Part shown: piece after piece, positions 1-64,000 of the stretch
Position numbering within the stretch: the first letter of the stretch is position 1
How the letters are laid out: every line of letters begins with the position of its first letter
From: Rhodococcus sp. WMMA185
GTDB lineage: Bacteria > Actinomycetota > Actinomycetes > Mycobacteriales > Mycobacteriaceae
NCBI RefSeq assembly: GCF_001767395.1
Contig: NZ_CP017014.1
Location: 3,232,501-3,296,500, forward strand
Length of the DNA: 64,000 nucleotides
Reading direction: 5' to 3'
Translations under genes and position numbers: made by a program
Notes under the pieces: generated by a model
Told to the model about the DNA's origin: nothing
The model's input: only the letters and a program-made list of their open reading frames with translations
Databases searched by the model: none

Positions 1-101
1 GCAATGGCCAGAGCGAGATTCGCGGGCCCGAACCCGACACCCACGATATCTCGCTCTGGAAGATCATCGGTTCCGACAATCTTCGGCGATTCACTCATCA
101 T
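1..101 (-). CDS. L-ornithine N5-monooxygenase, N-terminal part only (runs off the window)
   Basis: Only the first ~33 codons are in the window. The reading from the minus strand starts MMSESPKIVG and reaches DIVGVGFGPANLAL, which is the FAD-binding GxGxxN signature of the lysine/ornithine N-hydroxylase family (SidA/PvdA/IucD type). These NADPH- and FAD-dependent enzymes hydroxylate the side-chain amine of ornithine or lysine to make the hydroxamate precursor of siderophores. The start at 101 (or the second ATG at 98) follows a GAGGACGG ribosome binding site. The gene lies downstream of the NRPS on the same strand, and the NRPS has hydroxyornithine-type adenylation pockets, so ornithine is the likely substrate. 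Ornithine versus lysine cannot be told from this fragment alone. Confidence 0.8.
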   Translation of the reverse strand, partial: MMSESPKIVGTDDLPERDIVGVGFGPANLALAI

Positions 102-179
102 TCGTCATCCGTCCTCGACGCCGTGCCGTACTCGGCCCAGCCACCGTCCGCTCGAAACTGTAGCGAAGCCTATCCTTAT

Positions 180-198
180 TTAGGTTCCCGTAACAAGC
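180..198. promoter_or_regulatory. Weak IdeR/DtxR-like box upstream of the monooxygenase
   Basis: The left half TTAGGTT is perfect and a TAAC core follows, giving about 11 of 19 matches to the IdeR consensus TTAGGTTAGGCTAACCTAA. It lies about 80 bp upstream of the monooxygenase start and 60 bp beyond the NRPS stop. The right half is poor, so it is a candidate only. Confidence 0.3.
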
Positions 199-257
199 CG
201 TAAATCGCTGAACTCAGGCCCCATTGTTCACAGAAATGAGATCTCGGTCACCCCTGA

Positions 258-3200
258 TCATCGAATGTTGCCAGTCCACTGAGCGGCCAGGCTCGACATC
301 TCCGATGCCCAGCAGCGGACCGTCTCGACGTCCAGTACTTCCGAGGAGAACGAGAAGTACGCGTGCACGGGCCCGTCGTCGATCGGTTCGTAGAAACTGA
401 GCGTCAGATCCACATCCGGAACGCCCACCGGGACCGGCATCAGTGCACCCAATGCGTCCAGATGATCGAGCCTCGCCTGTTCGTGGTGTACGAGCATGAC
501 CTGCGGGCGCAGCACGGCCGACCCATCTCCCACAGCGTCCACGACATCCGCGAAGGCCACGTCCTGATTGTCGAGCGCATCGAGATTCGATCTGCGGATA
601 CGCTGCAGCAGCTCTACGGGATCCGGATCGCCGCTCGTATCCGTTCGCAACAGAACGATGTTGAAGAAGCAACCGATCAGCGCGTCGAGTGCTTGCTCGG
701 AGCGACCCGCAACCAGCGATCCGAGCGGAATATCCGTGCCGGCGCCGTGACGGGTCAGCACGGTCGCGAGAGCGGCCTGCAGCACCATGAACAGACTCGT
801 TCCGGTATCCCTAGCGAAAGCATCGATCGAAGAATGCAATTCCGAGTCGATCTCGACAGGTATCAACTGCAGAGTCACTTCTGGGGTCCGGGATCCGGAC
901 CCGCTCGGTGCCGGTAGCTCGAGCCGGGGCGGCATGCCGGCCAATCTCTCCCGCCAGTAGGCGAGCTGGCGGGAATATCGACTGTCCGGATCGTGGGGAT
1001 CGCCGGTCAGCGCCTCATGCCACACGACGTAATCGGGGTACTCGACAGTTAGTGGTTCCCAGTCGGGTTCGTCGCCGCTGGACCGGGAAGCGTACGCGCC
1101 CATCAGATCGCTGAGCAGCGGCACCACCGACCACTCGTCCACCGCAATGTAGTGCATCGCCAGGAGCAGCACCTGCGTGCCGTCCGCAGCGCTGACGAGA
1201 TGAGCCCGTAGCGGTGCCTGTTCGGTGAGGTCCATTGGCTGTTGCGCCAACTCGAAGACCGTCCGGTGTACGTCACCGCCACCGACGTCGACGACTGCGA
1301 GAACAGGGCGAACCGCTTCCCGCGCGACAACGGTATCGCCGAGTTCGGCGTACACAGTGCGCAGTGGTTCGTGCCGGGACGTGACGTCGTCGAGTGCCCG
1401 TGCCAGGATTTCCGGATCAACTGTGCCGCGAATCTGCACCGACAGTGCGTGACTGGCCTGCGCCTCGGCGCCCCCCGCGCGGAATTGCCTCCAGAACCGC
1501 CGTTGCGGTCCGGACAGCGGTAGCGTCTCCGGCCTTGGGCCTGCGGGCACCAGTACCGGCCGGCCGGATCTGGCCGCGCCGGCGACGATCTCGGAGAGTC
1601 CGGCCACAGTGGAACTGTCGAACACGTCCCTGATGGTCAGGTCGACTCCGAACCGCTTGCGAAGGGTTCCAACCAACCTCATCGACGCCATGGAGTTGCC
1701 GCCGAGGTCGAAGAAGTTGTCGTGGATGCCCACTGAGGGCAGGTGCAGGATCTCGGCGAATACCTCCGCTATCTCTTTCTGCTGCGGGGTCTGCGCGGCG
1801 ACGACCCCGGTCAGCGCCGACCAGTCCGGTCGCGGAAGCGCCTTGCGGTCGAGTTTGCCGTTGGGGGTCAGCGGCAGATCGCCGTCGAGAACGACGACCA
1901 CGGTCGGCACCATGTAGTCCGGCAGGCGGTCGGCGGCATGGGCACGCAGTGCCTGTGGATCGACGCGCTCGGCCCGGCCATCGGACACGGTCACGTAGCC
2001 GACGAGGCGGACGATGTCGCCCTCCCGATCCGCCAGCACCGCCGACTGTTTCACATCGGCGTGGCTACCGAGGGCCGCGATGATCTCGCCGAGTTCGATA
2101 CGGAATCCGCGAATCTTCACCTGATCATCGACACGTCCGAGGAAGTCGATATTTCCGTCCGCCCGCCAGCGCGCACGGTCGCCGGTCCGGTACATCCGAG
2201 ATCCAGCCTCACCGAACGGGTTCGATACGAATCGTCCGGAGGTGAGGGCAGACTTCCCCAGGTATCCGCGGGCGAGACCGCGTCCGGCGATGTACAACTC
2301 GCCCGCCACCCCGGGCGGAACCGGATTCAGCAGATCGTCGAGTACGTACGCCTGCTCGTTGGGATCAGGAATTCCGATCGGTACTGCCGAGTCCCATCCA
2401 GGCCGGGCCTGCCACAGGGTGTTGTTGACGGTGGCTTCGGTGAGACCATATGCCGCCAACAGATTCAGCCGCTCGGCCCAGCGGCCGATCAGTTCGGGCG
2501 GCACGGTCTCCGTACCCACCAGCACCGTGCACCCTGCCGGGACATCGCATCCGGGCGGTAGCGCCGCCATCAACGACGGCGGAATGATCGCGTGCGTCAC
2601 AGCGTGTTCGGCCATGAAGTCGGTGAGCTCCGGGCCCGCCACACGGGACTCGTCCGGCACGATCACCAAACGCGAACCCGTGCACAGCGCCATGGACAGC
2701 TCGAACACGGCGACGTCGAATCCGATCGAGGCGAACTGCATCACCACCGAGCCGCGAACCAGTCGCATTCTCTCCTCGGCCGTGGCGACGAGGCTGGGAA
2801 TTCCGTCGTGAGTAAGGACCGCGCCCTTGGGTTTGCCGGTCGAACCCGATGTGTAGATGACGTACGCGGCATGGTCCAGGCCGCTCGGCGGGTGTGGCAG
2901 GTCCACACCATCGGCGCCGTCGAGTTCGGCGATGATCGACGGATCGTCGATGACAACGCGGTCGAGTGTGTTTGCCTTGGCGATGTAGGTGCTGTCCCGC
3001 ACCGTTGTCACCAACACCTGTGCGGCCGAATCGGCAAGCATGTAGGAGATGCGCTCTGCCGGGTGGTTCAGATCGAGCGGCAGGTACGCCGCTCCGAGCC
3101 TGAGCACACCGACGACTGTCGCCACCATCTCGATCGACCGCGGTAGCGCCAATCCCACCACGCTTTCGACGGATACACCGCGCCGATGCAAGAGTGCGGC

Positions 3201-6200
3201 AATGCGGTCGGCTCGGTCGCTCAGTTCTGCATATGTCACCTGACCGTGCGAGTCGATCACAGCGACAGCCTCCGGGGTCGACGCGACGTGGCGCATGAAC
3301 GCCTCGAAGAACGTCTCCTCCGGTACCTCCTGCCCTGTGTCGTTGAACCCGTGCAACACCAGATCACGCTCGTCGTCGAGAAAGACGTCGAGATCGCCGA
3401 TCACCACACCGGAATCGGACGCCAGTGCATCGAGAACCGCGATCTGACGGCGCGCGATCTTCGCCGCGGTATCGCGATCGAAGAGGTCGGAGCCGTACTC
3501 GAGGCGCAATTCCACGCGCTCGGCGTCGAGGTACTCGGTGTAGTTGAACACCAGATCGAACTTGGCCGTGCGCTCTTCGAACGAGACCGGGACGGCCCCT
3601 TCCGCAACCACCGAGTCGGACGCCCGGGTGTGGTAGCCGACCATCACCTGGAACAGCGGGTTCCGGGCCGGAGTGCGTGCGGGATTCACCCTCTCCACAA
3701 CGGTTTCGAAGGGGACGTCCGCATTCGCGAAGGCCGCCAGGTCTGTGTCGCGGACCCGAGCCAGCAGTTCGTCGAAGGTGGGGTTGCCCGACACGTCGGT
3801 CCGCAACACTACGGTGTTGACGAAGAAGCCGATCAGCTCGTCCAGTCCCTGCTCGCTGCGCCCGGCGACCGGCGCGCCGAGCGGCAGGTCATCGCCCGCA
3901 CCAAGCCGGTGCAGCAACGCTGCGGACGCCGCGTGCAGAACCATGAACATGGTGGCTCCCGACGCCCGTGCGAGAGACCGTAGGGCCCGTGTGGTCGCGG
4001 CGTCGAGTGTCATCTCGATTGCTCCGCCTGTGAAACTCGGCCAGGCGGGGCGAGTGTGATCGGTGGGGAGCGCCAACTCCTCCGGGACCGAATCGAGTGT
4101 CTTTGCCCAGTAGCCGAGTTGACCGCTCATGACACTCGAGGGGTCGTCCGGGTCACCGAGCAGATCTCGTTGCCACAGCGTGTAGTCGGCATACTGCACG
4201 CCGAGCGGTTCCCACGATGGTGCCGCTCCCTGCGCCCGGGCGGTATACGCGGTCATCAGATCGCGCAGGAATGGGCGGTCCGACCACTCGTCGGTGGTGA
4301 TGTGGTGCAGCACTATCGCCAGCACCTGTTCCCCGGCGACCGTGATCAGCCTTGCCCGGATCGGGATCTCCGCGCCCAAATCGAACGGGCGGCCCACGGT
4401 CTCGGCGACCAATTGGGCGAGTTCGGCTTCCGTGGCGTCACACTCGGTCACCTCGGGGCGAACGTCGTTCAGGATCAACTGAATCGGTTCGCCGTCGTGC
4501 TCTCCGAAGACCGTCCGCAAAGACTCGTGCCGCCTCACCACGTCGGTCAGTGCCTGCTGGAACAACCCCGGGTCGAGTGCTGCTTGCAGCCGCAGGACGA
4601 TCGGGAAGTTGTATGCAGCAGATGCCCCGTCGATCTGCTGCAACAGCCAGAGTCGTTGTTGCGCAGCAGAGAGCGGCAGATTCTCGGGCCTCGGCCGTGC
4701 TACCAGGGCGGGCCGTTTCGAGCTCGTGTCGTTGCCGATACGGGAAGCCAGCTCCGCGACAGTGGGTGCCTCGAACAGATCGCGCATGGTCAAGTCCGCC
4801 TCGAGCGCACTCCGTGCACGACTGATCAGCCTCGTCGCCAGCAGCGAATGACCACCGAGATCGAAGAAGTTGTCGTCGATGCCGGGAGTCGGAACCCCGA
4901 GAACCTCTCCGAACAGACCGGCCAGGATGCGTTCGGTGTCGTTGCTCGGCTGCGTCCGTTCGCCACCGCGGGCACCCAGAACCTCATCCGCGGACGGCAG
5001 CGCCTTGACGTCGAGTTTGCCGTTCATCGTCATCGGCAAGCTGTCGACCTCGATGATCGCGGCCGGCACCATGTAGTCGGGCAGCAGCCCACGCACCGCC
5101 GGACGGTACTGGTCGGCACCCTGCGAGCCGCGAGGGCGTGCGGACACCACGTACCCGACCAGACGGGTGAATCCACCGGGGCCCGAATCGACCACGACAG
5201 TCGCCTGGCGCACAGTGTCCAACGATTCGAGCGCCGAGGAGATCTCGCCCAACTCCACCCGATGACCACGAATCTTCACCTGATCGTCGGTGCGGCCGAG
5301 GTAGTCGAGGTTTCCGTCCATGCGGCGACGCACCAGATCGCCCGTCCGATACATACGTACGGACTCCTCGAACGGGTTCGCCACGAAACGCTCCGCCGTC
5401 AGCGCGAATCGGCCCAGATAGCCTCGAGCCAACCCGACCCCGGAGATGTACAACTCGCCGGTGACACCGTCCGGAACCGGACGAAGCCAAGGATCGAGCA
5501 CGTAGGCTGACGTGTTCCAGATCGGCGCGCCGATCGTCGACGTGGCACTGTCCGCGGTACTCGCGCCGAGAGTGTTGATCGTGTACTCGGTCGGGCCGTA
5601 CAGGTTGTATCCAAAGGTCCCGTCGGTGTCGCGCAACCGGTTCCACACCGAATCCGACACTGCCTCGCCGCCGAGCAGCACCAGTGGTGGCCGGTGGCGT
5701 CCTGGGCTGTCTTCGAGTAGCCCCTCCTCGAAGAGATGCTGCGCGTACGTCGGCGTCACATTGACGACGTCGATCTCGCGGGCGTCGCAGTAGGCGACGA
5801 GGGCCTCGGCATCGCGTCGGAGGTTCTCGTCGCATATGTGTACCTCATGGCCCTCCACCAGCCACAACAACTCTTCCCACGACATGTCGAATGCAAACGA
5901 CACGGTGTGCGCGATTCGCAGTCGCCGTCCACCCGTCGCTCTCACCGCGGGGTCGAAGATCGCCTCGCGGTGATTGAGCTGCATATTGGTCAGACCGCGG
6001 TACCCGGTCACGACACCCTTCGGCTTCCCCGTCGATCCCGAGGTGTAGATGACGTATGCCGGGTGCTCGAGTCGCCTGGGATTTCCGGGCGCGAAACCGC
6101 GGAGTTCGGCATCGGACAGTGGCGCGGACGGGACTGCCGTGAAGTCCACTTCGTCGAGGACGAGCACGTCCACCGCGGCCGCGGCCAGGGTCTGCGCGAG

Positions 6201-9200
6201 CGACGACGTGGTCACCAGTGTGGTCGGGCCCGCGTCCTCGAGCATTCCGATCAAGCGCTCTGCCGGGTGATCGAGTTCGAGCGGCAGGTATGCCGAACCG
6301 GTGCGCAGCACAGCGAACAGCGCCACCACCATCTCCACCGACCGAGGCAGGGCAAGAGCCACGATCTGTTCGGGGCCTGCCCCGTGACCGAGCAGGAGCC
6401 TGGCCATCCGATTCACGTCGGCGTCGAGTTCGGCGTAGCTCACCGTCCGTTCACCGAAGACCAGGGCAGTCTCGTCGGGCTGAACGCGCGCGATATCCCC
6501 GAGCAACTCTGCAACCGTCGCGTCGGGTAGCGGCCTCGGCTCGCTGGGCACCGGCTCGGCGGCTCCGACGATTCCGGCGACCGCGCCCGTGACGTCGGTG
6601 GACCATTGCTCGAGAACGGCCACGAACCGGGACAGCATGCGTTCGACGCGATAGTCCGCGACCGTCTCGGGGTGGAACTCGAACTTCACTTTCACACTCG
6701 CCCCCGGCGTCACGACGACCGTGACCGGGTAGTGGGTGTGATCGATGCTGTCGCCGCCACTGATGTCGTGCGCATCGTTGAGGGCCGACACCTGCTTCTC
6801 GTCCACGAAGTTCTGCAGCACGTACAACACGTCGAACAGCCGGCGATGCTCGGTGACCCGCTGAATGGATGCCAACCCGAGATAGTCGTAGGGGCTCAGC
6901 GACAACCGGTCGGACTGTGTCCGGCGCAGTAGGTCGACCACACTCTCGTTCGGACGCAACGTCATCCGGACGGGAACCGTATTGAGGAACATCCCAGCCA
7001 CCCCGTCCAGCCCCGGAACCTCCGGCGGGCGACCGGCGACGGTGGTGCCGAAAACCAGGTCCTGACGCCCAGTCTCGACCCCGAGAACGACGGCCAGAGC
7101 CGCGCTGAGCACCGCATTGAGCGTGACACCCGCACCTCTGGCGCTCGCGCGCAGTCGCTCGCTCAGTTCCTCAGGCAGCACCGCATCGTACTGCCGGGGC
7201 GGCAGCGGATCCCCTGGGGAACTCACCGCGAGCTGTGTCGGTTCCTCGAGTCCGCGCAGCGCCTCGGCCCACGCGGCCTGCGCGGCGCCGGTGTCCCGCG
7301 CGGCGAGCCAGGTCAGATAGTCCTCGAATGTACCTTCGGGGGAACCGAACCCGGAGTCGTCGCCACCCGATTCGTAGAGAGCCAGCAACTGGCTCACCAC
7401 GATCGAATTGGACCATCCGTCCCACAGCAGGAACTGGCGGTTGACCACCAGGCGATCGTGCGTGTCCGTCAGACGCAGAACCATGACCCGCCACAGCGGG
7501 GGTGAGGTGAGATCGAACGGCGTCAGCCGATCCTGTGCCGCCAACTCGGCAGCGCGGGCGTTTCGATCGCCCTCGTCGAGTTCACGAAGATCGAACTCGA
7601 CGATCGGAACGTCTAGGCCGGAAGCGACGAACTGTACAGGCGCGCTGAGTCCTTCGCTGACGAAACCCGCTCTCAGGGTGGGATTGCGGCGCTGGAGAGT
7701 TCGCAGAGCGCCGGCGAGGCGTTCGATGTCGAGGCGATGCCCGAAGTCCAGGGTGAACTGCGCCGTGTAGATGTCGGACCCGGCGTCGAACCCGGCCTGA
7801 AAGTACAGACCTTCCTGTAGCGGCGACAGCGGCAGTATCGTGTCGACCCCGGTAGGACTTGCCGCCACTATCCGATCGACCTCTCGCTGCTTCAGCGTCA
7901 CGAGCGGGAGATCGGACGGGGTCAGGATCGCCGGTCCGTCGTGTGCCGCCGCGGCGTCGGCGAGATCGCGCAGCGCCCTCACCCAGCCGTCGCTGATCGC
8001 GATCGCATCGTCCTCGCTGAGGTCGTCCTCCGACCAGGCGAAGACCGCCTGCAGTTCGGCGCCATGCTCGGCTTCCTCGCACAGCGCATTGATCACGAGC
8101 CGATAGGGTCCACCCAAGTCTCCGTCGGGATCGGTTGCCAGGGAATCGGATTCGGCAGCATACGTCCAGACACCGGTCTCCGCCTGCGGCAGGCGGCCGA
8201 GGTAGTTGAACAGCACCTGCGACTCCGACCTTGCCTCGAGCACTCTCGAGGTACTGGCGTTGAGGTACCGGAGCATTCCGTAGCCGATTCCGCCGTCGGG
8301 CGCGCCGCGCAACCGTTCCTTGACGTCCTTCAGCGTCTCTAGTGCATCTCCCCGGCTGCCCAACCGGACCGGGGTGACATTGGTGATCCAGCCGACGGTG
8401 CGGGATAGATCCACGCCCCGGGCCAACTCCTCGCGTCCGTGCCGCTCGAGGTCCACCAGCAGGTCCGGACCGTGCTCGCGGCCGGCGAACCACCGGTCGA
8501 CGGCCAGAGCCAGCCCCGCGAGCAGCACATCGGTGACATCGGCGCCGACGACTCCTGGAACCCTGGTCAACAGGGTCTTCGTGAGCTCGGCGTCCACACG
8601 TACGGTGCGCCGTGCTCCGCTGCTGACAACCGCATGACCGGTGGCACCGGGTACCAGTTCCGCACCGGGTTCGGTGACCTGCAGCCAGTGATCGAGCTCC
8701 CCGAGCCGGGCGGGTTCGTGTGCCTGCTCGGTGAGTACGCGCGCGAATCCGCGCAGCGACGTACCCACCGGGTCGAGTGCCGCGGGTTGACCGCTGTCGG
8801 TGGCCACCCACGCCATGGCCAGGTCCTCGACCAAGATCCGCCACGACACCGCGTCGACCACGAGGTGGTGAGCGACGAGCAAGAGCCTCCCGAGGTCATC
8901 CGGACCGGCGTCGAACCACACCGCAGAGAGCATGACTCCGCTGTCGGGGTCGAGGCGATCGGTGGCCGCATCGGATTCCGCCGACACCGATTCACGCAGT
9001 GCAACGTCATCGAGACCGGTGACATCGATGCGTCGCAGAGCCAGTTCCGCTGATTCGGTGATCTCGAGCGACCACACCCCCGGCGCGTGCCGAGTAAGCC
9101 GCTGCCGCAGGCCGTCGTGGTGGTCGAGTACCCCGTGCAGGGCGCGCCCGAGCACCTCGGTGCTGGTGCCGGCCGGAGTGTTCAGGAGTACCGCCTGATT

Positions 9201-12200
9201 GAAACGGTTCTTTCCGCCGCTCCACTCCGAGAGCCGGTGCACAACCGGAAGCGGCCACACGACGCCGGTCCCGGAGTCGTCCACTGCGGCGAGCGGGGCA
9301 ACGCCGGACCCGCTGACCGCTCCTGCCAGTACAGACGGCGTTCGATGCTCGAAAATCTGCCGCGGAGTGATCGTGATCCCCTCGCGGCGAGCAAGATTCA
9401 CCAGGCGAATGGCGAGGATACTGTCGCCGCCGAGCGCGAAGAAGTCATCATTCTGGCCGACTGCTTCAAGGCCGAGGATCTGGGCATAGTGGCCGGCCAG
9501 CACCGCTGCCACACCACTGTGGTCAACCGTTGCCACGTCAATCTGAGTGGTAGTGACATGCGCCGAGAAGTCTGGCGCAGGCAGGGCTTTGCGATCCAGC
9601 TTGCCGCTCGGGCTGACCGGGAACTCCGCCAGCGTCACGAACGCGACCGGCACCATGAACTCCGGCAGGGTGGCAGTCAGGCGCTGTCGGACGTCGTCCG
9701 GATCGGCGTCACCGCCCAGATACCCGACCAGTTGTTGCAGGCCCGGCCGATCCGAGCGCACGATTGCGGCCGCCTGCCGCACACCGGGGCACGCGGCCAT
9801 CTGAGCTTCGATCTCGCCCAGTTCGATGCGGAAGCCTCGCAGCTTCACCTGATCGTCTGCCCGACCGACGTACTCGACAGCACCCCCCGCGCCGATTCGA
9901 GCGATGTCACCGGTCCGGTACATCCGAGATCCCTTAGCAGAGAACGGATCAGCCACGAAACGCTCGGCGCTGAGTGCGGGCCTGCCCAAATACCCCCTGG
10001 CCAGTTGCGCCCCGGACAGATACAGCTCACCCGAAGTACCATCCGGCACCGGTTGCAGGTAGCGGTCGAGCACGTACAGACCGGTGTTGGAGGTCGGCAA
10101 GCCGATCGGCACAGACGGCGCCGAGGCTTCGATTCCCTGGACGGACGCCGCGAAGCTGACCTCCACCGACGCCTCGGTAGGACCGTAGAGGTTGTCGAGT
10201 TCCACTCCGGGCAGGACTTCGGCAACTCGCCGGGCCGACGTCACCGGCAGCGCTTCCCCACTGCAGGAGATGATGCGCAATCCGGTGCATCGCGCTGCGG
10301 CAGGCTCGGCGAGGAACGCCTCGAGCATCGACGGGACGAACCGCACCCGAGTGATCGACCGCTGGATGATGACATCCGCGAGGTATGCCGGATCCTTGTG
10401 ACCGTCCGGCCTCGCCAGGACGAGTGTCGCGCCGGCCAGCAGCGGCCCGAAGAACTCCGGGACCGACACATCGAAACTCGAGGGAGTCTTCTGCAACACA
10501 TTGTCCGAGGCCGTCATCGGCCGGAAGCGTTGCTCCCAGAGCAATCGGTTGACGATTGCGGCATGGGGTACCACAACCCCCTTGGGGCGACCGGTCGACC
10601 CCGAGGTGTAGATCACGTAAGCCGGGTGCTGCGGAGCGAGCGCGACACCGGACAGCGGCTCGGACGAGTAGCCCACGGCATCGGAAACCCGGACCTGTGG
10701 AACGTCGACACCGGCGAATGGTGCAGCCGAGTCGGTCAGAAGGCACACCGGTTCGGCGTCATCGAGCATGTACGACAATCGGTCTACGGGGTAGCTGGTA
10801 TCGAGTGGCACGTATGCGCCGCCCGCCTTCCCCACCGCCAGGAGAGCGACCATCAGGTCCAGCGAACGGGGCAACGCCACCGCCACCTTCGACTCCGGTG
10901 CCACCCCTCGCTCAACGAGCAACCGGGCCAGACGGTTGGCCCGCTCATGCAACTGCGCATACGTAAGTTGCTCGTCCTCGCTCACAACCGCCACGGCGTC
11001 GGGTGTCCGCTTCGCCTGCTCCTCGAGGAGGGCCGTCACCGTCGTCCGAGGGAACTCCACCCGTACTTCGCGCAGTGCCGTGTCGATCGACTCACGCGAG
11101 GCCAGCGCGACTCGTGACACACTCTGATCCATGTCGCGGGTCAACTCGGTGAGATATGCGACGGTCGACTCCGCGAACCGGATCGCGGTCGTCTCGTCGA
11201 TGCGCGCCGCGTCGTAATCGAGGTCGAGCGTGAGCTCGCCGCCGGGAACGACGATCAAGGTCATGGGATACGGCGGGCGTTCGTCGAATCGAATGTCCGT
11301 CACCTGCACCGCACCGGAGGGGTCGGTGAGGGCGCTTTCCCCGAGCGGATAGTTCTCGAAGACGACCAGCGTCTCGAAGAGGTTGTGCAGTCCGGCTTCC
11401 CGGCGCAGGTCGGACAGACCGAGATACTGGTGGTCGAGTAGCGTCGACTGCTCGTGCTGCCACCGGGCGAGGGTATCCACCACCGTGTCGGCGGGCCGGT
11501 ATCGCAGCCGGGTCGGAATGGTGTTGATGAACAAGCCCACCATGGTCGCGATACCGGGTAGATCGCCGCCGCGACCCGATACCGTCGACCCGAACACCAC
11601 GTCTTCTACGCCCGTCAGCCTGCCCAGAACCAGTCCCCACGTTCCGTGGACCAGCGTGCTGAGGGTCAGTCCGCGAGCGCGACCCATTGTGGTGAGTGCG
11701 GCAGTCTCTTCCGGCGGAAGCTGCATCCGTATCTTGCGGATCCCGGATTGGCCCTGCAGCAGGGGATTCGGAAGCTCCACGGGTTCCGGTAGATCGGCGA
11801 GCACTTCCCGCCACACGGCAAGCGATGCCGCACGGTCCCGGGACCCGAGCCACTCGAGGTAGCTGCGGTACGGCGTGGGTGCCGGCAGCGTCGGCGGTGT
11901 TGCCTCGGCGCTGTAGAGCGCCATCAGTTCACGCAGCATGACCGGTACCGACCAGCCGTCCGCGACGATGTGGTGGATCGACTGCAGCAGAAGGAACTTC
12001 GGTGCCGCGACTCCGTCCGCATCCCTGTCCGCGATCCTTGCAAGCGTGTAGCGCACCAGGGGCGCGCGTCCGAGGTCGAAACCGATGGCCCGGTCGGCGG
12101 CCAGCAACTCATCCACTCGCTGTGCCGGTTCCGCTTCTGCGGTCAGGTCCACCACTTCCATCGGCACCCGCACGCCGTCCCGGACAACCTGCACGATCCG

Positions 12201-15200
12201 GCCGTCCGACACCGCCTGAACGCCGACGCGGAGAGCGGCGTGCCGGTCGACGACTGTCTGAAGTCCACGGTGCAACGCTGCCGCATCGACGGGTCCGGTC
12301 AGTTCGATCACCTGCTGCACCACATAGGGATCGGAATTGGCGTCCTCGAAAGCCGATTGGAAGTAGATCCCTTCCTGTAACGGCGTCAACGGCAGGACTT
12401 CCGCCAGTCTTCCCGTTGACGCCGTACCCTGTAGCGCCTCGACGTCCGCTCGAGTCAGCGAGACCAGCAGGAAGTCCGAGGGCGTATGCCCGCCGTGGCG
12501 CTGCGCTCCGGCCAGCACCCGGAGCGCCGCCGTCCACTCCTCGGCAAGCGCCTCGACGCTCGCGCGCGTGAGAACCCCTGGCGCCCAGGTCATCGTGCTG
12601 GTCAGCGCCGGGCCGTCAGGGCCCTCCTCAGCGATCACGTCGAAGGTCAGTACGTGGCCGAGCGGCATTCGCGGGTCGTCGGCGCCGCTCATGGCACGAG
12701 GAAGCCAGTCGACGTCCGCCGCCGACGGCACCCGGCCGAGGTAGTTGAACAGCACCTGCGGGATCGGTGCCCGCTCGAGTTCCGGTCTCGGCGTGCCGAG
12801 GTAGCGCAGAGCTCCGTAGCCGAACCCTGACCCCGGAATCCGGCGAAGCTGGTCCTTGACCGCCTTCAGAGCACGGGCCATGTCCGCTTCGCGGTCCTCC
12901 TCTGCTGTCGTCGTCCCCGGGTCGATCGCCACCGGGTAGACGGTGGTGAACCATCCGACGGTTCGGGAGAGGTCGACCATTCCTCCGTCGTCGCGACGAA
13001 GCGCGTCTTCCTCGCGTCCATGACCTTCGAGATCGAGAAGTACTGCGCCCGAATCCGTGCCGGCTCCGCACGCGGCACGCCACTTCCGCAACGCCACGGC
13101 AAGCCCAGTGAGCAGCACATCGCCCACCTGGGCGTGAAACGCCGCCGGTACGGATGTGAGAAGAGGGTGTGTGAACTCCGGTGGCAATGCCACCGTGAGG
13201 GATTGCGCATCTCCGGCCTTGTCGAGCAGCGGATCCAATGCCCGCGAACCGATGTTCGGATCGGGAGTAGCGATCGCTTCGGACCAGAAGGGCAACTCGT
13301 GGTCGAACGCGCCCTCCCTCACATGCTCGTTCAGCACTTCCGACCACCGTCGCAGCGACATCCCGACCTTCGCTAGTTCGGGAGTGCCACCCGCCATGAC
13401 CGACATGGCCGCGCTCGCAAGGTCTTCGAGGATGATGCGCCAGGACACCCCGTCTACCACCGCATGGTGGGCGACCAGCAACATCCGCCCGGGACCGTCC
13501 TGGTCGAAAAACAGGACCGCCTGCACCATTGCCCCAGCGTCGGGATCGAGGCGACCGACAGCCGCACGGGTTTCCGAATCGAGTTGCGCCTGACTGCCGT
13601 CGAACTGGACGACGCGAAGCACGTCGTGGGCTGCAGCCGGATCCCACTCCGGCACCGACAGCGTCCAGCGCACACCGCGAACGAGTCTGGCTCTCAGTGC
13701 GTCGTGTCTTTCGAGGACCGCGGCCAGGGCGGTACGGGCGGTCTCCGCGGCCAGATCGGCAGGAGTCTGCACGAGCACCGACTGGTGGAACGCCGCGACG
13801 TCGGCGCCCCGCTCGCCGGTACGCGCCAGGATCGGGGTGGTTCGCACCTCGCCAACCGCGACATCATCCGAGTCGACCTCGACTCGAACGCGGCCGTCCT
13901 GTGTCCGGGCGAGCGCCTCGGCCGTGCGGAGCTGGAAGACCTCTCGGGGACTGATCGAGAACCCTTCTTGTCGAGCACGGTTCACCAATTGGATCGCGAC
14001 GATGCTGTCACCGCCGAGGGCGAAGAAATCGTCCGTCACGCCCACCGTCTCCACTCCGAGGACGCCGGCAATGAGCGCACACAGCCTTTCCTCGACCGCG
14101 GTCCGCGGCGCCAAGTCCTCGCTCGCCGCAGCGAGGTCGGGTTCAGGTAGTGCCCTGCGATCCAACTTCCCATTGGGTGTGAGCGGGAAGCTGTCGAGGA
14201 CGACGAACGCTGACGGCACCATGTACTCGGGCAACTTCGACGACGCCCACACCCTCAGATCGGCGATATCCAGGTCAATGCCCTGTTCCGCGACCACGTA
14301 TGCAGCAAGATACTTCGTGCCGGAAGGAATCTGGCGAACGACGACGGCGCTGTGCCGGACGCTCGGATGCGACACCAGCCCCGCCTCGACGTCCTCGAGT
14401 TCCAGGCGCATGCCCCGGATCTTGACCTGGTTGTCGGCGCGGCCGAGGAAGTCCAGCGATCCGTCCGCGGTCCATCGTGCTCGGTCGCCCGTCCGGTACA
14501 GTCGCGACCCGTCGTCCGCGAAGGGATTGGCAACGAATCGGGCAGCCGTAAGCCCGGGCGCACTCACATACCCGCGCCCGAGGAGGAATCCGCCCGCATA
14601 CAGTTCACCACCGACCCCGATCGGCACTGGGTTCAAGTGCTCGTCCAGCACGTATAGCTGGGTATTCGGATTCGGCCGGCCGATCGAGGTCGCGATCCGT
14701 GCGGCATCGGATCGGTAGATCACATGCGACACACCGATAGTCGTCTCCGCCGGGCCGTAGCCGTGATACAGCGTGGTCGCGAGCTGGGACCTGAACCTCT
14801 CGAACAGTTCCGGGGTGAGAACCTCGCCGCCACACCAAACGTGTTTCAGCTCGGACAGTAGATCCGTTCCGCGGGACAGATCGAGCAAAACGTCGAGCAT
14901 CGAGGACACCAGGTAGACGAATGTCACCGACTCGCGTGCGATCAGGTCGAGGAGATACTGCGGATCACGTTCCCCACCTGGCTCGGCCACCACCAATCGC
15001 CCCCCCGACACGAGGGGCAGCAATATCTCGTTCACGGAAATATCGAACGAAAGCGGCGCCTTGAACAGCGACGCGTCCCCCGGGCCGAAGCGCAGGATCT
15101 CGTCGCGCTGCCACAGCAGTCGCGCGCACACGGCTTCGTGCCGGATCATCGCGCCCTTGGGACGGCCCGTCGAACCCGAGGTGAAGATGACGTAGGCCAG

Positions 15201-17081
15201 TGAAGAACCCTGAACAGCCTCGACAGGAAGCTCCGGGGGCTGCGCGGCATGCGCCCAATCCTCGAGATCTACCGGCACTGCCCACTCCCCAGCGTCAGCT
15301 ACGCCGCCGGGACCGGTGAGAACGAGCGAAGCCCCGGCATCCGCGAGCACCGACCTGCGGCGATCCTGGGGCCAGGACGGATCGAGCGGTACGAACGCAC
15401 CCCCGGCGCACATGACGGCCAGCAGCCCGATCACCATCTCGGCTGATCGCGGCAGACCCACCGCCACAACCTCTTCCGACTCCACTCCTCGGGCCCTCAA
15501 GTGATGCGCGAGCTGCGCAACACGCTCTCCCAGCTCTCGGTAGGTCAGGCGCACCGCCCCCGAGACGAGCGCCTCGGCATCCGGGGTGCTGGCCACCTGC
15601 GCCTCGAACAAAGCGGAGACTGTCGTCGATTCCTGCTGAGCAGCAGTGTTGTTGAACTCCTCGAGCAACTGCCTGCGCTCATCGAGCGTCATCGGATCGA
15701 GCGACGCAATGCTCAGCGAAGGTTCGGCGACGAACTGACCCAAGAAGTGCGAGAGCCTGCGACGGTGCTCGTCGAGTTCAGCATGAAGACCGGCAGGCGC
15801 CCGCAGGTCGATCTCGATGGGCTCGGAATCCTGCCCGCCGCGAATCGAGAAGTCGAGGTCGCGCACCACTCCGGTGGCTGAACTGCGCACCCGTGTGGGA
15901 AAGCCACCGAGCGTCAGCGCGTGCTCGAACATCATGGAATTGATACCGGGACCGAATATCTGACGATCCGGATCGATCGACCGAAGGTCGCGGGCGAGAT
16001 CCTCGCCGCGGTAGCGCCCATGGCGCAGAATCGAAATGAGGGTGGTGTCGATCCGCTTCGCCAACTCGCCTACTGTCATGTCCGGATCGACCTGAATACG
16101 TAGCGGCAGGATCGTCGAGCACATTCCAGGAATGCGGCGCATGTCGCGGCCCACCCGGGCGGTCATCGGCAACGACAGCATGAGGTCGCGTACACCCGTC
16201 ATACGGTGGATGTATGCCACGACGGCAGCCAGCGGCAAACGAGTCCGCCTGATACCGGCGTCCGCGGCGTAGGCGTAGAGCTGGTCGGCGTCGTCACCGT
16301 CAATCTCGACCAAGGCGGAGATCGGGATAGCGGAACCGTCCACGACGTGCGGGAGCAGCCTCGGCGGCTCGGGCGCATCGATCACCTGCCCGATCCAGAA
16401 GTCACGGTCAGCGGCGAAGCGCTTCGATGCGCGGTACTCGCGATCGGATGTAACGAGAGCGTCGAGAGGCCAAGGGACAGGCTCGACCTCGAAGTCAGGA
16501 CTGTCGTATCGCTCGACTACTTCGGCAACCAGCAAGGCGACCCCGTAGCCGTCCATGACGGCGTGGTGATAACGCTGGTACCACACCAGCGATTCGTCGC
16601 CGGTACGAAGCAGGGCTTGCCGGAACATGGGGGCGTCTGCACCGAGGTCGATTACGGTCCGCATGTCGCGATCCATCCATGCGCGAGCGCTCGCGTCGGG
16701 ATTCTCTTCACCGCGCAGGTCGACTACTTCCAGCGTCCAATCCTGGGGATCGCGGGGAACCTGTCTCAGGTCCTTGCCCTCGCCCCTTTCGAAGCGCACG
16801 TGTACGGCTTCGGCCCGCTCCACGGTCCTGCGGATCGAGGTGATCAGACGATCGATATCGATCGGATCGTTGACTTCGCCGGCCATCGACACGTTGTAGA
16901 CGGGACTCTCCGGGTGCAATTGTTGCCCGACCCACACCTCTGTCTGAGCGGCAGTCAGTGGGAGCACTGTGCGCATCGAAGAGGGCAGCGTGGAGGACGA
17001 CTGAGGGCGGGCAGCCGCCGCGTGGTCCGGAGACACCGCATGGTCCGGAGACATGATGATCCCATCGTCCGTCGAGAGCAC
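258..17081 (-). CDS. Tetramodular nonribosomal peptide synthetase for a hydroxamate siderophore
   Basis: 5607 residues without frameshift. Approximate domain order: C1 40-470, A1 490-1000, T1 (Ser ~1025), E1 1080-1500, C2 1555-1990, A2 2010-2510, T2 (~2553), E2 2610-3020, C3 3080-3500, A3 3530-4030, T3 (~4078), C4 4135-4560, A4 4600-5080, T4 (~5130), C5 5180-5600. There is no thioesterase. My alignment to GrsA gives the A-domain pockets DINYWGGIGK (A1), DVPRSSLVEK (A2), DMENLGLINK (A3) and DVFILGAVNK (A4). A1 and A3 match codes I recall for (formyl-)hydroxyornithine; A2 is loosely serine-like; A4 is unassigned. Two epimerization domains predict D residues at positions 1 and 2. The layout equals that of erythrochelin-type synthetases, where the terminal C domain is thought to close a diketopiperazine. 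C3 has QFLLWDG in place of HHxxxDG, C4 has HHITTDE and C5 has HYIAVDE. The start is GTG at 17081; an in-frame ATG at 17054 (MSPDHAVSPD) is a strong alternative because the IdeR box ends 30 bp from the GTG. No MbtH-like gene is visible nearby. Confidence 0.93.
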   Translation of the reverse strand: MLSTDDGIIMSPDHAVSPDHAAAARPQSSSTLPSSMRTVLPLTAAQTEVWVGQQLHPESPVYNVSMAGEVNDPIDIDRLITSIRRTVERAEAVHVRFERGEGKDLRQVPRDPQDWTLEVVDLRGEENPDASARAWMDRDMRTVIDLGADAPMFRQALLRTGDESLVWYQRYHHAVMDGYGVALLVAEVVERYDSPDFEVEPVPWPLDALVTSDREYRASKRFAADRDFWIGQVIDAPEPPRLLPHVVDGSAIPISALVEIDGDDADQLYAYAADAGIRRTRLPLAAVVAYIHRMTGVRDLMLSLPMTARVGRDMRRIPGMCSTILPLRIQVDPDMTVGELAKRIDTTLISILRHGRYRGEDLARDLRSIDPDRQIFGPGINSMMFEHALTLGGFPTRVRSSATGVVRDLDFSIRGGQDSEPIEIDLRAPAGLHAELDEHRRRLSHFLGQFVAEPSLSIASLDPMTLDERRQLLEEFNNTAAQQESTTVSALFEAQVASTPDAEALVSGAVRLTYRELGERVAQLAHHLRARGVESEEVVAVGLPRSAEMVIGLLAVMCAGGAFVPLDPSWPQDRRRSVLADAGASLVLTGPGGVADAGEWAVPVDLEDWAHAAQPPELPVEAVQGSSLAYVIFTSGSTGRPKGAMIRHEAVCARLLWQRDEILRFGPGDASLFKAPLSFDISVNEILLPLVSGGRLVVAEPGGERDPQYLLDLIARESVTFVYLVSSMLDVLLDLSRGTDLLSELKHVWCGGEVLTPELFERFRSQLATTLYHGYGPAETTIGVSHVIYRSDAARIATSIGRPNPNTQLYVLDEHLNPVPIGVGGELYAGGFLLGRGYVSAPGLTAARFVANPFADDGSRLYRTGDRARWTADGSLDFLGRADNQVKIRGMRLELEDVEAGLVSHPSVRHSAVVVRQIPSGTKYLAAYVVAEQGIDLDIADLRVWASSKLPEYMVPSAFVVLDSFPLTPNGKLDRRALPEPDLAAASEDLAPRTAVEERLCALIAGVLGVETVGVTDDFFALGGDSIVAIQLVNRARQEGFSISPREVFQLRTAEALARTQDGRVRVEVDSDDVAVGEVRTTPILARTGERGADVAAFHQSVLVQTPADLAAETARTALAAVLERHDALRARLVRGVRWTLSVPEWDPAAAHDVLRVVQFDGSQAQLDSETRAAVGRLDPDAGAMVQAVLFFDQDGPGRMLLVAHHAVVDGVSWRIILEDLASAAMSVMAGGTPELAKVGMSLRRWSEVLNEHVREGAFDHELPFWSEAIATPDPNIGSRALDPLLDKAGDAQSLTVALPPEFTHPLLTSVPAAFHAQVGDVLLTGLAVALRKWRAACGAGTDSGAVLLDLEGHGREEDALRRDDGGMVDLSRTVGWFTTVYPVAIDPGTTTAEEDREADMARALKAVKDQLRRIPGSGFGYGALRYLGTPRPELERAPIPQVLFNYLGRVPSAADVDWLPRAMSGADDPRMPLGHVLTFDVIAEEGPDGPALTSTMTWAPGVLTRASVEALAEEWTAALRVLAGAQRHGGHTPSDFLLVSLTRADVEALQGTASTGRLAEVLPLTPLQEGIYFQSAFEDANSDPYVVQQVIELTGPVDAAALHRGLQTVVDRHAALRVGVQAVSDGRIVQVVRDGVRVPMEVVDLTAEAEPAQRVDELLAADRAIGFDLGRAPLVRYTLARIADRDADGVAAPKFLLLQSIHHIVADGWSVPVMLRELMALYSAEATPPTLPAPTPYRSYLEWLGSRDRAASLAVWREVLADLPEPVELPNPLLQGQSGIRKIRMQLPPEETAALTTMGRARGLTLSTLVHGTWGLVLGRLTGVEDVVFGSTVSGRGGDLPGIATMVGLFINTIPTRLRYRPADTVVDTLARWQHEQSTLLDHQYLGLSDLRREAGLHNLFETLVVFENYPLGESALTDPSGAVQVTDIRFDERPPYPMTLIVVPGGELTLDLDYDAARIDETTAIRFAESTVAYLTELTRDMDQSVSRVALASRESIDTALREVRVEFPRTTVTALLEEQAKRTPDAVAVVSEDEQLTYAQLHERANRLARLLVERGVAPESKVAVALPRSLDLMVALLAVGKAGGAYVPLDTSYPVDRLSYMLDDAEPVCLLTDSAAPFAGVDVPQVRVSDAVGYSSEPLSGVALAPQHPAYVIYTSGSTGRPKGVVVPHAAIVNRLLWEQRFRPMTASDNVLQKTPSSFDVSVPEFFGPLLAGATLVLARPDGHKDPAYLADVIIQRSITRVRFVPSMLEAFLAEPAAARCTGLRIISCSGEALPVTSARRVAEVLPGVELDNLYGPTEASVEVSFAASVQGIEASAPSVPIGLPTSNTGLYVLDRYLQPVPDGTSGELYLSGAQLARGYLGRPALSAERFVADPFSAKGSRMYRTGDIARIGAGGAVEYVGRADDQVKLRGFRIELGEIEAQMAACPGVRQAAAIVRSDRPGLQQLVGYLGGDADPDDVRQRLTATLPEFMVPVAFVTLAEFPVSPSGKLDRKALPAPDFSAHVTTTQIDVATVDHSGVAAVLAGHYAQILGLEAVGQNDDFFALGGDSILAIRLVNLARREGITITPRQIFEHRTPSVLAGAVSGSGVAPLAAVDDSGTGVVWPLPVVHRLSEWSGGKNRFNQAVLLNTPAGTSTEVLGRALHGVLDHHDGLRQRLTRHAPGVWSLEITESAELALRRIDVTGLDDVALRESVSAESDAATDRLDPDSGVMLSAVWFDAGPDDLGRLLLVAHHLVVDAVSWRILVEDLAMAWVATDSGQPAALDPVGTSLRGFARVLTEQAHEPARLGELDHWLQVTEPGAELVPGATGHAVVSSGARRTVRVDAELTKTLLTRVPGVVGADVTDVLLAGLALAVDRWFAGREHGPDLLVDLERHGREELARGVDLSRTVGWITNVTPVRLGSRGDALETLKDVKERLRGAPDGGIGYGMLRYLNASTSRVLEARSESQVLFNYLGRLPQAETGVWTYAAESDSLATDPDGDLGGPYRLVINALCEEAEHGAELQAVFAWSEDDLSEDDAIAISDGWVRALRDLADAAAAHDGPAILTPSDLPLVTLKQREVDRIVAASPTGVDTILPLSPLQEGLYFQAGFDAGSDIYTAQFTLDFGHRLDIERLAGALRTLQRRNPTLRAGFVSEGLSAPVQFVASGLDVPIVEFDLRELDEGDRNARAAELAAQDRLTPFDLTSPPLWRVMVLRLTDTHDRLVVNRQFLLWDGWSNSIVVSQLLALYESGGDDSGFGSPEGTFEDYLTWLAARDTGAAQAAWAEALRGLEEPTQLAVSSPGDPLPPRQYDAVLPEELSERLRASARGAGVTLNAVLSAALAVVLGVETGRQDLVFGTTVAGRPPEVPGLDGVAGMFLNTVPVRMTLRPNESVVDLLRRTQSDRLSLSPYDYLGLASIQRVTEHRRLFDVLYVLQNFVDEKQVSALNDAHDISGGDSIDHTHYPVTVVVTPGASVKVKFEFHPETVADYRVERMLSRFVAVLEQWSTDVTGAVAGIVGAAEPVPSEPRPLPDATVAELLGDIARVQPDETALVFGERTVSYAELDADVNRMARLLLGHGAGPEQIVALALPRSVEMVVALFAVLRTGSAYLPLELDHPAERLIGMLEDAGPTTLVTTSSLAQTLAAAAVDVLVLDEVDFTAVPSAPLSDAELRGFAPGNPRRLEHPAYVIYTSGSTGKPKGVVTGYRGLTNMQLNHREAIFDPAVRATGGRRLRIAHTVSFAFDMSWEELLWLVEGHEVHICDENLRRDAEALVAYCDAREIDVVNVTPTYAQHLFEEGLLEDSPGRHRPPLVLLGGEAVSDSVWNRLRDTDGTFGYNLYGPTEYTINTLGASTADSATSTIGAPIWNTSAYVLDPWLRPVPDGVTGELYISGVGLARGYLGRFALTAERFVANPFEESVRMYRTGDLVRRRMDGNLDYLGRTDDQVKIRGHRVELGEISSALESLDTVRQATVVVDSGPGGFTRLVGYVVSARPRGSQGADQYRPAVRGLLPDYMVPAAIIEVDSLPMTMNGKLDVKALPSADEVLGARGGERTQPSNDTERILAGLFGEVLGVPTPGIDDNFFDLGGHSLLATRLISRARSALEADLTMRDLFEAPTVAELASRIGNDTSSKRPALVARPRPENLPLSAAQQRLWLLQQIDGASAAYNFPIVLRLQAALDPGLFQQALTDVVRRHESLRTVFGEHDGEPIQLILNDVRPEVTECDATEAELAQLVAETVGRPFDLGAEIPIRARLITVAGEQVLAIVLHHITTDEWSDRPFLRDLMTAYTARAQGAAPSWEPLGVQYADYTLWQRDLLGDPDDPSSVMSGQLGYWAKTLDSVPEELALPTDHTRPAWPSFTGGAIEMTLDAATTRALRSLARASGATMFMVLHAASAALLHRLGAGDDLPLGAPVAGRSEQGLDELIGFFVNTVVLRTDVSGNPTFDELLARVRDTDLAAFANADVPFETVVERVNPARTPARNPLFQVMVGYHTRASDSVVAEGAVPVSFEERTAKFDLVFNYTEYLDAERVELRLEYGSDLFDRDTAAKIARRQIAVLDALASDSGVVIGDLDVFLDDERDLVLHGFNDTGQEVPEETFFEAFMRHVASTPEAVAVIDSHGQVTYAELSDRADRIAALLHRRGVSVESVVGLALPRSIEMVATVVGVLRLGAAYLPLDLNHPAERISYMLADSAAQVLVTTVRDSTYIAKANTLDRVVIDDPSIIAELDGADGVDLPHPPSGLDHAAYVIYTSGSTGKPKGAVLTHDGIPSLVATAEERMRLVRGSVVMQFASIGFDVAVFELSMALCTGSRLVIVPDESRVAGPELTDFMAEHAVTHAIIPPSLMAALPPGCDVPAGCTVLVGTETVPPELIGRWAERLNLLAAYGLTEATVNNTLWQARPGWDSAVPIGIPDPNEQAYVLDDLLNPVPPGVAGELYIAGRGLARGYLGKSALTSGRFVSNPFGEAGSRMYRTGDRARWRADGNIDFLGRVDDQVKIRGFRIELGEIIAALGSHADVKQSAVLADREGDIVRLVGYVTVSDGRAERVDPQALRAHAADRLPDYMVPTVVVVLDGDLPLTPNGKLDRKALPRPDWSALTGVVAAQTPQQKEIAEVFAEILHLPSVGIHDNFFDLGGNSMASMRLVGTLRKRFGVDLTIRDVFDSSTVAGLSEIVAGAARSGRPVLVPAGPRPETLPLSGPQRRFWRQFRAGGAEAQASHALSVQIRGTVDPEILARALDDVTSRHEPLRTVYAELGDTVVAREAVRPVLAVVDVGGGDVHRTVFELAQQPMDLTEQAPLRAHLVSAADGTQVLLLAMHYIAVDEWSVVPLLSDLMGAYASRSSGDEPDWEPLTVEYPDYVVWHEALTGDPHDPDSRYSRQLAYWRERLAGMPPRLELPAPSGSGSRTPEVTLQLIPVEIDSELHSSIDAFARDTGTSLFMVLQAALATVLTRHGAGTDIPLGSLVAGRSEQALDALIGCFFNIVLLRTDTSGDPDPVELLQRIRRSNLDALDNQDVAFADVVDAVGDGSAVLRPQVMLVHHEQARLDHLDALGALMPVPVGVPDVDLTLSFYEPIDDGPVHAYFSFSSEVLDVETVRCWASEMSSLAAQWTGNIR

Positions 17082-17110
17082 TCGCCGGCGCGACGAGCCC
17101 GCGATGGAGT

Positions 17111-17129
17111 TTAGGTTAGGCTACCCACT
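17111..17129. promoter_or_regulatory. IdeR/DtxR iron box in front of the NRPS
   Basis: TTAGGTTAGGCTACCCACT matches 15 of 19 positions of the IdeR consensus, with the first 13 perfect. It lies in the 98-bp gap between the hydrolase stop and the NRPS start, 30 bp upstream of the GTG and 57 bp upstream of the alternative ATG. Iron-loaded IdeR would be expected to repress the NRPS here. Confidence 0.75.
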
Positions 17130-17179
17130 CACAACAACCCGACTTCCACAGGACGAGCGGGTGTCACTCGAACCCCAAG

Positions 17180-17983
17180 TCATCCGGCGAGGAACTCGAG
17201 CAGCACCTTGTTCACCACATCGGGACGCTCGAGGTAGCCGTAATGGCCCACGTCGGAGATCTCGTAGTACCGGGCGGACGGTATTACTTCGGCCACCTCA
17301 CGGGAGAGATACGGCGGAATCATCCGGTCATCGGCGAACCCGATGGACAGGCACGGCACGGTAATCGCCCGGTATGCCTCGCGGCGATCGAAGCTGCGAT
17401 CCATCCTCATCTGGGCGCGCACGCCTTCCGACATCTTGCCCCCACTGAACTCGAAGAGGTCGAGCCAGTCGCGGGCGGTGTGCGGATCGACCAGCGACGC
17501 CGGAGACAGATTCATCACCGCAGTGACCGCAGCCTGATACTTGGCCGGCAGCTCGACGCCGTTGTCGTACAGGGCACTCTCACCCTCGCTCAGCGTCTTC
17601 TGGAAATAGTCCATCCGGGCATGCCCGGCAAGAAACGCCGCCTTGCGCACCAAGTCGGGGCGTGACAACGCGAGTTCCTGAGCGACGCGAGCGCCCATCG
17701 ACGTGCCGACGACACGGACCGCTCCACCCCCGAGGTGCTCGATCAACCCCGCGGTGTCGGAGACCATGTCGTCCATGGTGATCCCGTCGACGCTCTCCCC
17801 GGACGGGGCGATGCCGCGGTTGTCGAACGTGCAGACGCTGTAGCCCGCATCGATCAACGCCGGCGTCTGATGCAGGTCCCACACGCGGCCCGGACTACCG
17901 GTTCCCATGATGAGCACCACAAGATCTCCGGAACCCTTGACCTGGTAATTCAAGGGAATTCCGTTGATCGTAGCGATCGTCAT
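17180..17983 (-). CDS. Alpha/beta hydrolase of the siderophore locus
   Basis: 267 residues, a complete alpha/beta-hydrolase fold protein. The nucleophile elbow GTSMGA places Ser95, FADDR supplies Asp218 or Asp219, and VGHYGYLERPD supplies His247. The oxyanion region is LIMGTGSPGRVWD. It lies immediately upstream of the NRPS on the same strand (98-bp gap containing the IdeR box) and diverges from the formyltransferase gene. Because the NRPS has no built-in thioesterase, a role in product release, editing or hydrolysis of the ferri-siderophore is possible; the sequence does not decide between these. The fold assignment is firm, the substrate is not known. The ATG start is preceded by a GGAAGGAAGC-type purine-rich site. 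Confidence 0.85.
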   Translation of the reverse strand: MTIATINGIPLNYQVKGSGDLVVLIMGTGSPGRVWDLHQTPALIDAGYSVCTFDNRGIAPSGESVDGITMDDMVSDTAGLIEHLGGGAVRVVGTSMGARVAQELALSRPDLVRKAAFLAGHARMDYFQKTLSEGESALYDNGVELPAKYQAAVTAVMNLSPASLVDPHTARDWLDLFEFSGGKMSEGVRAQMRMDRSFDRREAYRAITVPCLSIGFADDRMIPPYLSREVAEVIPSARYYEISDVGHYGYLERPDVVNKVLLEFLAG

Positions 17984-18014
17984 GTCTGCTTCCTTCCAAG
18001 TGACGGTTCACCAA

Positions 18015-18033
18015 TCAAGGTTGGATAGCCTAA
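18015..18033. promoter_or_regulatory. IdeR-like box between hydrolase and formyltransferase
   Basis: TCAAGGTTGGATAGCCTAA agrees with the IdeR consensus at 13 of 19 positions, and the right half is best (AGCCTAA). It sits in the divergent gap, 32 bp from the hydrolase start and 60 bp from the formyltransferase start, so it could control both directions. It is weaker than the box in front of the NRPS. Confidence 0.5.
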
Positions 18034-18093
18034 GCTGGCTGCGCTGCCGCTCGTGTGCGGCACTGACCGACAAGCTCGTCCAGGAGGACCGCG

Positions 18094-19029
18094 TTGAGAG
18101 TCGCCACACTCGGATATCAAACCTGGGGTCACCGTACCCTGCAGGCCCTTCTCGAGTCGGAACATGAGGTCGTACTCGCGATTACGCATCCTCCGAGCGA
18201 TCATGCCTACGAGCAGATGTGGGCCGATTCGGTCGCCGACCTCGCGACGGATCACGGGGTTCCGGTGCACATCGCCACCAAGCCGGACGAAGACTTCAAG
18301 GCAGCACTGAAGCGGGCCGACCCCGACATCGTCGTCGCCAACAACTGGCGTACATGGCTGCCAAGGGACGTCTTCGATGCCCCGCGCTACGGCACCCTCA
18401 ACATCCACGACTCGCTGTTGCCCAAGTACACGGGATTCTCTCCGCTGATCTGGGCACTGATCAACGGCGAAGAAGAGGTGGGCCTCACCGCGCACCTGAT
18501 GGACGAGGAACTCGACGCCGGTGACATCGTCTTGCAGCGGTCGACACCCGTCGGGCCCACGGACACCGTCACCGATCTGTTCCACCGCACGGTCGACATG
18601 ATCGGCCCAATCACCCTCGACGCGCTCGATCTCATCGCGTCCGGTCGCACGGACTGGACACCACAGGACCGGTCGCAGGCTACGTTCTTCCACAAGCGGG
18701 CACCCGAAGACAGCCACATCGACTGGACGTGGCCCGCCGACGCCATCGAGCGTCTCGTCCGCGCACAGTCCGATCCGTACCCCAACGCGTTCACCCACTA
18801 CAAGGGCCAGCGAATTCGGGTCTTGAAAGCCGCCGTGTCCAATGGAAATTACGGCGGAACCCCCGGGCGTGTCTTCATCCGGGAAGGTGACGGCATGGTC
18901 ATCGTCGCCGGCCCCGACGCCCGCACCGGCCGGGGCAAGGGGCTGAAGATTCAACGCGTCCGCCTCGACGACGGCACCGAACTCGCGGGAACCGACTTCT
19001 TCCCCCACGGCGGGGGTTACTGCAGGTAG
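18094..19029 (+). CDS. N5-hydroxyornithine formyltransferase (methionyl-tRNA formyltransferase family)
   Basis: 311 residues in the N10-formyltetrahydrofolate-dependent formyltransferase family. The catalytic triad is visible: Asn103 and His105 in TLNIHDSLLPKYTG and Asp144 in LDAGDIV, followed by a C-terminal OB-like segment. The family includes methionyl-tRNA formyltransferase, but a siderophore locus with an ornithine hydroxylase and hydroxyornithine-type A domains argues for formylation of N5-hydroxyornithine, as shown for rhodochelin and coelichelin systems. The start is TTG at 18094, decided by a perfect AGGAGG at 18082-18087 six bases upstream. It diverges from the hydrolase and converges with the ABC transporter genes. 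A housekeeping fmt gene elsewhere would support the specialised role. Confidence 0.85.
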   Translation: MRVATLGYQTWGHRTLQALLESEHEVVLAITHPPSDHAYEQMWADSVADLATDHGVPVHIATKPDEDFKAALKRADPDIVVANNWRTWLPRDVFDAPRYGTLNIHDSLLPKYTGFSPLIWALINGEEEVGLTAHLMDEELDAGDIVLQRSTPVGPTDTVTDLFHRTVDMIGPITLDALDLIASGRTDWTPQDRSQATFFHKRAPEDSHIDWTWPADAIERLVRAQSDPYPNAFTHYKGQRIRVLKAAVSNGNYGGTPGRVFIREGDGMVIVAGPDARTGRGKGLKIQRVRLDDGTELAGTDFFPHGGGYCR

Positions 19030-19058
19030 CTAACTGCTCGGTCGTCCACCGGGGTTCG

Positions 19059-20807
19059 CTACCGCCCCTCCCATGCCGACCACAACTGGGCGTACCGGCC
19101 ACCTGCTGCGACGAGCTGTGCGTGAGGCCCTTCCTCCACGATCCGACCGTGTTCGAGGACCACTACCCGATCTGCGGTGGCCGCCTGCGTCAATCGGTGG
19201 GCGACCACCAATGTCGTGCGACCTCGGGTCGCGGCGTCTGCCGATGCCTCCAACTCGCGCGCGCCTGCGCTGCCCGCCTCTGCGGTTGCCTCGTCCAGAA
19301 CAGCGACAGCTGGGTCCGCGAGAACCAGCCTGGCCAGGGCCAGCTGCTGAGCCTGCGCTGCGGTGAGTTCGTGTCCGCCTTCTCCGACCACGGCCTGAAT
19401 GCCGTCGTCTAGGGCATTCACCCAGCCACCCGCGCCCACGGTCTTCAGCGCCATCGCCGCATCCTCCTCGGAAGCATGGGGGGCCGCGAGCCGAAGGTCG
19501 TCGATCAAGGGTCCCGCGAACACGTGGACTTCCTGGCTGACAATGGCAACCCGGCGCCGGAGAGTCGCCTGCCCCAATTCCGACAGGGCGCTTCCGCCGA
19601 TTGTCACCGAACCGGAAGTCGGGGAGATCGACCCGGCCGCAATCGCCGCGACGGTGCTCTTGCCCGCTCCGGTCGAGCCGACCAGGGCGACTCGTTCACC
19701 AGGTCCCACCCGCAGATCGATGCCGTGCAGCACCTCGTGGCCGCCGTCGTAGGTGTGGCGAACCCCGGCGAGTTCGAGCGTCGAATCCCTGGGCTCGACG
19801 ACAGCGACCGCTCCCCCGCCAGATTCGTCTTCGAGTTTCACGACGCCGACGAGCCGCGCCAGGCTCGCACCCGCCGATTGCACCTCGTCGAACGTGTACA
19901 TCAGCATGCCGATCGGGTTGAACAGCCGATGGAAGAGCAGCGCTGCGGCGGTGGTCTGCCCGACGGTGACGATATCCGCTCTGACCAACGCGAAACCGGT
20001 GGCGAGAATGATGGCAAGCCCCACGAACTCGGCCCGGTTTCCTCGCCCGATCAACCTCGTGAACAGCGAGAACACGCCCACCGACAAGTCACGAGCCTTG
20101 CCTGACGCACCGTTGATCTGCTCGAGGTGGCTTTCTTCGAGGCCGTAGGCGCGCACGGTGCGGGCGCCCTGCATGCTGCTGATCAGGGCCTGTGAACGGT
20201 CCCCCATCGCGACACGTTCGGCGGCGTAGACCGGCGCAGATCGAGGCAGGTACCAGCGCATCGCCAGCGCATACATCGGGAGCGCCACCATGCCTGCGAG
20301 TCCGAGCCGCCAATCGATGCCGAGCATCGCGATCATGCTCAGCACGACCAACAGGACCGCCGCGACCAGACTGGGCACGACATCGGTTACGGCCTTACCG
20401 ATCACCGCGACGTCGTCGCCCGCCCGCGAGAGCAAGTCGCCCTTGCCGACGCGCTCGACGGTCTGGATCGGCAACCGCAGCGCGCGGTCGACAGTGCGTT
20501 CTCGCAGATCCGCCAGGATCGCCTCGCCCACACTGCGGATCAGATACGACGCGAACCCGGCACAGACGCCGCCGACAACCGCTGCCCCGGCGATTACTGC
20601 AACGACCCATCCGATCGTCGACGGTGGCGCGCCAGCCGCAACCCGGTCGACGAGCACACCGAATACGTAGACAGGCACCAATGCCATGCCCGCTGCCGTC
20701 GCTGCGACCAGCAGCGTGCATATGCTTCGAGTGCGCCGTCGGCCTAGTTCCGATGCCAGCCAGGCCCAGGTGTCGCGTGCGTTCGCAACGGGCAGCAGGT
20801 CACTCAT
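19059..20807 (-). CDS. ABC exporter-type half-transporter with degenerate signature motif
   Basis: 582 residues: an N-terminal six-helix membrane domain (roughly 20-310) fused to a C-terminal nucleotide-binding domain. Walker A is intact (GSTGAGKST), Walker B with catalytic glutamate is intact (VAVLDEAT) and the H-loop is intact (VVAHRL), but the LSGGQ signature reads LTAAQ. The start ATG overlaps the upstream partner's stop by 4 bp, so the two subunits are translationally coupled and most likely form a heterodimer. Position in the siderophore locus suggests export of the siderophore or import of its ferric form, as IrtAB does in mycobacteria; direction cannot be settled from sequence. The degeneracy complements that of the partner. 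Confidence 0.9.
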   Translation of the reverse strand: MSDLLPVANARDTWAWLASELGRRRTRSICTLLVAATAAGMALVPVYVFGVLVDRVAAGAPPSTIGWVVAVIAGAAVVGGVCAGFASYLIRSVGEAILADLRERTVDRALRLPIQTVERVGKGDLLSRAGDDVAVIGKAVTDVVPSLVAAVLLVVLSMIAMLGIDWRLGLAGMVALPMYALAMRWYLPRSAPVYAAERVAMGDRSQALISSMQGARTVRAYGLEESHLEQINGASGKARDLSVGVFSLFTRLIGRGNRAEFVGLAIILATGFALVRADIVTVGQTTAAALLFHRLFNPIGMLMYTFDEVQSAGASLARLVGVVKLEDESGGGAVAVVEPRDSTLELAGVRHTYDGGHEVLHGIDLRVGPGERVALVGSTGAGKSTVAAIAAGSISPTSGSVTIGGSALSELGQATLRRRVAIVSQEVHVFAGPLIDDLRLAAPHASEEDAAMALKTVGAGGWVNALDDGIQAVVGEGGHELTAAQAQQLALARLVLADPAVAVLDEATAEAGSAGARELEASADAATRGRTTLVVAHRLTQAATADRVVVLEHGRIVEEGPHAQLVAAGGRYAQLWSAWEGR

Positions 20808-22507
20808 CGCAGGACCACCCGCCGGTAGGTGGGGTCCTCGGCCACCAATTCGGTATGTGCTCCCTCACTGACGACCGTTCCCTCGTCGAGCACGACCACC
20901 CGATCGGTCACAGACAGCAGGGCAGGACTACTCGTGATGAGAATCGTGGTCTGCTCGGCCGTGATGTCCCGATGACGCAGATCGGCGATACCGCGTGCGA
21001 TCGAATGCTCGGTGACCGCGTCCACGGCCGTCGTCGGATCGTGCAGCACCATCACCGGGGCCCGCGACACCAGTGCGCGAGCGAGGGCCACCCGCTGTCT
21101 CTGCCCGCCGGACAGTGAGGTCCCCCGATCGGCCACCTCGCCTTCGATGCCTGCCGGGTGGGCGTCGATCACATCGATTGCCGCGGAGGCGGTGAGCGCT
21201 GCCCTCACCTCCGTAGACGTGGAGTCGGACCTACCCGCGGTCACGTTCGACGCGAGAGTGCCGGAGAACAGATCACCGTGGTGCGGTTCGACGAGTACCG
21301 CCCGCCGTGCATGCGCTAGATCGACATCCGACAGGCGCACTCCGCCCACCGTCAACTCGCCTTCGTAGTGATCGGGCGGAATCTGACCCGACAACAACGC
21401 AGCCAACGCCTCTGCATCCTGGGGCCGATAGGCCACGACGCCCAGCAATTCTCCGGGCGCGACCCGGAGATCCACGGCGCGCAGCGACCTGTACGACACC
21501 CCGGTCAGGCTCAGCTCAAAGCCGTCGGGCATGTGGCCGGCCGCGGCGGGGAGCATCGGCCGTGCGTCCAGGACGAGCGCGAGACGATCCGCCGACGCAC
21601 GTGCGAGCGCCAGAAGTCCGGGCAGGCCTGCCAGCTCACCGAGCGGTTCGATGAAGAACTGGGACAGGCCTACAACGGTGATCAATTCGCCGATGGTGAT
21701 ACGGCCTTGAAGTGCGAACCAGCCCGCAACCCCAGCCACACCGACAGCGAGCAGGGCGCTGACGGTCATGGACACCCCAACGAAGATCGCGGAGCTCTTG
21801 GCCGTGTGGACAGTGGCGCCGAGGGCCTCACGACTGGCTTTCCGGTATCGCGAAGAGGCCGAGCTCTCTGCACCGATCCCCCGTAGCGGACGCAAGCCGC
21901 TCACCAGATCTGTCGCCATGGCGGATGCCCTTGCGACGGAGGCCTGCTGGTCAGTGGCTCGGCGGGTGATGAGTGGCGCCGCGAGTTGGAGAAGCCCGAG
22001 TATGAGAGGGGTGCCCAGCAGAACGACGAGTCCGAGCTGAACGTCGATCACAAGCAGGGCGACCGCCGAACCGATTGCCGCAGTCAGGGCTGCGGCCGCA
22101 CGCGGTGCGATATCGACTATCCAGGCGGTGCGGTCGGCGTCGGAGGTGGATACGGAGAGCAACTCGCCTGCGCGGAGATCGGTGCGCACACCGCGAGGGT
22201 CGAGGATCCGGCGAGCTACCTCCATCCGCAACTGGTGCGCCTCGTTCTGCATTGCCACCACGACGAAGCGCGCACCGTAGCGCCACGAAATGGTCAGAAC
22301 AACGAACAGCAGCGCCAGCGCGCACAGCCACACCGAGAGTGCGACGACGTCACCGGTTGCGACAGCTCGGTCGACGATGACGCCGATCAAAATCGGGACC
22401 AACGTTTCTGCCACCTGATGAACGCAGAGCAGAACGGTGCCGATCCCGAGCCGGGCACGGCTGCGCACCAGGGTGCGATACAGAATTGCGGTGCCACCAG
22501 TCTTCAC
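20804..22507 (-). CDS. ABC exporter-type half-transporter with degenerate Walker A, Walker B and H-loop
   Basis: 567 residues from a GTG at 22507 (VKTGGTAILYR), chosen because GGAG lies 8 bases upstream; a longer reading to 22711 would run across the divergent promoter and the start of the small gene at 22677. A membrane domain (about 20-310) is followed by a nucleotide-binding domain. The Walker A position reads VVAYRPQDAEAL with no GKS/T, the Walker B glutamate is replaced (VLHDPTTAVD) and the H-loop histidine is absent (LITSSPALL), yet LSGGQRQRVALARAL is canonical. It should therefore complete the active ATP site of its partner while its own site cannot bind or hydrolyse ATP normally. First gene of the two-gene minus-strand unit. 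Confidence 0.88.
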   Translation of the reverse strand: MKTGGTAILYRTLVRSRARLGIGTVLLCVHQVAETLVPILIGVIVDRAVATGDVVALSVWLCALALLFVVLTISWRYGARFVVVAMQNEAHQLRMEVARRILDPRGVRTDLRAGELLSVSTSDADRTAWIVDIAPRAAAALTAAIGSAVALLVIDVQLGLVVLLGTPLILGLLQLAAPLITRRATDQQASVARASAMATDLVSGLRPLRGIGAESSASSRYRKASREALGATVHTAKSSAIFVGVSMTVSALLAVGVAGVAGWFALQGRITIGELITVVGLSQFFIEPLGELAGLPGLLALARASADRLALVLDARPMLPAAAGHMPDGFELSLTGVSYRSLRAVDLRVAPGELLGVVAYRPQDAEALAALLSGQIPPDHYEGELTVGGVRLSDVDLAHARRAVLVEPHHGDLFSGTLASNVTAGRSDSTSTEVRAALTASAAIDVIDAHPAGIEGEVADRGTSLSGGQRQRVALARALVSRAPVMVLHDPTTAVDAVTEHSIARGIADLRHRDITAEQTTILITSSPALLSVTDRVVVLDEGTVVSEGAHTELVAEDPTYRRVVLR

Positions 22508-22676
22508 GCGTGTAACTCCAAACGCCGGCGTCTCACGCCCACCAATAAAGTAAGTGGACCCTAACTGATGAACCCTAATCGATGCGCAACTGGCGTCGAC
22601 GTGCCCGGTTCTCATAGAGTCGCCGATACGCACTTCTGCGCACGCCGGAAGATGCAAGCCCGAGAGGAATTTAGTG

Positions 22677-22847
22677 ATGGTTGCGAAGACGACCGCCGTA
22701 GACGACACCATGGACGAGGAACTCGAACCTCTGGCCGACGAGACTGCCCATCAGGCACAGCGCGTTGTTGCTGCCTACGCTGACAATGCCGACGAGTGCA
22801 GGATGCTGCTCGCCATGCTCGGAATCGGACCCAACAAGCTCGACTGA
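22677..22847 (+). CDS. Small conserved actinobacterial protein next to otsA (Rv3489-like)
   Basis: A 56-residue reading that begins MVAKTTAVDDTMDEELEPLA and ends MLLAMLGIGPNKLD. It is acidic in its first half, with a short predicted helical segment (HQAQRVVAAYADNADECRML) in the second, one Cys and no membrane segment. It lies 48 bp upstream of otsA on the same strand. In M. tuberculosis, as I recall it, a small uncharacterised protein (Rv3489) occupies the same position before otsA (Rv3490), which supports this as a real gene. No function is known to me. A GAGAGGAA ribosome binding site precedes the ATG. Confidence 0.7.
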   Translation: MVAKTTAVDDTMDEELEPLADETAHQAQRVVAAYADNADECRMLLAMLGIGPNKLD

Positions 22848-22895
22848 AAAAGGGCTCGACTGAGAAGTCATCCACTTCGACTGCGAAGGAAGCCA

Positions 22896-24443
22896 GTGGC
22901 TGCAAGCTCGGAATCGTCAGAACCGTCCTCGAGCTCGAGAGTTGATCCTGTCTCCGAGCAAGCTAGCTTCGTCGTGGTCGCGAACCGACTACCGGTCGAC
23001 CTCGAACGCCTCCCGGACGGCACGACACGTTGGAAACGCAGTCCGGGTGGCCTCGTCACGGCGCTCGAGCCGATCCTGCGCCGCAACCAGGGCGCGTGGG
23101 TCGGCTGGGCGGGCGTCGCGGACGCCGAACTCGACCCCGTCGTCGAGGATGAACTCGAGCTCTACCCGGTCCCATTGAGCTCCCAGGAGATCGCCGAATA
23201 CTACGAGGGCTTCTCCAACGCCACCCTGTGGCCGCTCTACCACGACGTCATCGTCAAGCCCGAATACAACCGGGACTGGTGGAACACCTACGTCGAGGTC
23301 AACCGCCGTTTCGCGGAGGCCACATCGAAGGCTGCGGCCCACGGTGCCACCGTCTGGGTGCAGGACTACCAACTGCAGCTCGTGCCCAAGATGCTGCGCA
23401 TGCTGCGCCCCGACCTGACCATCGGGTTCTTTCTGCACATTCCGTTCCCACCGGTGGAACTGTTCATGCAGATGCCGTGGCGCACCGAAATCGTCGAGGG
23501 TCTCCTCGGTGCCGACCTGATCGGCTTCCATCTGCCGGGCGGCGCCCAGAACTTCCTGTTCCTGGCACGGCGACTCGCGGGGCAGCAGACATCCCGCGGA
23601 AACGTGGGGGTCCGGTCCAAGCTGGGCGTCGTGCAGGTGGGTTTCCGCACGGTGCGTGTCGGCGCGTTTCCGATCTCCATCGACTCGGGAAAGCTGGACG
23701 AACAGTCCAGGTCGAAAGCCATCCGCGACCGCGCCCGAGCAATCCGCAAGGAACTGGGCAACCCCAAATACATCATGCTCGGCGTCGATCGCCTCGATTA
23801 CACGAAGGGGATCGATGTCCGGCTGTCGGCTCTGAAGGAACTACTCGACGAGCACCGAATCGACCCAACCGAGACGGTCATGGTTCAACTCGCCACGCCG
23901 AGCCGGGAACGGGTCGAGAGCTACGTGCAGATGCGCGACGGGATCGAGCGCATGGTCTCGCGGATCAACGGCGAATACGGCGAGGTCGGCAAGCCCGTGG
24001 TGCACTACCTACACCGGCCCATCCCCCGCGACGATTTGATCGCCTTCTTCGTCGCCGCCGACGTCATGCTCGTGACACCGCTGCGCGACGGCATGAACCT
24101 CGTCGCCAAGGAGTACGTGGCCTGTCGCAGCGATCTCGGTGGAGCCCTACTGCTCAGCGAGTTCACCGGTGCGGCAGCCGAACTGCGGCAGGCGTTCTTG
24201 TGTAACCCCCACGACCTCGACAGCGTGAAGGACGCAATGGAGCAGGCCCTGTTCCAGCCGCGCGAGGATGGCCGCCGCCACATGCGTGCCCTACGCAGAC
24301 AGGTACTGACTCACGATGTCGACCGGTGGGCCAAGTCGTTCCTCAATGCCCTCGCTCACGACGGCGCGGCGGGTCCCGCATTGATCGAGCCGGCAGAGGC
24401 CGGCGAATCGAACTACTCGGGGCAGTCCACCGGAGAGAACTGA
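22896..24443 (+). CDS. otsA: Trehalose-6-phosphate synthase
   Basis: 515 residues, glycosyltransferase family 20. It joins UDP- or ADP/GDP-glucose to glucose-6-phosphate to make trehalose-6-phosphate, the first step of the OtsAB route; trehalose supplies the cell's osmolyte and the carrier of mycolates. Visible signatures are VVVANRLPV near residue 26, [22 protein letters not shown], the HIPFPP loop, the donor-site RLDYTKGID and [14 protein letters not shown]. The length is normal for actinobacterial OtsA, with short low-complexity tails at both ends ([22 protein letters not shown]). The start is GTG at 22896. It follows the small gene at 22677 by 48 bp and converges with the mce4 operon, the same neighbourhood as in mycobacteria. 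Confidence 0.97.
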
Positions 24444-24449
24444 CTCGGC

Positions 24450-24470
24450 GGCTCAGCCGGCTCCTGAGCC
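24450..24470. terminator. Short hairpin between otsA and the mce4 operon
   Basis: GGCTCA and TGAGCC form a 6-bp stem around a 9-base loop, immediately after the otsA stop and before the convergent last gene of the mce4 operon. No T-tract follows, so it is at most a weak terminator. Confidence 0.4.
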
Positions 24471-24479
24471 CCGACGCCG

Positions 24480-25028
24480 CTACACCGGAGTGAGCCGATC
24501 GACGAGCCAACGATCATCGATCTTCTGCAACGAGACTCGCACCCGGCTACCCGAGGTTCTGGCCTCGGGGGCCTCGGCACTCGTGGTGATCTGGTTGAGA
24601 TACAGGAGGACTACGGCCTCGGTCGGCGTGGTCGACACCGGAGCAGCGGCCTGAACGCTTACCTGCACGGTGAGCTGCTTCTCCTTGGCTCCGGGGCCGA
24701 TAGTGTCTCGCACCAGCGTGGTGTACTCGTCACGGAACCCGCCCGTGAGACCGTCCGCAGCAGAGGCCAATTGGTCGTCGACGTCGGTGAAGTCGTATGC
24801 CAGCATCGCCACGGCCTGATCCTTTGCGGCCTCGACGGCCTCGGTGCGTGCCTGCTGCGCCAAATCGTCCTGCCAACGGTCGTACGAGAGGAAACCCACC
24901 ACCGCAGCGAGTGCGACGACCACGACCGCCGCCACGATCTTCAGCACCATCGGATTGTTCCCGGCCAGCTTCGTCCCGCTTTCGACGGTCGCGGGTTCCG
25001 TCGGGCTCCCAGCATTGTTCTCGGTCAT
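24480..25028 (-). CDS. Mce-associated membrane protein (Mam4B/Rv3492c-like)
   Basis: 182 residues with a short cytoplasmic tail, one transmembrane segment (about residues 28-48, IVAAVVVVALAAVVGFLSY) and an extracytoplasmic alpha+beta domain of the Mce-associated (VirB8/NTF2-like) type. Such proteins follow the mceF gene in mycobacterial and rhodococcal mce operons and are thought to stabilise the Mce importer. It is the last gene of the mce4 unit and its start overlaps the preceding stop by 4 bp. The family call rests on topology, position and resemblance to its neighbour; no catalytic motif is expected or seen. Confidence 0.82.
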   Translation of the reverse strand: MTENNAGSPTEPATVESGTKLAGNNPMVLKIVAAVVVVALAAVVGFLSYDRWQDDLAQQARTEAVEAAKDQAVAMLAYDFTDVDDQLASAADGLTGGFRDEYTTLVRDTIGPGAKEKQLTVQVSVQAAAPVSTTPTEAVVLLYLNQITTSAEAPEARTSGSRVRVSLQKIDDRWLVDRLTPV

Positions 25029-25843
25029 GGGACGAACTCCACCTTCGATGCCGTCAATTTGCCATCGACTTCGCTAACGGTCACGCGCATTCGGAAGTCG
25101 CGCGGTGAGGGTGCCGGTTGGTCCGCACTGGTCACCATTGTTCGGGCGGCCACGAGTACCTTTGCCGAGATGTTGGTCTCCGACTCGATGCCCGCCTCGA
25201 CGATCTCGCCTGTTGTGGTCACCTCCGCGGCCTTCACGACATCCACAAACGGTCCCTCACGCCCCCTGAACTCGTCGAGGAACTCGCCGGATGCACCGGC
25301 AACAATCCGGTCGACGTCCTCCTTCGCGGTCTCGGGGTGAATGGTGGTGAGGTTCAAAACGGTTTGCCGGGCAGTATCGACGAACGCCTGGCGGCGGTTG
25401 TCCCGCTCCTGTGCGGAACGGTGGTCGAACAGCAGAACCACCGTCGCCGCGAGAAGCGCGACAATCAACAATCCGGTCAATCCCCACCCGAGGGAGAACC
25501 TCGGCCGACTGCGGGGCCTCGGTTCCGCGGCAGGCGATGCGCTGCCGGTCGACGGCGCCATCGGTGCCGCAACCGACACCGACGAGGGTCCACTCGTCGC
25601 AATACGCTCCGTCGCGGACTCGGCAGGAGCGGATTCTGGGATCGGCCCAGCCGATTTCGTCAGCACGACCGGATCCGGAGCCTCGGCCTTCCCCTCCGGC
25701 GGGCCCGCGTGGCGGACAGCCCTTCGCCGGTTTCGACCCGCCTGTGCGGGCGCCCGTACGGTCGTCGATCCGTCCACGGACTCTGCCGGGTGCCCGTTCG
25801 TAGTGGAGCTCAAAGCTGCTGGTCTGTCATCATCGTCTGCCAC
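25025..25843 (-). CDS. Mce-associated membrane protein (Mam4A/Rv3493c-like)
   Basis: 272 residues. A long, charged, proline/alanine-rich N-terminal region (about 1-120) precedes one transmembrane segment (LTGLLIVALLAATVVLLF) and a C-terminal extracytoplasmic domain that resembles the next gene's product. It is the penultimate gene of the mce4 operon. Its start lies inside the 3' end of mce4F (34-bp overlap), and a start slightly further downstream would also be possible because the first residues are not conserved in type. The likely role is an accessory part of the Mce4 steroid importer. The homologous Mam proteins lack an assigned biochemical activity. Confidence 0.82.
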   Translation of the reverse strand: MADDDDRPAALSSTTNGHPAESVDGSTTVRAPAQAGRNRRRAVRHAGPPEGKAEAPDPVVLTKSAGPIPESAPAESATERIATSGPSSVSVAAPMAPSTGSASPAAEPRPRSRPRFSLGWGLTGLLIVALLAATVVLLFDHRSAQERDNRRQAFVDTARQTVLNLTTIHPETAKEDVDRIVAGASGEFLDEFRGREGPFVDVVKAAEVTTTGEIVEAGIESETNISAKVLVAARTMVTSADQPAPSPRDFRMRVTVSEVDGKLTASKVEFVP

Positions 25844-27228
25844 GTGGAGTCCTTCCCTTGCCCCGCCAGATCCGTTTGGGTGTATGTCATTCCATCCGAA
25901 CCGATGAAGCTACCGGTAGCCGGATCGTAGGGAACGGACGCGACCGGTGCACTATCGGCGCCTTCGTATGAACTCGGAACCGCAATGTATGACGGTACAT
26001 CCGGGGGCATGACCGGCCCGTAGGGTGGGTTGTTGCCCACCGGCTCCCAGCCGCCGTCACGGCATGCCTCAACGGTCGGCGCGCGGCGGCCAGGGAACTC
26101 CATGCACGGCAGGTTTCGTGCACCGCGCACGACGGACGGGTCGTCCGGGGCGGTCTTACAGTACAGGTTGTTCGGTGTGTCGATCAGATCTGTCTGGTCG
26201 CCGCTGCGCCTCTGGTCCGCGGGCAGGAATCCCGTAGTACAGGCTGGGGGATCCGTCAGTTGCAGCGCAAAGTCGACGATCGCGCCGTCCTCGACTGGTC
26301 CGCCCGTCGCCGATGTCACGAGCGCCGCGGTCAGCGGCGGGTAGATGACCAGGACCTGTTCGATGCTCTTGTTGTAGATGACCCCGACCTCGGCGACACT
26401 CACCAGATTCCGGAGCAGGATCGGCAGGGTTGGCTGCAAATCCTGAAACAGCTGAGTGGTTTCCTGCGTTGCGCCCGGAGCCTTCTCGAGTACCGACCGC
26501 AGATTCGGATCACTTGCTCGTAGCTGATCGGTGAAGATCGACAAGTCTCTTGTCCAAGAACGGATCGCGTCGCTGCTGACGATCTGCGTGTCGAGCAGAG
26601 GACCAGCCCGGTCGATCAGGTCTCGGGTTGCCTCACTGTTCGCGTCCGCCTCCTCGACGAAGAGCCGCGCCGAGTCGATGAGCCGCTGCAACTCTGGGCC
26701 CGACCCATTGAATGCCATAAACGCTTCGTCGATCACCGTTTGGAGGCGAGTGTCCGAAATGCTCGCAAGCAGAACGTCTGCCTGGTCGAGCATCTCGCCG
26801 ACATCCTGCGGGATGCTTGTGCGGCCTAGGGGGATCACGTCTCCGGCCGCGAGATACGGTCCGTCGGCGTCGGCACCGTCGACCCGCGGAATCAGATCGA
26901 CATACTGCTCCCCGATCGCCGACACGCTCTTGACGGCGGCGTCGGCATCGGCCGGAATCTTGTAGTTGCTGTCGAGTGACAACTTCGCGTCGACACCGGC
27001 AGCGGTGAGTGTGACCTCCTCGACCACGCCGATATTGGTGCCGCGATACGCGACGTTGGCGTGCGGGTACAACCCTCCCGTGGCCGGCAGCTCTACCGTC
27101 ACCTCGTAGCGGCCGATGCCGAGCAGCATCGGCACCCTCACATACTGGATGGACATCACCGTCAGGCCGATGACGGTGAGAATCGAGAAGAGGATCAACT
27201 GAATTCGGACGAACCGCGTCATTCTCAT
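25810..27228 (-). CDS. mce4F: Mce4F, substrate-binding subunit of the steroid importer
   Basis: 472 residues: an N-terminal membrane anchor (about 8-29, IQLILFSILTVIGLTVMSI), an MlaD/Mce beta-barrel domain (about 35-120, with the YRGTNIGVVEEV element), a long helical region to about 320, and a Pro/Gly-rich C-terminal tail. Mce proteins A-F form a hexameric conduit across the periplasm for lipids; the Mce4 system imports cholesterol and related sterols in mycobacteria and Rhodococcus jostii. The ATG overlaps the mce4E stop by 4 bp. Letters follow operon order, which matches the usual A-F order. Confidence 0.92.
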   Translation of the reverse strand: MRMTRFVRIQLILFSILTVIGLTVMSIQYVRVPMLLGIGRYEVTVELPATGGLYPHANVAYRGTNIGVVEEVTLTAAGVDAKLSLDSNYKIPADADAAVKSVSAIGEQYVDLIPRVDGADADGPYLAAGDVIPLGRTSIPQDVGEMLDQADVLLASISDTRLQTVIDEAFMAFNGSGPELQRLIDSARLFVEEADANSEATRDLIDRAGPLLDTQIVSSDAIRSWTRDLSIFTDQLRASDPNLRSVLEKAPGATQETTQLFQDLQPTLPILLRNLVSVAEVGVIYNKSIEQVLVIYPPLTAALVTSATGGPVEDGAIVDFALQLTDPPACTTGFLPADQRRSGDQTDLIDTPNNLYCKTAPDDPSVVRGARNLPCMEFPGRRAPTVEACRDGGWEPVGNNPPYGPVMPPDVPSYIAVPSSYEGADSAPVASVPYDPATGSFIGSDGMTYTQTDLAGQGKDSTWQTMMTDQQL

Positions 27229-28484
27229 GGTGCCGGCACCCCTCCGAGTTGCGGCGGAAGTCCAGGTATCTGCAGTCCGGGTATCTGCAGCCCCGGTATC
27301 TGCGGAAGCCCTGGTATCTGGGGAAGCCCGGGGATCGGCGGCAACGCGGGTGCCGGATCGGCCGGCGGCAGCAACGGCGCCCGCAACGGATCGCTCGACT
27401 CCCCGGCCACTCCGGCAAGCGCGCCCACCGCACCCTCGACACCACCGAGCGATCCCTGAAGAGCCGTCCCCGTGAGGAAGTTCTTGTCGATGCGCTCGTT
27501 GGTCATGTCGATCGTCATCATGAGGTTCGCATAGTCCCCCTTGATCACTCTGTCGATCGTCGTCATCGGGAACGGATACGTCAGCAGCAGGGTCAGCACC
27601 CCGGTGAGCGCGCTTCCGGAGTTCGCCAGTTCCCGCAGAACCGGTGTGAGATTGCGCAGATTCTCGGTCAGATTCTCACCACTGCTCTCCACCAGCCGAC
27701 TCGCGATGTCGCTGAGCTTGCCGACCTCGACCAGTGCGGTCGTCAGATTCTGGCGTTGCTCCACGAGCACTGCCAGTGCGGGTGGGATGCCGTCCAGTGC
27801 CGCGTCGAGGGTGGCCTTCTGAGCGTTGACGGTCTCCGACAACCGGTCGAGACCCTCCATCGCACCGATGATGTCGCCCTTCTGCTGGTCGAGGCTGGTG
27901 ACGAGTTGGTCGAGTTTGGGAAGTAGATCCCGGATCGACTCTTCGCGCCCGTCCAGTGCGGCGTTGAGTTCCTGGGTGATGTCGCGGATCTGTGCGATCC
28001 CGCCACCGTTGAGCACCACCGACAACGACGACAGCGTCTGTTCCGTGGTCGGGTAGGCGCCCGCCCGCTCGATCGGGATGACGTCGCCGTCCTCCAACCT
28101 TCCTTCGGGCTCGGTGTCGACGGGCGGAGCCAGTTCGAGATGCTGAGAGCCCAGGAGGCTGGTCTGGCCGATCTTGGCGGTCGCGTTCGCCGGCAACTGG
28201 ACGTCACCGTTGATCGAGACGGACACGAGCGCATGCCAGTCCTGAACCTCGATTCCGGTCACGGTGCCCACCGTCACGTCGTTCACGCGTACCGGCGAGT
28301 TTTGGGACAGCGTAGTCACATTGGGCATCTGGATCTCGACCGTGTAGGCGTCGTCGCCTCTACCCTCCGTCCCTGGCAACGGAAGAGAGTTCAGCCCTCC
28401 CCACTCGCATGCGCTCAGCGTCAGGGACACCACGACCACCGCTGCCGCGATACCGGTGCGGCGAGCGCCCGAATGTCTTGTCAT
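27225..28484 (-). CDS. mce4E: Mce4E lipoprotein subunit of the steroid importer
   Basis: 419 residues from the ATG at 28484. The signal peptide ends in a lipobox LSAC with Cys26, the hallmark of MceE (LprN-type) lipoproteins. An Mce domain (about 45-125) and a helical region follow, and the C-terminus carries an unusual IPGL-rich repeat. An upstream in-frame extension to 28769 is rejected because the lipoprotein signal begins exactly at 28484 and the ATG overlaps the mce4D stop in an ATGA. It works as part of the Mce4 hexamer, anchored to the outer face of the membrane. Confidence 0.93.
   Translation of the reverse strand: MTRHSGARRTGIAAAVVVVSLTLSACEWGGLNSLPLPGTEGRGDDAYTVEIQMPNVTTLSQNSPVRVNDVTVGTVTGIEVQDWHALVSVSINGDVQLPANATAKIGQTSLLGSQHLELAPPVDTEPEGRLEDGDVIPIERAGAYPTTEQTLSSLSVVLNGGGIAQIRDITQELNAALDGREESIRDLLPKLDQLVTSLDQQKGDIIGAMEGLDRLSETVNAQKATLDAALDGIPPALAVLVEQRQNLTTALVEVGKLSDIASRLVESSGENLTENLRNLTPVLRELANSGSALTGVLTLLLTYPFPMTTIDRVIKGDYANLMMTIDMTNERIDKNFLTGTALQGSLGGVEGAVGALAGVAGESSDPLRAPLLPPADPAPALPPIPGLPQIPGLPQIPGLQIPGLQIPGLPPQLGGVPAP
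27255..27345 (-). repeat. IPGL(PQ)-type tandem repeat at the Mce4E C-terminus
   Basis: The end of mce4E encodes successive IPGLPQ/IPGLQ units (five to six copies), and the DNA shows 15-18-base near-repeats built on 'ggtatctgcag/ggaagccc'. The result is a proline/leucine-rich, probably extended tail. The copy number could vary between strains. Confidence 0.8.
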
Positions 28485-29764
28485 CGCCCACCCCCCGGTG
28501 TCAGAAGGTCTCGCAGACTCTTGGGTACGTCGACGGGAGGCATCCCCGGAATGGTCATCACCGGAGCAGACTGCCGCGGCATGGATGCCTCCAGGCTGGG
28601 TGGGCTGTACTCGATCTGGTCCGGAAACGCATTCACTCCAGTGGTCGGGTTGGTCAGAATGGGCAGGTAATTCGCCGTCAGGGAGTTGAGTACCGGAGAC
28701 AGATACTGTGTACACAGATCGGCGCTGCGGTCGGACTGATTGGATTCCAGGCTCTGAATGGCGCCGCACATGAAGTTGACGGGGTTAGCGAAGTTCGAGA
28801 ACGCAATCGCGCCGACCACCGACCCCTGCGCCGGCTTGTAGATGTTGTTGAAGTTGGCAAGGGCTGTGGGGGCGACGTGGAGAACCTGTTCGAGTTGGGG
28901 CCGCTTGTCGGCGAGCACCTGGGTGGCGTCGGCGAGGCGGGCCACCTGTTCGCTCAAGCTGGCCCGGTTCTCCGTCACGAACCGGTTGACGTCGCCGATC
29001 GCTATGTCGAGATCGTTCAGAGCCGCTCCGAGCTCATCGGAATTGTCGGCGAGCATGCTCGATACCGATGCGAGCCGGCCCTCGAACTGGACGATCTGCT
29101 CGTTGCTCGACGACAGGGCCGCCACAAACGTCTGTAGGTTGCGGACGGTGGAGAAAAGGTCGGTCCGGCCGTCCGAGAGGATCCGCATGGTTTCCGACAG
29201 TTCCCGCAGGGTGCTGCGCAGTGACTCACCGTTTCCGTCGAGATTGTCAGCGGCAGTGTCGATGAACGTACCCAGCGCGCCCTGCGGGTCGGCCCCCTGC
29301 GGGCCGAGCGCCTCCGACAGCTTGGTCAGCTCGGTCTTGATCTCGTCCCACTCCACGGGCACGGCCGTGCGCTCGATCGGGATGCTCGCGCCGTCGGCCA
29401 TCGTCGGCCCGCCCTCATACACCGGCGTCAGTTGGATAAACCGCCCCGACACCAGGCTAGGAGCGACGATGACGGCCAGGGCGTCCGTAGGAATCTCGAC
29501 GCTCCTGTCGACGGACATCGTCACCCGCGAGAAGTCTGCGCCGGGTTCGATGCTGTCGATCGTGCCCACCTTGACACCCAGGACGCGTACGTCGTCTCCC
29601 GAATACAGACCGGTGGTGGCAGGGAAGTCTGCGGTGATCGTGACCTGGAAGATTCTGGGCACGAAGATCACCACGGCACCGACCACCAGCGACACCGCGA
29701 CGGCGGCGACACCTGCCCGAATCCACCAGGTCTTCCGGGTACGAACAGCATCCGTGATGGTCAT
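28481..29764 (-). CDS. mce4D: Mce4D subunit of the steroid importer
   Basis: 427 residues: N-terminal membrane anchor (about 14-36, IRAGVAAVAVSLVVGAVVIF), Mce/MlaD domain (about 40-120, with YSGDDVRVLGVKVG), helical region, and a proline-rich tail. It ends in an ATGA overlap with mce4E and begins in an ATGA overlap with the mce4C stop. It is one ring subunit of the Mce4 tunnel. It carries no lipobox, which separates it from Mce4E. The letter is assigned from operon order. Confidence 0.92.
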   Translation of the reverse strand: MTITDAVRTRKTWWIRAGVAAVAVSLVVGAVVIFVPRIFQVTITADFPATTGLYSGDDVRVLGVKVGTIDSIEPGADFSRVTMSVDRSVEIPTDALAVIVAPSLVSGRFIQLTPVYEGGPTMADGASIPIERTAVPVEWDEIKTELTKLSEALGPQGADPQGALGTFIDTAADNLDGNGESLRSTLRELSETMRILSDGRTDLFSTVRNLQTFVAALSSSNEQIVQFEGRLASVSSMLADNSDELGAALNDLDIAIGDVNRFVTENRASLSEQVARLADATQVLADKRPQLEQVLHVAPTALANFNNIYKPAQGSVVGAIAFSNFANPVNFMCGAIQSLESNQSDRSADLCTQYLSPVLNSLTANYLPILTNPTTGVNAFPDQIEYSPPSLEASMPRQSAPVMTIPGMPPVDVPKSLRDLLTPGGGR

Positions 29765-30831
29765 GGCTGGGGCTCTCTCAGCTCGAAGGACGGACCCGAC
29801 TCGGTGAAGGCTTCGAGGTCATTCGGAAGGTGCTCCGGCCAGGTCACCGCATCGCTCAGTCCCTGGAGCAGATTCCCGATGCCGATGTTGTAGACGTAGG
29901 CCATGAAGAACGGTCCGCTACCGACAGTCTCGCCGAGCTGAGTCGCGTACGGTGCGAGGCCCTCGAGAGCCTGCGCGATATTTTCGTTGTTCCTCTGCAG
30001 AACGTCGACCACCGAGTTCAGTTTGTCCAGTGTCGGTTTCATCTGCTCCTGGTTGTCCAGGACCAGACCGGTCAACTGCCGAGACACCGCTGAAATATTC
30101 ACGATCAGCTGACTGATCGCCGCCCGCCGCAGATCGAGTTCGGCGAACAACTCGTTCCCTTCCACGATCAGGGAGTTGATCTGGTCGCTGCGCTCGGCAA
30201 GGATTCCCGTCACGTTCTCCGCGCGCGAGAGCAGCTGCTTCAGACTCTCGTCCCGAGAGTTGATGGACTCGGACAACCGGGTCATCCCGTCGAGAGCCGT
30301 GCGGAGTTCGGGCGGGGTGTTCTCGAGCGCACCGGACATCGCGTTGAGCGCATCGTTGATCTCGTCCGTATCGAGCTCTGACGCCGTCGTGGTGAAGTCT
30401 CCGAGCGCATCGTTGAGCGAGTACGGAGAGTTCGTGCGTTCCAACGGAATCGTCGACCCGACGGGCATCGTGTCCTGACCGCGAGGTGTGACCTCGAGCG
30501 ACTTGCGCCCGAGGACGGTATTGGTCTTGATATTCGCCTCGGACGCATCGCCGAGGGCGATACCGTCCTCGATCGTGAACGTGACGAGCACGTGTTGTTC
30601 GTCGAGTTCGACCTCGGCAACTTTGCCCACGTCGACACCGGCGAGCGTCACGGTATCGCCGGTCATCAGACCGCCCGCGTCCTCGAATCTGGCCGAGTAC
30701 TGCGCTCCACCCGAAAGGAATTGCAGCTGATCGTATTGCAGGGTGGCAATCACGATCATGGCCGTCACGGCAATACCGATGATTCCCACCTGCACGGGAT
30801 CGCGTTCACTCTTCATGACTACGGTGCGCAC
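29761..30831 (-). CDS. mce4C: Mce4C subunit of the steroid importer
   Basis: 356 residues: an anchor near 14-32 (VGIIGIAVTAMIVIATL), an Mce domain with LMTGDTVTLAGVDVGKV, and a long alpha-helical part. The 5' end overlaps mce4B by 13 bp if the ATG at 30831 is used; the ATG at 30816 (MKSERDP) would remove the overlap and is a real alternative. It is a ring subunit of the sterol importer. Its 3' end is coupled to mce4D by ATGA. Confidence 0.9.
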   Translation of the reverse strand: MRTVVMKSERDPVQVGIIGIAVTAMIVIATLQYDQLQFLSGGAQYSARFEDAGGLMTGDTVTLAGVDVGKVAEVELDEQHVLVTFTIEDGIALGDASEANIKTNTVLGRKSLEVTPRGQDTMPVGSTIPLERTNSPYSLNDALGDFTTTASELDTDEINDALNAMSGALENTPPELRTALDGMTRLSESINSRDESLKQLLSRAENVTGILAERSDQINSLIVEGNELFAELDLRRAAISQLIVNISAVSRQLTGLVLDNQEQMKPTLDKLNSVVDVLQRNNENIAQALEGLAPYATQLGETVGSGPFFMAYVYNIGIGNLLQGLSDAVTWPEHLPNDLEAFTESGPSFELREPQP

Positions 30832-31835
30832 CTCCCCGTCGTCTGAGCGCCCGGCAAGTTGAGGATCAGATCCGCTCCGTCCGGTCCGGAGAACTTGAAC
30901 CGGACACTACACACGTACATCTGGAAGAAGCTGCCGTACGTGCCGATTCGGATGAGCTTGCGATAGGCGTCCGGTAGGTTCTGCAGGACCCACTCGACGT
31001 GCTCTTCTCCGGCCTGGAGTTGGGTGGCGGTCCGGTTCGCTTCGTAGATCGTGCTCTGGAGCGGGGGTCGTGCGCCCTCGAGTAGATTCGCGAGATCTCC
31101 GGTGGCCGTGGAAATTCGAGGGATGGCGTCGCCGATCTGCTCGCGATCTTGCGAAAGTCCACTGACCAACTGCTGAAGCGAGTCCAGCGTCGATCGGAAC
31201 TGGTCGTCACGCTCGTCGATCGTGCCGAGAACCTCATTGAGGTTGTCGATCACATCGCCGATCAATTCATCCCGGTCGGCCAGAGTGTTCGTGAATGAAC
31301 TCGTGCTGCCGAGCAACGACACCAACGTTCCCCCTTGCCCCTGGAACACCTGAACCAGCGCCGCGGACAGATCGTTGACCTGCTGCGGATCGAGTGCCCG
31401 CAGCAGCGGTTTGAAGCCACCGAGCAACAGATCCAGATCGAGAGCGGGAGAGGTGTTGGCTACAGGGATCGTGGCGCCGGCAGCCAGTGGTTCCACCGAC
31501 CCTGCCCCTTCGAGAAGTTCCATGTAGCGATCGCCGACGAGGTTCTCGTACCGCACTGTCGCCTTGGTGCCGTCGAACAACGAGTATTTGGTGTCGACGC
31601 TGAAATCGACCACGGCCAGGTTGTCGTCGTTAATGCTCACCTTGTCGACGGCACCTACCGGAACGCCGGCAATTCGCACCTTGTCACCGGCGGCGAGTCC
31701 GGAAACGCTTGTGAATACGGCGTGGTAGCCGTGGGAACTACTGAACCGGTACTGACTGAACACCAGGGCGAGACCAGCGAAGATCATCGACATCACCGTC
31801 GCGAATATCAGCAGCTTGACCGAGGTTGCTCGCAC
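30819..31835 (-). CDS. mce4B: Mce4B subunit of the steroid importer
   Basis: 338 residues with an N-terminal anchor (about 6-27, VKLLIFATVMSMIFAGLALVF), an Mce domain (LAAGDKVRIAGVPVGAVDKV) and a helical C-terminal half. It starts 2 bp after the mce4A stop, so translation is likely coupled. It is a ring subunit of the Mce4 conduit. There is nothing unusual in its length. Confidence 0.92.
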   Translation of the reverse strand: MRATSVKLLIFATVMSMIFAGLALVFSQYRFSSSHGYHAVFTSVSGLAAGDKVRIAGVPVGAVDKVSINDDNLAVVDFSVDTKYSLFDGTKATVRYENLVGDRYMELLEGAGSVEPLAAGATIPVANTSPALDLDLLLGGFKPLLRALDPQQVNDLSAALVQVFQGQGGTLVSLLGSTSSFTNTLADRDELIGDVIDNLNEVLGTIDERDDQFRSTLDSLQQLVSGLSQDREQIGDAIPRISTATGDLANLLEGARPPLQSTIYEANRTATQLQAGEEHVEWVLQNLPDAYRKLIRIGTYGSFFQMYVCSVRFKFSGPDGADLILNLPGAQTTGRCAP

Positions 31836-31837
31836 AG

Positions 31838-33013
31838 TTACCGCCCGCCTTGCTCGGGATACATGCCCGGGAACAAAAGCTGGAAAACCTTTGGCAGGTT
31901 GAACTGGACCTCAGTCGAGGGCACGAACGGCACCGTTCCCGTGTCGGCAACCACGAACTTCGCATTCACATTCGGGTCGGGATTCGGAAGACCGTGGCAA
32001 GCCGGCCCCCCTGTCGCATTGACCTTTGGCAGGTCCTTCGGATAGGTGTATGGCTCCTGCCCGTACACGAAGCCGGAATTCATGGCGATGCCCGGCTGAT
32101 TGCCTCCGATTATTTCTTCCGCCAGTGGGATCAGGTCGTTCAGCCCCACGATGAAGCAGGTGAATCCGGGCGAGTACTCATCCAGCAGTTCCGTCGTCGG
32201 GACAAGGAGGTCGAGGAGGGACTCCGTGTTCTGCTCGTTGTCGGTGAGCAGTATGTTGGCGGTGTCGGACAGGCCGATGACGTTGAGCAGCACTGCGTCC
32301 AGGTTGTCTTGTTCGTCCACGATGGTGGCGCTGGTCACCGTTGCATTGTCGGCCACTCGCAGCAGATCCGGTGCGGTGTCGGCGTATACGGCACTGACCT
32401 GTGCCGCCTTCGACAGATCCTCTTGCAACTGGGGAAGACTCGGATTCATCTTTGCCAGATACTCGTCTCCCTGCTCGAGCAGAGCGCCGAGTTCATCGCC
32501 CCGGCCTCGCAGCGCAGTAGAGATGGCACCCAGGGTGGCGTTGAGTTTCTCAGGCTGTACTTGGGCCAGCACGTCGGACAGGTGCTGGAAGACGGTATTG
32601 AACTCGACGGTGACGTTGTCGGAGGAAATGACGTCGCCGGACTGCAGATGGGTGGACGACGGGTCAGCGGGCATCGTGAGATTCACGTACTTCGCGCCGA
32701 ACACTGTCGTGGAGGTGATGTCCACCAAGACGTTGGAGGGGATCAACGACAACATGTCGGGATAGATGTCGAGCTTCAGCTCTGCGCCGTTCGTGACGTA
32801 CTCGATTGATCCGACGCGACCGACCTCGACGCCGAGGAGCTTTACCTTCGCGTCAGGGTCCATCACCAGCCCGGAGCGATTCGACGTGACGGTGACGGGC
32901 ACGGACTTGGTGAAGGTCCCGCTGAACATCGCCAGCGAGACTGCGATGATTGCGACAAGGCTCGCGACGAGCACGAGCGCCGCAAGCTTCTTCTTCACAC
33001 CCGAGTCGGTCAT
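31838..33013 (-). CDS. mce4A: Mce4A subunit of the steroid importer
   Basis: 391 residues: an N-terminal anchor (about 9-29, LAALVLVASLVAIIAVSLAMF), an Mce domain with VMDPDAKVKLLGVEVGRVG, a helical region and a C-terminal region with paired Cys (FTCF, GPACHG). It is the first Mce subunit after the two YrbE permeases, the invariant order of mce operons. In mycobacteria Mce4A is needed for cholesterol uptake. The gap to yrbE4B is 12 bp. Confidence 0.92.
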   Translation of the reverse strand: MTDSGVKKKLAALVLVASLVAIIAVSLAMFSGTFTKSVPVTVTSNRSGLVMDPDAKVKLLGVEVGRVGSIEYVTNGAELKLDIYPDMLSLIPSNVLVDITSTTVFGAKYVNLTMPADPSSTHLQSGDVISSDNVTVEFNTVFQHLSDVLAQVQPEKLNATLGAISTALRGRGDELGALLEQGDEYLAKMNPSLPQLQEDLSKAAQVSAVYADTAPDLLRVADNATVTSATIVDEQDNLDAVLLNVIGLSDTANILLTDNEQNTESLLDLLVPTTELLDEYSPGFTCFIVGLNDLIPLAEEIIGGNQPGIAMNSGFVYGQEPYTYPKDLPKVNATGGPACHGLPNPDPNVNAKFVVADTGTVPFVPSTEVQFNLPKVFQLLFPGMYPEQGGR

Positions 33014-33025
33014 CTACCGGCAGTC

Positions 33026-33877
33026 CTATCCCGAGAGGTTGAAGTTGCCGGACGCGCCGTAGATGGCGAGCGAGATGAGCAGGGTAACGGTCACGACGGC
33101 GATGAGCGAAGAACGCACTGCATTGCCGACAGCGACTCCAACACCGACGGGGCCGCCGGAGGCGTTGAATCCGTAGTACGTGTGGATGAGCATGATCGCA
33201 ATCGCCATCACGATGGCCTGGGCGAACGACCACAAGATGTCCGTTGGTATCAGGAACGTGGAGAAGTAGTGGTCGTAGACGCCGGCTGACTGGCCGTAGA
33301 GCACAACGGTAGCGAACCGGCTCGCGACGAAGGACGCGATGACCGCCAGCGCGTACAGCGGGACGATCGCGATCATTCCTGCCATCACGCGGGTGCTCAC
33401 CAAATAGGGGATCGACGGGATCGCCATCGTCTCGAGCGCGTCTATTTCCTCCGAGACCCGCATCGCGCCGAGCTGGGCGGTGGAGCCGGCGCCGATCGTG
33501 GCGGCCAATCCGATGCCCGCGATGACGGGGGCCGCGATGCGCACGTTGATGAATGCCGCGAAGAAACCAGTGAGTGCCTCGACACCGATGTTGCCGAGCG
33601 AACTGAAGCCCTGCACGGCGATGGTGCCGCCGGTGAACAGGGTGAGGAAGCCGACGATCACAACCGTGCCACCGATGACGGCCAACGCACCCGTACCCAT
33701 GCTGATCTCGGCGATCAGCCGCAGTGTCTCCCGGCGGTAGTGAATCAAGGCGCGTGGCGCCGAACCGATGGCCCTCACGAAGAACAGCGCCTGTTCACCA
33801 AGCCGATCGATTGAACGAGATGCCGACGCGAATCGTCGGCGAGTTCGAGGAAAGCGCCCGGTTGCAGCCAGCACCAT
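33026..33877 (-). CDS. yrbE4B: YrbE4B permease of the Mce4 importer
   Basis: 283 residues, MlaE/YrbE permease family: an amphipathic N-terminus and about five hydrophobic segments (for example ALAVIGGTVVIVGFLTL and VMAGMIAIVPLYALAVIASFVA). The conserved EEIDALETMAI cytoplasmic coupling element is present. It pairs with YrbE4A as the transmembrane part of the ABC-type Mce4 system; the shared ATPase (MceG/Mkl) is not in this window. It lies 20 bp after yrbE4A. In R. jostii the two YrbE genes of this operon have been called supA and supB. Confidence 0.93.
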   Translation of the reverse strand: MVLAATGRFPRTRRRFASASRSIDRLGEQALFFVRAIGSAPRALIHYRRETLRLIAEISMGTGALAVIGGTVVIVGFLTLFTGGTIAVQGFSSLGNIGVEALTGFFAAFINVRIAAPVIAGIGLAATIGAGSTAQLGAMRVSEEIDALETMAIPSIPYLVSTRVMAGMIAIVPLYALAVIASFVASRFATVVLYGQSAGVYDHYFSTFLIPTDILWSFAQAIVMAIAIMLIHTYYGFNASGGPVGVGVAVGNAVRSSLIAVVTVTLLISLAIYGASGNFNLSG

Positions 33878-33897
33878 CTACTTCACCGCCATGTCGA

Positions 33898-34662
33898 TCA
33901 CCCGCTCGTCAGCTTGATGCCGACGGCTGTAACGAGAACGTTGACCACGAACAGTGCCATGAACGAGAACACCACGGTCTGGTTGACCGCGTCACCGACA
34001 CTCTTCGCGCCACCCTTGACGTTGAGACCCAGGTAGGAGGCGACGAGGCCCGCGATCATGCCGAACAGGCCGGCTTTGACTTCCGAGATCACCAGCTCAC
34101 CCAACCCGGTGAGCAGAGTGATGCCGTTGACGAACGCGCCCGGATTGACGTCCTGGATGTAGACCGAGAAAACGAAGCCGCCCAGAATGCCGATCGTGCA
34201 GACCAAGCCGTTGAGCAGGAGTGCCACCCCTGTCGACGCCAACACGCGGGGTACCACGAGTCGTTGGATCGGATTGATACCCAACACACGCATCGCGTCG
34301 ATTTCTTCGCGGATGGTGCGAGCGGAGAGATCTGCGCAGATTGCAGTCGCGCCGGCGCCGGCCACGATCAGCACGGTAACGATAGGGCCGACCTGAGTGA
34401 CGGTACCGAGCGCGGCACCGGCGCCGCTGAGGTCCGCCGCCCCGATCTCGCGGAGAAGGATATTGATCGTGAAACTCACCAGGACTGTGAAGGGAATGGC
34501 GACCAATACCGTGGGCAGCATCGAGACCCGGGCGATAAACCAGGCCTGGTCGACGAATTCGCGGCGCTGGAAGGGCCTCTGGAACATTGCCTTCAAGGTC
34601 TCGCCTGCCATCATGAAGAACCCGCCGACCGCACGTAACGGCACCTCGAGGAGGTCCACCAT
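33898..34662 (-). CDS. yrbE4A: YrbE4A permease of the Mce4 importer, first gene of the operon
   Basis: 254 residues of the MlaE/YrbE family, with the REEIDAMRVLGINPIQRLVV coupling element and about five membrane segments. It is the first gene of the ten-gene mce4 operon, preceded by 573 bp without a gene. A GGGGAGGGG-type ribosome binding site lies just upstream of the ATG at 34662. A KstR-like core (AACGTGTT) lies about 85 bp upstream, in line with steroid-induced control of mce4 in related bacteria. Confidence 0.93.
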   Translation of the reverse strand: MVDLLEVPLRAVGGFFMMAGETLKAMFQRPFQRREFVDQAWFIARVSMLPTVLVAIPFTVLVSFTINILLREIGAADLSGAGAALGTVTQVGPIVTVLIVAGAGATAICADLSARTIREEIDAMRVLGINPIQRLVVPRVLASTGVALLLNGLVCTIGILGGFVFSVYIQDVNPGAFVNGITLLTGLGELVISEVKAGLFGMIAGLVASYLGLNVKGGAKSVGDAVNQTVVFSFMALFVVNVLVTAVGIKLTSG

Positions 34663-34742
34663 CCACCCCTCCCCGTTTCAGATCGCGCCTGGCACAGACC
34701 GTCTCACTAGGCGACCCTGCCTGTGACCCGGATCATACTAAT

Positions 34743-34756
34743 GAGAACGTGTTTAC
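34743..34756. promoter_or_regulatory. KstR-like operator upstream of mce4
   Basis: GAGAACGTGTTTAC carries the AACnnGTT core of the KstR motif TnnAACnnGTTnnA; the two outer bases do not match. It lies about 85 bp upstream of yrbE4A in an AT-richer stretch, where the mce4 promoter is expected. Confidence 0.55.
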
Positions 34757-35056
34757 CTGTCAAAAGAAAAAGCAACCATCGGTCAGGATCTTTGGATACC
34801 CAACCCACAGCGAAGAGGGGATTCATCCGAACATGTTTGCGGAAATTCTCCGAAACGACTCGCAATGACAATCTACGACTCCAGATCAATTCTCTGAATA
34901 ACGTATAGCACAACCAGTTTGATCAATATTCGCAGTCGGCGCAGAGCGTATTCGGTGAATCGACGCCAGCACATCGGCGGCGTCGGGCCACGGGTATCCG
35001 GCCGCAACCGAACGGGGCCATCGCGAACGTTCACCTCCGGCGCCGACACCAGAAAA

Positions 35057-35070
35057 TGAAACACGTTTCT
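35057..35070. promoter_or_regulatory. KstR-like site in the yrbE4A-SDR gap
   Basis: TGAAACACGTTTCT matches the KstR motif TnnAACnnGTTnnA except for the last base and is nearly palindromic. It lies about 395 bp upstream of yrbE4A and beyond the SDR stop codon. It could be a distal operator of mce4. Confidence 0.45.
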
Positions 35071-35235
35071 TGTCGATCTCGGCACGCTTTCGCGCACCCC
35101 GATTCAAGGTCACCCCGCCTCCTCCCCCTTGGAGCCGTCTGCGGCGACCTCAGTATCACCCATCAGGAGCGAATTGCCGGCAAGAAAGATGCGGATCGTG
35201 AACCTCCTGTCGCGAAGACGCTCCGGCGCGTGAGA

Positions 35236-36153
35236 TCAACCCAGCTCGCGCAGAGCCGCGGAAGCGGAGAACATCCTGGACGGATCGCGATCACCGAAAT
35301 AGCCGCCGAGTTCGGCCGCGAGCGCTTCGGGTGTCCACTGCCCGTCCACCGCGTCGAAGCGTCGCTCCACGACCGGTGCCGCCATCAATGCCACCATCGG
35401 TCCGTACACCACGAAGACCTGTCCGTTGACGGAACTTGCGGCGGGTGATGCGAGATACGCGACCAGAGAGGCCACGTGTTCCGGCGACAGAGGATCGACT
35501 CCCTCCGCAGGAGCCTCACCGAAGACGTTCTCCGTCATCGATGTCCGGGCGCGAGGGCAGATCGCATTGGCGCGGACGCCGTAGCGGGACAACCCGCGAG
35601 CAGCCGAGAGCGTCAATGCCGTGATACCGGCCTTGGCCGCTCCGTAATTGGCCTGCCCCTCAGGTCCCAGCAGACCCGCCTCTGAAGACGTGTTGACTAT
35701 CCGCCCGTACACGAGCGACCCGGTTTCCTTCGACTTGGCCCGCCAATACGATGCGGCAGACCGGCACAGCAGGAAGTGGCCGCGAAGATGAACCTTGAGA
35801 ACCAGATCCCAATCTTCATCGGACATGTTGAACAACATTCGATCTCGGGTGATGCCCGCATTGTTCACGAGGACATCGAGGCCGCCGAGTCGGTCGTGTG
35901 CCGCCTCCATGATCGCGTCCGCGGTGGATCGTTCGCCGATGTCGCCGGCCACGAACTCGACCTTCGCGCCCAGCTTCCGAATCTCCTCGAGGGTCTCCTC
36001 CACGGCGTCGCCGACGGCCAAGTCATTGACCACGACGGACGCGCCGGCACGTGCGAGTGCAATCGCCTCGAACTTGCCGAGACCGGATCCCGCACCGGTC
36101 ACGACGCCCACCTTGCCGTCCAAGCTCACATCACGGTCGGTTACAGCGTTCAT
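35236..36153 (-). CDS. Short-chain dehydrogenase of sterol side-chain degradation (Rv3502c-like)
   Basis: 305 residues, classical SDR: the NAD-binding TGAGSGLG at 19-26, NNAG at 97-100 and the catalytic Ser157, Tyr170, Lys174 (YGAAK). It is longer than a 250-residue SDR because of a C-terminal extension. Synteny with M. tuberculosis Rv3502c (between yrbE4A and fdxD) and the surrounding side-chain genes suggest 3-hydroxyacyl-CoA or 17-beta-hydroxysteroid dehydrogenase activity (Hsd4A-like, MFE-2-type domain). The start codon at 36153 is only about 18 bp from the left hairpin of an inserted TnpB element, so the native leader and operon link have been replaced. Expression may now rely on the element or on read-through. 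Confidence 0.85.
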   Translation of the reverse strand: MNAVTDRDVSLDGKVGVVTGAGSGLGKFEAIALARAGASVVVNDLAVGDAVEETLEEIRKLGAKVEFVAGDIGERSTADAIMEAAHDRLGGLDVLVNNAGITRDRMLFNMSDEDWDLVLKVHLRGHFLLCRSAASYWRAKSKETGSLVYGRIVNTSSEAGLLGPEGQANYGAAKAGITALTLSAARGLSRYGVRANAICPRARTSMTENVFGEAPAEGVDPLSPEHVASLVAYLASPAASSVNGQVFVVYGPMVALMAAPVVERRFDAVDGQWTPEALAAELGGYFGDRDPSRMFSASAALRELG

Positions 36154-36171
36154 CGAACACCGCCCGGGAAA

Positions 36172-36192
36172 CCCCTGGCTTTAGCCGCGGGG
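36172..36192. repeat. Left-end hairpin of the TnpB element
   Basis: CCCC-T-GGC-TTTA-GCC-G-CGGGG forms a GC-rich hairpin with a 4-base loop. It is nearly identical to the right-end hairpin at 37441, which is the expected arrangement of subterminal palindromes in this IS class. Confidence 0.75.
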
Positions 36193-36269
36193 AGGAAAGG
36201 GCGGCCAGGTATTGCATCCGACATGGGCATTCTCCTTTTGTGTCGGTGGTGTCGATTAGGTTTCCGGTC

Positions 36270-37430
36270 GTGGCCGAAGAAGTGGTGCGCTACACCTACC
36301 GCCTGCGCCCCGGTGCGCAGGCCGAACGCGCACTGCTCGCCGAATGGCATCGTTGCCGGTTCCTGTGGAACGAAGCCGTCCACCAACAGAAGTCGGGAAA
36401 CGGGCCGGACCTGAAGAAGCTGGGCAAGCTCCTCACCGAAGCCCGCAGGGGAAGCCACTGGCTGCGAGACGGCTCCCAGAACGCCCAGCAGCAGATGCTC
36501 CGGACCTACACGCAGGCCCTGAGCCACTCCTTCACGGTGAAAGGCCGTGGGCGCCCGAAGGTCAAGGCCCGGAAGAAGACGCTGCCGTCGCTCGAGTACA
36601 ACACTCGAGGCTTCTCCATCCGGGATCGTAGATTGGTGTTGCCGAAGGGCGTCACGATCCCGGTGGTGTGGTCCCGGGAGCTGCCGTCCGAACCGGCCTC
36701 CGTTCGCGTCTTTCGAGACAGCCTGGGTCACTGGTACGCCTCGTTCGTCGTCCGACGCGAGAACGCACCTGCCCCGGAGGTCGACCCCGGGAGCCGGGTC
36801 GGGATCGACTGGGGTGTCACCACCACCGCAACCACCACCGACAGGGCCCACGACCTGCCCTATGTGGGGCACCGGCAGCGGTGTGCCGCCGAACTCGCCA
36901 AGGCCCAACGGAAAACGGCGCGACGGCACAGCGGTAGACGTGGTCCCCAGTCGAACGGATACCGGCGGGCGAGAGGGGAGGCCGCGCGTTTGCACAAGAA
37001 AGCGGCCCGGCAAACCCGGCACGATTCGCGGGTATGGGCCAAACAGGTCGTCGACAACCACCAGTTGCTTGCGGTGGAGGATTTCGCACCGAAGTTCCTG
37101 GCCAGGTCGACGATGGCCCGTAAAGCCGCCGACGCCGCGATCGGGGCGGCGAAACGCGAACTTGTCGACCGTGGTCTGCGGGCTGGCCGGAAGGTGGTGT
37201 TGGTCAAGCCCGCGTACACGACGATGACGTGTTCGAGGTGTTTCGCGAGAGCCAAGCAGCAACTCGGACTCGATGAACGCACTTTCCTGTGCCGATGCTG
37301 CGGACACACCGACGACCGGGACAGGAACGCCGCCAGAGTGATTCTGGCTGTGGCAGAACGGGGCCACACAAGCGTCGACGGCATAAGACATGTGCATCCC
37401 TCCTCCGGGTCGGGTGAATGTGCGGCCTGA
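36270..37430 (+). CDS. tnpB: TnpB, RNA-guided RuvC-type nuclease of the IS element
   Basis: 386 residues from the GTG at 36270 (VAEEVVRYTYRLRPG), chosen because TnpB proteins start close to this beta strand; other in-frame GTGs (36240) are possible and a longer reading to 36051 would cross the element's end. RuvC acidic residues are complete: Asp180 in GIDWGVT, Glu270 in LLAVEDF and Asp351 in DRDRNAA. The zinc ribbon (Cys321, Cys324, Cys341, Cys344) is complete too. TnpB proteins are guided by an omega-RNA that ends at the element's right end and cut the empty donor site. The protein therefore looks active. No TnpA is encoded here. Confidence 0.9.
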   Translation: MAEEVVRYTYRLRPGAQAERALLAEWHRCRFLWNEAVHQQKSGNGPDLKKLGKLLTEARRGSHWLRDGSQNAQQQMLRTYTQALSHSFTVKGRGRPKVKARKKTLPSLEYNTRGFSIRDRRLVLPKGVTIPVVWSRELPSEPASVRVFRDSLGHWYASFVVRRENAPAPEVDPGSRVGIDWGVTTTATTTDRAHDLPYVGHRQRCAAELAKAQRKTARRHSGRRGPQSNGYRRARGEAARLHKKAARQTRHDSRVWAKQVVDNHQLLAVEDFAPKFLARSTMARKAADAAIGAAKRELVDRGLRAGRKVVLVKPAYTTMTCSRCFARAKQQLGLDERTFLCRCCGHTDDRDRNAARVILAVAERGHTSVDGIRHVHPSSGSGECAA

Positions 37431-37440
37431 GCTTGAAATC

Positions 37441-37460
37441 CCCCGGCTTCAGCCGTGGGG
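37441..37460. repeat. Right-end hairpin of the TnpB element (probable omega-RNA scaffold region)
   Basis: CCCC-GGC-TTCA-GCC-G-TGGGG mirrors the left-end hairpin and follows the tnpB stop by 10 bp. In TnpB elements the omega-RNA derives from the 3' end of tnpB plus this right-end sequence, with the guide reading into the flanking DNA. Confidence 0.7.
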
Positions 37461-37542
37461 AACCGTTAAGAACACGCTCTCCTGGTTCCGTGCACTCGCC
37501 GTAAGTCGGGAACCCCGCCCAGACGGCAGGACGGATCAACTG

Positions 37543-37556
37543 TAGAACGTGTTCCT
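37543..37556. promoter_or_regulatory. KstR-like operator, cut off from the SDR gene by the IS element
   Basis: TAGAACGTGTTCCT matches TnnAACnnGTTnnA except for the final base. It lies 18 bp beyond the ferredoxin stop, where a promoter for the downstream SDR gene would be expected. The TnpB element now places about 1.39 kb between it and the SDR start. Confidence 0.6.
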
Positions 37557-37573
37557 ATTCGGGGCAACAACGG

Positions 37574-37765
37574 TCAGGGATGCTCGGTGAGCGCAGCCCG
37601 CGGGCACTGAGCGATCGCGGTGCGCACGTCATCCTCCCGGTCAGCGGGCGGAACTGGGCTCGTGATGTGCAACTGCTCGTCGTCGTCGAGCTCGAAGATG
37701 TCCGGCGCGATCCCCACACAGACGCCATTGGCCTCGCAACGGTCGAAATCGACTCTGACCTCCAT
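37574..37765 (-). CDS. fdxD: Small P450-type ferredoxin (FdxD/Rv3503c-like)
   Basis: 63 residues. Cys10, Cys16 and Cys54 follow the C-x5-C ... CP pattern of [3Fe-4S] or atypical [4Fe-4S] ferredoxins, with Asn13 (CEANGVC) at the position that varies in mycobacterial P450 ferredoxins. It would pass electrons to a cytochrome P450 or another steroid oxygenase or dehydrogenase. It diverges from fadE26 across a KstR operator. In mycobacteria it is followed directly by the SDR gene; here the TnpB element intervenes. Confidence 0.88.
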   Translation of the reverse strand: MEVRVDFDRCEANGVCVGIAPDIFELDDDEQLHITSPVPPADREDDVRTAIAQCPRAALTEHP

Positions 37766-37849
37766 AAAAAACCCTCATCTCTCCTCGTCGCACTGCCTAC
37801 GCAATGGGCGCGACCGGGCTGTGGTCGCACACCATTACTCTCATTAGAC

Positions 37850-37863
37850 TAGAACCTGTTCCA
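37850..37863. promoter_or_regulatory. KstR operator between fdxD and fadE26
   Basis: TAGAACCTGTTCCA is a full match to TnnAACnnGTTnnA. It lies in the 247-bp divergent gap, 85 bp from the fdxD start, and probably controls fdxD and perhaps fadE26. Confidence 0.8.
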
Positions 37864-37958
37864 GTCGTGTGCAATGATTCGTTTCACGACTGCGAGCGGT
37901 CCCACCTGGCTCGCTTCGGGACCAGGCGGGACCGATTCCGCCATTGCGCCGCAGTGAC

Positions 37959-37972
37959 TGGAACCTGTGCCA
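37959..37972. promoter_or_regulatory. Second KstR-like site upstream of fadE26
   Basis: TGGAACCTGTGCCA matches the KstR motif with one core mismatch (GTG for GTT). It is 41 bp upstream of the fadE26 start, so this divergent region may have separate operators for each direction. Confidence 0.55.
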
Positions 37973-38012
37973 GATTTCGCTGATTCCAGCTCTCGACCGG
38001 AGAGGTATTTCG

Positions 38013-39215
38013 ATGCACATCACCTACACGCCGCAGCAGCAAGAGCTGAGGGAAGAACTGCGGGCGTATTTCGCGAAGCTGATGACGCCGGAGCGCCGCG
38101 AAGCCCTGGCCGCCACAACCGGAGAATACGGGGCGGGCAACGTCTACCGTGAGGTCGTTGCCCAGATGGGCAAGGACGGCTGGCTGACTCTCGGATGGCC
38201 CAGAGAGTATGGCGGCCAGGAGCGTTCGGCGATGGAGCAGTTGATTTTTACCGACGAGGCGGCCATTGCCGGCGCGCCCGTCCCCTTCCTCACTATCAAC
38301 TCGGTCGCGCCGACCATCATGCACTTCGGTACACCCGAGCAGAAGTCGTACTTCCTGCCCAAGATCTCCGCGGGTGAGCTGCATTTCTCCATCGGCTACT
38401 CCGAACCCGGAGCGGGAACCGACCTCGCCGCGCTTCGCACCACCGCCAACAAGGACGGCGACGACTACGTCATCAATGGTCAGAAGATGTGGACCAGCCT
38501 GATCGCCTACGCCGACTACGTTTGGCTGGCCTGCCGTACCGATCCCGACGCCAAGAAGCACAAGGGCATCAGTGTTCTGATTGTTCCGACGACGGCCGAA
38601 GGCTTCTCGTACACCCCGGTCCACACGATGGCCGGCCCGGATACGAGCGCCACCTACTATCAGGACGTGCGCGTTCCCTCGACGGCGCTCGTGGGACCCG
38701 AGAACGGCGGCTGGGCTCTGATCACCAACCAGCTCAACCACGAACGCGTCGCCCTCACATCCGCCGGTCCGGTCTTGACCGCCCTGCACGAAGTGCGCGA
38801 ATGGGCCCAGAACACCAAGTTGCCCGACGGTCGCCGTGTCATCGACCAGGAATGGGTCCAGATCAACCTCGCCCGGGTGCATGCCAAGGCCGAGTACCTG
38901 AAGTTGATGAACTGGGAGATCGCTTCGGGTACTTCGGCGGACGGCGCAAACACAGATCACGCTCCCGGTCGCGAAGCCGCATCCGCGAACAAGGTGTACG
39001 GCACCGAATTCGCCACTGAGGCATACCGGCTCCTGATGGAGATCCTCGGGCCGTCGGCCACACTGCGTCAGAACTCTCCCGGCGTCCTGCTGCGTGGACG
39101 CCTCGAGCGGATGCACCGCTCGTCGCTGATCCTGACCTTCGGCGGCGGAACCAACGAGGTGCAACGCGACATCATCGGAATGACCGCCCTCGGCCTGCCC
39201 CCAGCCAAGCGTTAG
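38013..39215 (+). CDS. fadE26: Acyl-CoA dehydrogenase subunit ChsE4 (FadE26)
   Basis: 400 residues, acyl-CoA dehydrogenase fold. FAD and substrate signatures are GYSEPGAGTDLAAL, WTSLIAYADYVWLACRT and FGGGTNEVQRDIIGM. Glu244 in LNHERVAL is the probable catalytic base. In M. tuberculosis ChsE4 pairs with ChsE5 (FadE27) in an alpha2beta2 enzyme that dehydrogenates steroid-CoA thioesters with 8- or 5-carbon side chains. The adjacent gene encodes the partner, 11 bp downstream. The start ATG at 38013 has GGAGAGG upstream; a longer in-frame reading from 37944 runs into the KstR-like site and is rejected. Confidence 0.93.
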   Translation: MHITYTPQQQELREELRAYFAKLMTPERREALAATTGEYGAGNVYREVVAQMGKDGWLTLGWPREYGGQERSAMEQLIFTDEAAIAGAPVPFLTINSVAPTIMHFGTPEQKSYFLPKISAGELHFSIGYSEPGAGTDLAALRTTANKDGDDYVINGQKMWTSLIAYADYVWLACRTDPDAKKHKGISVLIVPTTAEGFSYTPVHTMAGPDTSATYYQDVRVPSTALVGPENGGWALITNQLNHERVALTSAGPVLTALHEVREWAQNTKLPDGRRVIDQEWVQINLARVHAKAEYLKLMNWEIASGTSADGANTDHAPGREAASANKVYGTEFATEAYRLLMEILGPSATLRQNSPGVLLRGRLERMHRSSLILTFGGGTNEVQRDIIGMTALGLPPAKR

Positions 39216-39226
39216 GACACACGACC

Positions 39227-40348
39227 ATGGATTTCACACATACCGAGGCCCAGAAGGACTTGGCCGGCCTCACCCGCGGCATCGCCTCTGAACTCGTCAC
39301 CAACGATCGGCTGCGCGAACTCGACGCGGCAGAAGACCGGCTCGACCGTCACCTCTGGTCGGCCCTGGCGACATCGGGCATCCTCAGCGCTGCGCTCCCG
39401 GAGTCCGTGGGCGGCGACGGGTTCGGTGTGCTCGAACAGTGCAGCATCCTCATCGAACTCGGACGCGCGGTCGCCCCGGTCCCCTACCTGTCCACGATCG
39501 TCATGGCCGCCGGTGCCATCGCGAAATATGGCGCCGAGCAACAGCGTTCCGAATGGGGAACGCAGGCAGCGGAGGGCAACAAGATCCTCACCGTCGCGCT
39601 CGACGAAGAGCTGTGCGACACCCCGGGTGCGCCCACCACACGCGCCGAACGCGCCCCTCGGGGTTGGACGCTCGACGGCACAAAGGTCGTAGTCGACGCT
39701 GCGCCGTCGGCCGATCTGTTCCTGGTCCCGGCCGCGACCCCCGAGGGTGTCGCCGTCTTCCTCGTCCGGCCGGACGATGCAGGTGTCACCGTCACCCGTC
39801 AACAGACCGTCGACCTGTCCAGCGTCGGAGAGTTGGCCCTGCGCGGTGTCGTGGTGGGCGAAGACCGACTTCTCGGAACCATCGAACAGGGCGGTGAGAT
39901 CGTCGACTGGCTCGTCGAGCGTGGTTCGCTCGGCGCCTGCGCGTATCAATACGGAGTGCTCGACCAGGCGCTGACGCTCACCGCGGCATACGCTCGCGAA
40001 CGAGTGCAGTTCGACCGTCCCATCGGAAGCTTCCAGGCCGTGGCGCAACGGCTCGCCGACGCCTACATAGATGTCAAAGGCGTCCGGCTCACGTTGTGGC
40101 AGGCCGCGTGGCGTCTGAGCGAGGGACTGCCCGGCGAGGGAAACGTCCAGACCGCCAACTTCTGGGCCTCCGATGCGGGGCACCGGGTCGCTCATACCGT
40201 CATCCACGTCCACGGCGGCGTGGGACTCGACGAAGACCACCCCGTACACCGGTACTTCTTGGCCGCCAAGGCTCTCGAGTTCCGGCTGGGTTCGGCCACC
40301 GCGCAATTGCGGACCCTCGGTTCCGAGTTGGCTACCGTCCCCGCATGA
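39227..40348 (+). CDS. fadE27: Acyl-CoA dehydrogenase subunit ChsE5 (FadE27)
   Basis: 373 residues, the divergent partner subunit of a heteromeric acyl-CoA dehydrogenase. It retains the ACAD fold (RERVQFDRPIGSFQAVAQRL; HVHGGVGLDEDHPVHRYF) but lacks the usual catalytic-base motif of FadE26. With FadE26 it should form the ChsE4-ChsE5 complex of cholesterol side-chain beta-oxidation. Its stop overlaps the fadD17 start as ATGA, so fadE26-fadE27-fadD17 form one operon. Confidence 0.92.
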   Translation: MDFTHTEAQKDLAGLTRGIASELVTNDRLRELDAAEDRLDRHLWSALATSGILSAALPESVGGDGFGVLEQCSILIELGRAVAPVPYLSTIVMAAGAIAKYGAEQQRSEWGTQAAEGNKILTVALDEELCDTPGAPTTRAERAPRGWTLDGTKVVVDAAPSADLFLVPAATPEGVAVFLVRPDDAGVTVTRQQTVDLSSVGELALRGVVVGEDRLLGTIEQGGEIVDWLVERGSLGACAYQYGVLDQALTLTAAYARERVQFDRPIGSFQAVAQRLADAYIDVKGVRLTLWQAAWRLSEGLPGEGNVQTANFWASDAGHRVAHTVIHVHGGVGLDEDHPVHRYFLAAKALEFRLGSATAQLRTLGSELATVPA

Positions 40349-41928
40349 CAGCGGTGCTCGCGCCGACGGTGACGGATCTACTATTGGGCGTCGCCGACGA
40401 CGACGAGCACGGATTGCACTTCGGCGACCACTTCTTGTCGTGGTCCGATCACGTGCGGGGGAGTTCGCATCGAGCAGCGATTCTCGAGGATCTGCTCGAT
40501 GCGAACAAGCCCCCGCATCTCGGCGTGCTGATGGAGAACGTCCCGGAGTTCTCGCTACTCGCCGGCGCGGCGGCGCTCTCCGGCGCCGTGCTGGTGGGTC
40601 TCAACACCACCCGCCGGGGGGAAGCGCTGGCACGCGACATCGAACTCGCTGACTGTCAGGTGATTTTCACCGAACGCGGCAGTACAGGGCTACTCGACGG
40701 ACTTGATCTCCCGGTTCCGGTCATCGATGTGGACTCCGAGGCCTGGTCGGTCTTGCTGTCCGAAGGGTACACCGAATTCACCCCTCGGGCAGCAACGCCC
40801 GACGATCTGTTCATGCTCATCTTCACCTCGGGGACCAGCGGTGACCCGAAGGCGGTTCGCTGCACCCACGCGAAGGTTGCCGGTCCCGGGATCATGCTCG
40901 CCCAGCGCTTCGGGTTGTCGCCGGACGATGTGGTGTACATGTCGATGCCGATGTTCCATTCCAACGCCATGATGGCAGCGTGGTCCGTCGCACTGGCCGG
41001 ACACAGCTCGATTGCATTGCGACGCAAGTTTTCAGCGTCGAACTTTCTCAGCGACGTCCGCAAGTACGGAGTCACGTACGCAAACTATGTCGGCAAGCCG
41101 CTGTCATACGTGCTGGCGACGCCCGAGCTGCCGGACGACGCTGACAACACCCTCCGATTGATGTATGGCAACGAGGGGTCTGCATCCGCCGTCGCCGCAT
41201 TCTCGCGGCGGTTCGGGACTGCGGTGGTCGACGGGTTCGGCTCCACGGAAGGCGGAATCGCCATTTCCTCCACACCCGGAGCGCCCTCGGGCTCGCTGGG
41301 CAAGCTCCCGGACGGAGTCGCGATCCTCAGCAGCGACACCGGGAATCCCTGCCCCCCGGCAGAGTTCGACGCTTCCGGTCGATTGGTCAATGCCGATGCG
41401 GCGACTGGTGAACTCGTCAACACCACCGGCCCTGGGGCGTTCGCCGGCTACTACAACGATCCCGCCGCCGATGCCGAACGGATCCGTGGCGGCATGTACC
41501 GGAGCGGCGACCTCGCCTACCGGGACGCGGACGGTTTCGTCTACTTCGCCGGACGCAGTTCTGGTTGGCTTCGTGTCGATGGCGAGAACATCGGTTCCGC
41601 GCCCATCGAGCGCATCCTGCAGCGCTACGACGGCTTCGCCCAGGTCGCGGTGTATGCGGTACCCGACCCAGAGGTAGGAGATCGCGTCATGGCGGCGGTC
41701 GTTCCGACGCGCGACTTCGATCCCGTCGCCTTCGCCGGCTTCTTGGACGCACAGTCCGATCTGGGCCCGAAGCAACGCCCGAGCCTGATCCGGGTGTGTA
41801 CCGAACTTCCCAGGACCGCAACGTTCAAAGTTCTCACCCGAGTGCTCAGCGCCGAAGCGGAGCGCTGCAGTGACCCCGTCTGGATTCGCGACGGGGCCGG
41901 CTACAGCCCTTACCGGGACACTATTTGA
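40345..41928 (+). CDS. fadD17: Acyl-CoA ligase FadD17
   Basis: 527 residues, ANL adenylating family. The P-loop is LIFTSGTSGDPKAVRC, followed by FGSTEGG and the YRSGDLAYRDADGFVYFAGR hinge region. It would activate a steroid carboxylate (a C5-type side chain in mycobacterial FadD17, as I recall) to its CoA thioester, feeding FadE26/27. The start at 40345 overlaps the fadE27 stop by 4 bp; an upstream in-frame extension from 40096 lies wholly within fadE27. Its 3' end overlaps the convergent monooxygenase gene by 8 bp. The lysine-motif region at the C-terminus (PRTATFKVLTRVL) is complete. Confidence 0.9.
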   Translation: MTAVLAPTVTDLLLGVADDDEHGLHFGDHFLSWSDHVRGSSHRAAILEDLLDANKPPHLGVLMENVPEFSLLAGAAALSGAVLVGLNTTRRGEALARDIELADCQVIFTERGSTGLLDGLDLPVPVIDVDSEAWSVLLSEGYTEFTPRAATPDDLFMLIFTSGTSGDPKAVRCTHAKVAGPGIMLAQRFGLSPDDVVYMSMPMFHSNAMMAAWSVALAGHSSIALRRKFSASNFLSDVRKYGVTYANYVGKPLSYVLATPELPDDADNTLRLMYGNEGSASAVAAFSRRFGTAVVDGFGSTEGGIAISSTPGAPSGSLGKLPDGVAILSSDTGNPCPPAEFDASGRLVNADAATGELVNTTGPGAFAGYYNDPAADAERIRGGMYRSGDLAYRDADGFVYFAGRSSGWLRVDGENIGSAPIERILQRYDGFAQVAVYAVPDPEVGDRVMAAVVPTRDFDPVAFAGFLDAQSDLGPKQRPSLIRVCTELPRTATFKVLTRVLSAEAERCSDPVWIRDGAGYSPYRDTI

Positions 41929-43036
41929 AGCCCTCGAGGCGAGAGACCGCCGAGTCGAATTCTGCAACGAGGTCGCCCATCACCTCGGCCACCGGACGGA
42001 TCTCGTTCATCCGTCCGACGATCTGACCCACCGGCATCGCGACGACGTCCGGGTCTTCGGAGGCGGAGATCCGCTGATGCGCCTCACTGACCAAGATGTT
42101 CTGAAGCGGCATCGGCAGTGGCGCCGGCGCTTCCGGCTTCGACCAGGCTTCGGTCCACTTGGTCTTGAGCAAACGAGCAGGCTTACCTGAGAAGATCCGC
42201 GACCGAACCGTGTCGGAGGATGTTGCCCGAATGAAGGCCTGCTGAACGGCCGAGGGCTTATCGGCCGACGCTCCGCCCAGCTTGTATTCGGTCGTGGTAA
42301 GCCAGTACGACCCCATCCACACACCGGACGCCCCCAGCGACAGCGCTGCCGCAACCTGGCGCCCACTCCCGATTCCCCCGGCCGCGAGGACTGCGGCGGA
42401 ATCACCGATAGCATCAACGATCTCGGGAACGAGCACCATCGACGCGATCTCACCGGTGTGCCCGCCGGCCTCGTAGCCCTGCGCGATGACGAGGTCGACT
42501 CCGTTAGCCACGTGCCTACGCGCATGCTCGACCGCACCGGCAAGCGCCGCCACGGGCACACCCTTCTCGTGGGCCTGGTCGATCACATCCTTCGGTGGCG
42601 ATCCGAGGGCATTGGCGATCAGCGCGATACGGTGGCCCAGCGCCACATCCACGTGTGAGCGCGCCACCGAATGCAGCCAGCCGAGAACACCCGCCGCGTG
42701 TTCTACGCCCGAATCCAACGGCGGTACACCCAGTTCCGACAGGGTTCGGTCGACGAACGCACGGTGCTCGGCAGGGATCAGCGATTCAAGGTCAGGCGAC
42801 GTGCCCTCGGTCGGAACCTTCGCCGGCATCACGACGTCGACACCGTACGGCTTGCCGTCGGTGTTCTCGTCCAACCACGTCAGAACCGAGTCGAGTTCCT
42901 CGGGATCATTGAAGCGGACGCAGCCGAGGACTCCCAGGCCGCCGGCCCGGGAAATCGCCGCGGCCACGTGTTCGGACGGTGTGAACCCGAAGATCGGGTA
43001 CTCGATGCCGAACTTCTCACTGAGCCCTGTGTGCAT
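41921..43036 (-). CDS. Nitronate-monooxygenase-family flavoprotein (Rv1533-like)
   Basis: 371 residues, FMN TIM-barrel of the nitronate monooxygenase/enoyl-reductase-like family. Visible elements are the N-terminal GIEYPIFGFTPSEHVAAAIS, AQGYEAGGHTG with the FMN-phosphate loop, and LAAGGIGSGRQVAAALSLGA. It lies directly after fadD19 (TAGATG junction, no gap), so it is probably in one transcript with it. The true substrate is unlikely to be a nitroalkane; in a sterol cluster a flavin-dependent redox step on a steroid-CoA is more plausible, and IpdC of ring C/D degradation belongs to the same superfamily. It is a different type from IpdC by its N-terminus. Function not assigned. Confidence 0.8.
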   Translation of the reverse strand: MHTGLSEKFGIEYPIFGFTPSEHVAAAISRAGGLGVLGCVRFNDPEELDSVLTWLDENTDGKPYGVDVVMPAKVPTEGTSPDLESLIPAEHRAFVDRTLSELGVPPLDSGVEHAAGVLGWLHSVARSHVDVALGHRIALIANALGSPPKDVIDQAHEKGVPVAALAGAVEHARRHVANGVDLVIAQGYEAGGHTGEIASMVLVPEIVDAIGDSAAVLAAGGIGSGRQVAAALSLGASGVWMGSYWLTTTEYKLGGASADKPSAVQQAFIRATSSDTVRSRIFSGKPARLLKTKWTEAWSKPEAPAPLPMPLQNILVSEAHQRISASEDPDVVAMPVGQIVGRMNEIRPVAEVMGDLVAEFDSAVSRLEGFK

Positions 43037-44692
43037 CTACGCACCCCGGCCGTTCTCGGACTCGCTGCTGCCGTTCTGGTCGTCGGCCGGACGAGCCTCG
43101 GTCTGCTCCTTGGCCCACCGGTAGTCGGGCTTACCGGCCGGCGAACGCTTGATCTGGTCGGCGAACCACAGACTGCGTGGAACCTTGTATCCGGCAAGCT
43201 CCTTGCGAACCGTAGCGGCGAGATCCTGCAGGCTCGGCCGGGCGCCTTCGCGCGCCTGCACGACCGCGGCGACACGCTGACCGAACCGGTCGTCCGGAAC
43301 ACCGACGACGAGGGCGTCGAAGACGTCGGGATGCGATTTCAGTGCGCCCTCGACCTCCTCGGGAAAGATCTTCTCGCCCCCACTGTTGATCGACACCGAA
43401 CCGCGACCGAGCATGGTTACCGTGCCATCTTCCTCCACCCGCGCGAAGTCACCGGGAATGGCGTAGCGGATCCCGTTGAATTCCTTGAAGGTGGCCTTCG
43501 TCTTCTCTTCGTCCTTGTAGTAGCCGAGCGGAATGTGTCCACTGCGCGCGAGGACCCCGATCACACCCGAACCCGGCTTCACCGGGTTGCCGTCGTCGTC
43601 GAGAACCGTGGTGGACGCGTCGATCTTCACCGTCGGGCCGCCGCCGTGGGATTCGCCCTTCGCGACCACCGCGAGGCCGCCGAAGCCAGTCTCGGACGAA
43701 CCGATCGAATCGGTGATCATCCGGTTCGGTAGCAGCTCGAGATACTTCTCCCTGATGCTCGGCGAGAAGAGCGCCGCCGAACTCGCCATCACGTACAACG
43801 ACGACAGATCGTACGGCTCACCGGTCTCCTTGTTGCCTTCCAATAGGGCGTCGAGCATCGGACGCGCCATGGCGTCACCGGTAATGAAGATGAGGTTGAC
43901 CTTGTGTTTGTCGATGACCTGCCAGATCTCGTGACCGTCGAACTCCGGGTGCATGACGCACGTGCCGCCGCCGAACAGGCTGTGGAACACTGCCCACTGG
44001 CTGCCGCCGTGGATCATCGGCGGAATCGGAAAGCGGACCATGCTGGGGTTCTCGGCGCCGACCTTGGCGAGTTCCCACTCGTCCTGGACGTATTCGCCGG
44101 TGAGGAAGTTGATGCCGCCACCGAGCACTCGCCACACGTCTTCTTGGCGCCACATCACGCCCTTGGGCTTCCCCGTGGTGCCGCCGGTGTAGAGCATGTA
44201 GAGGTCGTCGTTACTGCGTTCACCGAAGTCTCGATCGGGTGAAGCCTGCGCCAGCGCAGACTCGTACTCGACTCCGTCGTAGTCGAGATCGGTGCCGTCC
44301 TCGACGACAATGGTGGTCTTCAGCTGGGGCGTCCGAGCTTGGACCGCGGCTACCTTGTCGGAGTATCGACGCTCGTGGATGAGCGCAACCATGTCCGAGT
44401 TGTCGAAGATGTATTGCAACTCGTTCTCGATGTAGCGGTAGTTGACGTTCACCATCACGGCGCGGATCTTGAAGACAGCCACCATGGCTTCGATCGCTTC
44501 GATGGTGTTACGGCAGTAGATGCCTACCTTGTCTCCGGGTTGAACGCCTTGTTCGCGCAGGTAATTGCCTAGGCGATTGGCCCGGTCCTCCAACTGCGCA
44601 TATGTCACCTCTCGATCGCCGGACAGAAGCGCGACACGGTCGGGGACGAGGTCGATTGTGTGCTCTACGAGGTCTGCGATATTAAGGGCCAC
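43037..44692 (-). CDS. fadD19: Steroid-26-oate CoA ligase FadD19
   Basis: 551 residues from the GTG at 44692 (VALNIADLVEHTID), which matches the N-terminus I recall for mycobacterial FadD19; the longer reading to 44806 crosses the KstR operator and enters echA19. Signatures are YMLYTGGTTGKPKGVMW, FITGDAMARPM, SIGSSETGFGG and the GKPDYRWAKEQTEARPADD terminus. FadD19 activates 3-oxo-cholest-4-en-26-oate, the CYP125 product, to its CoA thioester, and in Rhodococcus is required for degrading C24-branched sterol side chains. It diverges from echA19 with a KstR site between. Confidence 0.94.
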   Translation of the reverse strand: MALNIADLVEHTIDLVPDRVALLSGDREVTYAQLEDRANRLGNYLREQGVQPGDKVGIYCRNTIEAIEAMVAVFKIRAVMVNVNYRYIENELQYIFDNSDMVALIHERRYSDKVAAVQARTPQLKTTIVVEDGTDLDYDGVEYESALAQASPDRDFGERSNDDLYMLYTGGTTGKPKGVMWRQEDVWRVLGGGINFLTGEYVQDEWELAKVGAENPSMVRFPIPPMIHGGSQWAVFHSLFGGGTCVMHPEFDGHEIWQVIDKHKVNLIFITGDAMARPMLDALLEGNKETGEPYDLSSLYVMASSAALFSPSIREKYLELLPNRMITDSIGSSETGFGGLAVVAKGESHGGGPTVKIDASTTVLDDDGNPVKPGSGVIGVLARSGHIPLGYYKDEEKTKATFKEFNGIRYAIPGDFARVEEDGTVTMLGRGSVSINSGGEKIFPEEVEGALKSHPDVFDALVVGVPDDRFGQRVAAVVQAREGARPSLQDLAATVRKELAGYKVPRSLWFADQIKRSPAGKPDYRWAKEQTEARPADDQNGSSESENGRGA

Positions 44693-44702
44693 GTCAACAA
44701 AG

Positions 44703-44716
44703 TAGAACGTGTTACC
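44703..44716. promoter_or_regulatory. KstR operator between fadD19 and echA19
   Basis: TAGAACGTGTTACC matches the KstR motif except for its last base. It is 11 bp from the fadD19 start and 57 bp from the echA19 start in an 80-bp divergent gap, placed to control both. Confidence 0.75.
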
Positions 44717-44772
44717 GTTCCTGGCAAGACCCAATTTGAGAGCCAGCTCACACACCCTTCGGGAGATTTTCA

Positions 44773-45615
44773 GTGTCCTCCACGTCCTCCACCTCCTCCA
44801 CAACAACCCAAGATTCCGACGCTTCGACGCAATCGCCGCACTGCCTCGTCGAGAAGCGCGGGCACGTTCTGATCGTCACGATGAACCGCCCCGAGGCGAA
44901 GAATGCGCTGTCCGGCGAAATGATGGCGATCATGAGGGACGCGTGGGATCAGGTCGACTCCGATCCGGACATCCGGGTCGCCATCCTCACCGGTGCGGGC
45001 GGAGCGTTCTGTGCGGGCGCCGACCTCAAGGCCATGACCACGCAACACCCCGGCGACTCCTTCTCCGGCGGTGGGTGGGACCTGTCGAAGATCGAGGCAC
45101 TTCTCAAGGGCCGACGACTCACCAAGCCGCTCATCGCCGCCGTCGAAGGCCCCGCTATCGCGGGCGGCACCGAGATCCTCCAGGGCACCGACATTCGCGT
45201 AGCCGGCGAGAGCGCCAAATTCGGCGTTTCCGAAGCGAAGTGGGGGCTGTTCCCTCTCGGTGGATCCGCAGTGCGCCTGGTGCGGCAGATTCCGTACACG
45301 GTCGCGGCCGACATCCTGCTCACCGGGCGTCACATCAAGGCGGCCGAGGCCAAGGAGATCGGCCTCATCGGACACGTCGTCCCGGACGGGCAGGCGCTCG
45401 ACGAGGCCCTCGAGATCGCCGACCTCATCGCCGCCAACGGCCCCATCGCGGTTCAAGCGATCCTGAAGACTATTCGCGACACCGAAGGTATGCACGAGGA
45501 AGAGGCATTCCGAATCGATGCCGCCCTGGGTACCGAGGTCTTCAAGAGCGCCGACGCGAAGGAAGGCCCACGCGCCTTTGCCGAAAAGCGCCGCCCCAAG
45601 TTCGAAGGGCGGTAG
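44773..45615 (+). CDS. echA19: Enoyl-CoA hydratase EchA19
   Basis: 280 residues, crotonase fold. The oxyanion-hole segments are [15 protein letters not shown] and [10 protein letters not shown]; Glu134 and Glu154 (GVSEAKWG) are at the two catalytic positions of crotonase. A Ser/Thr-rich tail (first 20 residues) precedes the domain. In mycobacteria EchA19 hydrates the steroid enoyl-CoA in the first side-chain beta-oxidation cycle, after FadE and before the hydroxyacyl dehydrogenase. The start is GTG at 44773; a GGGAG site lies about 8 bases upstream. It shares the KstR site with fadD19. Confidence 0.93.
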
Positions 45616-45750
45616 CTCTGGGGGATCGCGCACGGCTAGTCAGAGTTCGCCTCGCAGAATAGGCGTGGCCAATTCGGGCGAATCGACTACACGGACGTTC
45701 CGGTCCCGCTAGCGTGCGCGAGACACCCCCACACGAGGACGGCGATCGAC

Positions 45751-46668
45751 TTGGATTCACCTCTGGCCACCGTTGGCCTGCCCGCGGCACTGGCGATCAT
45801 CATGTTCGGACTCGGGCTGTCGTTGACGGTGGCCGATTTCGCCCGCGTCGCACGTCATCCCCGCGTCGTGACGATCGCGCTGGCGTGCCAGTTGCTGATA
45901 CTGCCCGCAGTCGCGTTCGGGTTGGTGCTGCTGTTCGATCTGCCACCGCTGCTCGCGGTCGGCATGATGGTGCTCGCCGCCTCGCCCGGCGGGACCACGG
46001 CGAACCTGTTCAGCCATCTCTACCGGGGTGATGTCGCACTGAACATCACTCTCACCGCGGTGAACTCGGTGATCGCGGTGGTGACGCTTCCGATCGTCAC
46101 GAACTTCGCGCTCGGCTACTTCGACCCGGACACCGGGACCTCGATGGGCATGCAGTTCACCAAGGTGCTGCAGGTTTTCGCGATCGTGCTCGTCCCCGTC
46201 GTGATCGGCATGCTGGTGCGCGCCAGACGCGTCGACTTTGCGAGGCGCATGGACCGTCCCGTGCGGATCGCGTCGGCAGGCGTCCTGGTGCTCGTCATCG
46301 TCGGCACCATCGCGGCCGAGAGCGAGAACGTCGGCAGCTACCTGGCCGACGTCGGAGCGATAACAACACTGTTCTGTCTCGCGAGTTTGACTGTGGGCTA
46401 CTGGATTCCGAAGCTCCTCGGCGCCGACAAGCGCCAGTCCATCGCGTGCTCGATGGAGATCGGCATCCACAACAGCACCCTCGCGATCGCGATCGCGATC
46501 AGCGTCCTCGGCAGCGTCGACATCGCGATCCCCGGCGCCGTTTACGGCGTGGTGATGTTCCCGGCCGCCGCGATCTTCGGCTGGCTGATCAGCCGGGGCA
46601 GAGGGTCCGGGGCAGCGAGCACCCTCCCCATCCCCCACGAAGCCGAAAGGGCGGCCGAGAAACACTAG
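45751..46668 (+). CDS. Bile acid:sodium symporter (BASS) family transporter
   Basis: 305 residues, about nine or ten membrane segments. Family signatures are MMVLAASPGGTTANLFSH and SMEIGIHNSTLAIAIAI, the two crossover motifs that hold sodium and substrate in BASS proteins. The start appears to be TTG at 45751 with GAGGAC upstream. It lies inside the sterol catabolic cluster between echA19 and an LLM oxidoreductase, so uptake or efflux of a bile acid, steroid acid or a small organic acid formed during breakdown is plausible. BASS proteins also carry pantoate, pyruvate and arsenite-like substrates, so the substrate is open. A strong hairpin terminator follows. Confidence 0.87.
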   Translation: MDSPLATVGLPAALAIIMFGLGLSLTVADFARVARHPRVVTIALACQLLILPAVAFGLVLLFDLPPLLAVGMMVLAASPGGTTANLFSHLYRGDVALNITLTAVNSVIAVVTLPIVTNFALGYFDPDTGTSMGMQFTKVLQVFAIVLVPVVIGMLVRARRVDFARRMDRPVRIASAGVLVLVIVGTIAAESENVGSYLADVGAITTLFCLASLTVGYWIPKLLGADKRQSIACSMEIGIHNSTLAIAIAISVLGSVDIAIPGAVYGVVMFPAAAIFGWLISRGRGSGAASTLPIPHEAERAAEKH

Positions 46669-46669
46669 C

Positions 46670-46720
46670 GGGCGAATGTGCCTCTCAGCGCATTAGAGTC
46701 GATGAGAGGCATATTCGCCC
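46670..46720. terminator. Bidirectional terminator hairpin
   Basis: The arms GGGCGAATGTGCCTCTCA and TGAGAGGCATATTCGCCC pair over 18 bp with one mismatch, around a 15-base loop. It lies exactly between the convergent transporter gene and LLM gene. Confidence 0.8.
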
Positions 46721-46743
46721 CGATGGGGGTCACCGACAGAGGA

Positions 46744-47784
46744 TCAGCCGAGAACCGCCGACGACAATTGGCGGACGTGGTCGGCGCTGTGGCAGGAGAC
46801 GAGGAGCATGGTGACTCCGGCATCGGCCCAGCGCTTGACGTCGGCGCGAACCTCGTCGAGGTTGCCGATGATCATTGTCTCGGTGACCATCTCGTCCGGT
46901 ACGACGGCGGCGGCTTCCTCCTTGCGGCCGGCACGGAACAGTCGGCCGATCTCCTCGACCTCCTCGCCATAACCCATGCGTGTGTAGACCTGCGCATGGA
47001 AGTTGAGTTCGGGGGCGCCCATCCCACCGACGTAGAGAGCGGTGATCGGTTTGAGCCCGGCGACGGCGGCGGCACGGTCTTCGGTGACGATCACCTGGCA
47101 GGTAGCGGCCACTTCGAAGTCCTCCCGGCTGCGACGTGCGCCGGCGCGTGCAAACCCCTCGTCGAGCCATTCGTTGTACATCGGCGCAAGGCGCGGCGAA
47201 TAGTAGATGGCGAGCCAACCGTCGGCGATTTCGGCAGTGAGGGCCACATTCTTGGGGCCTTCTGCTCCGAGCCAGATCGGAATGTCGTCGCGTAGTGGGT
47301 GGGTGATCGGCTTCAACGGCTTGCCCAGACCGGTACTACCGGGTCCGGTGTAGGGCAGCGGGAAGTGCGGGCCGTCGTTGGTGACCGGTTCCTGACGGGC
47401 GAGCACCTTCCGGATGATCTCGACGTATTCACGCGTGCGTGCAAGGGGTTTCGTGAACGGCTGTCCGTACCACCCCTCGACCACCTGAGGGCCGGACACA
47501 CCGAGTCCGAGGATCGCCCGGCCTCCGCTGAGATGGTCGAGCGTCAGAGCGTGCATGGCGGTACTGGTGGGCGTGCGCGCGGAGATCTGGACGACCGAGG
47601 TACCCAGCCTCACCCGTTCGGTGCTCGAACCCCACCAGGCGAGAGGGGTGAAGGCGTCCGAACCCCACGACTCGGCGGCGAACACGGCGTCGAACCCTCC
47701 CGCCTCCGCGGCGGCGATCAACTCCGGCGCGTTCGCCGGCGGCTGCGCTCCCCAGTACCCCAATTGCAACCCGAGCTTCATCAA
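46744..47784 (-). CDS. LLM-class F420-dependent oxidoreductase (Rv3520c-like)
   Basis: 346 residues, luciferase-like TIM barrel. The N-terminus MKLGLQLGYWG, the SGGRAILGLGVSGPQVVEGWYG segment and IPIWLGAEGPKNVALTAEIADGW are typical of F420-dependent enzymes of the Rv3520c group. Position in the side-chain cluster, divergent from the DUF35-ltp4-ltp3 genes across a perfect KstR operator, implies a redox step on a sterol intermediate. The first Met (47784) and second Met (47781) are both possible starts. The exact reaction is not known to me. Confidence 0.87.
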   Translation of the reverse strand: MMKLGLQLGYWGAQPPANAPELIAAAEAGGFDAVFAAESWGSDAFTPLAWWGSSTERVRLGTSVVQISARTPTSTAMHALTLDHLSGGRAILGLGVSGPQVVEGWYGQPFTKPLARTREYVEIIRKVLARQEPVTNDGPHFPLPYTGPGSTGLGKPLKPITHPLRDDIPIWLGAEGPKNVALTAEIADGWLAIYYSPRLAPMYNEWLDEGFARAGARRSREDFEVAATCQVIVTEDRAAAVAGLKPITALYVGGMGAPELNFHAQVYTRMGYGEEVEEIGRLFRAGRKEEAAAVVPDEMVTETMIIGNLDEVRADVKRWADAGVTMLLVSCHSADHVRQLSSAVLG

Positions 47785-47831
47785 AGGCCTCCGTATCGTC
47801 CGTCGTCACAAGTGGTGCTTGCCACAAACAC

Positions 47832-47845
47832 TAGAACCTGTTCTA
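47832..47845. promoter_or_regulatory. KstR operator (perfect palindrome) between LLM gene and DUF35-ltp operon
   Basis: TAGAACCTGTTCTA matches TnnAACnnGTTnnA fully and its arms are inverted repeats. It is 47 bp from the LLM start and 15 bp from the DUF35 start, so it could govern both directions. Confidence 0.85.
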
Positions 47846-47860
47846 CTCGAAGTTGTGAGC

Positions 47861-48841
47861 ATGGGAAAGAGCGCCGTGACAGAAAAATTCTCGAACGAAC
47901 CGTTGAGCGCCCCGCTGAAACTTCACTTCGACTACACGCGATCGACGGGTCCGACGATCGGAGCCTTCGTGACCGCGCTGCGTGACCGCAGGGTCATCGG
48001 TGCCCGAGGGTCGGACGGGCGCGTTTACGTACCGCCGCCCGAATTCGACGCGCGCACCGCGGAGCCCCTCACCGATTTCGTCGATGTCTCCGATGCCGGG
48101 ACCGTGGTGAGCTGGACATGGATGCCGGAACCCATTGCCGGACAGCCACTCACCACTCCGTTCGCCTGGGCCCTGATCATGCTGGACGGCGCCGACACGT
48201 CGCTCCTGCACGCAGTGGACGTGGGCTCTCCCGCAAGGATGAGGACCGGAATGCGGGTGCGCGCGAGATGGGCCGAGGAACGTACCGGCAGTATCCACGA
48301 CATCGTGTGCTTCGAGCCGGGCGAATCGACAGACGGACAACCTGCCCCGGTCGACGCCGAACCGGTCACGATGATCACGACTCCGGTCGACCTCGACTTC
48401 ATGCATTCGGCGTCCGCGGAGGAGAGCTTCTACCTCCGAGGGCTGAAGGAGGGAAAGCTGATCGGAGGCCGCACCGGGCCGGGCGGGAAGGTGTACATCC
48501 CGCCGCGCGGCGCCAACCCCACCGATGGCATCCCGACCAAGGAACAGGTGGAACTGCCCGACCGGGGCATCGTCACCACATTCTGCATCGTCAATGTCCC
48601 CTTCCTCGGGCAACGGATCAAGCCCCCGTATGTCGCGGCCTACGTGCTGCTCGACGGCGCGGACATCGCGTTCTTGCACCTGATCCTCGAGTGCGACGCC
48701 GCCGACGTTCGGATGGGCATGCGGGTGGAAGCCAAGTGGAAACCCCGCGAGGAGTGGGGCTACACCCTCGAGAACATCGAGTACTTCAGGCCGACGGGTG
48801 AGCCCGACGCCGACTACGAAACCTTCAAACACCACCTGTAG
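47861..48841 (+). CDS. Double DUF35/OB-fold protein, partner of the Ltp aldolases (Rv3521-like)
   Basis: 326 residues made of two similar halves (about 15-160 and 170-320), each with the DUF35 OB-fold pattern (G-x-DGRVYVPP ... FAWALIMLDGADTSLLHAV; GGKVYIPP ... YVAAYVLLDGADIAFLHLI). The zinc-ribbon cysteines that usually precede the OB fold are missing in both halves. DUF35 proteins bind thiolase-like steroid aldolases (as ChsH2 does with Ltp2) and help position the CoA substrate. The gene is followed by ltp4 after 12 bp and by ltp3, which fits a complex. The start at 47861 is ATG; a GTG six bases upstream is possible, and the longer reading to 47555 crosses the KstR site. Confidence 0.85.
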   Translation: MGKSAVTEKFSNEPLSAPLKLHFDYTRSTGPTIGAFVTALRDRRVIGARGSDGRVYVPPPEFDARTAEPLTDFVDVSDAGTVVSWTWMPEPIAGQPLTTPFAWALIMLDGADTSLLHAVDVGSPARMRTGMRVRARWAEERTGSIHDIVCFEPGESTDGQPAPVDAEPVTMITTPVDLDFMHSASAEESFYLRGLKEGKLIGGRTGPGGKVYIPPRGANPTDGIPTKEQVELPDRGIVTTFCIVNVPFLGQRIKPPYVAAYVLLDGADIAFLHLILECDAADVRMGMRVEAKWKPREEWGYTLENIEYFRPTGEPDADYETFKHHL

Positions 48842-48853
48842 GGGCGCGACACA

Positions 48854-49918
48854 ATGTCAGATATCGCAGTCGTCGGATTCACGCATGCACCGCACGTGCG
48901 CGAGACCACCGGCACCACCAACGGCGTCGAGATGCTGGTCCCTTGTTTCCAAGAGCTCTACGAGGAGCTTGGAATCACGAAGTCCGACATCGGGTTCTGG
49001 TGCTCGGGTTCGTCGGACTACCTGGCCGGCAGAGCATTCTCCTTCATCTCCGCGGTCGATTCCATCGGCGCGGTGCCGCCGATCAACGAGTCACACGTCG
49101 AGATGGACGCCGCTTGGGCCCTGTACGAGGCCTGGGTCAAGATCATGACCGGAGAGGTCGACACCGCGCTCGTCTACGGGTTCGGCAAGTCCTCCGCGGG
49201 CAACCTTCGCAAGACACTGTCGATGCAACTCGACCCTTATCTGGTGACACCGCTAGGACTCGACTCGGTGTCCATCGCCGGACTTCAGGCTCGGCTCGGA
49301 CTCGACTCGGGCAAGTGGACGGCCGAAGAAATGGCCGCGGTAGCCGTACGCAGCAGGGCGGCGGCAGAAACGAATCCGAACACGCAACTGTCGGGACGCG
49401 TAGACGTAGAGACCTTGCTCGACACCCCATTCATTGCCGACCCCCTTCGCGCGCACGACTGCGCACCGATCACCGATGGGGCAGCAGCGATCGTCCTCGC
49501 ATCGGGGGACCGTGCCCGCCAACTCTGCGAGCGCCCGGCGTGGATCACCGGGATCGATCATCGGATCGACTCCCCCAATTTCGGGGCCCGCGACCTGACG
49601 GTCTCACCGTCGACGACTGCCGCCGCGCGCGGCGCGACCGGAGGCGACCTCGGCGGCTTGGACGTCGCCGAACTTCACGGACCATTCACCCATCAGGAGC
49701 TGATCTTGCGCGAGGCCATCGGGCTCACCGATGCGACGATTGTCAATCCGTCCGGCGGCCCCCTGAGCGGGAACCCGATGTTCGCCGCCGGACTCGAACG
49801 CATAGGTTACGCGGCCAAAGCCATCATGGACGGCGACGCCGAGCGAACATTGGCGCACGCTACCAGTGGCGCTGTGCTGCAACAGAATTTGGTCGCAGTC
49901 ATGGAGGGGCGGAACTGA
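48854..49918 (+). CDS. ltp4: Thiolase-like steroid aldolase Ltp4
   Basis: 354 residues, SCP-x-type thiolase fold. The position of the thiolase nucleophile Cys lacks a cysteine (NESHVEMDAAWALYEA), and the second-half motif reads ELHGPFTHQE, so it is not a Claisen thiolase. Homologous Ltp proteins of Rhodococcus are needed for removing C24-branched sterol side chains by retro-aldol cleavage. It follows the double DUF35 gene and its stop overlaps the ltp3 start by 1 base (TGATG). The name follows synteny with Rv3522 and the R. rhodochrous ltp3/ltp4 pair. Confidence 0.87.
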   Translation: MSDIAVVGFTHAPHVRETTGTTNGVEMLVPCFQELYEELGITKSDIGFWCSGSSDYLAGRAFSFISAVDSIGAVPPINESHVEMDAAWALYEAWVKIMTGEVDTALVYGFGKSSAGNLRKTLSMQLDPYLVTPLGLDSVSIAGLQARLGLDSGKWTAEEMAAVAVRSRAAAETNPNTQLSGRVDVETLLDTPFIADPLRAHDCAPITDGAAAIVLASGDRARQLCERPAWITGIDHRIDSPNFGARDLTVSPSTTAAARGATGGDLGGLDVAELHGPFTHQELILREAIGLTDATIVNPSGGPLSGNPMFAAGLERIGYAAKAIMDGDAERTLAHATSGAVLQQNLVAVMEGRN

Positions 49919-51123
49919 TGTCCGACAACACAACTTCTGGTCCGGCCCGAACAGGGCAATTGGCCGCGGTGCTCGGCACCGGTCAGACTCGCTATGTCGC
50001 GAAGCGCCACGATGTGTCCATGTCGGGCCTGGTTCGTGAGGCGATCGACCGCGCAATGGAGGATGCGCGGGTGGGCTGGGACGATATCGACGCCGTAGTA
50101 ATCGGCAAAGCTCCCGACCTGTTCGAGGGTTCGATGATGCCCGAACTCGCGATGTCCGATGCCCTGGGCGCGAACGGCAAACCACTCCTGCGCGTCCATA
50201 CGGCGGGTTCGGTGGGCGGGTCGACAGCGGTCGTCGCGTCGAGCCTCGTCAAGGCCGGCGTTCACAAGCGTGTGCTGACAGCTGCCTGGGAGAAACAGTC
50301 CGAGTCGAATGCGATGTGGGCGCTGTCGATTCCCATCCCGTTCAACATGCCCGTGGGCGCCGGCGCGGGTGGCTACTTCGCGCCGCATGTCCGCTCGTAC
50401 ATTCGACGCTCCGGCGCACCCGAGCACATCGGCGCAATGGTGGCGGTGAAGGACCGGCTCAACGGCAGTCTCAACCCCTACGCCCACCTGCAGCAACCCG
50501 ACATCACCTTCGAATCCGTACAGGCCTCGCAGATGTTGTGGGATCCCATCCGCTACGACGAGACCTGCCCGTCATCCGACGGCGCCTGCGCGATGGTGAT
50601 CGGCAACGAGGAAGCCGCGTCCGAGGTGACGGCGCAGGGGCGGGAGGTCGCGTGGATCCACGCCACTTCGATGCGCACCGAGCCCACCACGTACGCGGGA
50701 CGAGACCAGGTAAATCCCCAGGCAGGCCGTCAGGCCGCGGCCGCGCTGTGGAAGGCCGCAGGCATCACGGATCCGCTCGACGAAATCGACGCCGCCGAAA
50801 TCTACGTCCCCTTCTCCTGGTTCGAGCCGATGTGGCTCGAGAACCTCGGCTTCGTTCCTGAGGGCGAGGGATGGAAGTTGACCGAGGCCGGGGAAACGGC
50901 GATCGGCGGCAGGCTTCCGGTCAACCCGTCCGGTGGTGTCCTGTCGTCCAACCCAATCGGCGCGTCCGGCATGATCCGTTTCGCCGAAGCGGCGATGCAG
51001 GTGATGCACCGCGCCGGGGATCATCAGGTACAGAACGCGCGCAAAGCCTTCGGCCACGCCTACGGCGGAGGCTCACAGTACTTCTCGATGTGGGTGGTCG
51101 GCTCCGACCGACCGAACAACTAG
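49918..51123 (+). CDS. ltp3: Thiolase-like steroid aldolase Ltp3
   Basis: 401 residues, SCP-x thiolase fold. The nucleophile loop reads HTAGSVGGSTAV without Cys, and the second half carries EIYVPFSWFEP, NPSGGVLSSNPIGASG and HAYGGGSQYF. It starts at the ATG overlapping the ltp4 stop; a much longer in-frame reading from 48943 is the antiparallel-free frame shadow over ltp4 and is rejected. With Ltp4 and the DUF35 protein it probably forms the aldolase for C24-branched steroid-CoA. Which of Ltp3 and Ltp4 holds the active site is not visible. Confidence 0.87.
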   Translation: MSDNTTSGPARTGQLAAVLGTGQTRYVAKRHDVSMSGLVREAIDRAMEDARVGWDDIDAVVIGKAPDLFEGSMMPELAMSDALGANGKPLLRVHTAGSVGGSTAVVASSLVKAGVHKRVLTAAWEKQSESNAMWALSIPIPFNMPVGAGAGGYFAPHVRSYIRRSGAPEHIGAMVAVKDRLNGSLNPYAHLQQPDITFESVQASQMLWDPIRYDETCPSSDGACAMVIGNEEAASEVTAQGREVAWIHATSMRTEPTTYAGRDQVNPQAGRQAAAALWKAAGITDPLDEIDAAEIYVPFSWFEPMWLENLGFVPEGEGWKLTEAGETAIGGRLPVNPSGGVLSSNPIGASGMIRFAEAAMQVMHRAGDHQVQNARKAFGHAYGGGSQYFSMWVVGSDRPNN

Positions 51124-51137
51124 CAGGGGGTACCAAC

Positions 51138-52001
51138 GTGAAGTTCACCGTCGGCGTCGCAATGAACCCGCTCGATCAGTTGCCTGCTCTTGTGAAAACG
51201 GCTGAGGAGTGTGGGTTTTCATCCATCGCACTGCCAGACTCCCTGTTCTTCATGGAGAAGCAGAGCGCCGACTACCCGTACACCTCGGACGGGTCACGGA
51301 TGTGGAACGAGGAAACTCCGTGGGTTGATCCACTGATCGCAGCTGCGGCGCTGGGTGCGGTGACGTCGAGGATCGAGTTCTACACGCAGGTACTGAAGCT
51401 CGGTTCGCGCAATCCGGTGCTCTTGGCGCGCCAGGTCGGCTCGGTCGCCAACCTCATCGGCAATCGATTCGGCTTTGGCGTGGGGATCGGCTGGGCACCT
51501 GAGGAATTCGAGTGGTGCGGAGTACCGTACAAGAATCGGGGGCCCCGCGTCGACGAGATGATCGAAGTCATCAAACTGATCCTCGGCGGCGGGATGGTCG
51601 AGTATCACGGCAAGTTCTTCGACTTCGACCGACTGCAGATGAGCCCGGCGCCGACCAGGCCGGTACCGTTCTACGTCGGCGGTCACACCGACGTAGCACT
51701 GCGCCGGGCGGCCCGTGTCGGCGACGGGTGGACGTCCGCGATGATCAAGTACGACGATCTCGTGCAGGTCATCGCCCGACTGCGAGAACTTCGCGAACAA
51801 TACGGCAGGGCCGGAGAACCCTTCGAGATCCAGGCGGTCTGCATCGACCGTTTCGGCAAAGACGGCTACGCGCAGCTCGCTGACGCGGGCGTGACCGACA
51901 CCATCGTCGTCCCCTGGATCTTTGACGGTATCGGTTTCGAGGGGCCTCTCGAGGCAAAGCAGGAGTCGCTGCACAGGTTCGCCGAGAAGTACATCGAATA
52001 G
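51138..52001 (+). CDS. LLM-class F420-dependent oxidoreductase, sterol cluster
   Basis: 287 residues, luciferase-like family of the F420-dependent TIGR03619 type (IALPDSLFFMEKQSADYPYT; RFGFGVGIGWAPEEFEWCGV; PVPFYVGGHTDVALRRAARVGDGW). It starts at a GTG (51138) with AGGGGG eight bases upstream, 14 bp after ltp3, and is followed after 10 bp by the ketosteroid-isomerase-like gene, so DUF35-ltp4-ltp3-LLM-KSI form one operon. Its substrate is unknown; a reduction or oxidation of a sterol intermediate is inferred only from context. Confidence 0.86.
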   Translation: MKFTVGVAMNPLDQLPALVKTAEECGFSSIALPDSLFFMEKQSADYPYTSDGSRMWNEETPWVDPLIAAAALGAVTSRIEFYTQVLKLGSRNPVLLARQVGSVANLIGNRFGFGVGIGWAPEEFEWCGVPYKNRGPRVDEMIEVIKLILGGGMVEYHGKFFDFDRLQMSPAPTRPVPFYVGGHTDVALRRAARVGDGWTSAMIKYDDLVQVIARLRELREQYGRAGEPFEIQAVCIDRFGKDGYAQLADAGVTDTIVVPWIFDGIGFEGPLEAKQESLHRFAEKYIE

Positions 52002-52011
52002 GGGTGCGAAG

Positions 52012-52425
52012 ATGACGAGAGCCGACCATCCGGCCCGCCTCGCAGGGCAGGCTTCCCGAGAGGCGGCCAGTGCCAAGCGCAAGGAGGAGTGGCTGGCCCT
52101 GTTCGCCGAGGACGCGTGTGTGGAAGATCCCGTCGGACCCTCCGGGTTCGATCCGGAAGGCAAGGGACACCGCGGAATCGAGGCGATCTCCCGGTTCTAC
52201 GATATGACGATCGGGAACACGGAATCGCTCGAGTTCCTCATCGACGATTCTCTGGTGTGTGGAAACGAGAACGTGAACATCGGGACCGTTCGATCGACGG
52301 TCGCGGGAGCGCAGATCGACGCCGAGGGCGTGTTCATCTACCGGGTGAACGACGCCGGCAAGATCACCTCCCTACGCGCATTCTGGGAGGTCGATCGGGC
52401 GATGAAGACACTACGTCAAGTCTGA
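52012..52425 (+). CDS. Ketosteroid-isomerase-like NTF2-fold protein
   Basis: 137 residues. ALFAEDACVEDPVGP closely matches the segment around the catalytic base of bacterial delta5-3-ketosteroid isomerase (ALFADDATVEDPVGS); Asp39 equals Asp38 of the Comamonas enzyme. The end (YRVNDAGKITSLRAFW) also aligns with FRFNGAGKVVSMRALF. The oxyanion-hole residues Tyr14 and Asp99 of the classical enzyme are not found at their places (Phe at the latter). It may isomerise a steroid enone or act on a CoA thioester. It is the last gene of the operon begun by the DUF35 gene and is followed by a perfect 44-bp palindrome. Confidence 0.8.
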   Translation: MTRADHPARLAGQASREAASAKRKEEWLALFAEDACVEDPVGPSGFDPEGKGHRGIEAISRFYDMTIGNTESLEFLIDDSLVCGNENVNIGTVRSTVAGAQIDAEGVFIYRVNDAGKITSLRAFWEVDRAMKTLRQV

Positions 52426-52448
52426 AGGCAGTCGGTTTCGACAGGACA

Positions 52449-52492
52449 CGTACTGCGGCCCCGATCCTGTACAGGATCGGGGCCGCAGTACG
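52449..52492. terminator. Perfect 44-bp palindrome, bidirectional terminator
   Basis: Each 22-base arm is the exact reverse complement of the other, centred between 52470 and 52471, and very GC-rich in its middle. It lies 23 bp after the KSI-like gene and 9 bp before the end of the convergent cyp125. As a cruciform or RNA hairpin it would stop transcription from both sides. Confidence 0.85.
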
Positions 52493-52501
52493 ATCGTGGT
52501 G

Positions 52502-53758
52502 TCAGTGAGCGACCGGGCAGCCACCCGAACCGGTCTGGTAGTCGACCTGAAACTCTTTGATTCCGTTGAGCCATCCCGAGCGCAGGCGCCGCGGATCGCC
52601 CAGCCTGCTGATGTCGGGCAGATGATCTGCAATCGCATTGAAGATCAGATCGATCTCGAGTCGCGCGAGGTTCGCACCCAAGCAGTAGTGCGCACCCGTG
52701 CCACCGAAGCCGACATGCGGGTTATCCTTCCGCATGATGTCGAACTTCTCGGGGTGATCGAAGGCGTCCTCGTCGAAATTGGCCGAGCCGTACAGCATCA
52801 CGACTCGCTGCCCCTTCTTGATCTGCACTCCCCCGAGCTCGGTGTCTTCGAGCGCGGTCCTCTGGAACGACGTGACCGGGGTGGCCCACCGCACGATCTC
52901 GTCGGCGGCTGTGGCTGGACGCTCCTTCTTGTACAGCTCCCACTGGTCGGGGTTGTCGAGGAAGGCGATCATGCCGTGCGTGATGGCATTGCGCGTGGTC
53001 TCGTTGCCGGCCACCGCGAGGAGGATGACGAAGAACCCGAACTCCTCCGGCGCGAGTTCGTCGCCATCGATGTCCGCTTCGATGAGCGTCGTCACGATGT
53101 CGTTCGCCGGGCATTTCTTGCGCTCGTCGGCCATCTGATAGGCATAGCCGAGAATCTCCATCGAGGCTGCCTCTGGATCGATATCCAATTCGGGATCGTC
53201 ATACCCCGTCATCTGATTCGACCAGTCGAAGAGCTTGAGGCGGTCCTCCTGCGGCACGCCCAACAGTTCCGCAATCGCCTGCAGCGGAAGCTCACACGCC
53301 ACCTGCGTGACGAAGTCGCCGGCTCCCGCCTCTGCGGCAGCTTTCACGATCTTCTCCGCGCGCTCGGTCAGTTCTTCGCGCAGGCTGTTGATCGCTCGGG
53401 GGGTGAACCCGCGGGAGACGAGCTTGCGGAGCTTGGTGTGCTCCGGAGCGTCCTTGTTGATGAGGATGGCACGCTGCATCTCGATGTTCTCGCGGGGAAT
53501 GTCGTCAGCGAAGCGGACGATCGCGGTGTTCTCGTGCGTCGAGAAGACGTCGCTGCGCCGTGACACCTCCTTGACATCCTCGAGTTTGCTCACGACCCAA
53601 TAGCCGTCGTCGTGGAATCCGCCGACTTCCGGCGGTTGCGGGTTCCACCAGATCGGCGCCGTCTTTCGCAGCTCGGCGAACTCCTCGTACGGGATTCGCT
53701 CTGCGTAGATGTCCGGATCGGTGATGTCGAAACCCTCTGGAAGATGGGGCTGCGCCAC
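52502..53758 (-). CDS. cyp125: Steroid C26-monooxygenase CYP125
   Basis: 418 residues, cytochrome P450. The heme loop is FGGTGAHYCLGANLAR with Cys359, the I-helix is AVAGNETTRN (249-258) and the K-helix ExxR is Glu287/Arg290. It oxidises the terminal carbon of cholesterol or cholestenone to the 26-oic acid, the substrate of FadD19. The GTG at 53758 is chosen for the AGGAGA five bases upstream; GTG 53788 is an alternative, and the longer reading to 54139 crosses the promoter and fadA5. Two KstR-like sites precede it. The C-terminus ends GGCPVAH, as I recall for CYP125. Confidence 0.94.
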   Translation of the reverse strand: MAQPHLPEGFDITDPDIYAERIPYEEFAELRKTAPIWWNPQPPEVGGFHDDGYWVVSKLEDVKEVSRRSDVFSTHENTAIVRFADDIPRENIEMQRAILINKDAPEHTKLRKLVSRGFTPRAINSLREELTERAEKIVKAAAEAGAGDFVTQVACELPLQAIAELLGVPQEDRLKLFDWSNQMTGYDDPELDIDPEAASMEILGYAYQMADERKKCPANDIVTTLIEADIDGDELAPEEFGFFVILLAVAGNETTRNAITHGMIAFLDNPDQWELYKKERPATAADEIVRWATPVTSFQRTALEDTELGGVQIKKGQRVVMLYGSANFDEDAFDHPEKFDIMRKDNPHVGFGGTGAHYCLGANLARLEIDLIFNAIADHLPDISRLGDPRRLRSGWLNGIKEFQVDYQTGSGGCPVAH

Positions 53759-53797
53759 TGCTGTCTCCTGCCCTGAAGCGATACGCACTCTGTAATA

Positions 53798-53811
53798 TGG
53801 AACACGTTCTA
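53798..53811. promoter_or_regulatory. KstR operator upstream of cyp125
   Basis: TGGAACACGTTCTA is a full match to TnnAACnnGTTnnA, 40 bp upstream of the chosen cyp125 start. Confidence 0.82.
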
Positions 53812-53875
53812 CTAGCATTGAATCACAAGCCAGGCGACTAGCAAAGGGAACAACATTCATACCTTGCAAGCTCGA

Positions 53876-53889
53876 CTGAACCTGTTCTA
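53876..53889. promoter_or_regulatory. KstR-like operator upstream of fadA5
   Basis: CTGAACCTGTTCTA matches the KstR motif except for the first base. It lies 32 bp upstream of fadA5, so the cyp125-fadA5 divergent region has one site near each gene. Confidence 0.7.
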
Positions 53890-53890
53890 A

Positions 53891-55616
<1,726 letters not shown>

Positions 55617-55734
55617 CGATGTACGTACCGCCGAGTAAGGGTGCCGCGGCGGGAAAACATCTTGCAGTATGGACCCACACGCAACTTGCATCATGGCCGA
55701 GCGCGGGGAACTGCAGAACGCGAGGAATTGCAGA

Positions 55735-58172
<2,438 letters not shown>

Positions 58173-58176
<4 letters not shown>

Positions 58177-58913
58177 CGCGTCGCCCTCACCACGCTCGAT
58201 TCCCTCGGCTTCTCGAGATAGAACACCACGCTCTTGCCGAGCACCGGATTGAGGATCTTCTCTGCGGTACGCGTGATCCAGGGGGCTTTCATCATGTCCC
58301 ACACCAGTATCTGGTGATAGACCTTCGTAAGGGGGTTGTCGTCGTTGTCCACCCCGACCGCGCACTTGAGCCACCAGTACGGAGAGTGCAGGGCATGGGC
58401 GTGGTCGCTACCCGTGACCTTCAGCCCGGCGGCTTCCAACTTCTCCGCCAACTCATCGGCACGGTAGATCCTGACGTGCCCACCCTCCACTTCGTGATAC
58501 GCATCCGACAGTGCCCAGCAGATCTTTTCCGGCAACCAGCGCGGAACCGTCACCGCGGCAACACCACCCGGCTTCAAGATCCGCGTCAACTCGAAGATGG
58601 CTCGGCCGTCACGCGAAACATGTTCGAGGACCTCGGAGATCAATACGACATCGAACGTCTCATCCGCATACGGCAGGTTCAGCGCATCACCGACCTCGAT
58701 GCGGGCGCAGGCTCCCGCAGGAACTTCTCCGGCTTCGGCCATCGCGACGAACATCTTCTCGACGTCAGCCAACTCATCGGCGTTCTGATCGAAGGCGATG
58801 ACATCGGCACCACGTCGATACATTTCGAACGAGTGCCGGCCTGCGCCCGCTCCGATGTCGATCACCTTGTTGCCCGGCACCACACCCAGTCGTTCGAAGT
58901 CCACGGTCAGCAC
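58173..58913 (-). CDS. Class I SAM-dependent methyltransferase
   Basis: 246 residues. SAM motif I VIDIGAGAGRHSFEM, the acidic loop IAFDQNADEL, and DETFDVVLISEVLEHV are standard for Methyltransf_11/25 enzymes (UbiE-like group). The C-terminal part (HALHSPYWWLKCAVG ... HQILVWDMM) is helical and aromatic-rich, which fits a lipid or polyprenyl-linked substrate. It overlaps the glycosyltransferase end by 7 bp and the toroid gene by 4 bp, so the three are co-translated. The substrate is unknown. Confidence 0.83.
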
Positions 58914-60154
58914 GATCGATCTCCTTCACGAGCCTGCGCAATCGCGCCGACATATGCCTGCGCTGTCTTTGCCGCCACCGCTGCCCAGCTGTAGCGCTCG
59001 AGCACTCGCCGACGGCCGCCGACCCCGAGTTCGGATCTACGTTGCGGGTCGTCGAGCAATGCACCCAGCACATCCGCGAGTTCTTGGGGGTCGCCCGGAC
59101 GGACCAGGATACCGGCCTCGCCGTTCGTGCCCACGACCTCAGGAATTGCCCCCGCACGGCTGGCGACCAACGGGGTGCCGCACGCCATCGCCTCGACGGC
59201 GGGGAGCGAGAAGCCCTCGTACAGCGAGGGGACGCAAGCGATATCCGCCGATCCCAGCAAGGCAGCCAGTTCCGTGTCGTCGATGCTCGACACAGTGCGG
59301 ACAAAGTTGCCGATGGCCAACTCTTCGATCAGCTTCGCGGTCGGCCCCTCTGGCGCGAGCTTGGCGACCAGTACCAGTTCCACGGCGCGTTCGGTGTGCA
59401 TCTTCGCGATCGCTTCGAGGAGCGTCGAAACCCCCTTGAGCGGCATATCGGCACTGGCTACGCAAACCACCCGGCCGGGTACGCGCTGCGCGGTCGGTGG
59501 ACGGAAAACCTCGGTGTCCACCCCCAGCGGGATGGTTCGCAGGTTCTCGGGGGGAATGTCGAAGGCGGCGCTGATATCGCCAGCGGACGATTGCGAGACC
59601 GTCAGCAGTGTCGGGAGGGCTCGCGCCACGCGCTTCTGCATGCGCAGGAAGCCGTACCACCGCCGCACCGCGGCCTTGCGCCACCATTTCGCCGACGCGA
59701 GGTCCAGTTCTCGGTCGCGGGTGATGGGGTGGTGGATCGTGGCCACCACTGGCAGACCGAATTCTCGAATTTTCAAGAGTCCGGAACCCAGGCATTGGTT
59801 GTCGTGCACCACGTCGAACTCGTCCGCGCGTTCTCTCAACAGTCGTGCGGCGCGCAGGCTGAAAGTGCGAGGCTCGGGAAAGCCCGCCGTCCACATAGTC
59901 ACGACCTCGAGCACATCGACGGCGTCACGAAACTCGCGCAGGTGCGGCGTTCTGAACGGATCGGGTTCGCGGTAGAGATCGAGGCTGGGAACCTTCGTCA
60001 GCGTCACTCCGGGGTCGAGCTCAGGGTACGGCTGGCCCGAGAACACCTCGACCTGATGGCCGAGTTCTACCAACTCACGGCTGAGATGACGGATATACAC
60101 ACCCTGCCCACCGCAGTGGGGCTTGCTTCGATACGACAGGAGTGCAATGCGCAC
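58907..60154 (-). CDS. GT4 family glycosyltransferase
   Basis: 415 residues, GT-B fold. The N-terminal acceptor domain starts MRIALLSYRSKPHCGGQGVY; the C-terminal donor domain carries the E-x7-E motif EGFSLPAVE and the SADIACVPSLYEGF segment of GT4 retaining enzymes. It is the first gene of a three-gene operon with a methyltransferase and an alpha/alpha-toroid protein. A role in making a methylated glycan or glycolipid is inferred. I do not recognise a close characterised relative. Confidence 0.87.
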   Translation of the reverse strand: MRIALLSYRSKPHCGGQGVYIRHLSRELVELGHQVEVFSGQPYPELDPGVTLTKVPSLDLYREPDPFRTPHLREFRDAVDVLEVVTMWTAGFPEPRTFSLRAARLLRERADEFDVVHDNQCLGSGLLKIREFGLPVVATIHHPITRDRELDLASAKWWRKAAVRRWYGFLRMQKRVARALPTLLTVSQSSAGDISAAFDIPPENLRTIPLGVDTEVFRPPTAQRVPGRVVCVASADMPLKGVSTLLEAIAKMHTERAVELVLVAKLAPEGPTAKLIEELAIGNFVRTVSSIDDTELAALLGSADIACVPSLYEGFSLPAVEAMACGTPLVASRAGAIPEVVGTNGEAGILVRPGDPQELADVLGALLDDPQRRSELGVGGRRRVLERYSWAAVAAKTAQAYVGAIAQAREGDRSC

Positions 60155-60243
60155 GTAGGTCGGCCTCTCCTCGAGCAGCGGGCAAACGATGCCAGAACAT
60201 CTTCACACTCGCGAGTGCCCGTAGCCAATCCAAACGCACTCGG

Positions 60244-61107
60244 TTACCCCGCCGCGGTGGACTCGCGTAATCCGTCCAGTTTCTCGGCGAGGCGTCCGAG
60301 GTAGGCCAGGACGTCCTGCTCGCTACGATCCGGCAACCCGTAGACAACCTCGGTGACACCGAGGTCTCTCCACCGCATCAGCTTGTCCACGTCGGGTCTG
60401 CCGTCGAGCACCAGGATCCGCGGAGCACCCTCCCTGCCCGCCTCGCGCCACATGCGTTGCAATGCCTCGATACGGTCGTCGATCTTCGGCTCGAGTGGGG
60501 TGCTCATCCAACCATCGGCAGACTTGGCGATCCACCTGAAGTTCTTCTCGGTCCCCGCGGCCCCGACGATGACCGGGGGCACACGCATCGGCTTGGGCCA
60601 TGCCCAGCTCGGACCGAAACTCACGAACTCACCCTCATAAAACGCCTCGTCCTGGGTCCACAAGGCGCGCATCGCTTCGAGGTACTCGCGCAGCATCGTC
60701 CTGCGCCGACTCGGCGGGACGTTGTGGTCGGAAAGCTCGTCCAGGTTCCACCCGTACCCCACCCCGAGAATCACACGGCCGCCACTGAGGTGGTCGAGCG
60801 AGGCAATGGTCTTGGCCAGCGCGATGGGGTCGTGTTCCACGGGCAAGGCCACCGAAGTCCCCAGTTCGATCCGCTCGGTGACCGCCGACGCCGACGCCAG
60901 CGCCACCCACGGGTCGAGAGTGCGCATGTATCGGTCGTCCGGCAACGACGCGTCACCAGTTCGAGGATGCGGCGCAACGCGCGCCACCGGAATATGCGTG
61001 TGCTCGGGGACATAGAAGGAGTCGAATCCGTGTGCCTCCGCACCCCGCGAAGCAGAGGCAGGTCCGATCCCGCGGTCACTCGTGAAAAGCGAGACACCGA
61101 ACTTCAC
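60244..61107 (-). CDS. LLM-class F420-dependent oxidoreductase (TIGR03619 type)
   Basis: 287 residues, luciferase-like barrel. MKFGVSLFTSDRGIGPASAS, FYVPEHTHIPVARVAPHPR, GGRVILGVGYGWNLDELSDH and PPVIVGAAGTEKNFRWIAKSADGW are the family landmarks. It is the third LLM enzyme in the window. It lies 90 bp upstream of the glycosyltransferase on the same strand and 150 bp downstream of the SDR pair, so whether it belongs to the glycan block or the steroid block is unclear. Confidence 0.85.
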   Translation of the reverse strand: MKFGVSLFTSDRGIGPASASRGAEAHGFDSFYVPEHTHIPVARVAPHPRTGDASLPDDRYMRTLDPWVALASASAVTERIELGTSVALPVEHDPIALAKTIASLDHLSGGRVILGVGYGWNLDELSDHNVPPSRRRTMLREYLEAMRALWTQDEAFYEGEFVSFGPSWAWPKPMRVPPVIVGAAGTEKNFRWIAKSADGWMSTPLEPKIDDRIEALQRMWREAGREGAPRILVLDGRPDVDKLMRWRDLGVTEVVYGLPDRSEQDVLAYLGRLAEKLDGLRESTAAG

Positions 61108-61257
61108 GAATTCTCCTCGGCCCCGAGCCCGTTTCCTCTTTGCAGGCTAATAACTAGACGCTTGCCGCATCAATGAATACACATAACTATTCACGCACCT
61201 TTCGGGCGCCCCGGGTTACAGATAGGTGACGACGTCCCTCTGCTACGAACGACGTGA

Positions 61258-62172
61258 TCATGCGCCATAGACCGGAACGGGCTCCTCTGCCTTGCCGAGT
61301 AGATCGGCGACGACGGGTCCGATCTCCCTCGGATCCCATCGCGCGCCCTTGTCTTGGCTGGGACCGTGCCGCCACCCCTCGGCGACGGTGATCTTCCCGC
61401 CCTCGACCTCGAACACACGTCCGCTGACGTCCTTCGATTCGGCACTGCCCAACCAGACGACGAGGGGGGAGATGTTCTCCGGCGCCATGGCGTCGAAACC
61501 CTCCTCGGGTGCGGCCATCGCCTCGGCCATCGCGCCACCCGCACTGACCGTCATCCGGGTACGCGCCGCGGGCGCGATCGCGTTGACCGTCACGCCGTAG
61601 TTCCTCAGTTCCGCCGCGGCCTGAATCGTCATCTCCGCAATGCCGGCCTTCGCGGCCGCATAGTTACCTTGCCCTATCGAACCTTGAAGCCCTGCACCGG
61701 AACTCGTGTTGATGATACGAGCGTCGACAACGTTTCCGGCCTTCGCCTCACTACGCCAGTACGCGGCGGCGTGACGCAAGGTCGCGAAGTGCCCCTTCAG
61801 ATGCACCCGCACGACAGCGTCCCACTCCTGCTCACTCATCCCGACAAGCATGCGGTCGCGAAGGAACCCGGCGTTGTTGACCAGCACGTCGAGACGGCCG
61901 TAGTTGTCCAGGGCCGTCTGTACGAGGTTCGCGGCACCAGCCCAGTCCGCGACGTCGTCACCATTGACGACGGCCTCGCCACCGGTGGACACGATCTCGG
62001 CGACCACCTGCTCTGCGGGGCTTTCCCCGGTAGCCGAGCCGTCGAGACCAGCCCCGATATCGTTGACCACTACCTTTGCACCTTCGGCGGCGAACGCCAG
62101 GGCATGTGCCCTTCCGATACCGCGCCCGGCTCCCGTCACGATCACGACGCGGCCGTCGACCAATCCACTCAT
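61258..62172 (-). CDS. Short-chain dehydrogenase/reductase (Rv3548c-like)
   Basis: 304 residues, classical SDR with GAGRGIG, NNAG and YAAAK. Like the SDR at 35236 it is longer than usual and shares the insert RIINTSSGAGLQGSIGQGNY, so both belong to the hydroxyacyl-CoA dehydrogenase (MFE-2-like) type. Its ATG at 62172 overlaps the stop of the preceding SDR gene (ATGA); a longer reading to 62775 lies inside that gene. In M. tuberculosis the order Rv3548c-Rv3549c-echA20 is the same. Role in steroid ring C/D or side-chain oxidation is inferred. Confidence 0.85.
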   Translation of the reverse strand: MSGLVDGRVVIVTGAGRGIGRAHALAFAAEGAKVVVNDIGAGLDGSATGESPAEQVVAEIVSTGGEAVVNGDDVADWAGAANLVQTALDNYGRLDVLVNNAGFLRDRMLVGMSEQEWDAVVRVHLKGHFATLRHAAAYWRSEAKAGNVVDARIINTSSGAGLQGSIGQGNYAAAKAGIAEMTIQAAAELRNYGVTVNAIAPAARTRMTVSAGGAMAEAMAAPEEGFDAMAPENISPLVVWLGSAESKDVSGRVFEVEGGKITVAEGWRHGPSQDKGARWDPREIGPVVADLLGKAEEPVPVYGA

Positions 62173-62948
62173 TTGCTCTCCTCGGTTGTTGCCGCCGCCA
62201 AGAATGCGGGGAGTTCGCCGCCACCATGGACGGTCAGAGTCGATCCGCTGACATATGCAGCCAACGGTGAAGCCAGGAACACCGCGCAGTTGCCGACATC
62301 CTCGGGGCAGGCCATGCGCCCCAACGGGATTGTCTCCCCCACCGCCGCGATGCCGTTCTCGTCCCCGTAGTGGATGTGCGCCAACTCGGTACGAACCGGG
62401 CCGACCACCACCGAGTTCACACGCACCTTCGGCGCCCACTCGATCGCAAGGCTGCCGGTGAGGCTGTCGATGCCGGCCTTCGCGGCACCGTATGCCGCAG
62501 TGCCGGGTGAGGGGCGCGAACCGCTGACGCTCGAGATGTTGACGATTGCACCACCCGAGTCCTGTTTCTGCATAACCGCATTCGCGATCTGCGAGACCAG
62601 GAGTGGTGCAAGGAGGTTCAGCTCGATGATCTTGGAATGGAAATTTGGGCTTGCCTCGGCCGCCAGCGCATACGGCGATCCGCCGGCATTGTTGACGAGG
62701 ATGTCCAGCCGACCGTGCTGTTCCACGATCCGGTCCACGAGACCGTGGACCTGCGCGGGATCGCGGATATCGCACGGGAAGAATTCGACCGAGCGTCCCG
62801 CCGCCTCCACGGTCGACTCCGCCGGGCGCCTGGCGCAGGTCACCACCGTCGCGCCAGATAACAGAAAGGCGCGGCTGATACCCGCACCGACCCCGCGAAC
62901 ACCACCGGTCACGAGCACGACCGCGCCGTCTAGCCCTGAAGTCACCAA
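62169..62948 (-). CDS. Short-chain dehydrogenase/reductase (Rv3549c-like)
   Basis: 259 residues, classical SDR: GGVRGVGAGIS for the cofactor loop, NNAGGSPYAL, and YGAAKAGIDSL with the catalytic Tyr/Lys. It diverges from echA20 across 111 bp containing a KstR2-like operator and is coupled to the next SDR by a 4-bp overlap. It is probably part of the KstR2-controlled set for rings C/D, acting on a hydroxyacyl-CoA; the exact substrate is not visible. Confidence 0.85.
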   Translation of the reverse strand: MVTSGLDGAVVLVTGGVRGVGAGISRAFLLSGATVVTCARRPAESTVEAAGRSVEFFPCDIRDPAQVHGLVDRIVEQHGRLDILVNNAGGSPYALAAEASPNFHSKIIELNLLAPLLVSQIANAVMQKQDSGGAIVNISSVSGSRPSPGTAAYGAAKAGIDSLTGSLAIEWAPKVRVNSVVVGPVRTELAHIHYGDENGIAAVGETIPLGRMACPEDVGNCAVFLASPLAAYVSGSTLTVHGGGELPAFLAAATTEESK

Positions 62949-63019
62949 TACCTCCGCTGTCGCGTGTCCCCGCCGACCCAGCTCAGCGCACTCCGGGCCG
63001 CACGTGTGCTAACTTACCA

Positions 63020-63033
63020 AGCAATCGCTTGGT
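63020..63033. promoter_or_regulatory. KstR2-like operator between the SDR pair and echA20
   Basis: AGCAATCGCTTGGT matches AnCAAGnnCTTGnT at nine of its ten defined positions (T in place of the first G). A longer inverted repeat, CCAAGC and GCTTGG, surrounds it. It lies 26 bp upstream of echA20 and 71 bp from the SDR start. Confidence 0.7.
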
Positions 63034-63059
63034 TTGGTAGCTGACGTTAGGAATATGCC

Positions 63060-63836
63060 ATGGGCATTACCTCCACCACCGACGGAACCGGCATCGCCAC
63101 GGTCACCGTCGACTACCCGCCTGTGAACGCCATCCCGTCGAAGGGTTGGTTCGAGTTGGCCGAGGCCGTACTCGACGCCGGTCGGAACCCGGACACCCAC
63201 GTGGTGATCCTGCGAGCGGAGGGACGTGGGTTCAACGCCGGGGTCGACATCAAGGAAATGCAGGCCACGGAGGGTTACGGTGCCTTGGTCGACGCCAACC
63301 GCGGTTGCGCCGCCGCATTCGCCGCGGTCTACGACTGCGCCGTACCCGTGGTGGTCGCGGTCAACGGCTTTTGTGTGGGCGGCGGCATCGGCTTGGTCGG
63401 GAACGCCGACGTGATCGTCGCGTCAGACGACGCCGTCTTCGGGCTTCCCGAGGTCGATCGCGGAGCCCTCGGTGCCGCGACCCACCTTGCTCGACTCGTT
63501 CCGCAACACTTGATGCGCACGCTGTACTACACCGCCCAAAACGTCACCGCGCAGCAACTTCAGCACTTCGGTTCGGTCTACGACGTCGTCCCACGAGAGA
63601 AGCTGGATGACGCAGCCCGAGATATCGCCGCCAAGATCGCCGCCAAGGACACCCGTGTGATCCGGTGCGCCAAGGAAGCCATCAACGGGATCGATCCCGT
63701 CGACGTGAAGAGCAGTTACCGCCTCGAGCAGGGCTACACCTTCGAGCTCAATCTGATCGGTGTCTCCGACGAGCACCGCGACGAATTCGTCGAGACCGGA
63801 AAGCCCCGCTCCAACTCGAACGCCCGGGAAGGCTGA
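63060..63836 (+). CDS. echA20: Crotonase-family ring-C hydrolase EchA20
   Basis: 258 residues, crotonase fold: oxyanion-hole segments EGRGFNAGVDIKEM and NGFCVGGGIGLVGNADV, and acidic residues Glu131 and Asp133 in GLPEVDRG. In mycobacteria and R. jostii EchA20 opens ring D or C of the steroid remnant as its CoA thioester before IpdAB acts. The position directly before ipdA and behind a KstR2-like operator matches. AGGA lies 7 bases before the ATG. Confidence 0.9.
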   Translation: MGITSTTDGTGIATVTVDYPPVNAIPSKGWFELAEAVLDAGRNPDTHVVILRAEGRGFNAGVDIKEMQATEGYGALVDANRGCAAAFAAVYDCAVPVVVAVNGFCVGGGIGLVGNADVIVASDDAVFGLPEVDRGALGAATHLARLVPQHLMRTLYYTAQNVTAQQLQHFGSVYDVVPREKLDDAARDIAAKIAAKDTRVIRCAKEAINGIDPVDVKSSYRLEQGYTFELNLIGVSDEHRDEFVETGKPRSNSNAREG

Positions 63837-63839
63837 ACC

Positions 63840-64000
63840 ATGACCGGCAAACGTGACAAGAGAATGTCGCTCGACGACGTCGTGGGCGAACTCCGCACCG
63901 GAATGACGATCGGCATCGGCGGTTGGGGTTCCCGCCGCAAACCGATGGCGCTGGTTCGCGCGCTGCTGCGCTCAGACGTCACCGATCTCACCGTCGTCAC
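63840..64000 (+). CDS. ipdA: IpdA, CoA-transferase-fold ring-C hydrolase subunit, N-terminal part only
   Basis: The first 53 residues (MTGKRDKRMSLDDVVGELRT ... TIGIGGWGSRRKPMALVRAL) show the beginning of the alpha subunit of a class I CoA-transferase fold protein, with the GIGGWG loop. IpdA pairs with IpdB to hydrolyse the last steroid ring as a CoA ester. It starts 3 bp after the echA20 stop and runs off the window; the rest and ipdB are expected beyond the edge. Confidence 0.88.
   Translation, partial: MTGKRDKRMSLDDVVGELRTGMTIGIGGWGSRRKPMALVRALLRSDVTDLTVV

Follow-up and report, generated by a model that had tools for sequence, protein, structure and literature searches.

The beginning of a 64,000-nucleotide stretch of Rhodococcus sp. 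WMMA185 (contig NZ_CP017014.1, positions 3,232,501 to 3,296,500; the whole stretch is hereafter the window) is occupied by a 16.8 kb gene coding for a nonribosomal peptide synthetase (NRPS) of 5607 amino acids (Table 1). A search with our own profiles recovered the domain order C-A-E-C-A-E-C-A-C-A-C, and four T motifs were located at residues 1022, 2550, 4075 and 5126; no thioesterase was found among the Pfam matches (E up to 1e-5) to either half of the protein. Profile search, T motifs and Pfam agree with the layout read in the initial annotation, namely C-A-T-E, C-A-T-E, C-A-T, C-A-T and a terminal C without a thioesterase. This domain order also supports the likeness it drew to the erythrochelin and foroxymithine systems, the layout and the terminal C without a thioesterase being shared with the erythrochelin synthetase EtcD.

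The NRPS belongs to a block of hydroxylase, NRPS, hydrolase and formyltransferase genes, whose conservation in related genomes excludes a chance association. The ornithine hydroxylase gene earlier placed beside the NRPS does adjoin it, although almost all of it lies outside the window; its product gives the only full-length match to PF13434 in the genome, among 11 matches to the family. The formyltransferase has N103, H105 and D144 intact when numbered from the TTG at 18094, which confirms the catalytic triad noted before. No NCBIfam model reached its cut-off on either of these two proteins, whose putative substrates are deduced from their families and context. The alpha/beta hydrolase and the two ABC half-transporters were absent from the initial annotation. 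The former is retained at 77–94% identity in all 14 loci picked as orthologues beside the formyltransferase (L035–L048; 13 from the same genus and one from the same family), and the ABC pair also adjoins the formyltransferase in distant relatives (L050 and L051; 62–63% and 53–56% identity). The presence of two half-transporters in the cluster suggests that they serve transport. 

Iron-box-like sites were found on both sides of the NRPS and hydrolase genes. The one preceding the hydroxylase gene is the sole site with three or fewer mismatches in the 64 kb, where 0.01 would be expected. At the corresponding gap in ten named orthologues, the top-scoring site agrees with the consensus at 16 of 19 positions in four, 15 in four, 14 in one and 11 in one, counts that come without a chance baseline. 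The gap between the hydrolase and formyltransferase genes has a 14/19 site in the window and sites of 14–15/19 in eight of eight orthologues, likewise without such a baseline. These sites suggest that the cluster is under iron control.

Table 1. Genes, NRPS domains and candidate regulatory sites at the locus (window coordinates)
Feature	Position	Strand	Basis or remark
Ornithine N5-monooxygenase, first codons only	1..101	-	PF13434, E 1.2e-101; gene at genome positions 3231249-3232601
Iron-box-like site before the hydroxylase gene	160..178	-	16/19 against the DtxR/IdeR consensus
Four-module NRPS, RhbC orthologue	258..17081	-	Profile search, codes, orthologue comparison
C5, HYIAVDE, terminal C and candidate for release by diketopiperazine formation	261..1553	-	Motif and profile
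A4, DVFILGAVNK, putative acyl-hOrn by comparison	1752..3251	-	Alignment, profile, code comparison
C4, HHITTDE	3405..4709	-	Motif and profile
A3, DMENLGLINK	4917..6455	-	Alignment and profile; presumed hOrn code
C3, QFLLWDG in place of HHxxxDG	6585..7865	-	Motif, alignment, profile, structure prediction
E2, HHLVVDA	7941..9311	-	Motif and profile
A2, DVPRSSLVEK, drifted Ser-type code	9492..10979	-	Alignment and profile
C2, HHIVADG	11124..12425	-	Motif and profile
E1, HHAVVDG	12492..13898	-	Motif and profile
A1, DINYWGGIGK	14064..15560	-	Alignment and profile; presumed formyl-hOrn code
C1, HHAVMDG, condensation domain at the N terminus and possible starter	15672..16994	-	Motif and profile
Alpha/beta hydrolase upstream of the NRPS	17180..17983	-	Pfam Abhydrolase
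Divergent promoter gap; includes GTTGGATAGCCTAAGCTGG, a weaker iron-box-like site	17984..18093	.	14/19 match
Formyltransferase	18094..19029	+	PF00551 and PF02911; putative N5-hydroxyornithine formylation
ABC half-transporter A (membrane and ATPase)	19059..20807	-	Pfam; conserved beside related clusters
ABC half-transporter B (membrane and ATPase)	20804..22711	-	Pfam; conserved beside related clusters

Pocket codes were extracted by alignment and motif anchors. Those of A1 (DINYWGGIGK) and A3 (DMENLGLINK), which we take to be the formyl-hydroxyornithine (formyl-hOrn) and hydroxyornithine (hOrn) codes of coelichelin, support the formyl-hOrn at position 1 and hOrn at position 3 proposed initially; literature searches for the pocket codes and on erythrochelin A domains returned no match. 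Both codes are unchanged in 14 of the 14 orthologues, as is that of A4 in all ten whose fetched stretch covers this domain. Our readings of A2 (DVPRSSLVEK) and A4 (DVFILGAVNK) are identical to the initial ones. The specificities proposed here would follow from such codes and from comparison with relatives.

A scan of named genomes gave at least 597 pattern matches, and the best 80 of the 527 confirmed stretches (the 80 named loci) include 34 four-module lines in single frames. In these 34, the A domain following DMEN[LM]GLINK reads DVFILGAVNK in 33 and DVWILGAVNK in one, while position 1 carries DINYWGGIGK in 18, DVWI[VIL]GAVNK in 13 and DVFILGAVNK in two (Actinoplanes, L152, and Catellatospora, L162), with one cut off; Actinomadura (L158) has a position-1-type code at position 4. 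This exchange of one code between positions 1 and 4 rules out that A4 is unassignable, as its residue had been left before, and argues that it loads an N5-acyl-hOrn. Since the neighboring modifying gene codes for a formyltransferase, this unit would be formyl-hOrn.

The closest described counterpart, among these best 80 of 527 stretches, is in R. hoagii (L105), which the NCBI taxonomy equates with R. equi and whose rhequichelin cluster is rhbABCDE. Its NRPS shows the 11-domain order of the window and the codes DINYWGGIGK, DVPHASLVEK, DMENLGLINK and DVFILGAVNK, identical to those of the window at A1, A3 and A4 and differing at two of nine positions at A2; C3 and C5 are 71% and 58% identical. 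The hydroxylase gene follows the NRPS (67% identity), and the contig upstream carries the hydrolase (80%) and formyltransferase (90%) genes, divergent and 113 bases apart, so that the formyltransferase/hydrolase–NRPS–hydroxylase arrangement is common to both. All four codes of the window recur in R. marinonascens (L114). Ceniceros et al. assign the rhodochelin and rhequichelin clusters, which they found in 11 Rhodococcus strains, to a single family; three of its A domains are highly conserved, and the second A domain differs at two active-site residues (PMC5550956, available part). Because two-residue A2 differences across species of this family are thus in print, the A2 mismatch with R. equi was treated as non-defining. 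Given the four-module layout, the A1, A3 and A4 codes, and the hydroxylase and formyltransferase beside the NRPS, we consider it highly probable that the locus represents the rhequichelin (rhb) siderophore cluster, with a foroxymithine-like product, in a Rhodococcus close to R. marinonascens. The possibility of a new siderophore raised in the initial annotation finds no support, given the match to R. equi in codes and gene arrangement; the cluster is of a type known from Rhodococcus, the horse pathogen R. equi among them, and differs slightly in its second pocket.

Rhodochelin itself contains formyl-hOrn and a catecholate. We give very little credence to the reading in which the present cluster serves rhodochelin and another NRPS draws on its monooxygenase and formyltransferase: rhodochelin does require further genes outside its own cluster and is grouped in the same gene-cluster family as rhequichelin (PMC5550956, available part), but an intact four-module NRPS, conserved beside its own modifying genes, is unexplained by borrowing alone.

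With the rhequichelin assignment in place, the altered A2 pocket deserves separate consideration. A survey of 28 genomes of the genus, that of the window included, gave 19 A2 orthologues, reading DVLHSSLVDK (nine), DVPHNSLVDK (five), DVPHASLVEK (two), DVPRSSLVEK (two) and DVPHNSMVEK (one). Only the window and R. marinonascens carry DVPRSSLVEK, in which Arg takes the place of the His seen in the other 17 of the 19 and in R. equi. Five matches of the genus search that lie outside this NRPS all read DVWHFSLVDK, which makes a Ser-type domain the probable ancestor of A2, and the drifted A2 code supports the Ser-like residue 2 suggested earlier. Since Arg replaces His, residue 2 may nevertheless be other than Ser, in which case the window and R. 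marinonascens would share a new siderophore, a distinct congener. We regard this as rather doubtful: A2 retains the D, V, Ser301, Leu322 and acidic residue 331 of the Ser code, and the series DVWHVSLVDK (L125), DVSHVSLVDK (L122) and DVPHASLVEK (R. equi) resembles drift. A drifted Ser-type A2 is the reading carried into the assembly model.

In this model the monooxygenase would N5-hydroxylate ornithine and the formyltransferase would formylate part of the pool, as their families and context indicate. A1 would load formyl-hOrn, to be epimerized by E1; A2 would add the Ser-like residue, to be epimerized by E2; A3 would add free hOrn, and A4 a second formyl-hOrn. The E domains of modules 1 and 2 fit the D,D,L,L pattern given initially, and most of the chemistry guessed there is plausible. 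The product should be foroxymithine-like, C20H35N7O10 with a predicted [M+H]+ of 534.252, or 576.262 if it is N-acetylated as in foroxymithine; the computed masses are 551.255 Da for the linear peptide, 533.245 Da for the diketopiperazine and 575.255 Da for the N-acetyl diketopiperazine, the last presumably being the composition of foroxymithine. Foroxymithine is built of formyl-hOrn, Ser, hOrn and formyl-hOrn with an N-acetyl cap, units with which the codes of the window agree at positions 1, 3 and 4, A2 being drifted; four Prauserella lines combine a Ser code, a formyltransferase and A3 and A4 codes of the window type. Erythrochelin, in contrast, carries N-acetyl hydroxyornithine, with acetyl groups where the cluster in the window, which includes a formyltransferase, predicts formyl. 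Rhequichelin, which is required for growth under iron depletion, was reportedly predicted by Miranda-CasoLuengo in 2012 to be a tetrapeptide of formyl-hOrn, Ser, hOrn and acyl-hOrn, in agreement with the peptide predicted here. The masses 534.252 and 576.262 would be of use, as the available part of Hofmann et al. (PMC7824959) likens rhequichelin to erythrochelin and foroxymithine and describes its detailed characterization as lacking.

By analogy with erythrochelin, the chain would probably be released by C5 through cyclization of residues 3 and 4 to a diketopiperazine. This role is uncertain because C5 lacks the catalytic His, the second of HHxxxDG, which is replaced by Tyr (HYIAVDE); in the 34 four-module lines among the best 80 of 527 stretches the terminal C has Tyr here in 30 and His in four, and a phylum-wide search with C5, scoring four candidates per genome, was uninformative. 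The Tyr would also suit a different ending for the same cluster, in which the adjacent alpha/beta hydrolase frees a linear tetrapeptide and the terminal C is a relic. The gene for this hydrolase immediately precedes that of the NRPS, with which it shares a strand, and recurs in all 14 orthologous loci and in R. equi; moreover, a trans-acting alpha/beta hydrolase has been proposed to release cahuitamycin, with coelichelin cited in support (PMC4757757, available part). Nevertheless, all 34 lines drawn from those best 80 stretches end in a C domain, and C5 keeps its 58% identity with R. equi where a relic would be expected to decay. We hold linear release to be unlikely and favor closure by C5.

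A second departure from the canonical motif occurs inside the assembly line. C3, which would join residue 2 to hOrn, reads QFLLWDG, with Phe in place of the second, catalytic His of HHxxxDG; three PDB alignments put a His at the position of this Phe. Structure prediction gives C3 a well-formed fold (mean pLDDT 89.3), in which a strand (131–139) precedes the motif and a long helix (145–160) follows it; HHxxxDG has this location according to the available part of a review (PMC11546977). Drift in a single species can be rejected, as QFLLWDG is present in 14 of the 14 orthologues (13 of the same genus and one of the same family). The C-terminal half of C3 contains a DxTH motif, which was considered as a relocated base and discarded: it is found in 116 of 120 hOrn-module C domains, and it also occurs in 10 others and in the five hOrn modules that retain the His.

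The 80 named loci were retrieved via C3 itself (patterns PLQEGL[YF]F and L[LV]WDGWS[NA]), and the C domain before DMEN[LM]GLINK lacks the second His in all 80, a count biased by their having been found through the same C domain. The other C-A pairs in these loci keep the His in 227 of 229, two being unreadable. A general loss in C domains that follow E was rejected, with no loss among these 229 other-code pairs (two unread) and, in one sample, 32 C domains after E retaining the His. In a less biased test we searched with A3 only, scoring six candidates per genome, and obtained 50 matches, spread over 45 of the 394 genomes searched within the class. The 49 besides the window were fetched: 44 have the DMEN code and the His is absent in 39 of these modules (L244 has its C and A in separate frames), whereas of the five with other codes four keep the His and, for one, the part retrieved contains no C domain. 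A His-less C domain before hOrn is a feature common to related siderophore enzymes.

A tree built from 130 selected C domains groups 30 of the 31 hOrn-module domains that lack the His into a single exclusive clade (support 0.993). The remaining one, L241 (ELILLDG), is placed away from it, at a node that carries no support value; its position outside the main clade may point to two separate losses of the His before the DMEN-type A code. The five His-retaining hOrn modules comprise four fuscachelin-like lines (L263–L266) and one heterobactin-like line (L267). The former show Gly and Ser codes before hOrn, with two Gly codes read in three of them and one in L264, and the latter places Gly and then hOrn behind a DADDVGMVDK module; the Gly and Arg assignments in L263–L267 are putative.

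In coelichelin, erythrochelin and foroxymithine the N5-hydroxyl nitrogen of hOrn carries the preceding residue, which creates a central hydroxamate, and in coelichelin both amines of hOrn are acylated; in heterobactin, hOrn is attached through its alpha-amine. We tentatively propose, with somewhat less than even confidence, that C domains of the His-less clade join an upstream D-Ser/Thr to the N5-hydroxylamine of hOrn, forming this central hydroxamate and no peptide bond. The catalytic His might then be dispensable, because a hydroxylamine would act as nucleophile without help from a general base. Fuscachelin is a counter-indication, although its type of C domain may join the alpha-amine instead. 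As the His-less group is mostly one clade, its association with the hydroxamate amounts to one or two events. The available part of the review cited above (PMC11546977) reports that mutation of the second His does not always abolish activity and that an HQxxxDM C domain couples a beta-lysine peptide to an aminoglycoside. In a compilation covering 481 C-domain motifs whose acceptors are known, modified motifs are associated with small acceptors (PMC8097023); this rule differs from the one proposed here, and hydroxyornithine is not mentioned in the available part of that paper. Our literature search, in which subscription journals are mostly outside coverage, found no report of a His-less motif for hydroxyornithine modules.

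The His-less C3 matters more than the cluster that contains it, as the same A code is accompanied by two active-site states across many genera. If the proposal is correct, it would show how an NRPS picks between the two amines of hydroxyornithine and would make this connectivity readable from sequence, and the signature [HQER][FLVM]xxWDG would predict siderophores with a hydroxamate in the backbone directly from genomes.

The second His of the HHxxxDG motif was absent from the C domain preceding the DMEN[LM]GLINK (hydroxyornithine) module at all 80 named loci, the best 80 of 527 confirmed stretches, a set that was retrieved through this same C domain. Among loci chosen by their A domain, the same residue was absent in 39/44 modules. 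In the terminal C domain, Tyr replaces the second His in 30 of the 34 four-module lines found among the best 80 of the 527 stretches.

Features in the window and the loci sharing them
Feature	Window position	Strand	Remarks
Terminal C domain, Tyr for second His	261-1553	-	30 of 34 four-module lines within L104-L183
His-less C domain before DMEN[LM]GLINK module	6585-7865	-	also L104-L183, L214-L256, L262
OtsA-like gene	22896-24443		Mce-type operon sits beyond
Mce-type operon	25810-34662	-	two MlaE permeases and MlaD/Mce4_CUP1 proteins

The 4.44-Mb genome containing the window has 67 Condensation-profile matches, with E domains and split matches counted in; C1:1782645-1859971 is one example, and open frames of about 8200-9000 aa are present.

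In genome G656 (loci L268/L241), an ELILLDG C domain that has lost the His precedes a DMENLGLINK module, with a Cy-like module bearing a DMVAADA motif (L282) upstream. A tree of 130 selected C domains placed this L241 domain outside the main clade of His-less domains, at a node that carries no support value.

A single NRPS frame of 7689 aa in genome G557 (L272/L273) contains two DMENLGLINK modules, both preceded by His-less C domains (HFLLWDG and HLLLWDG).
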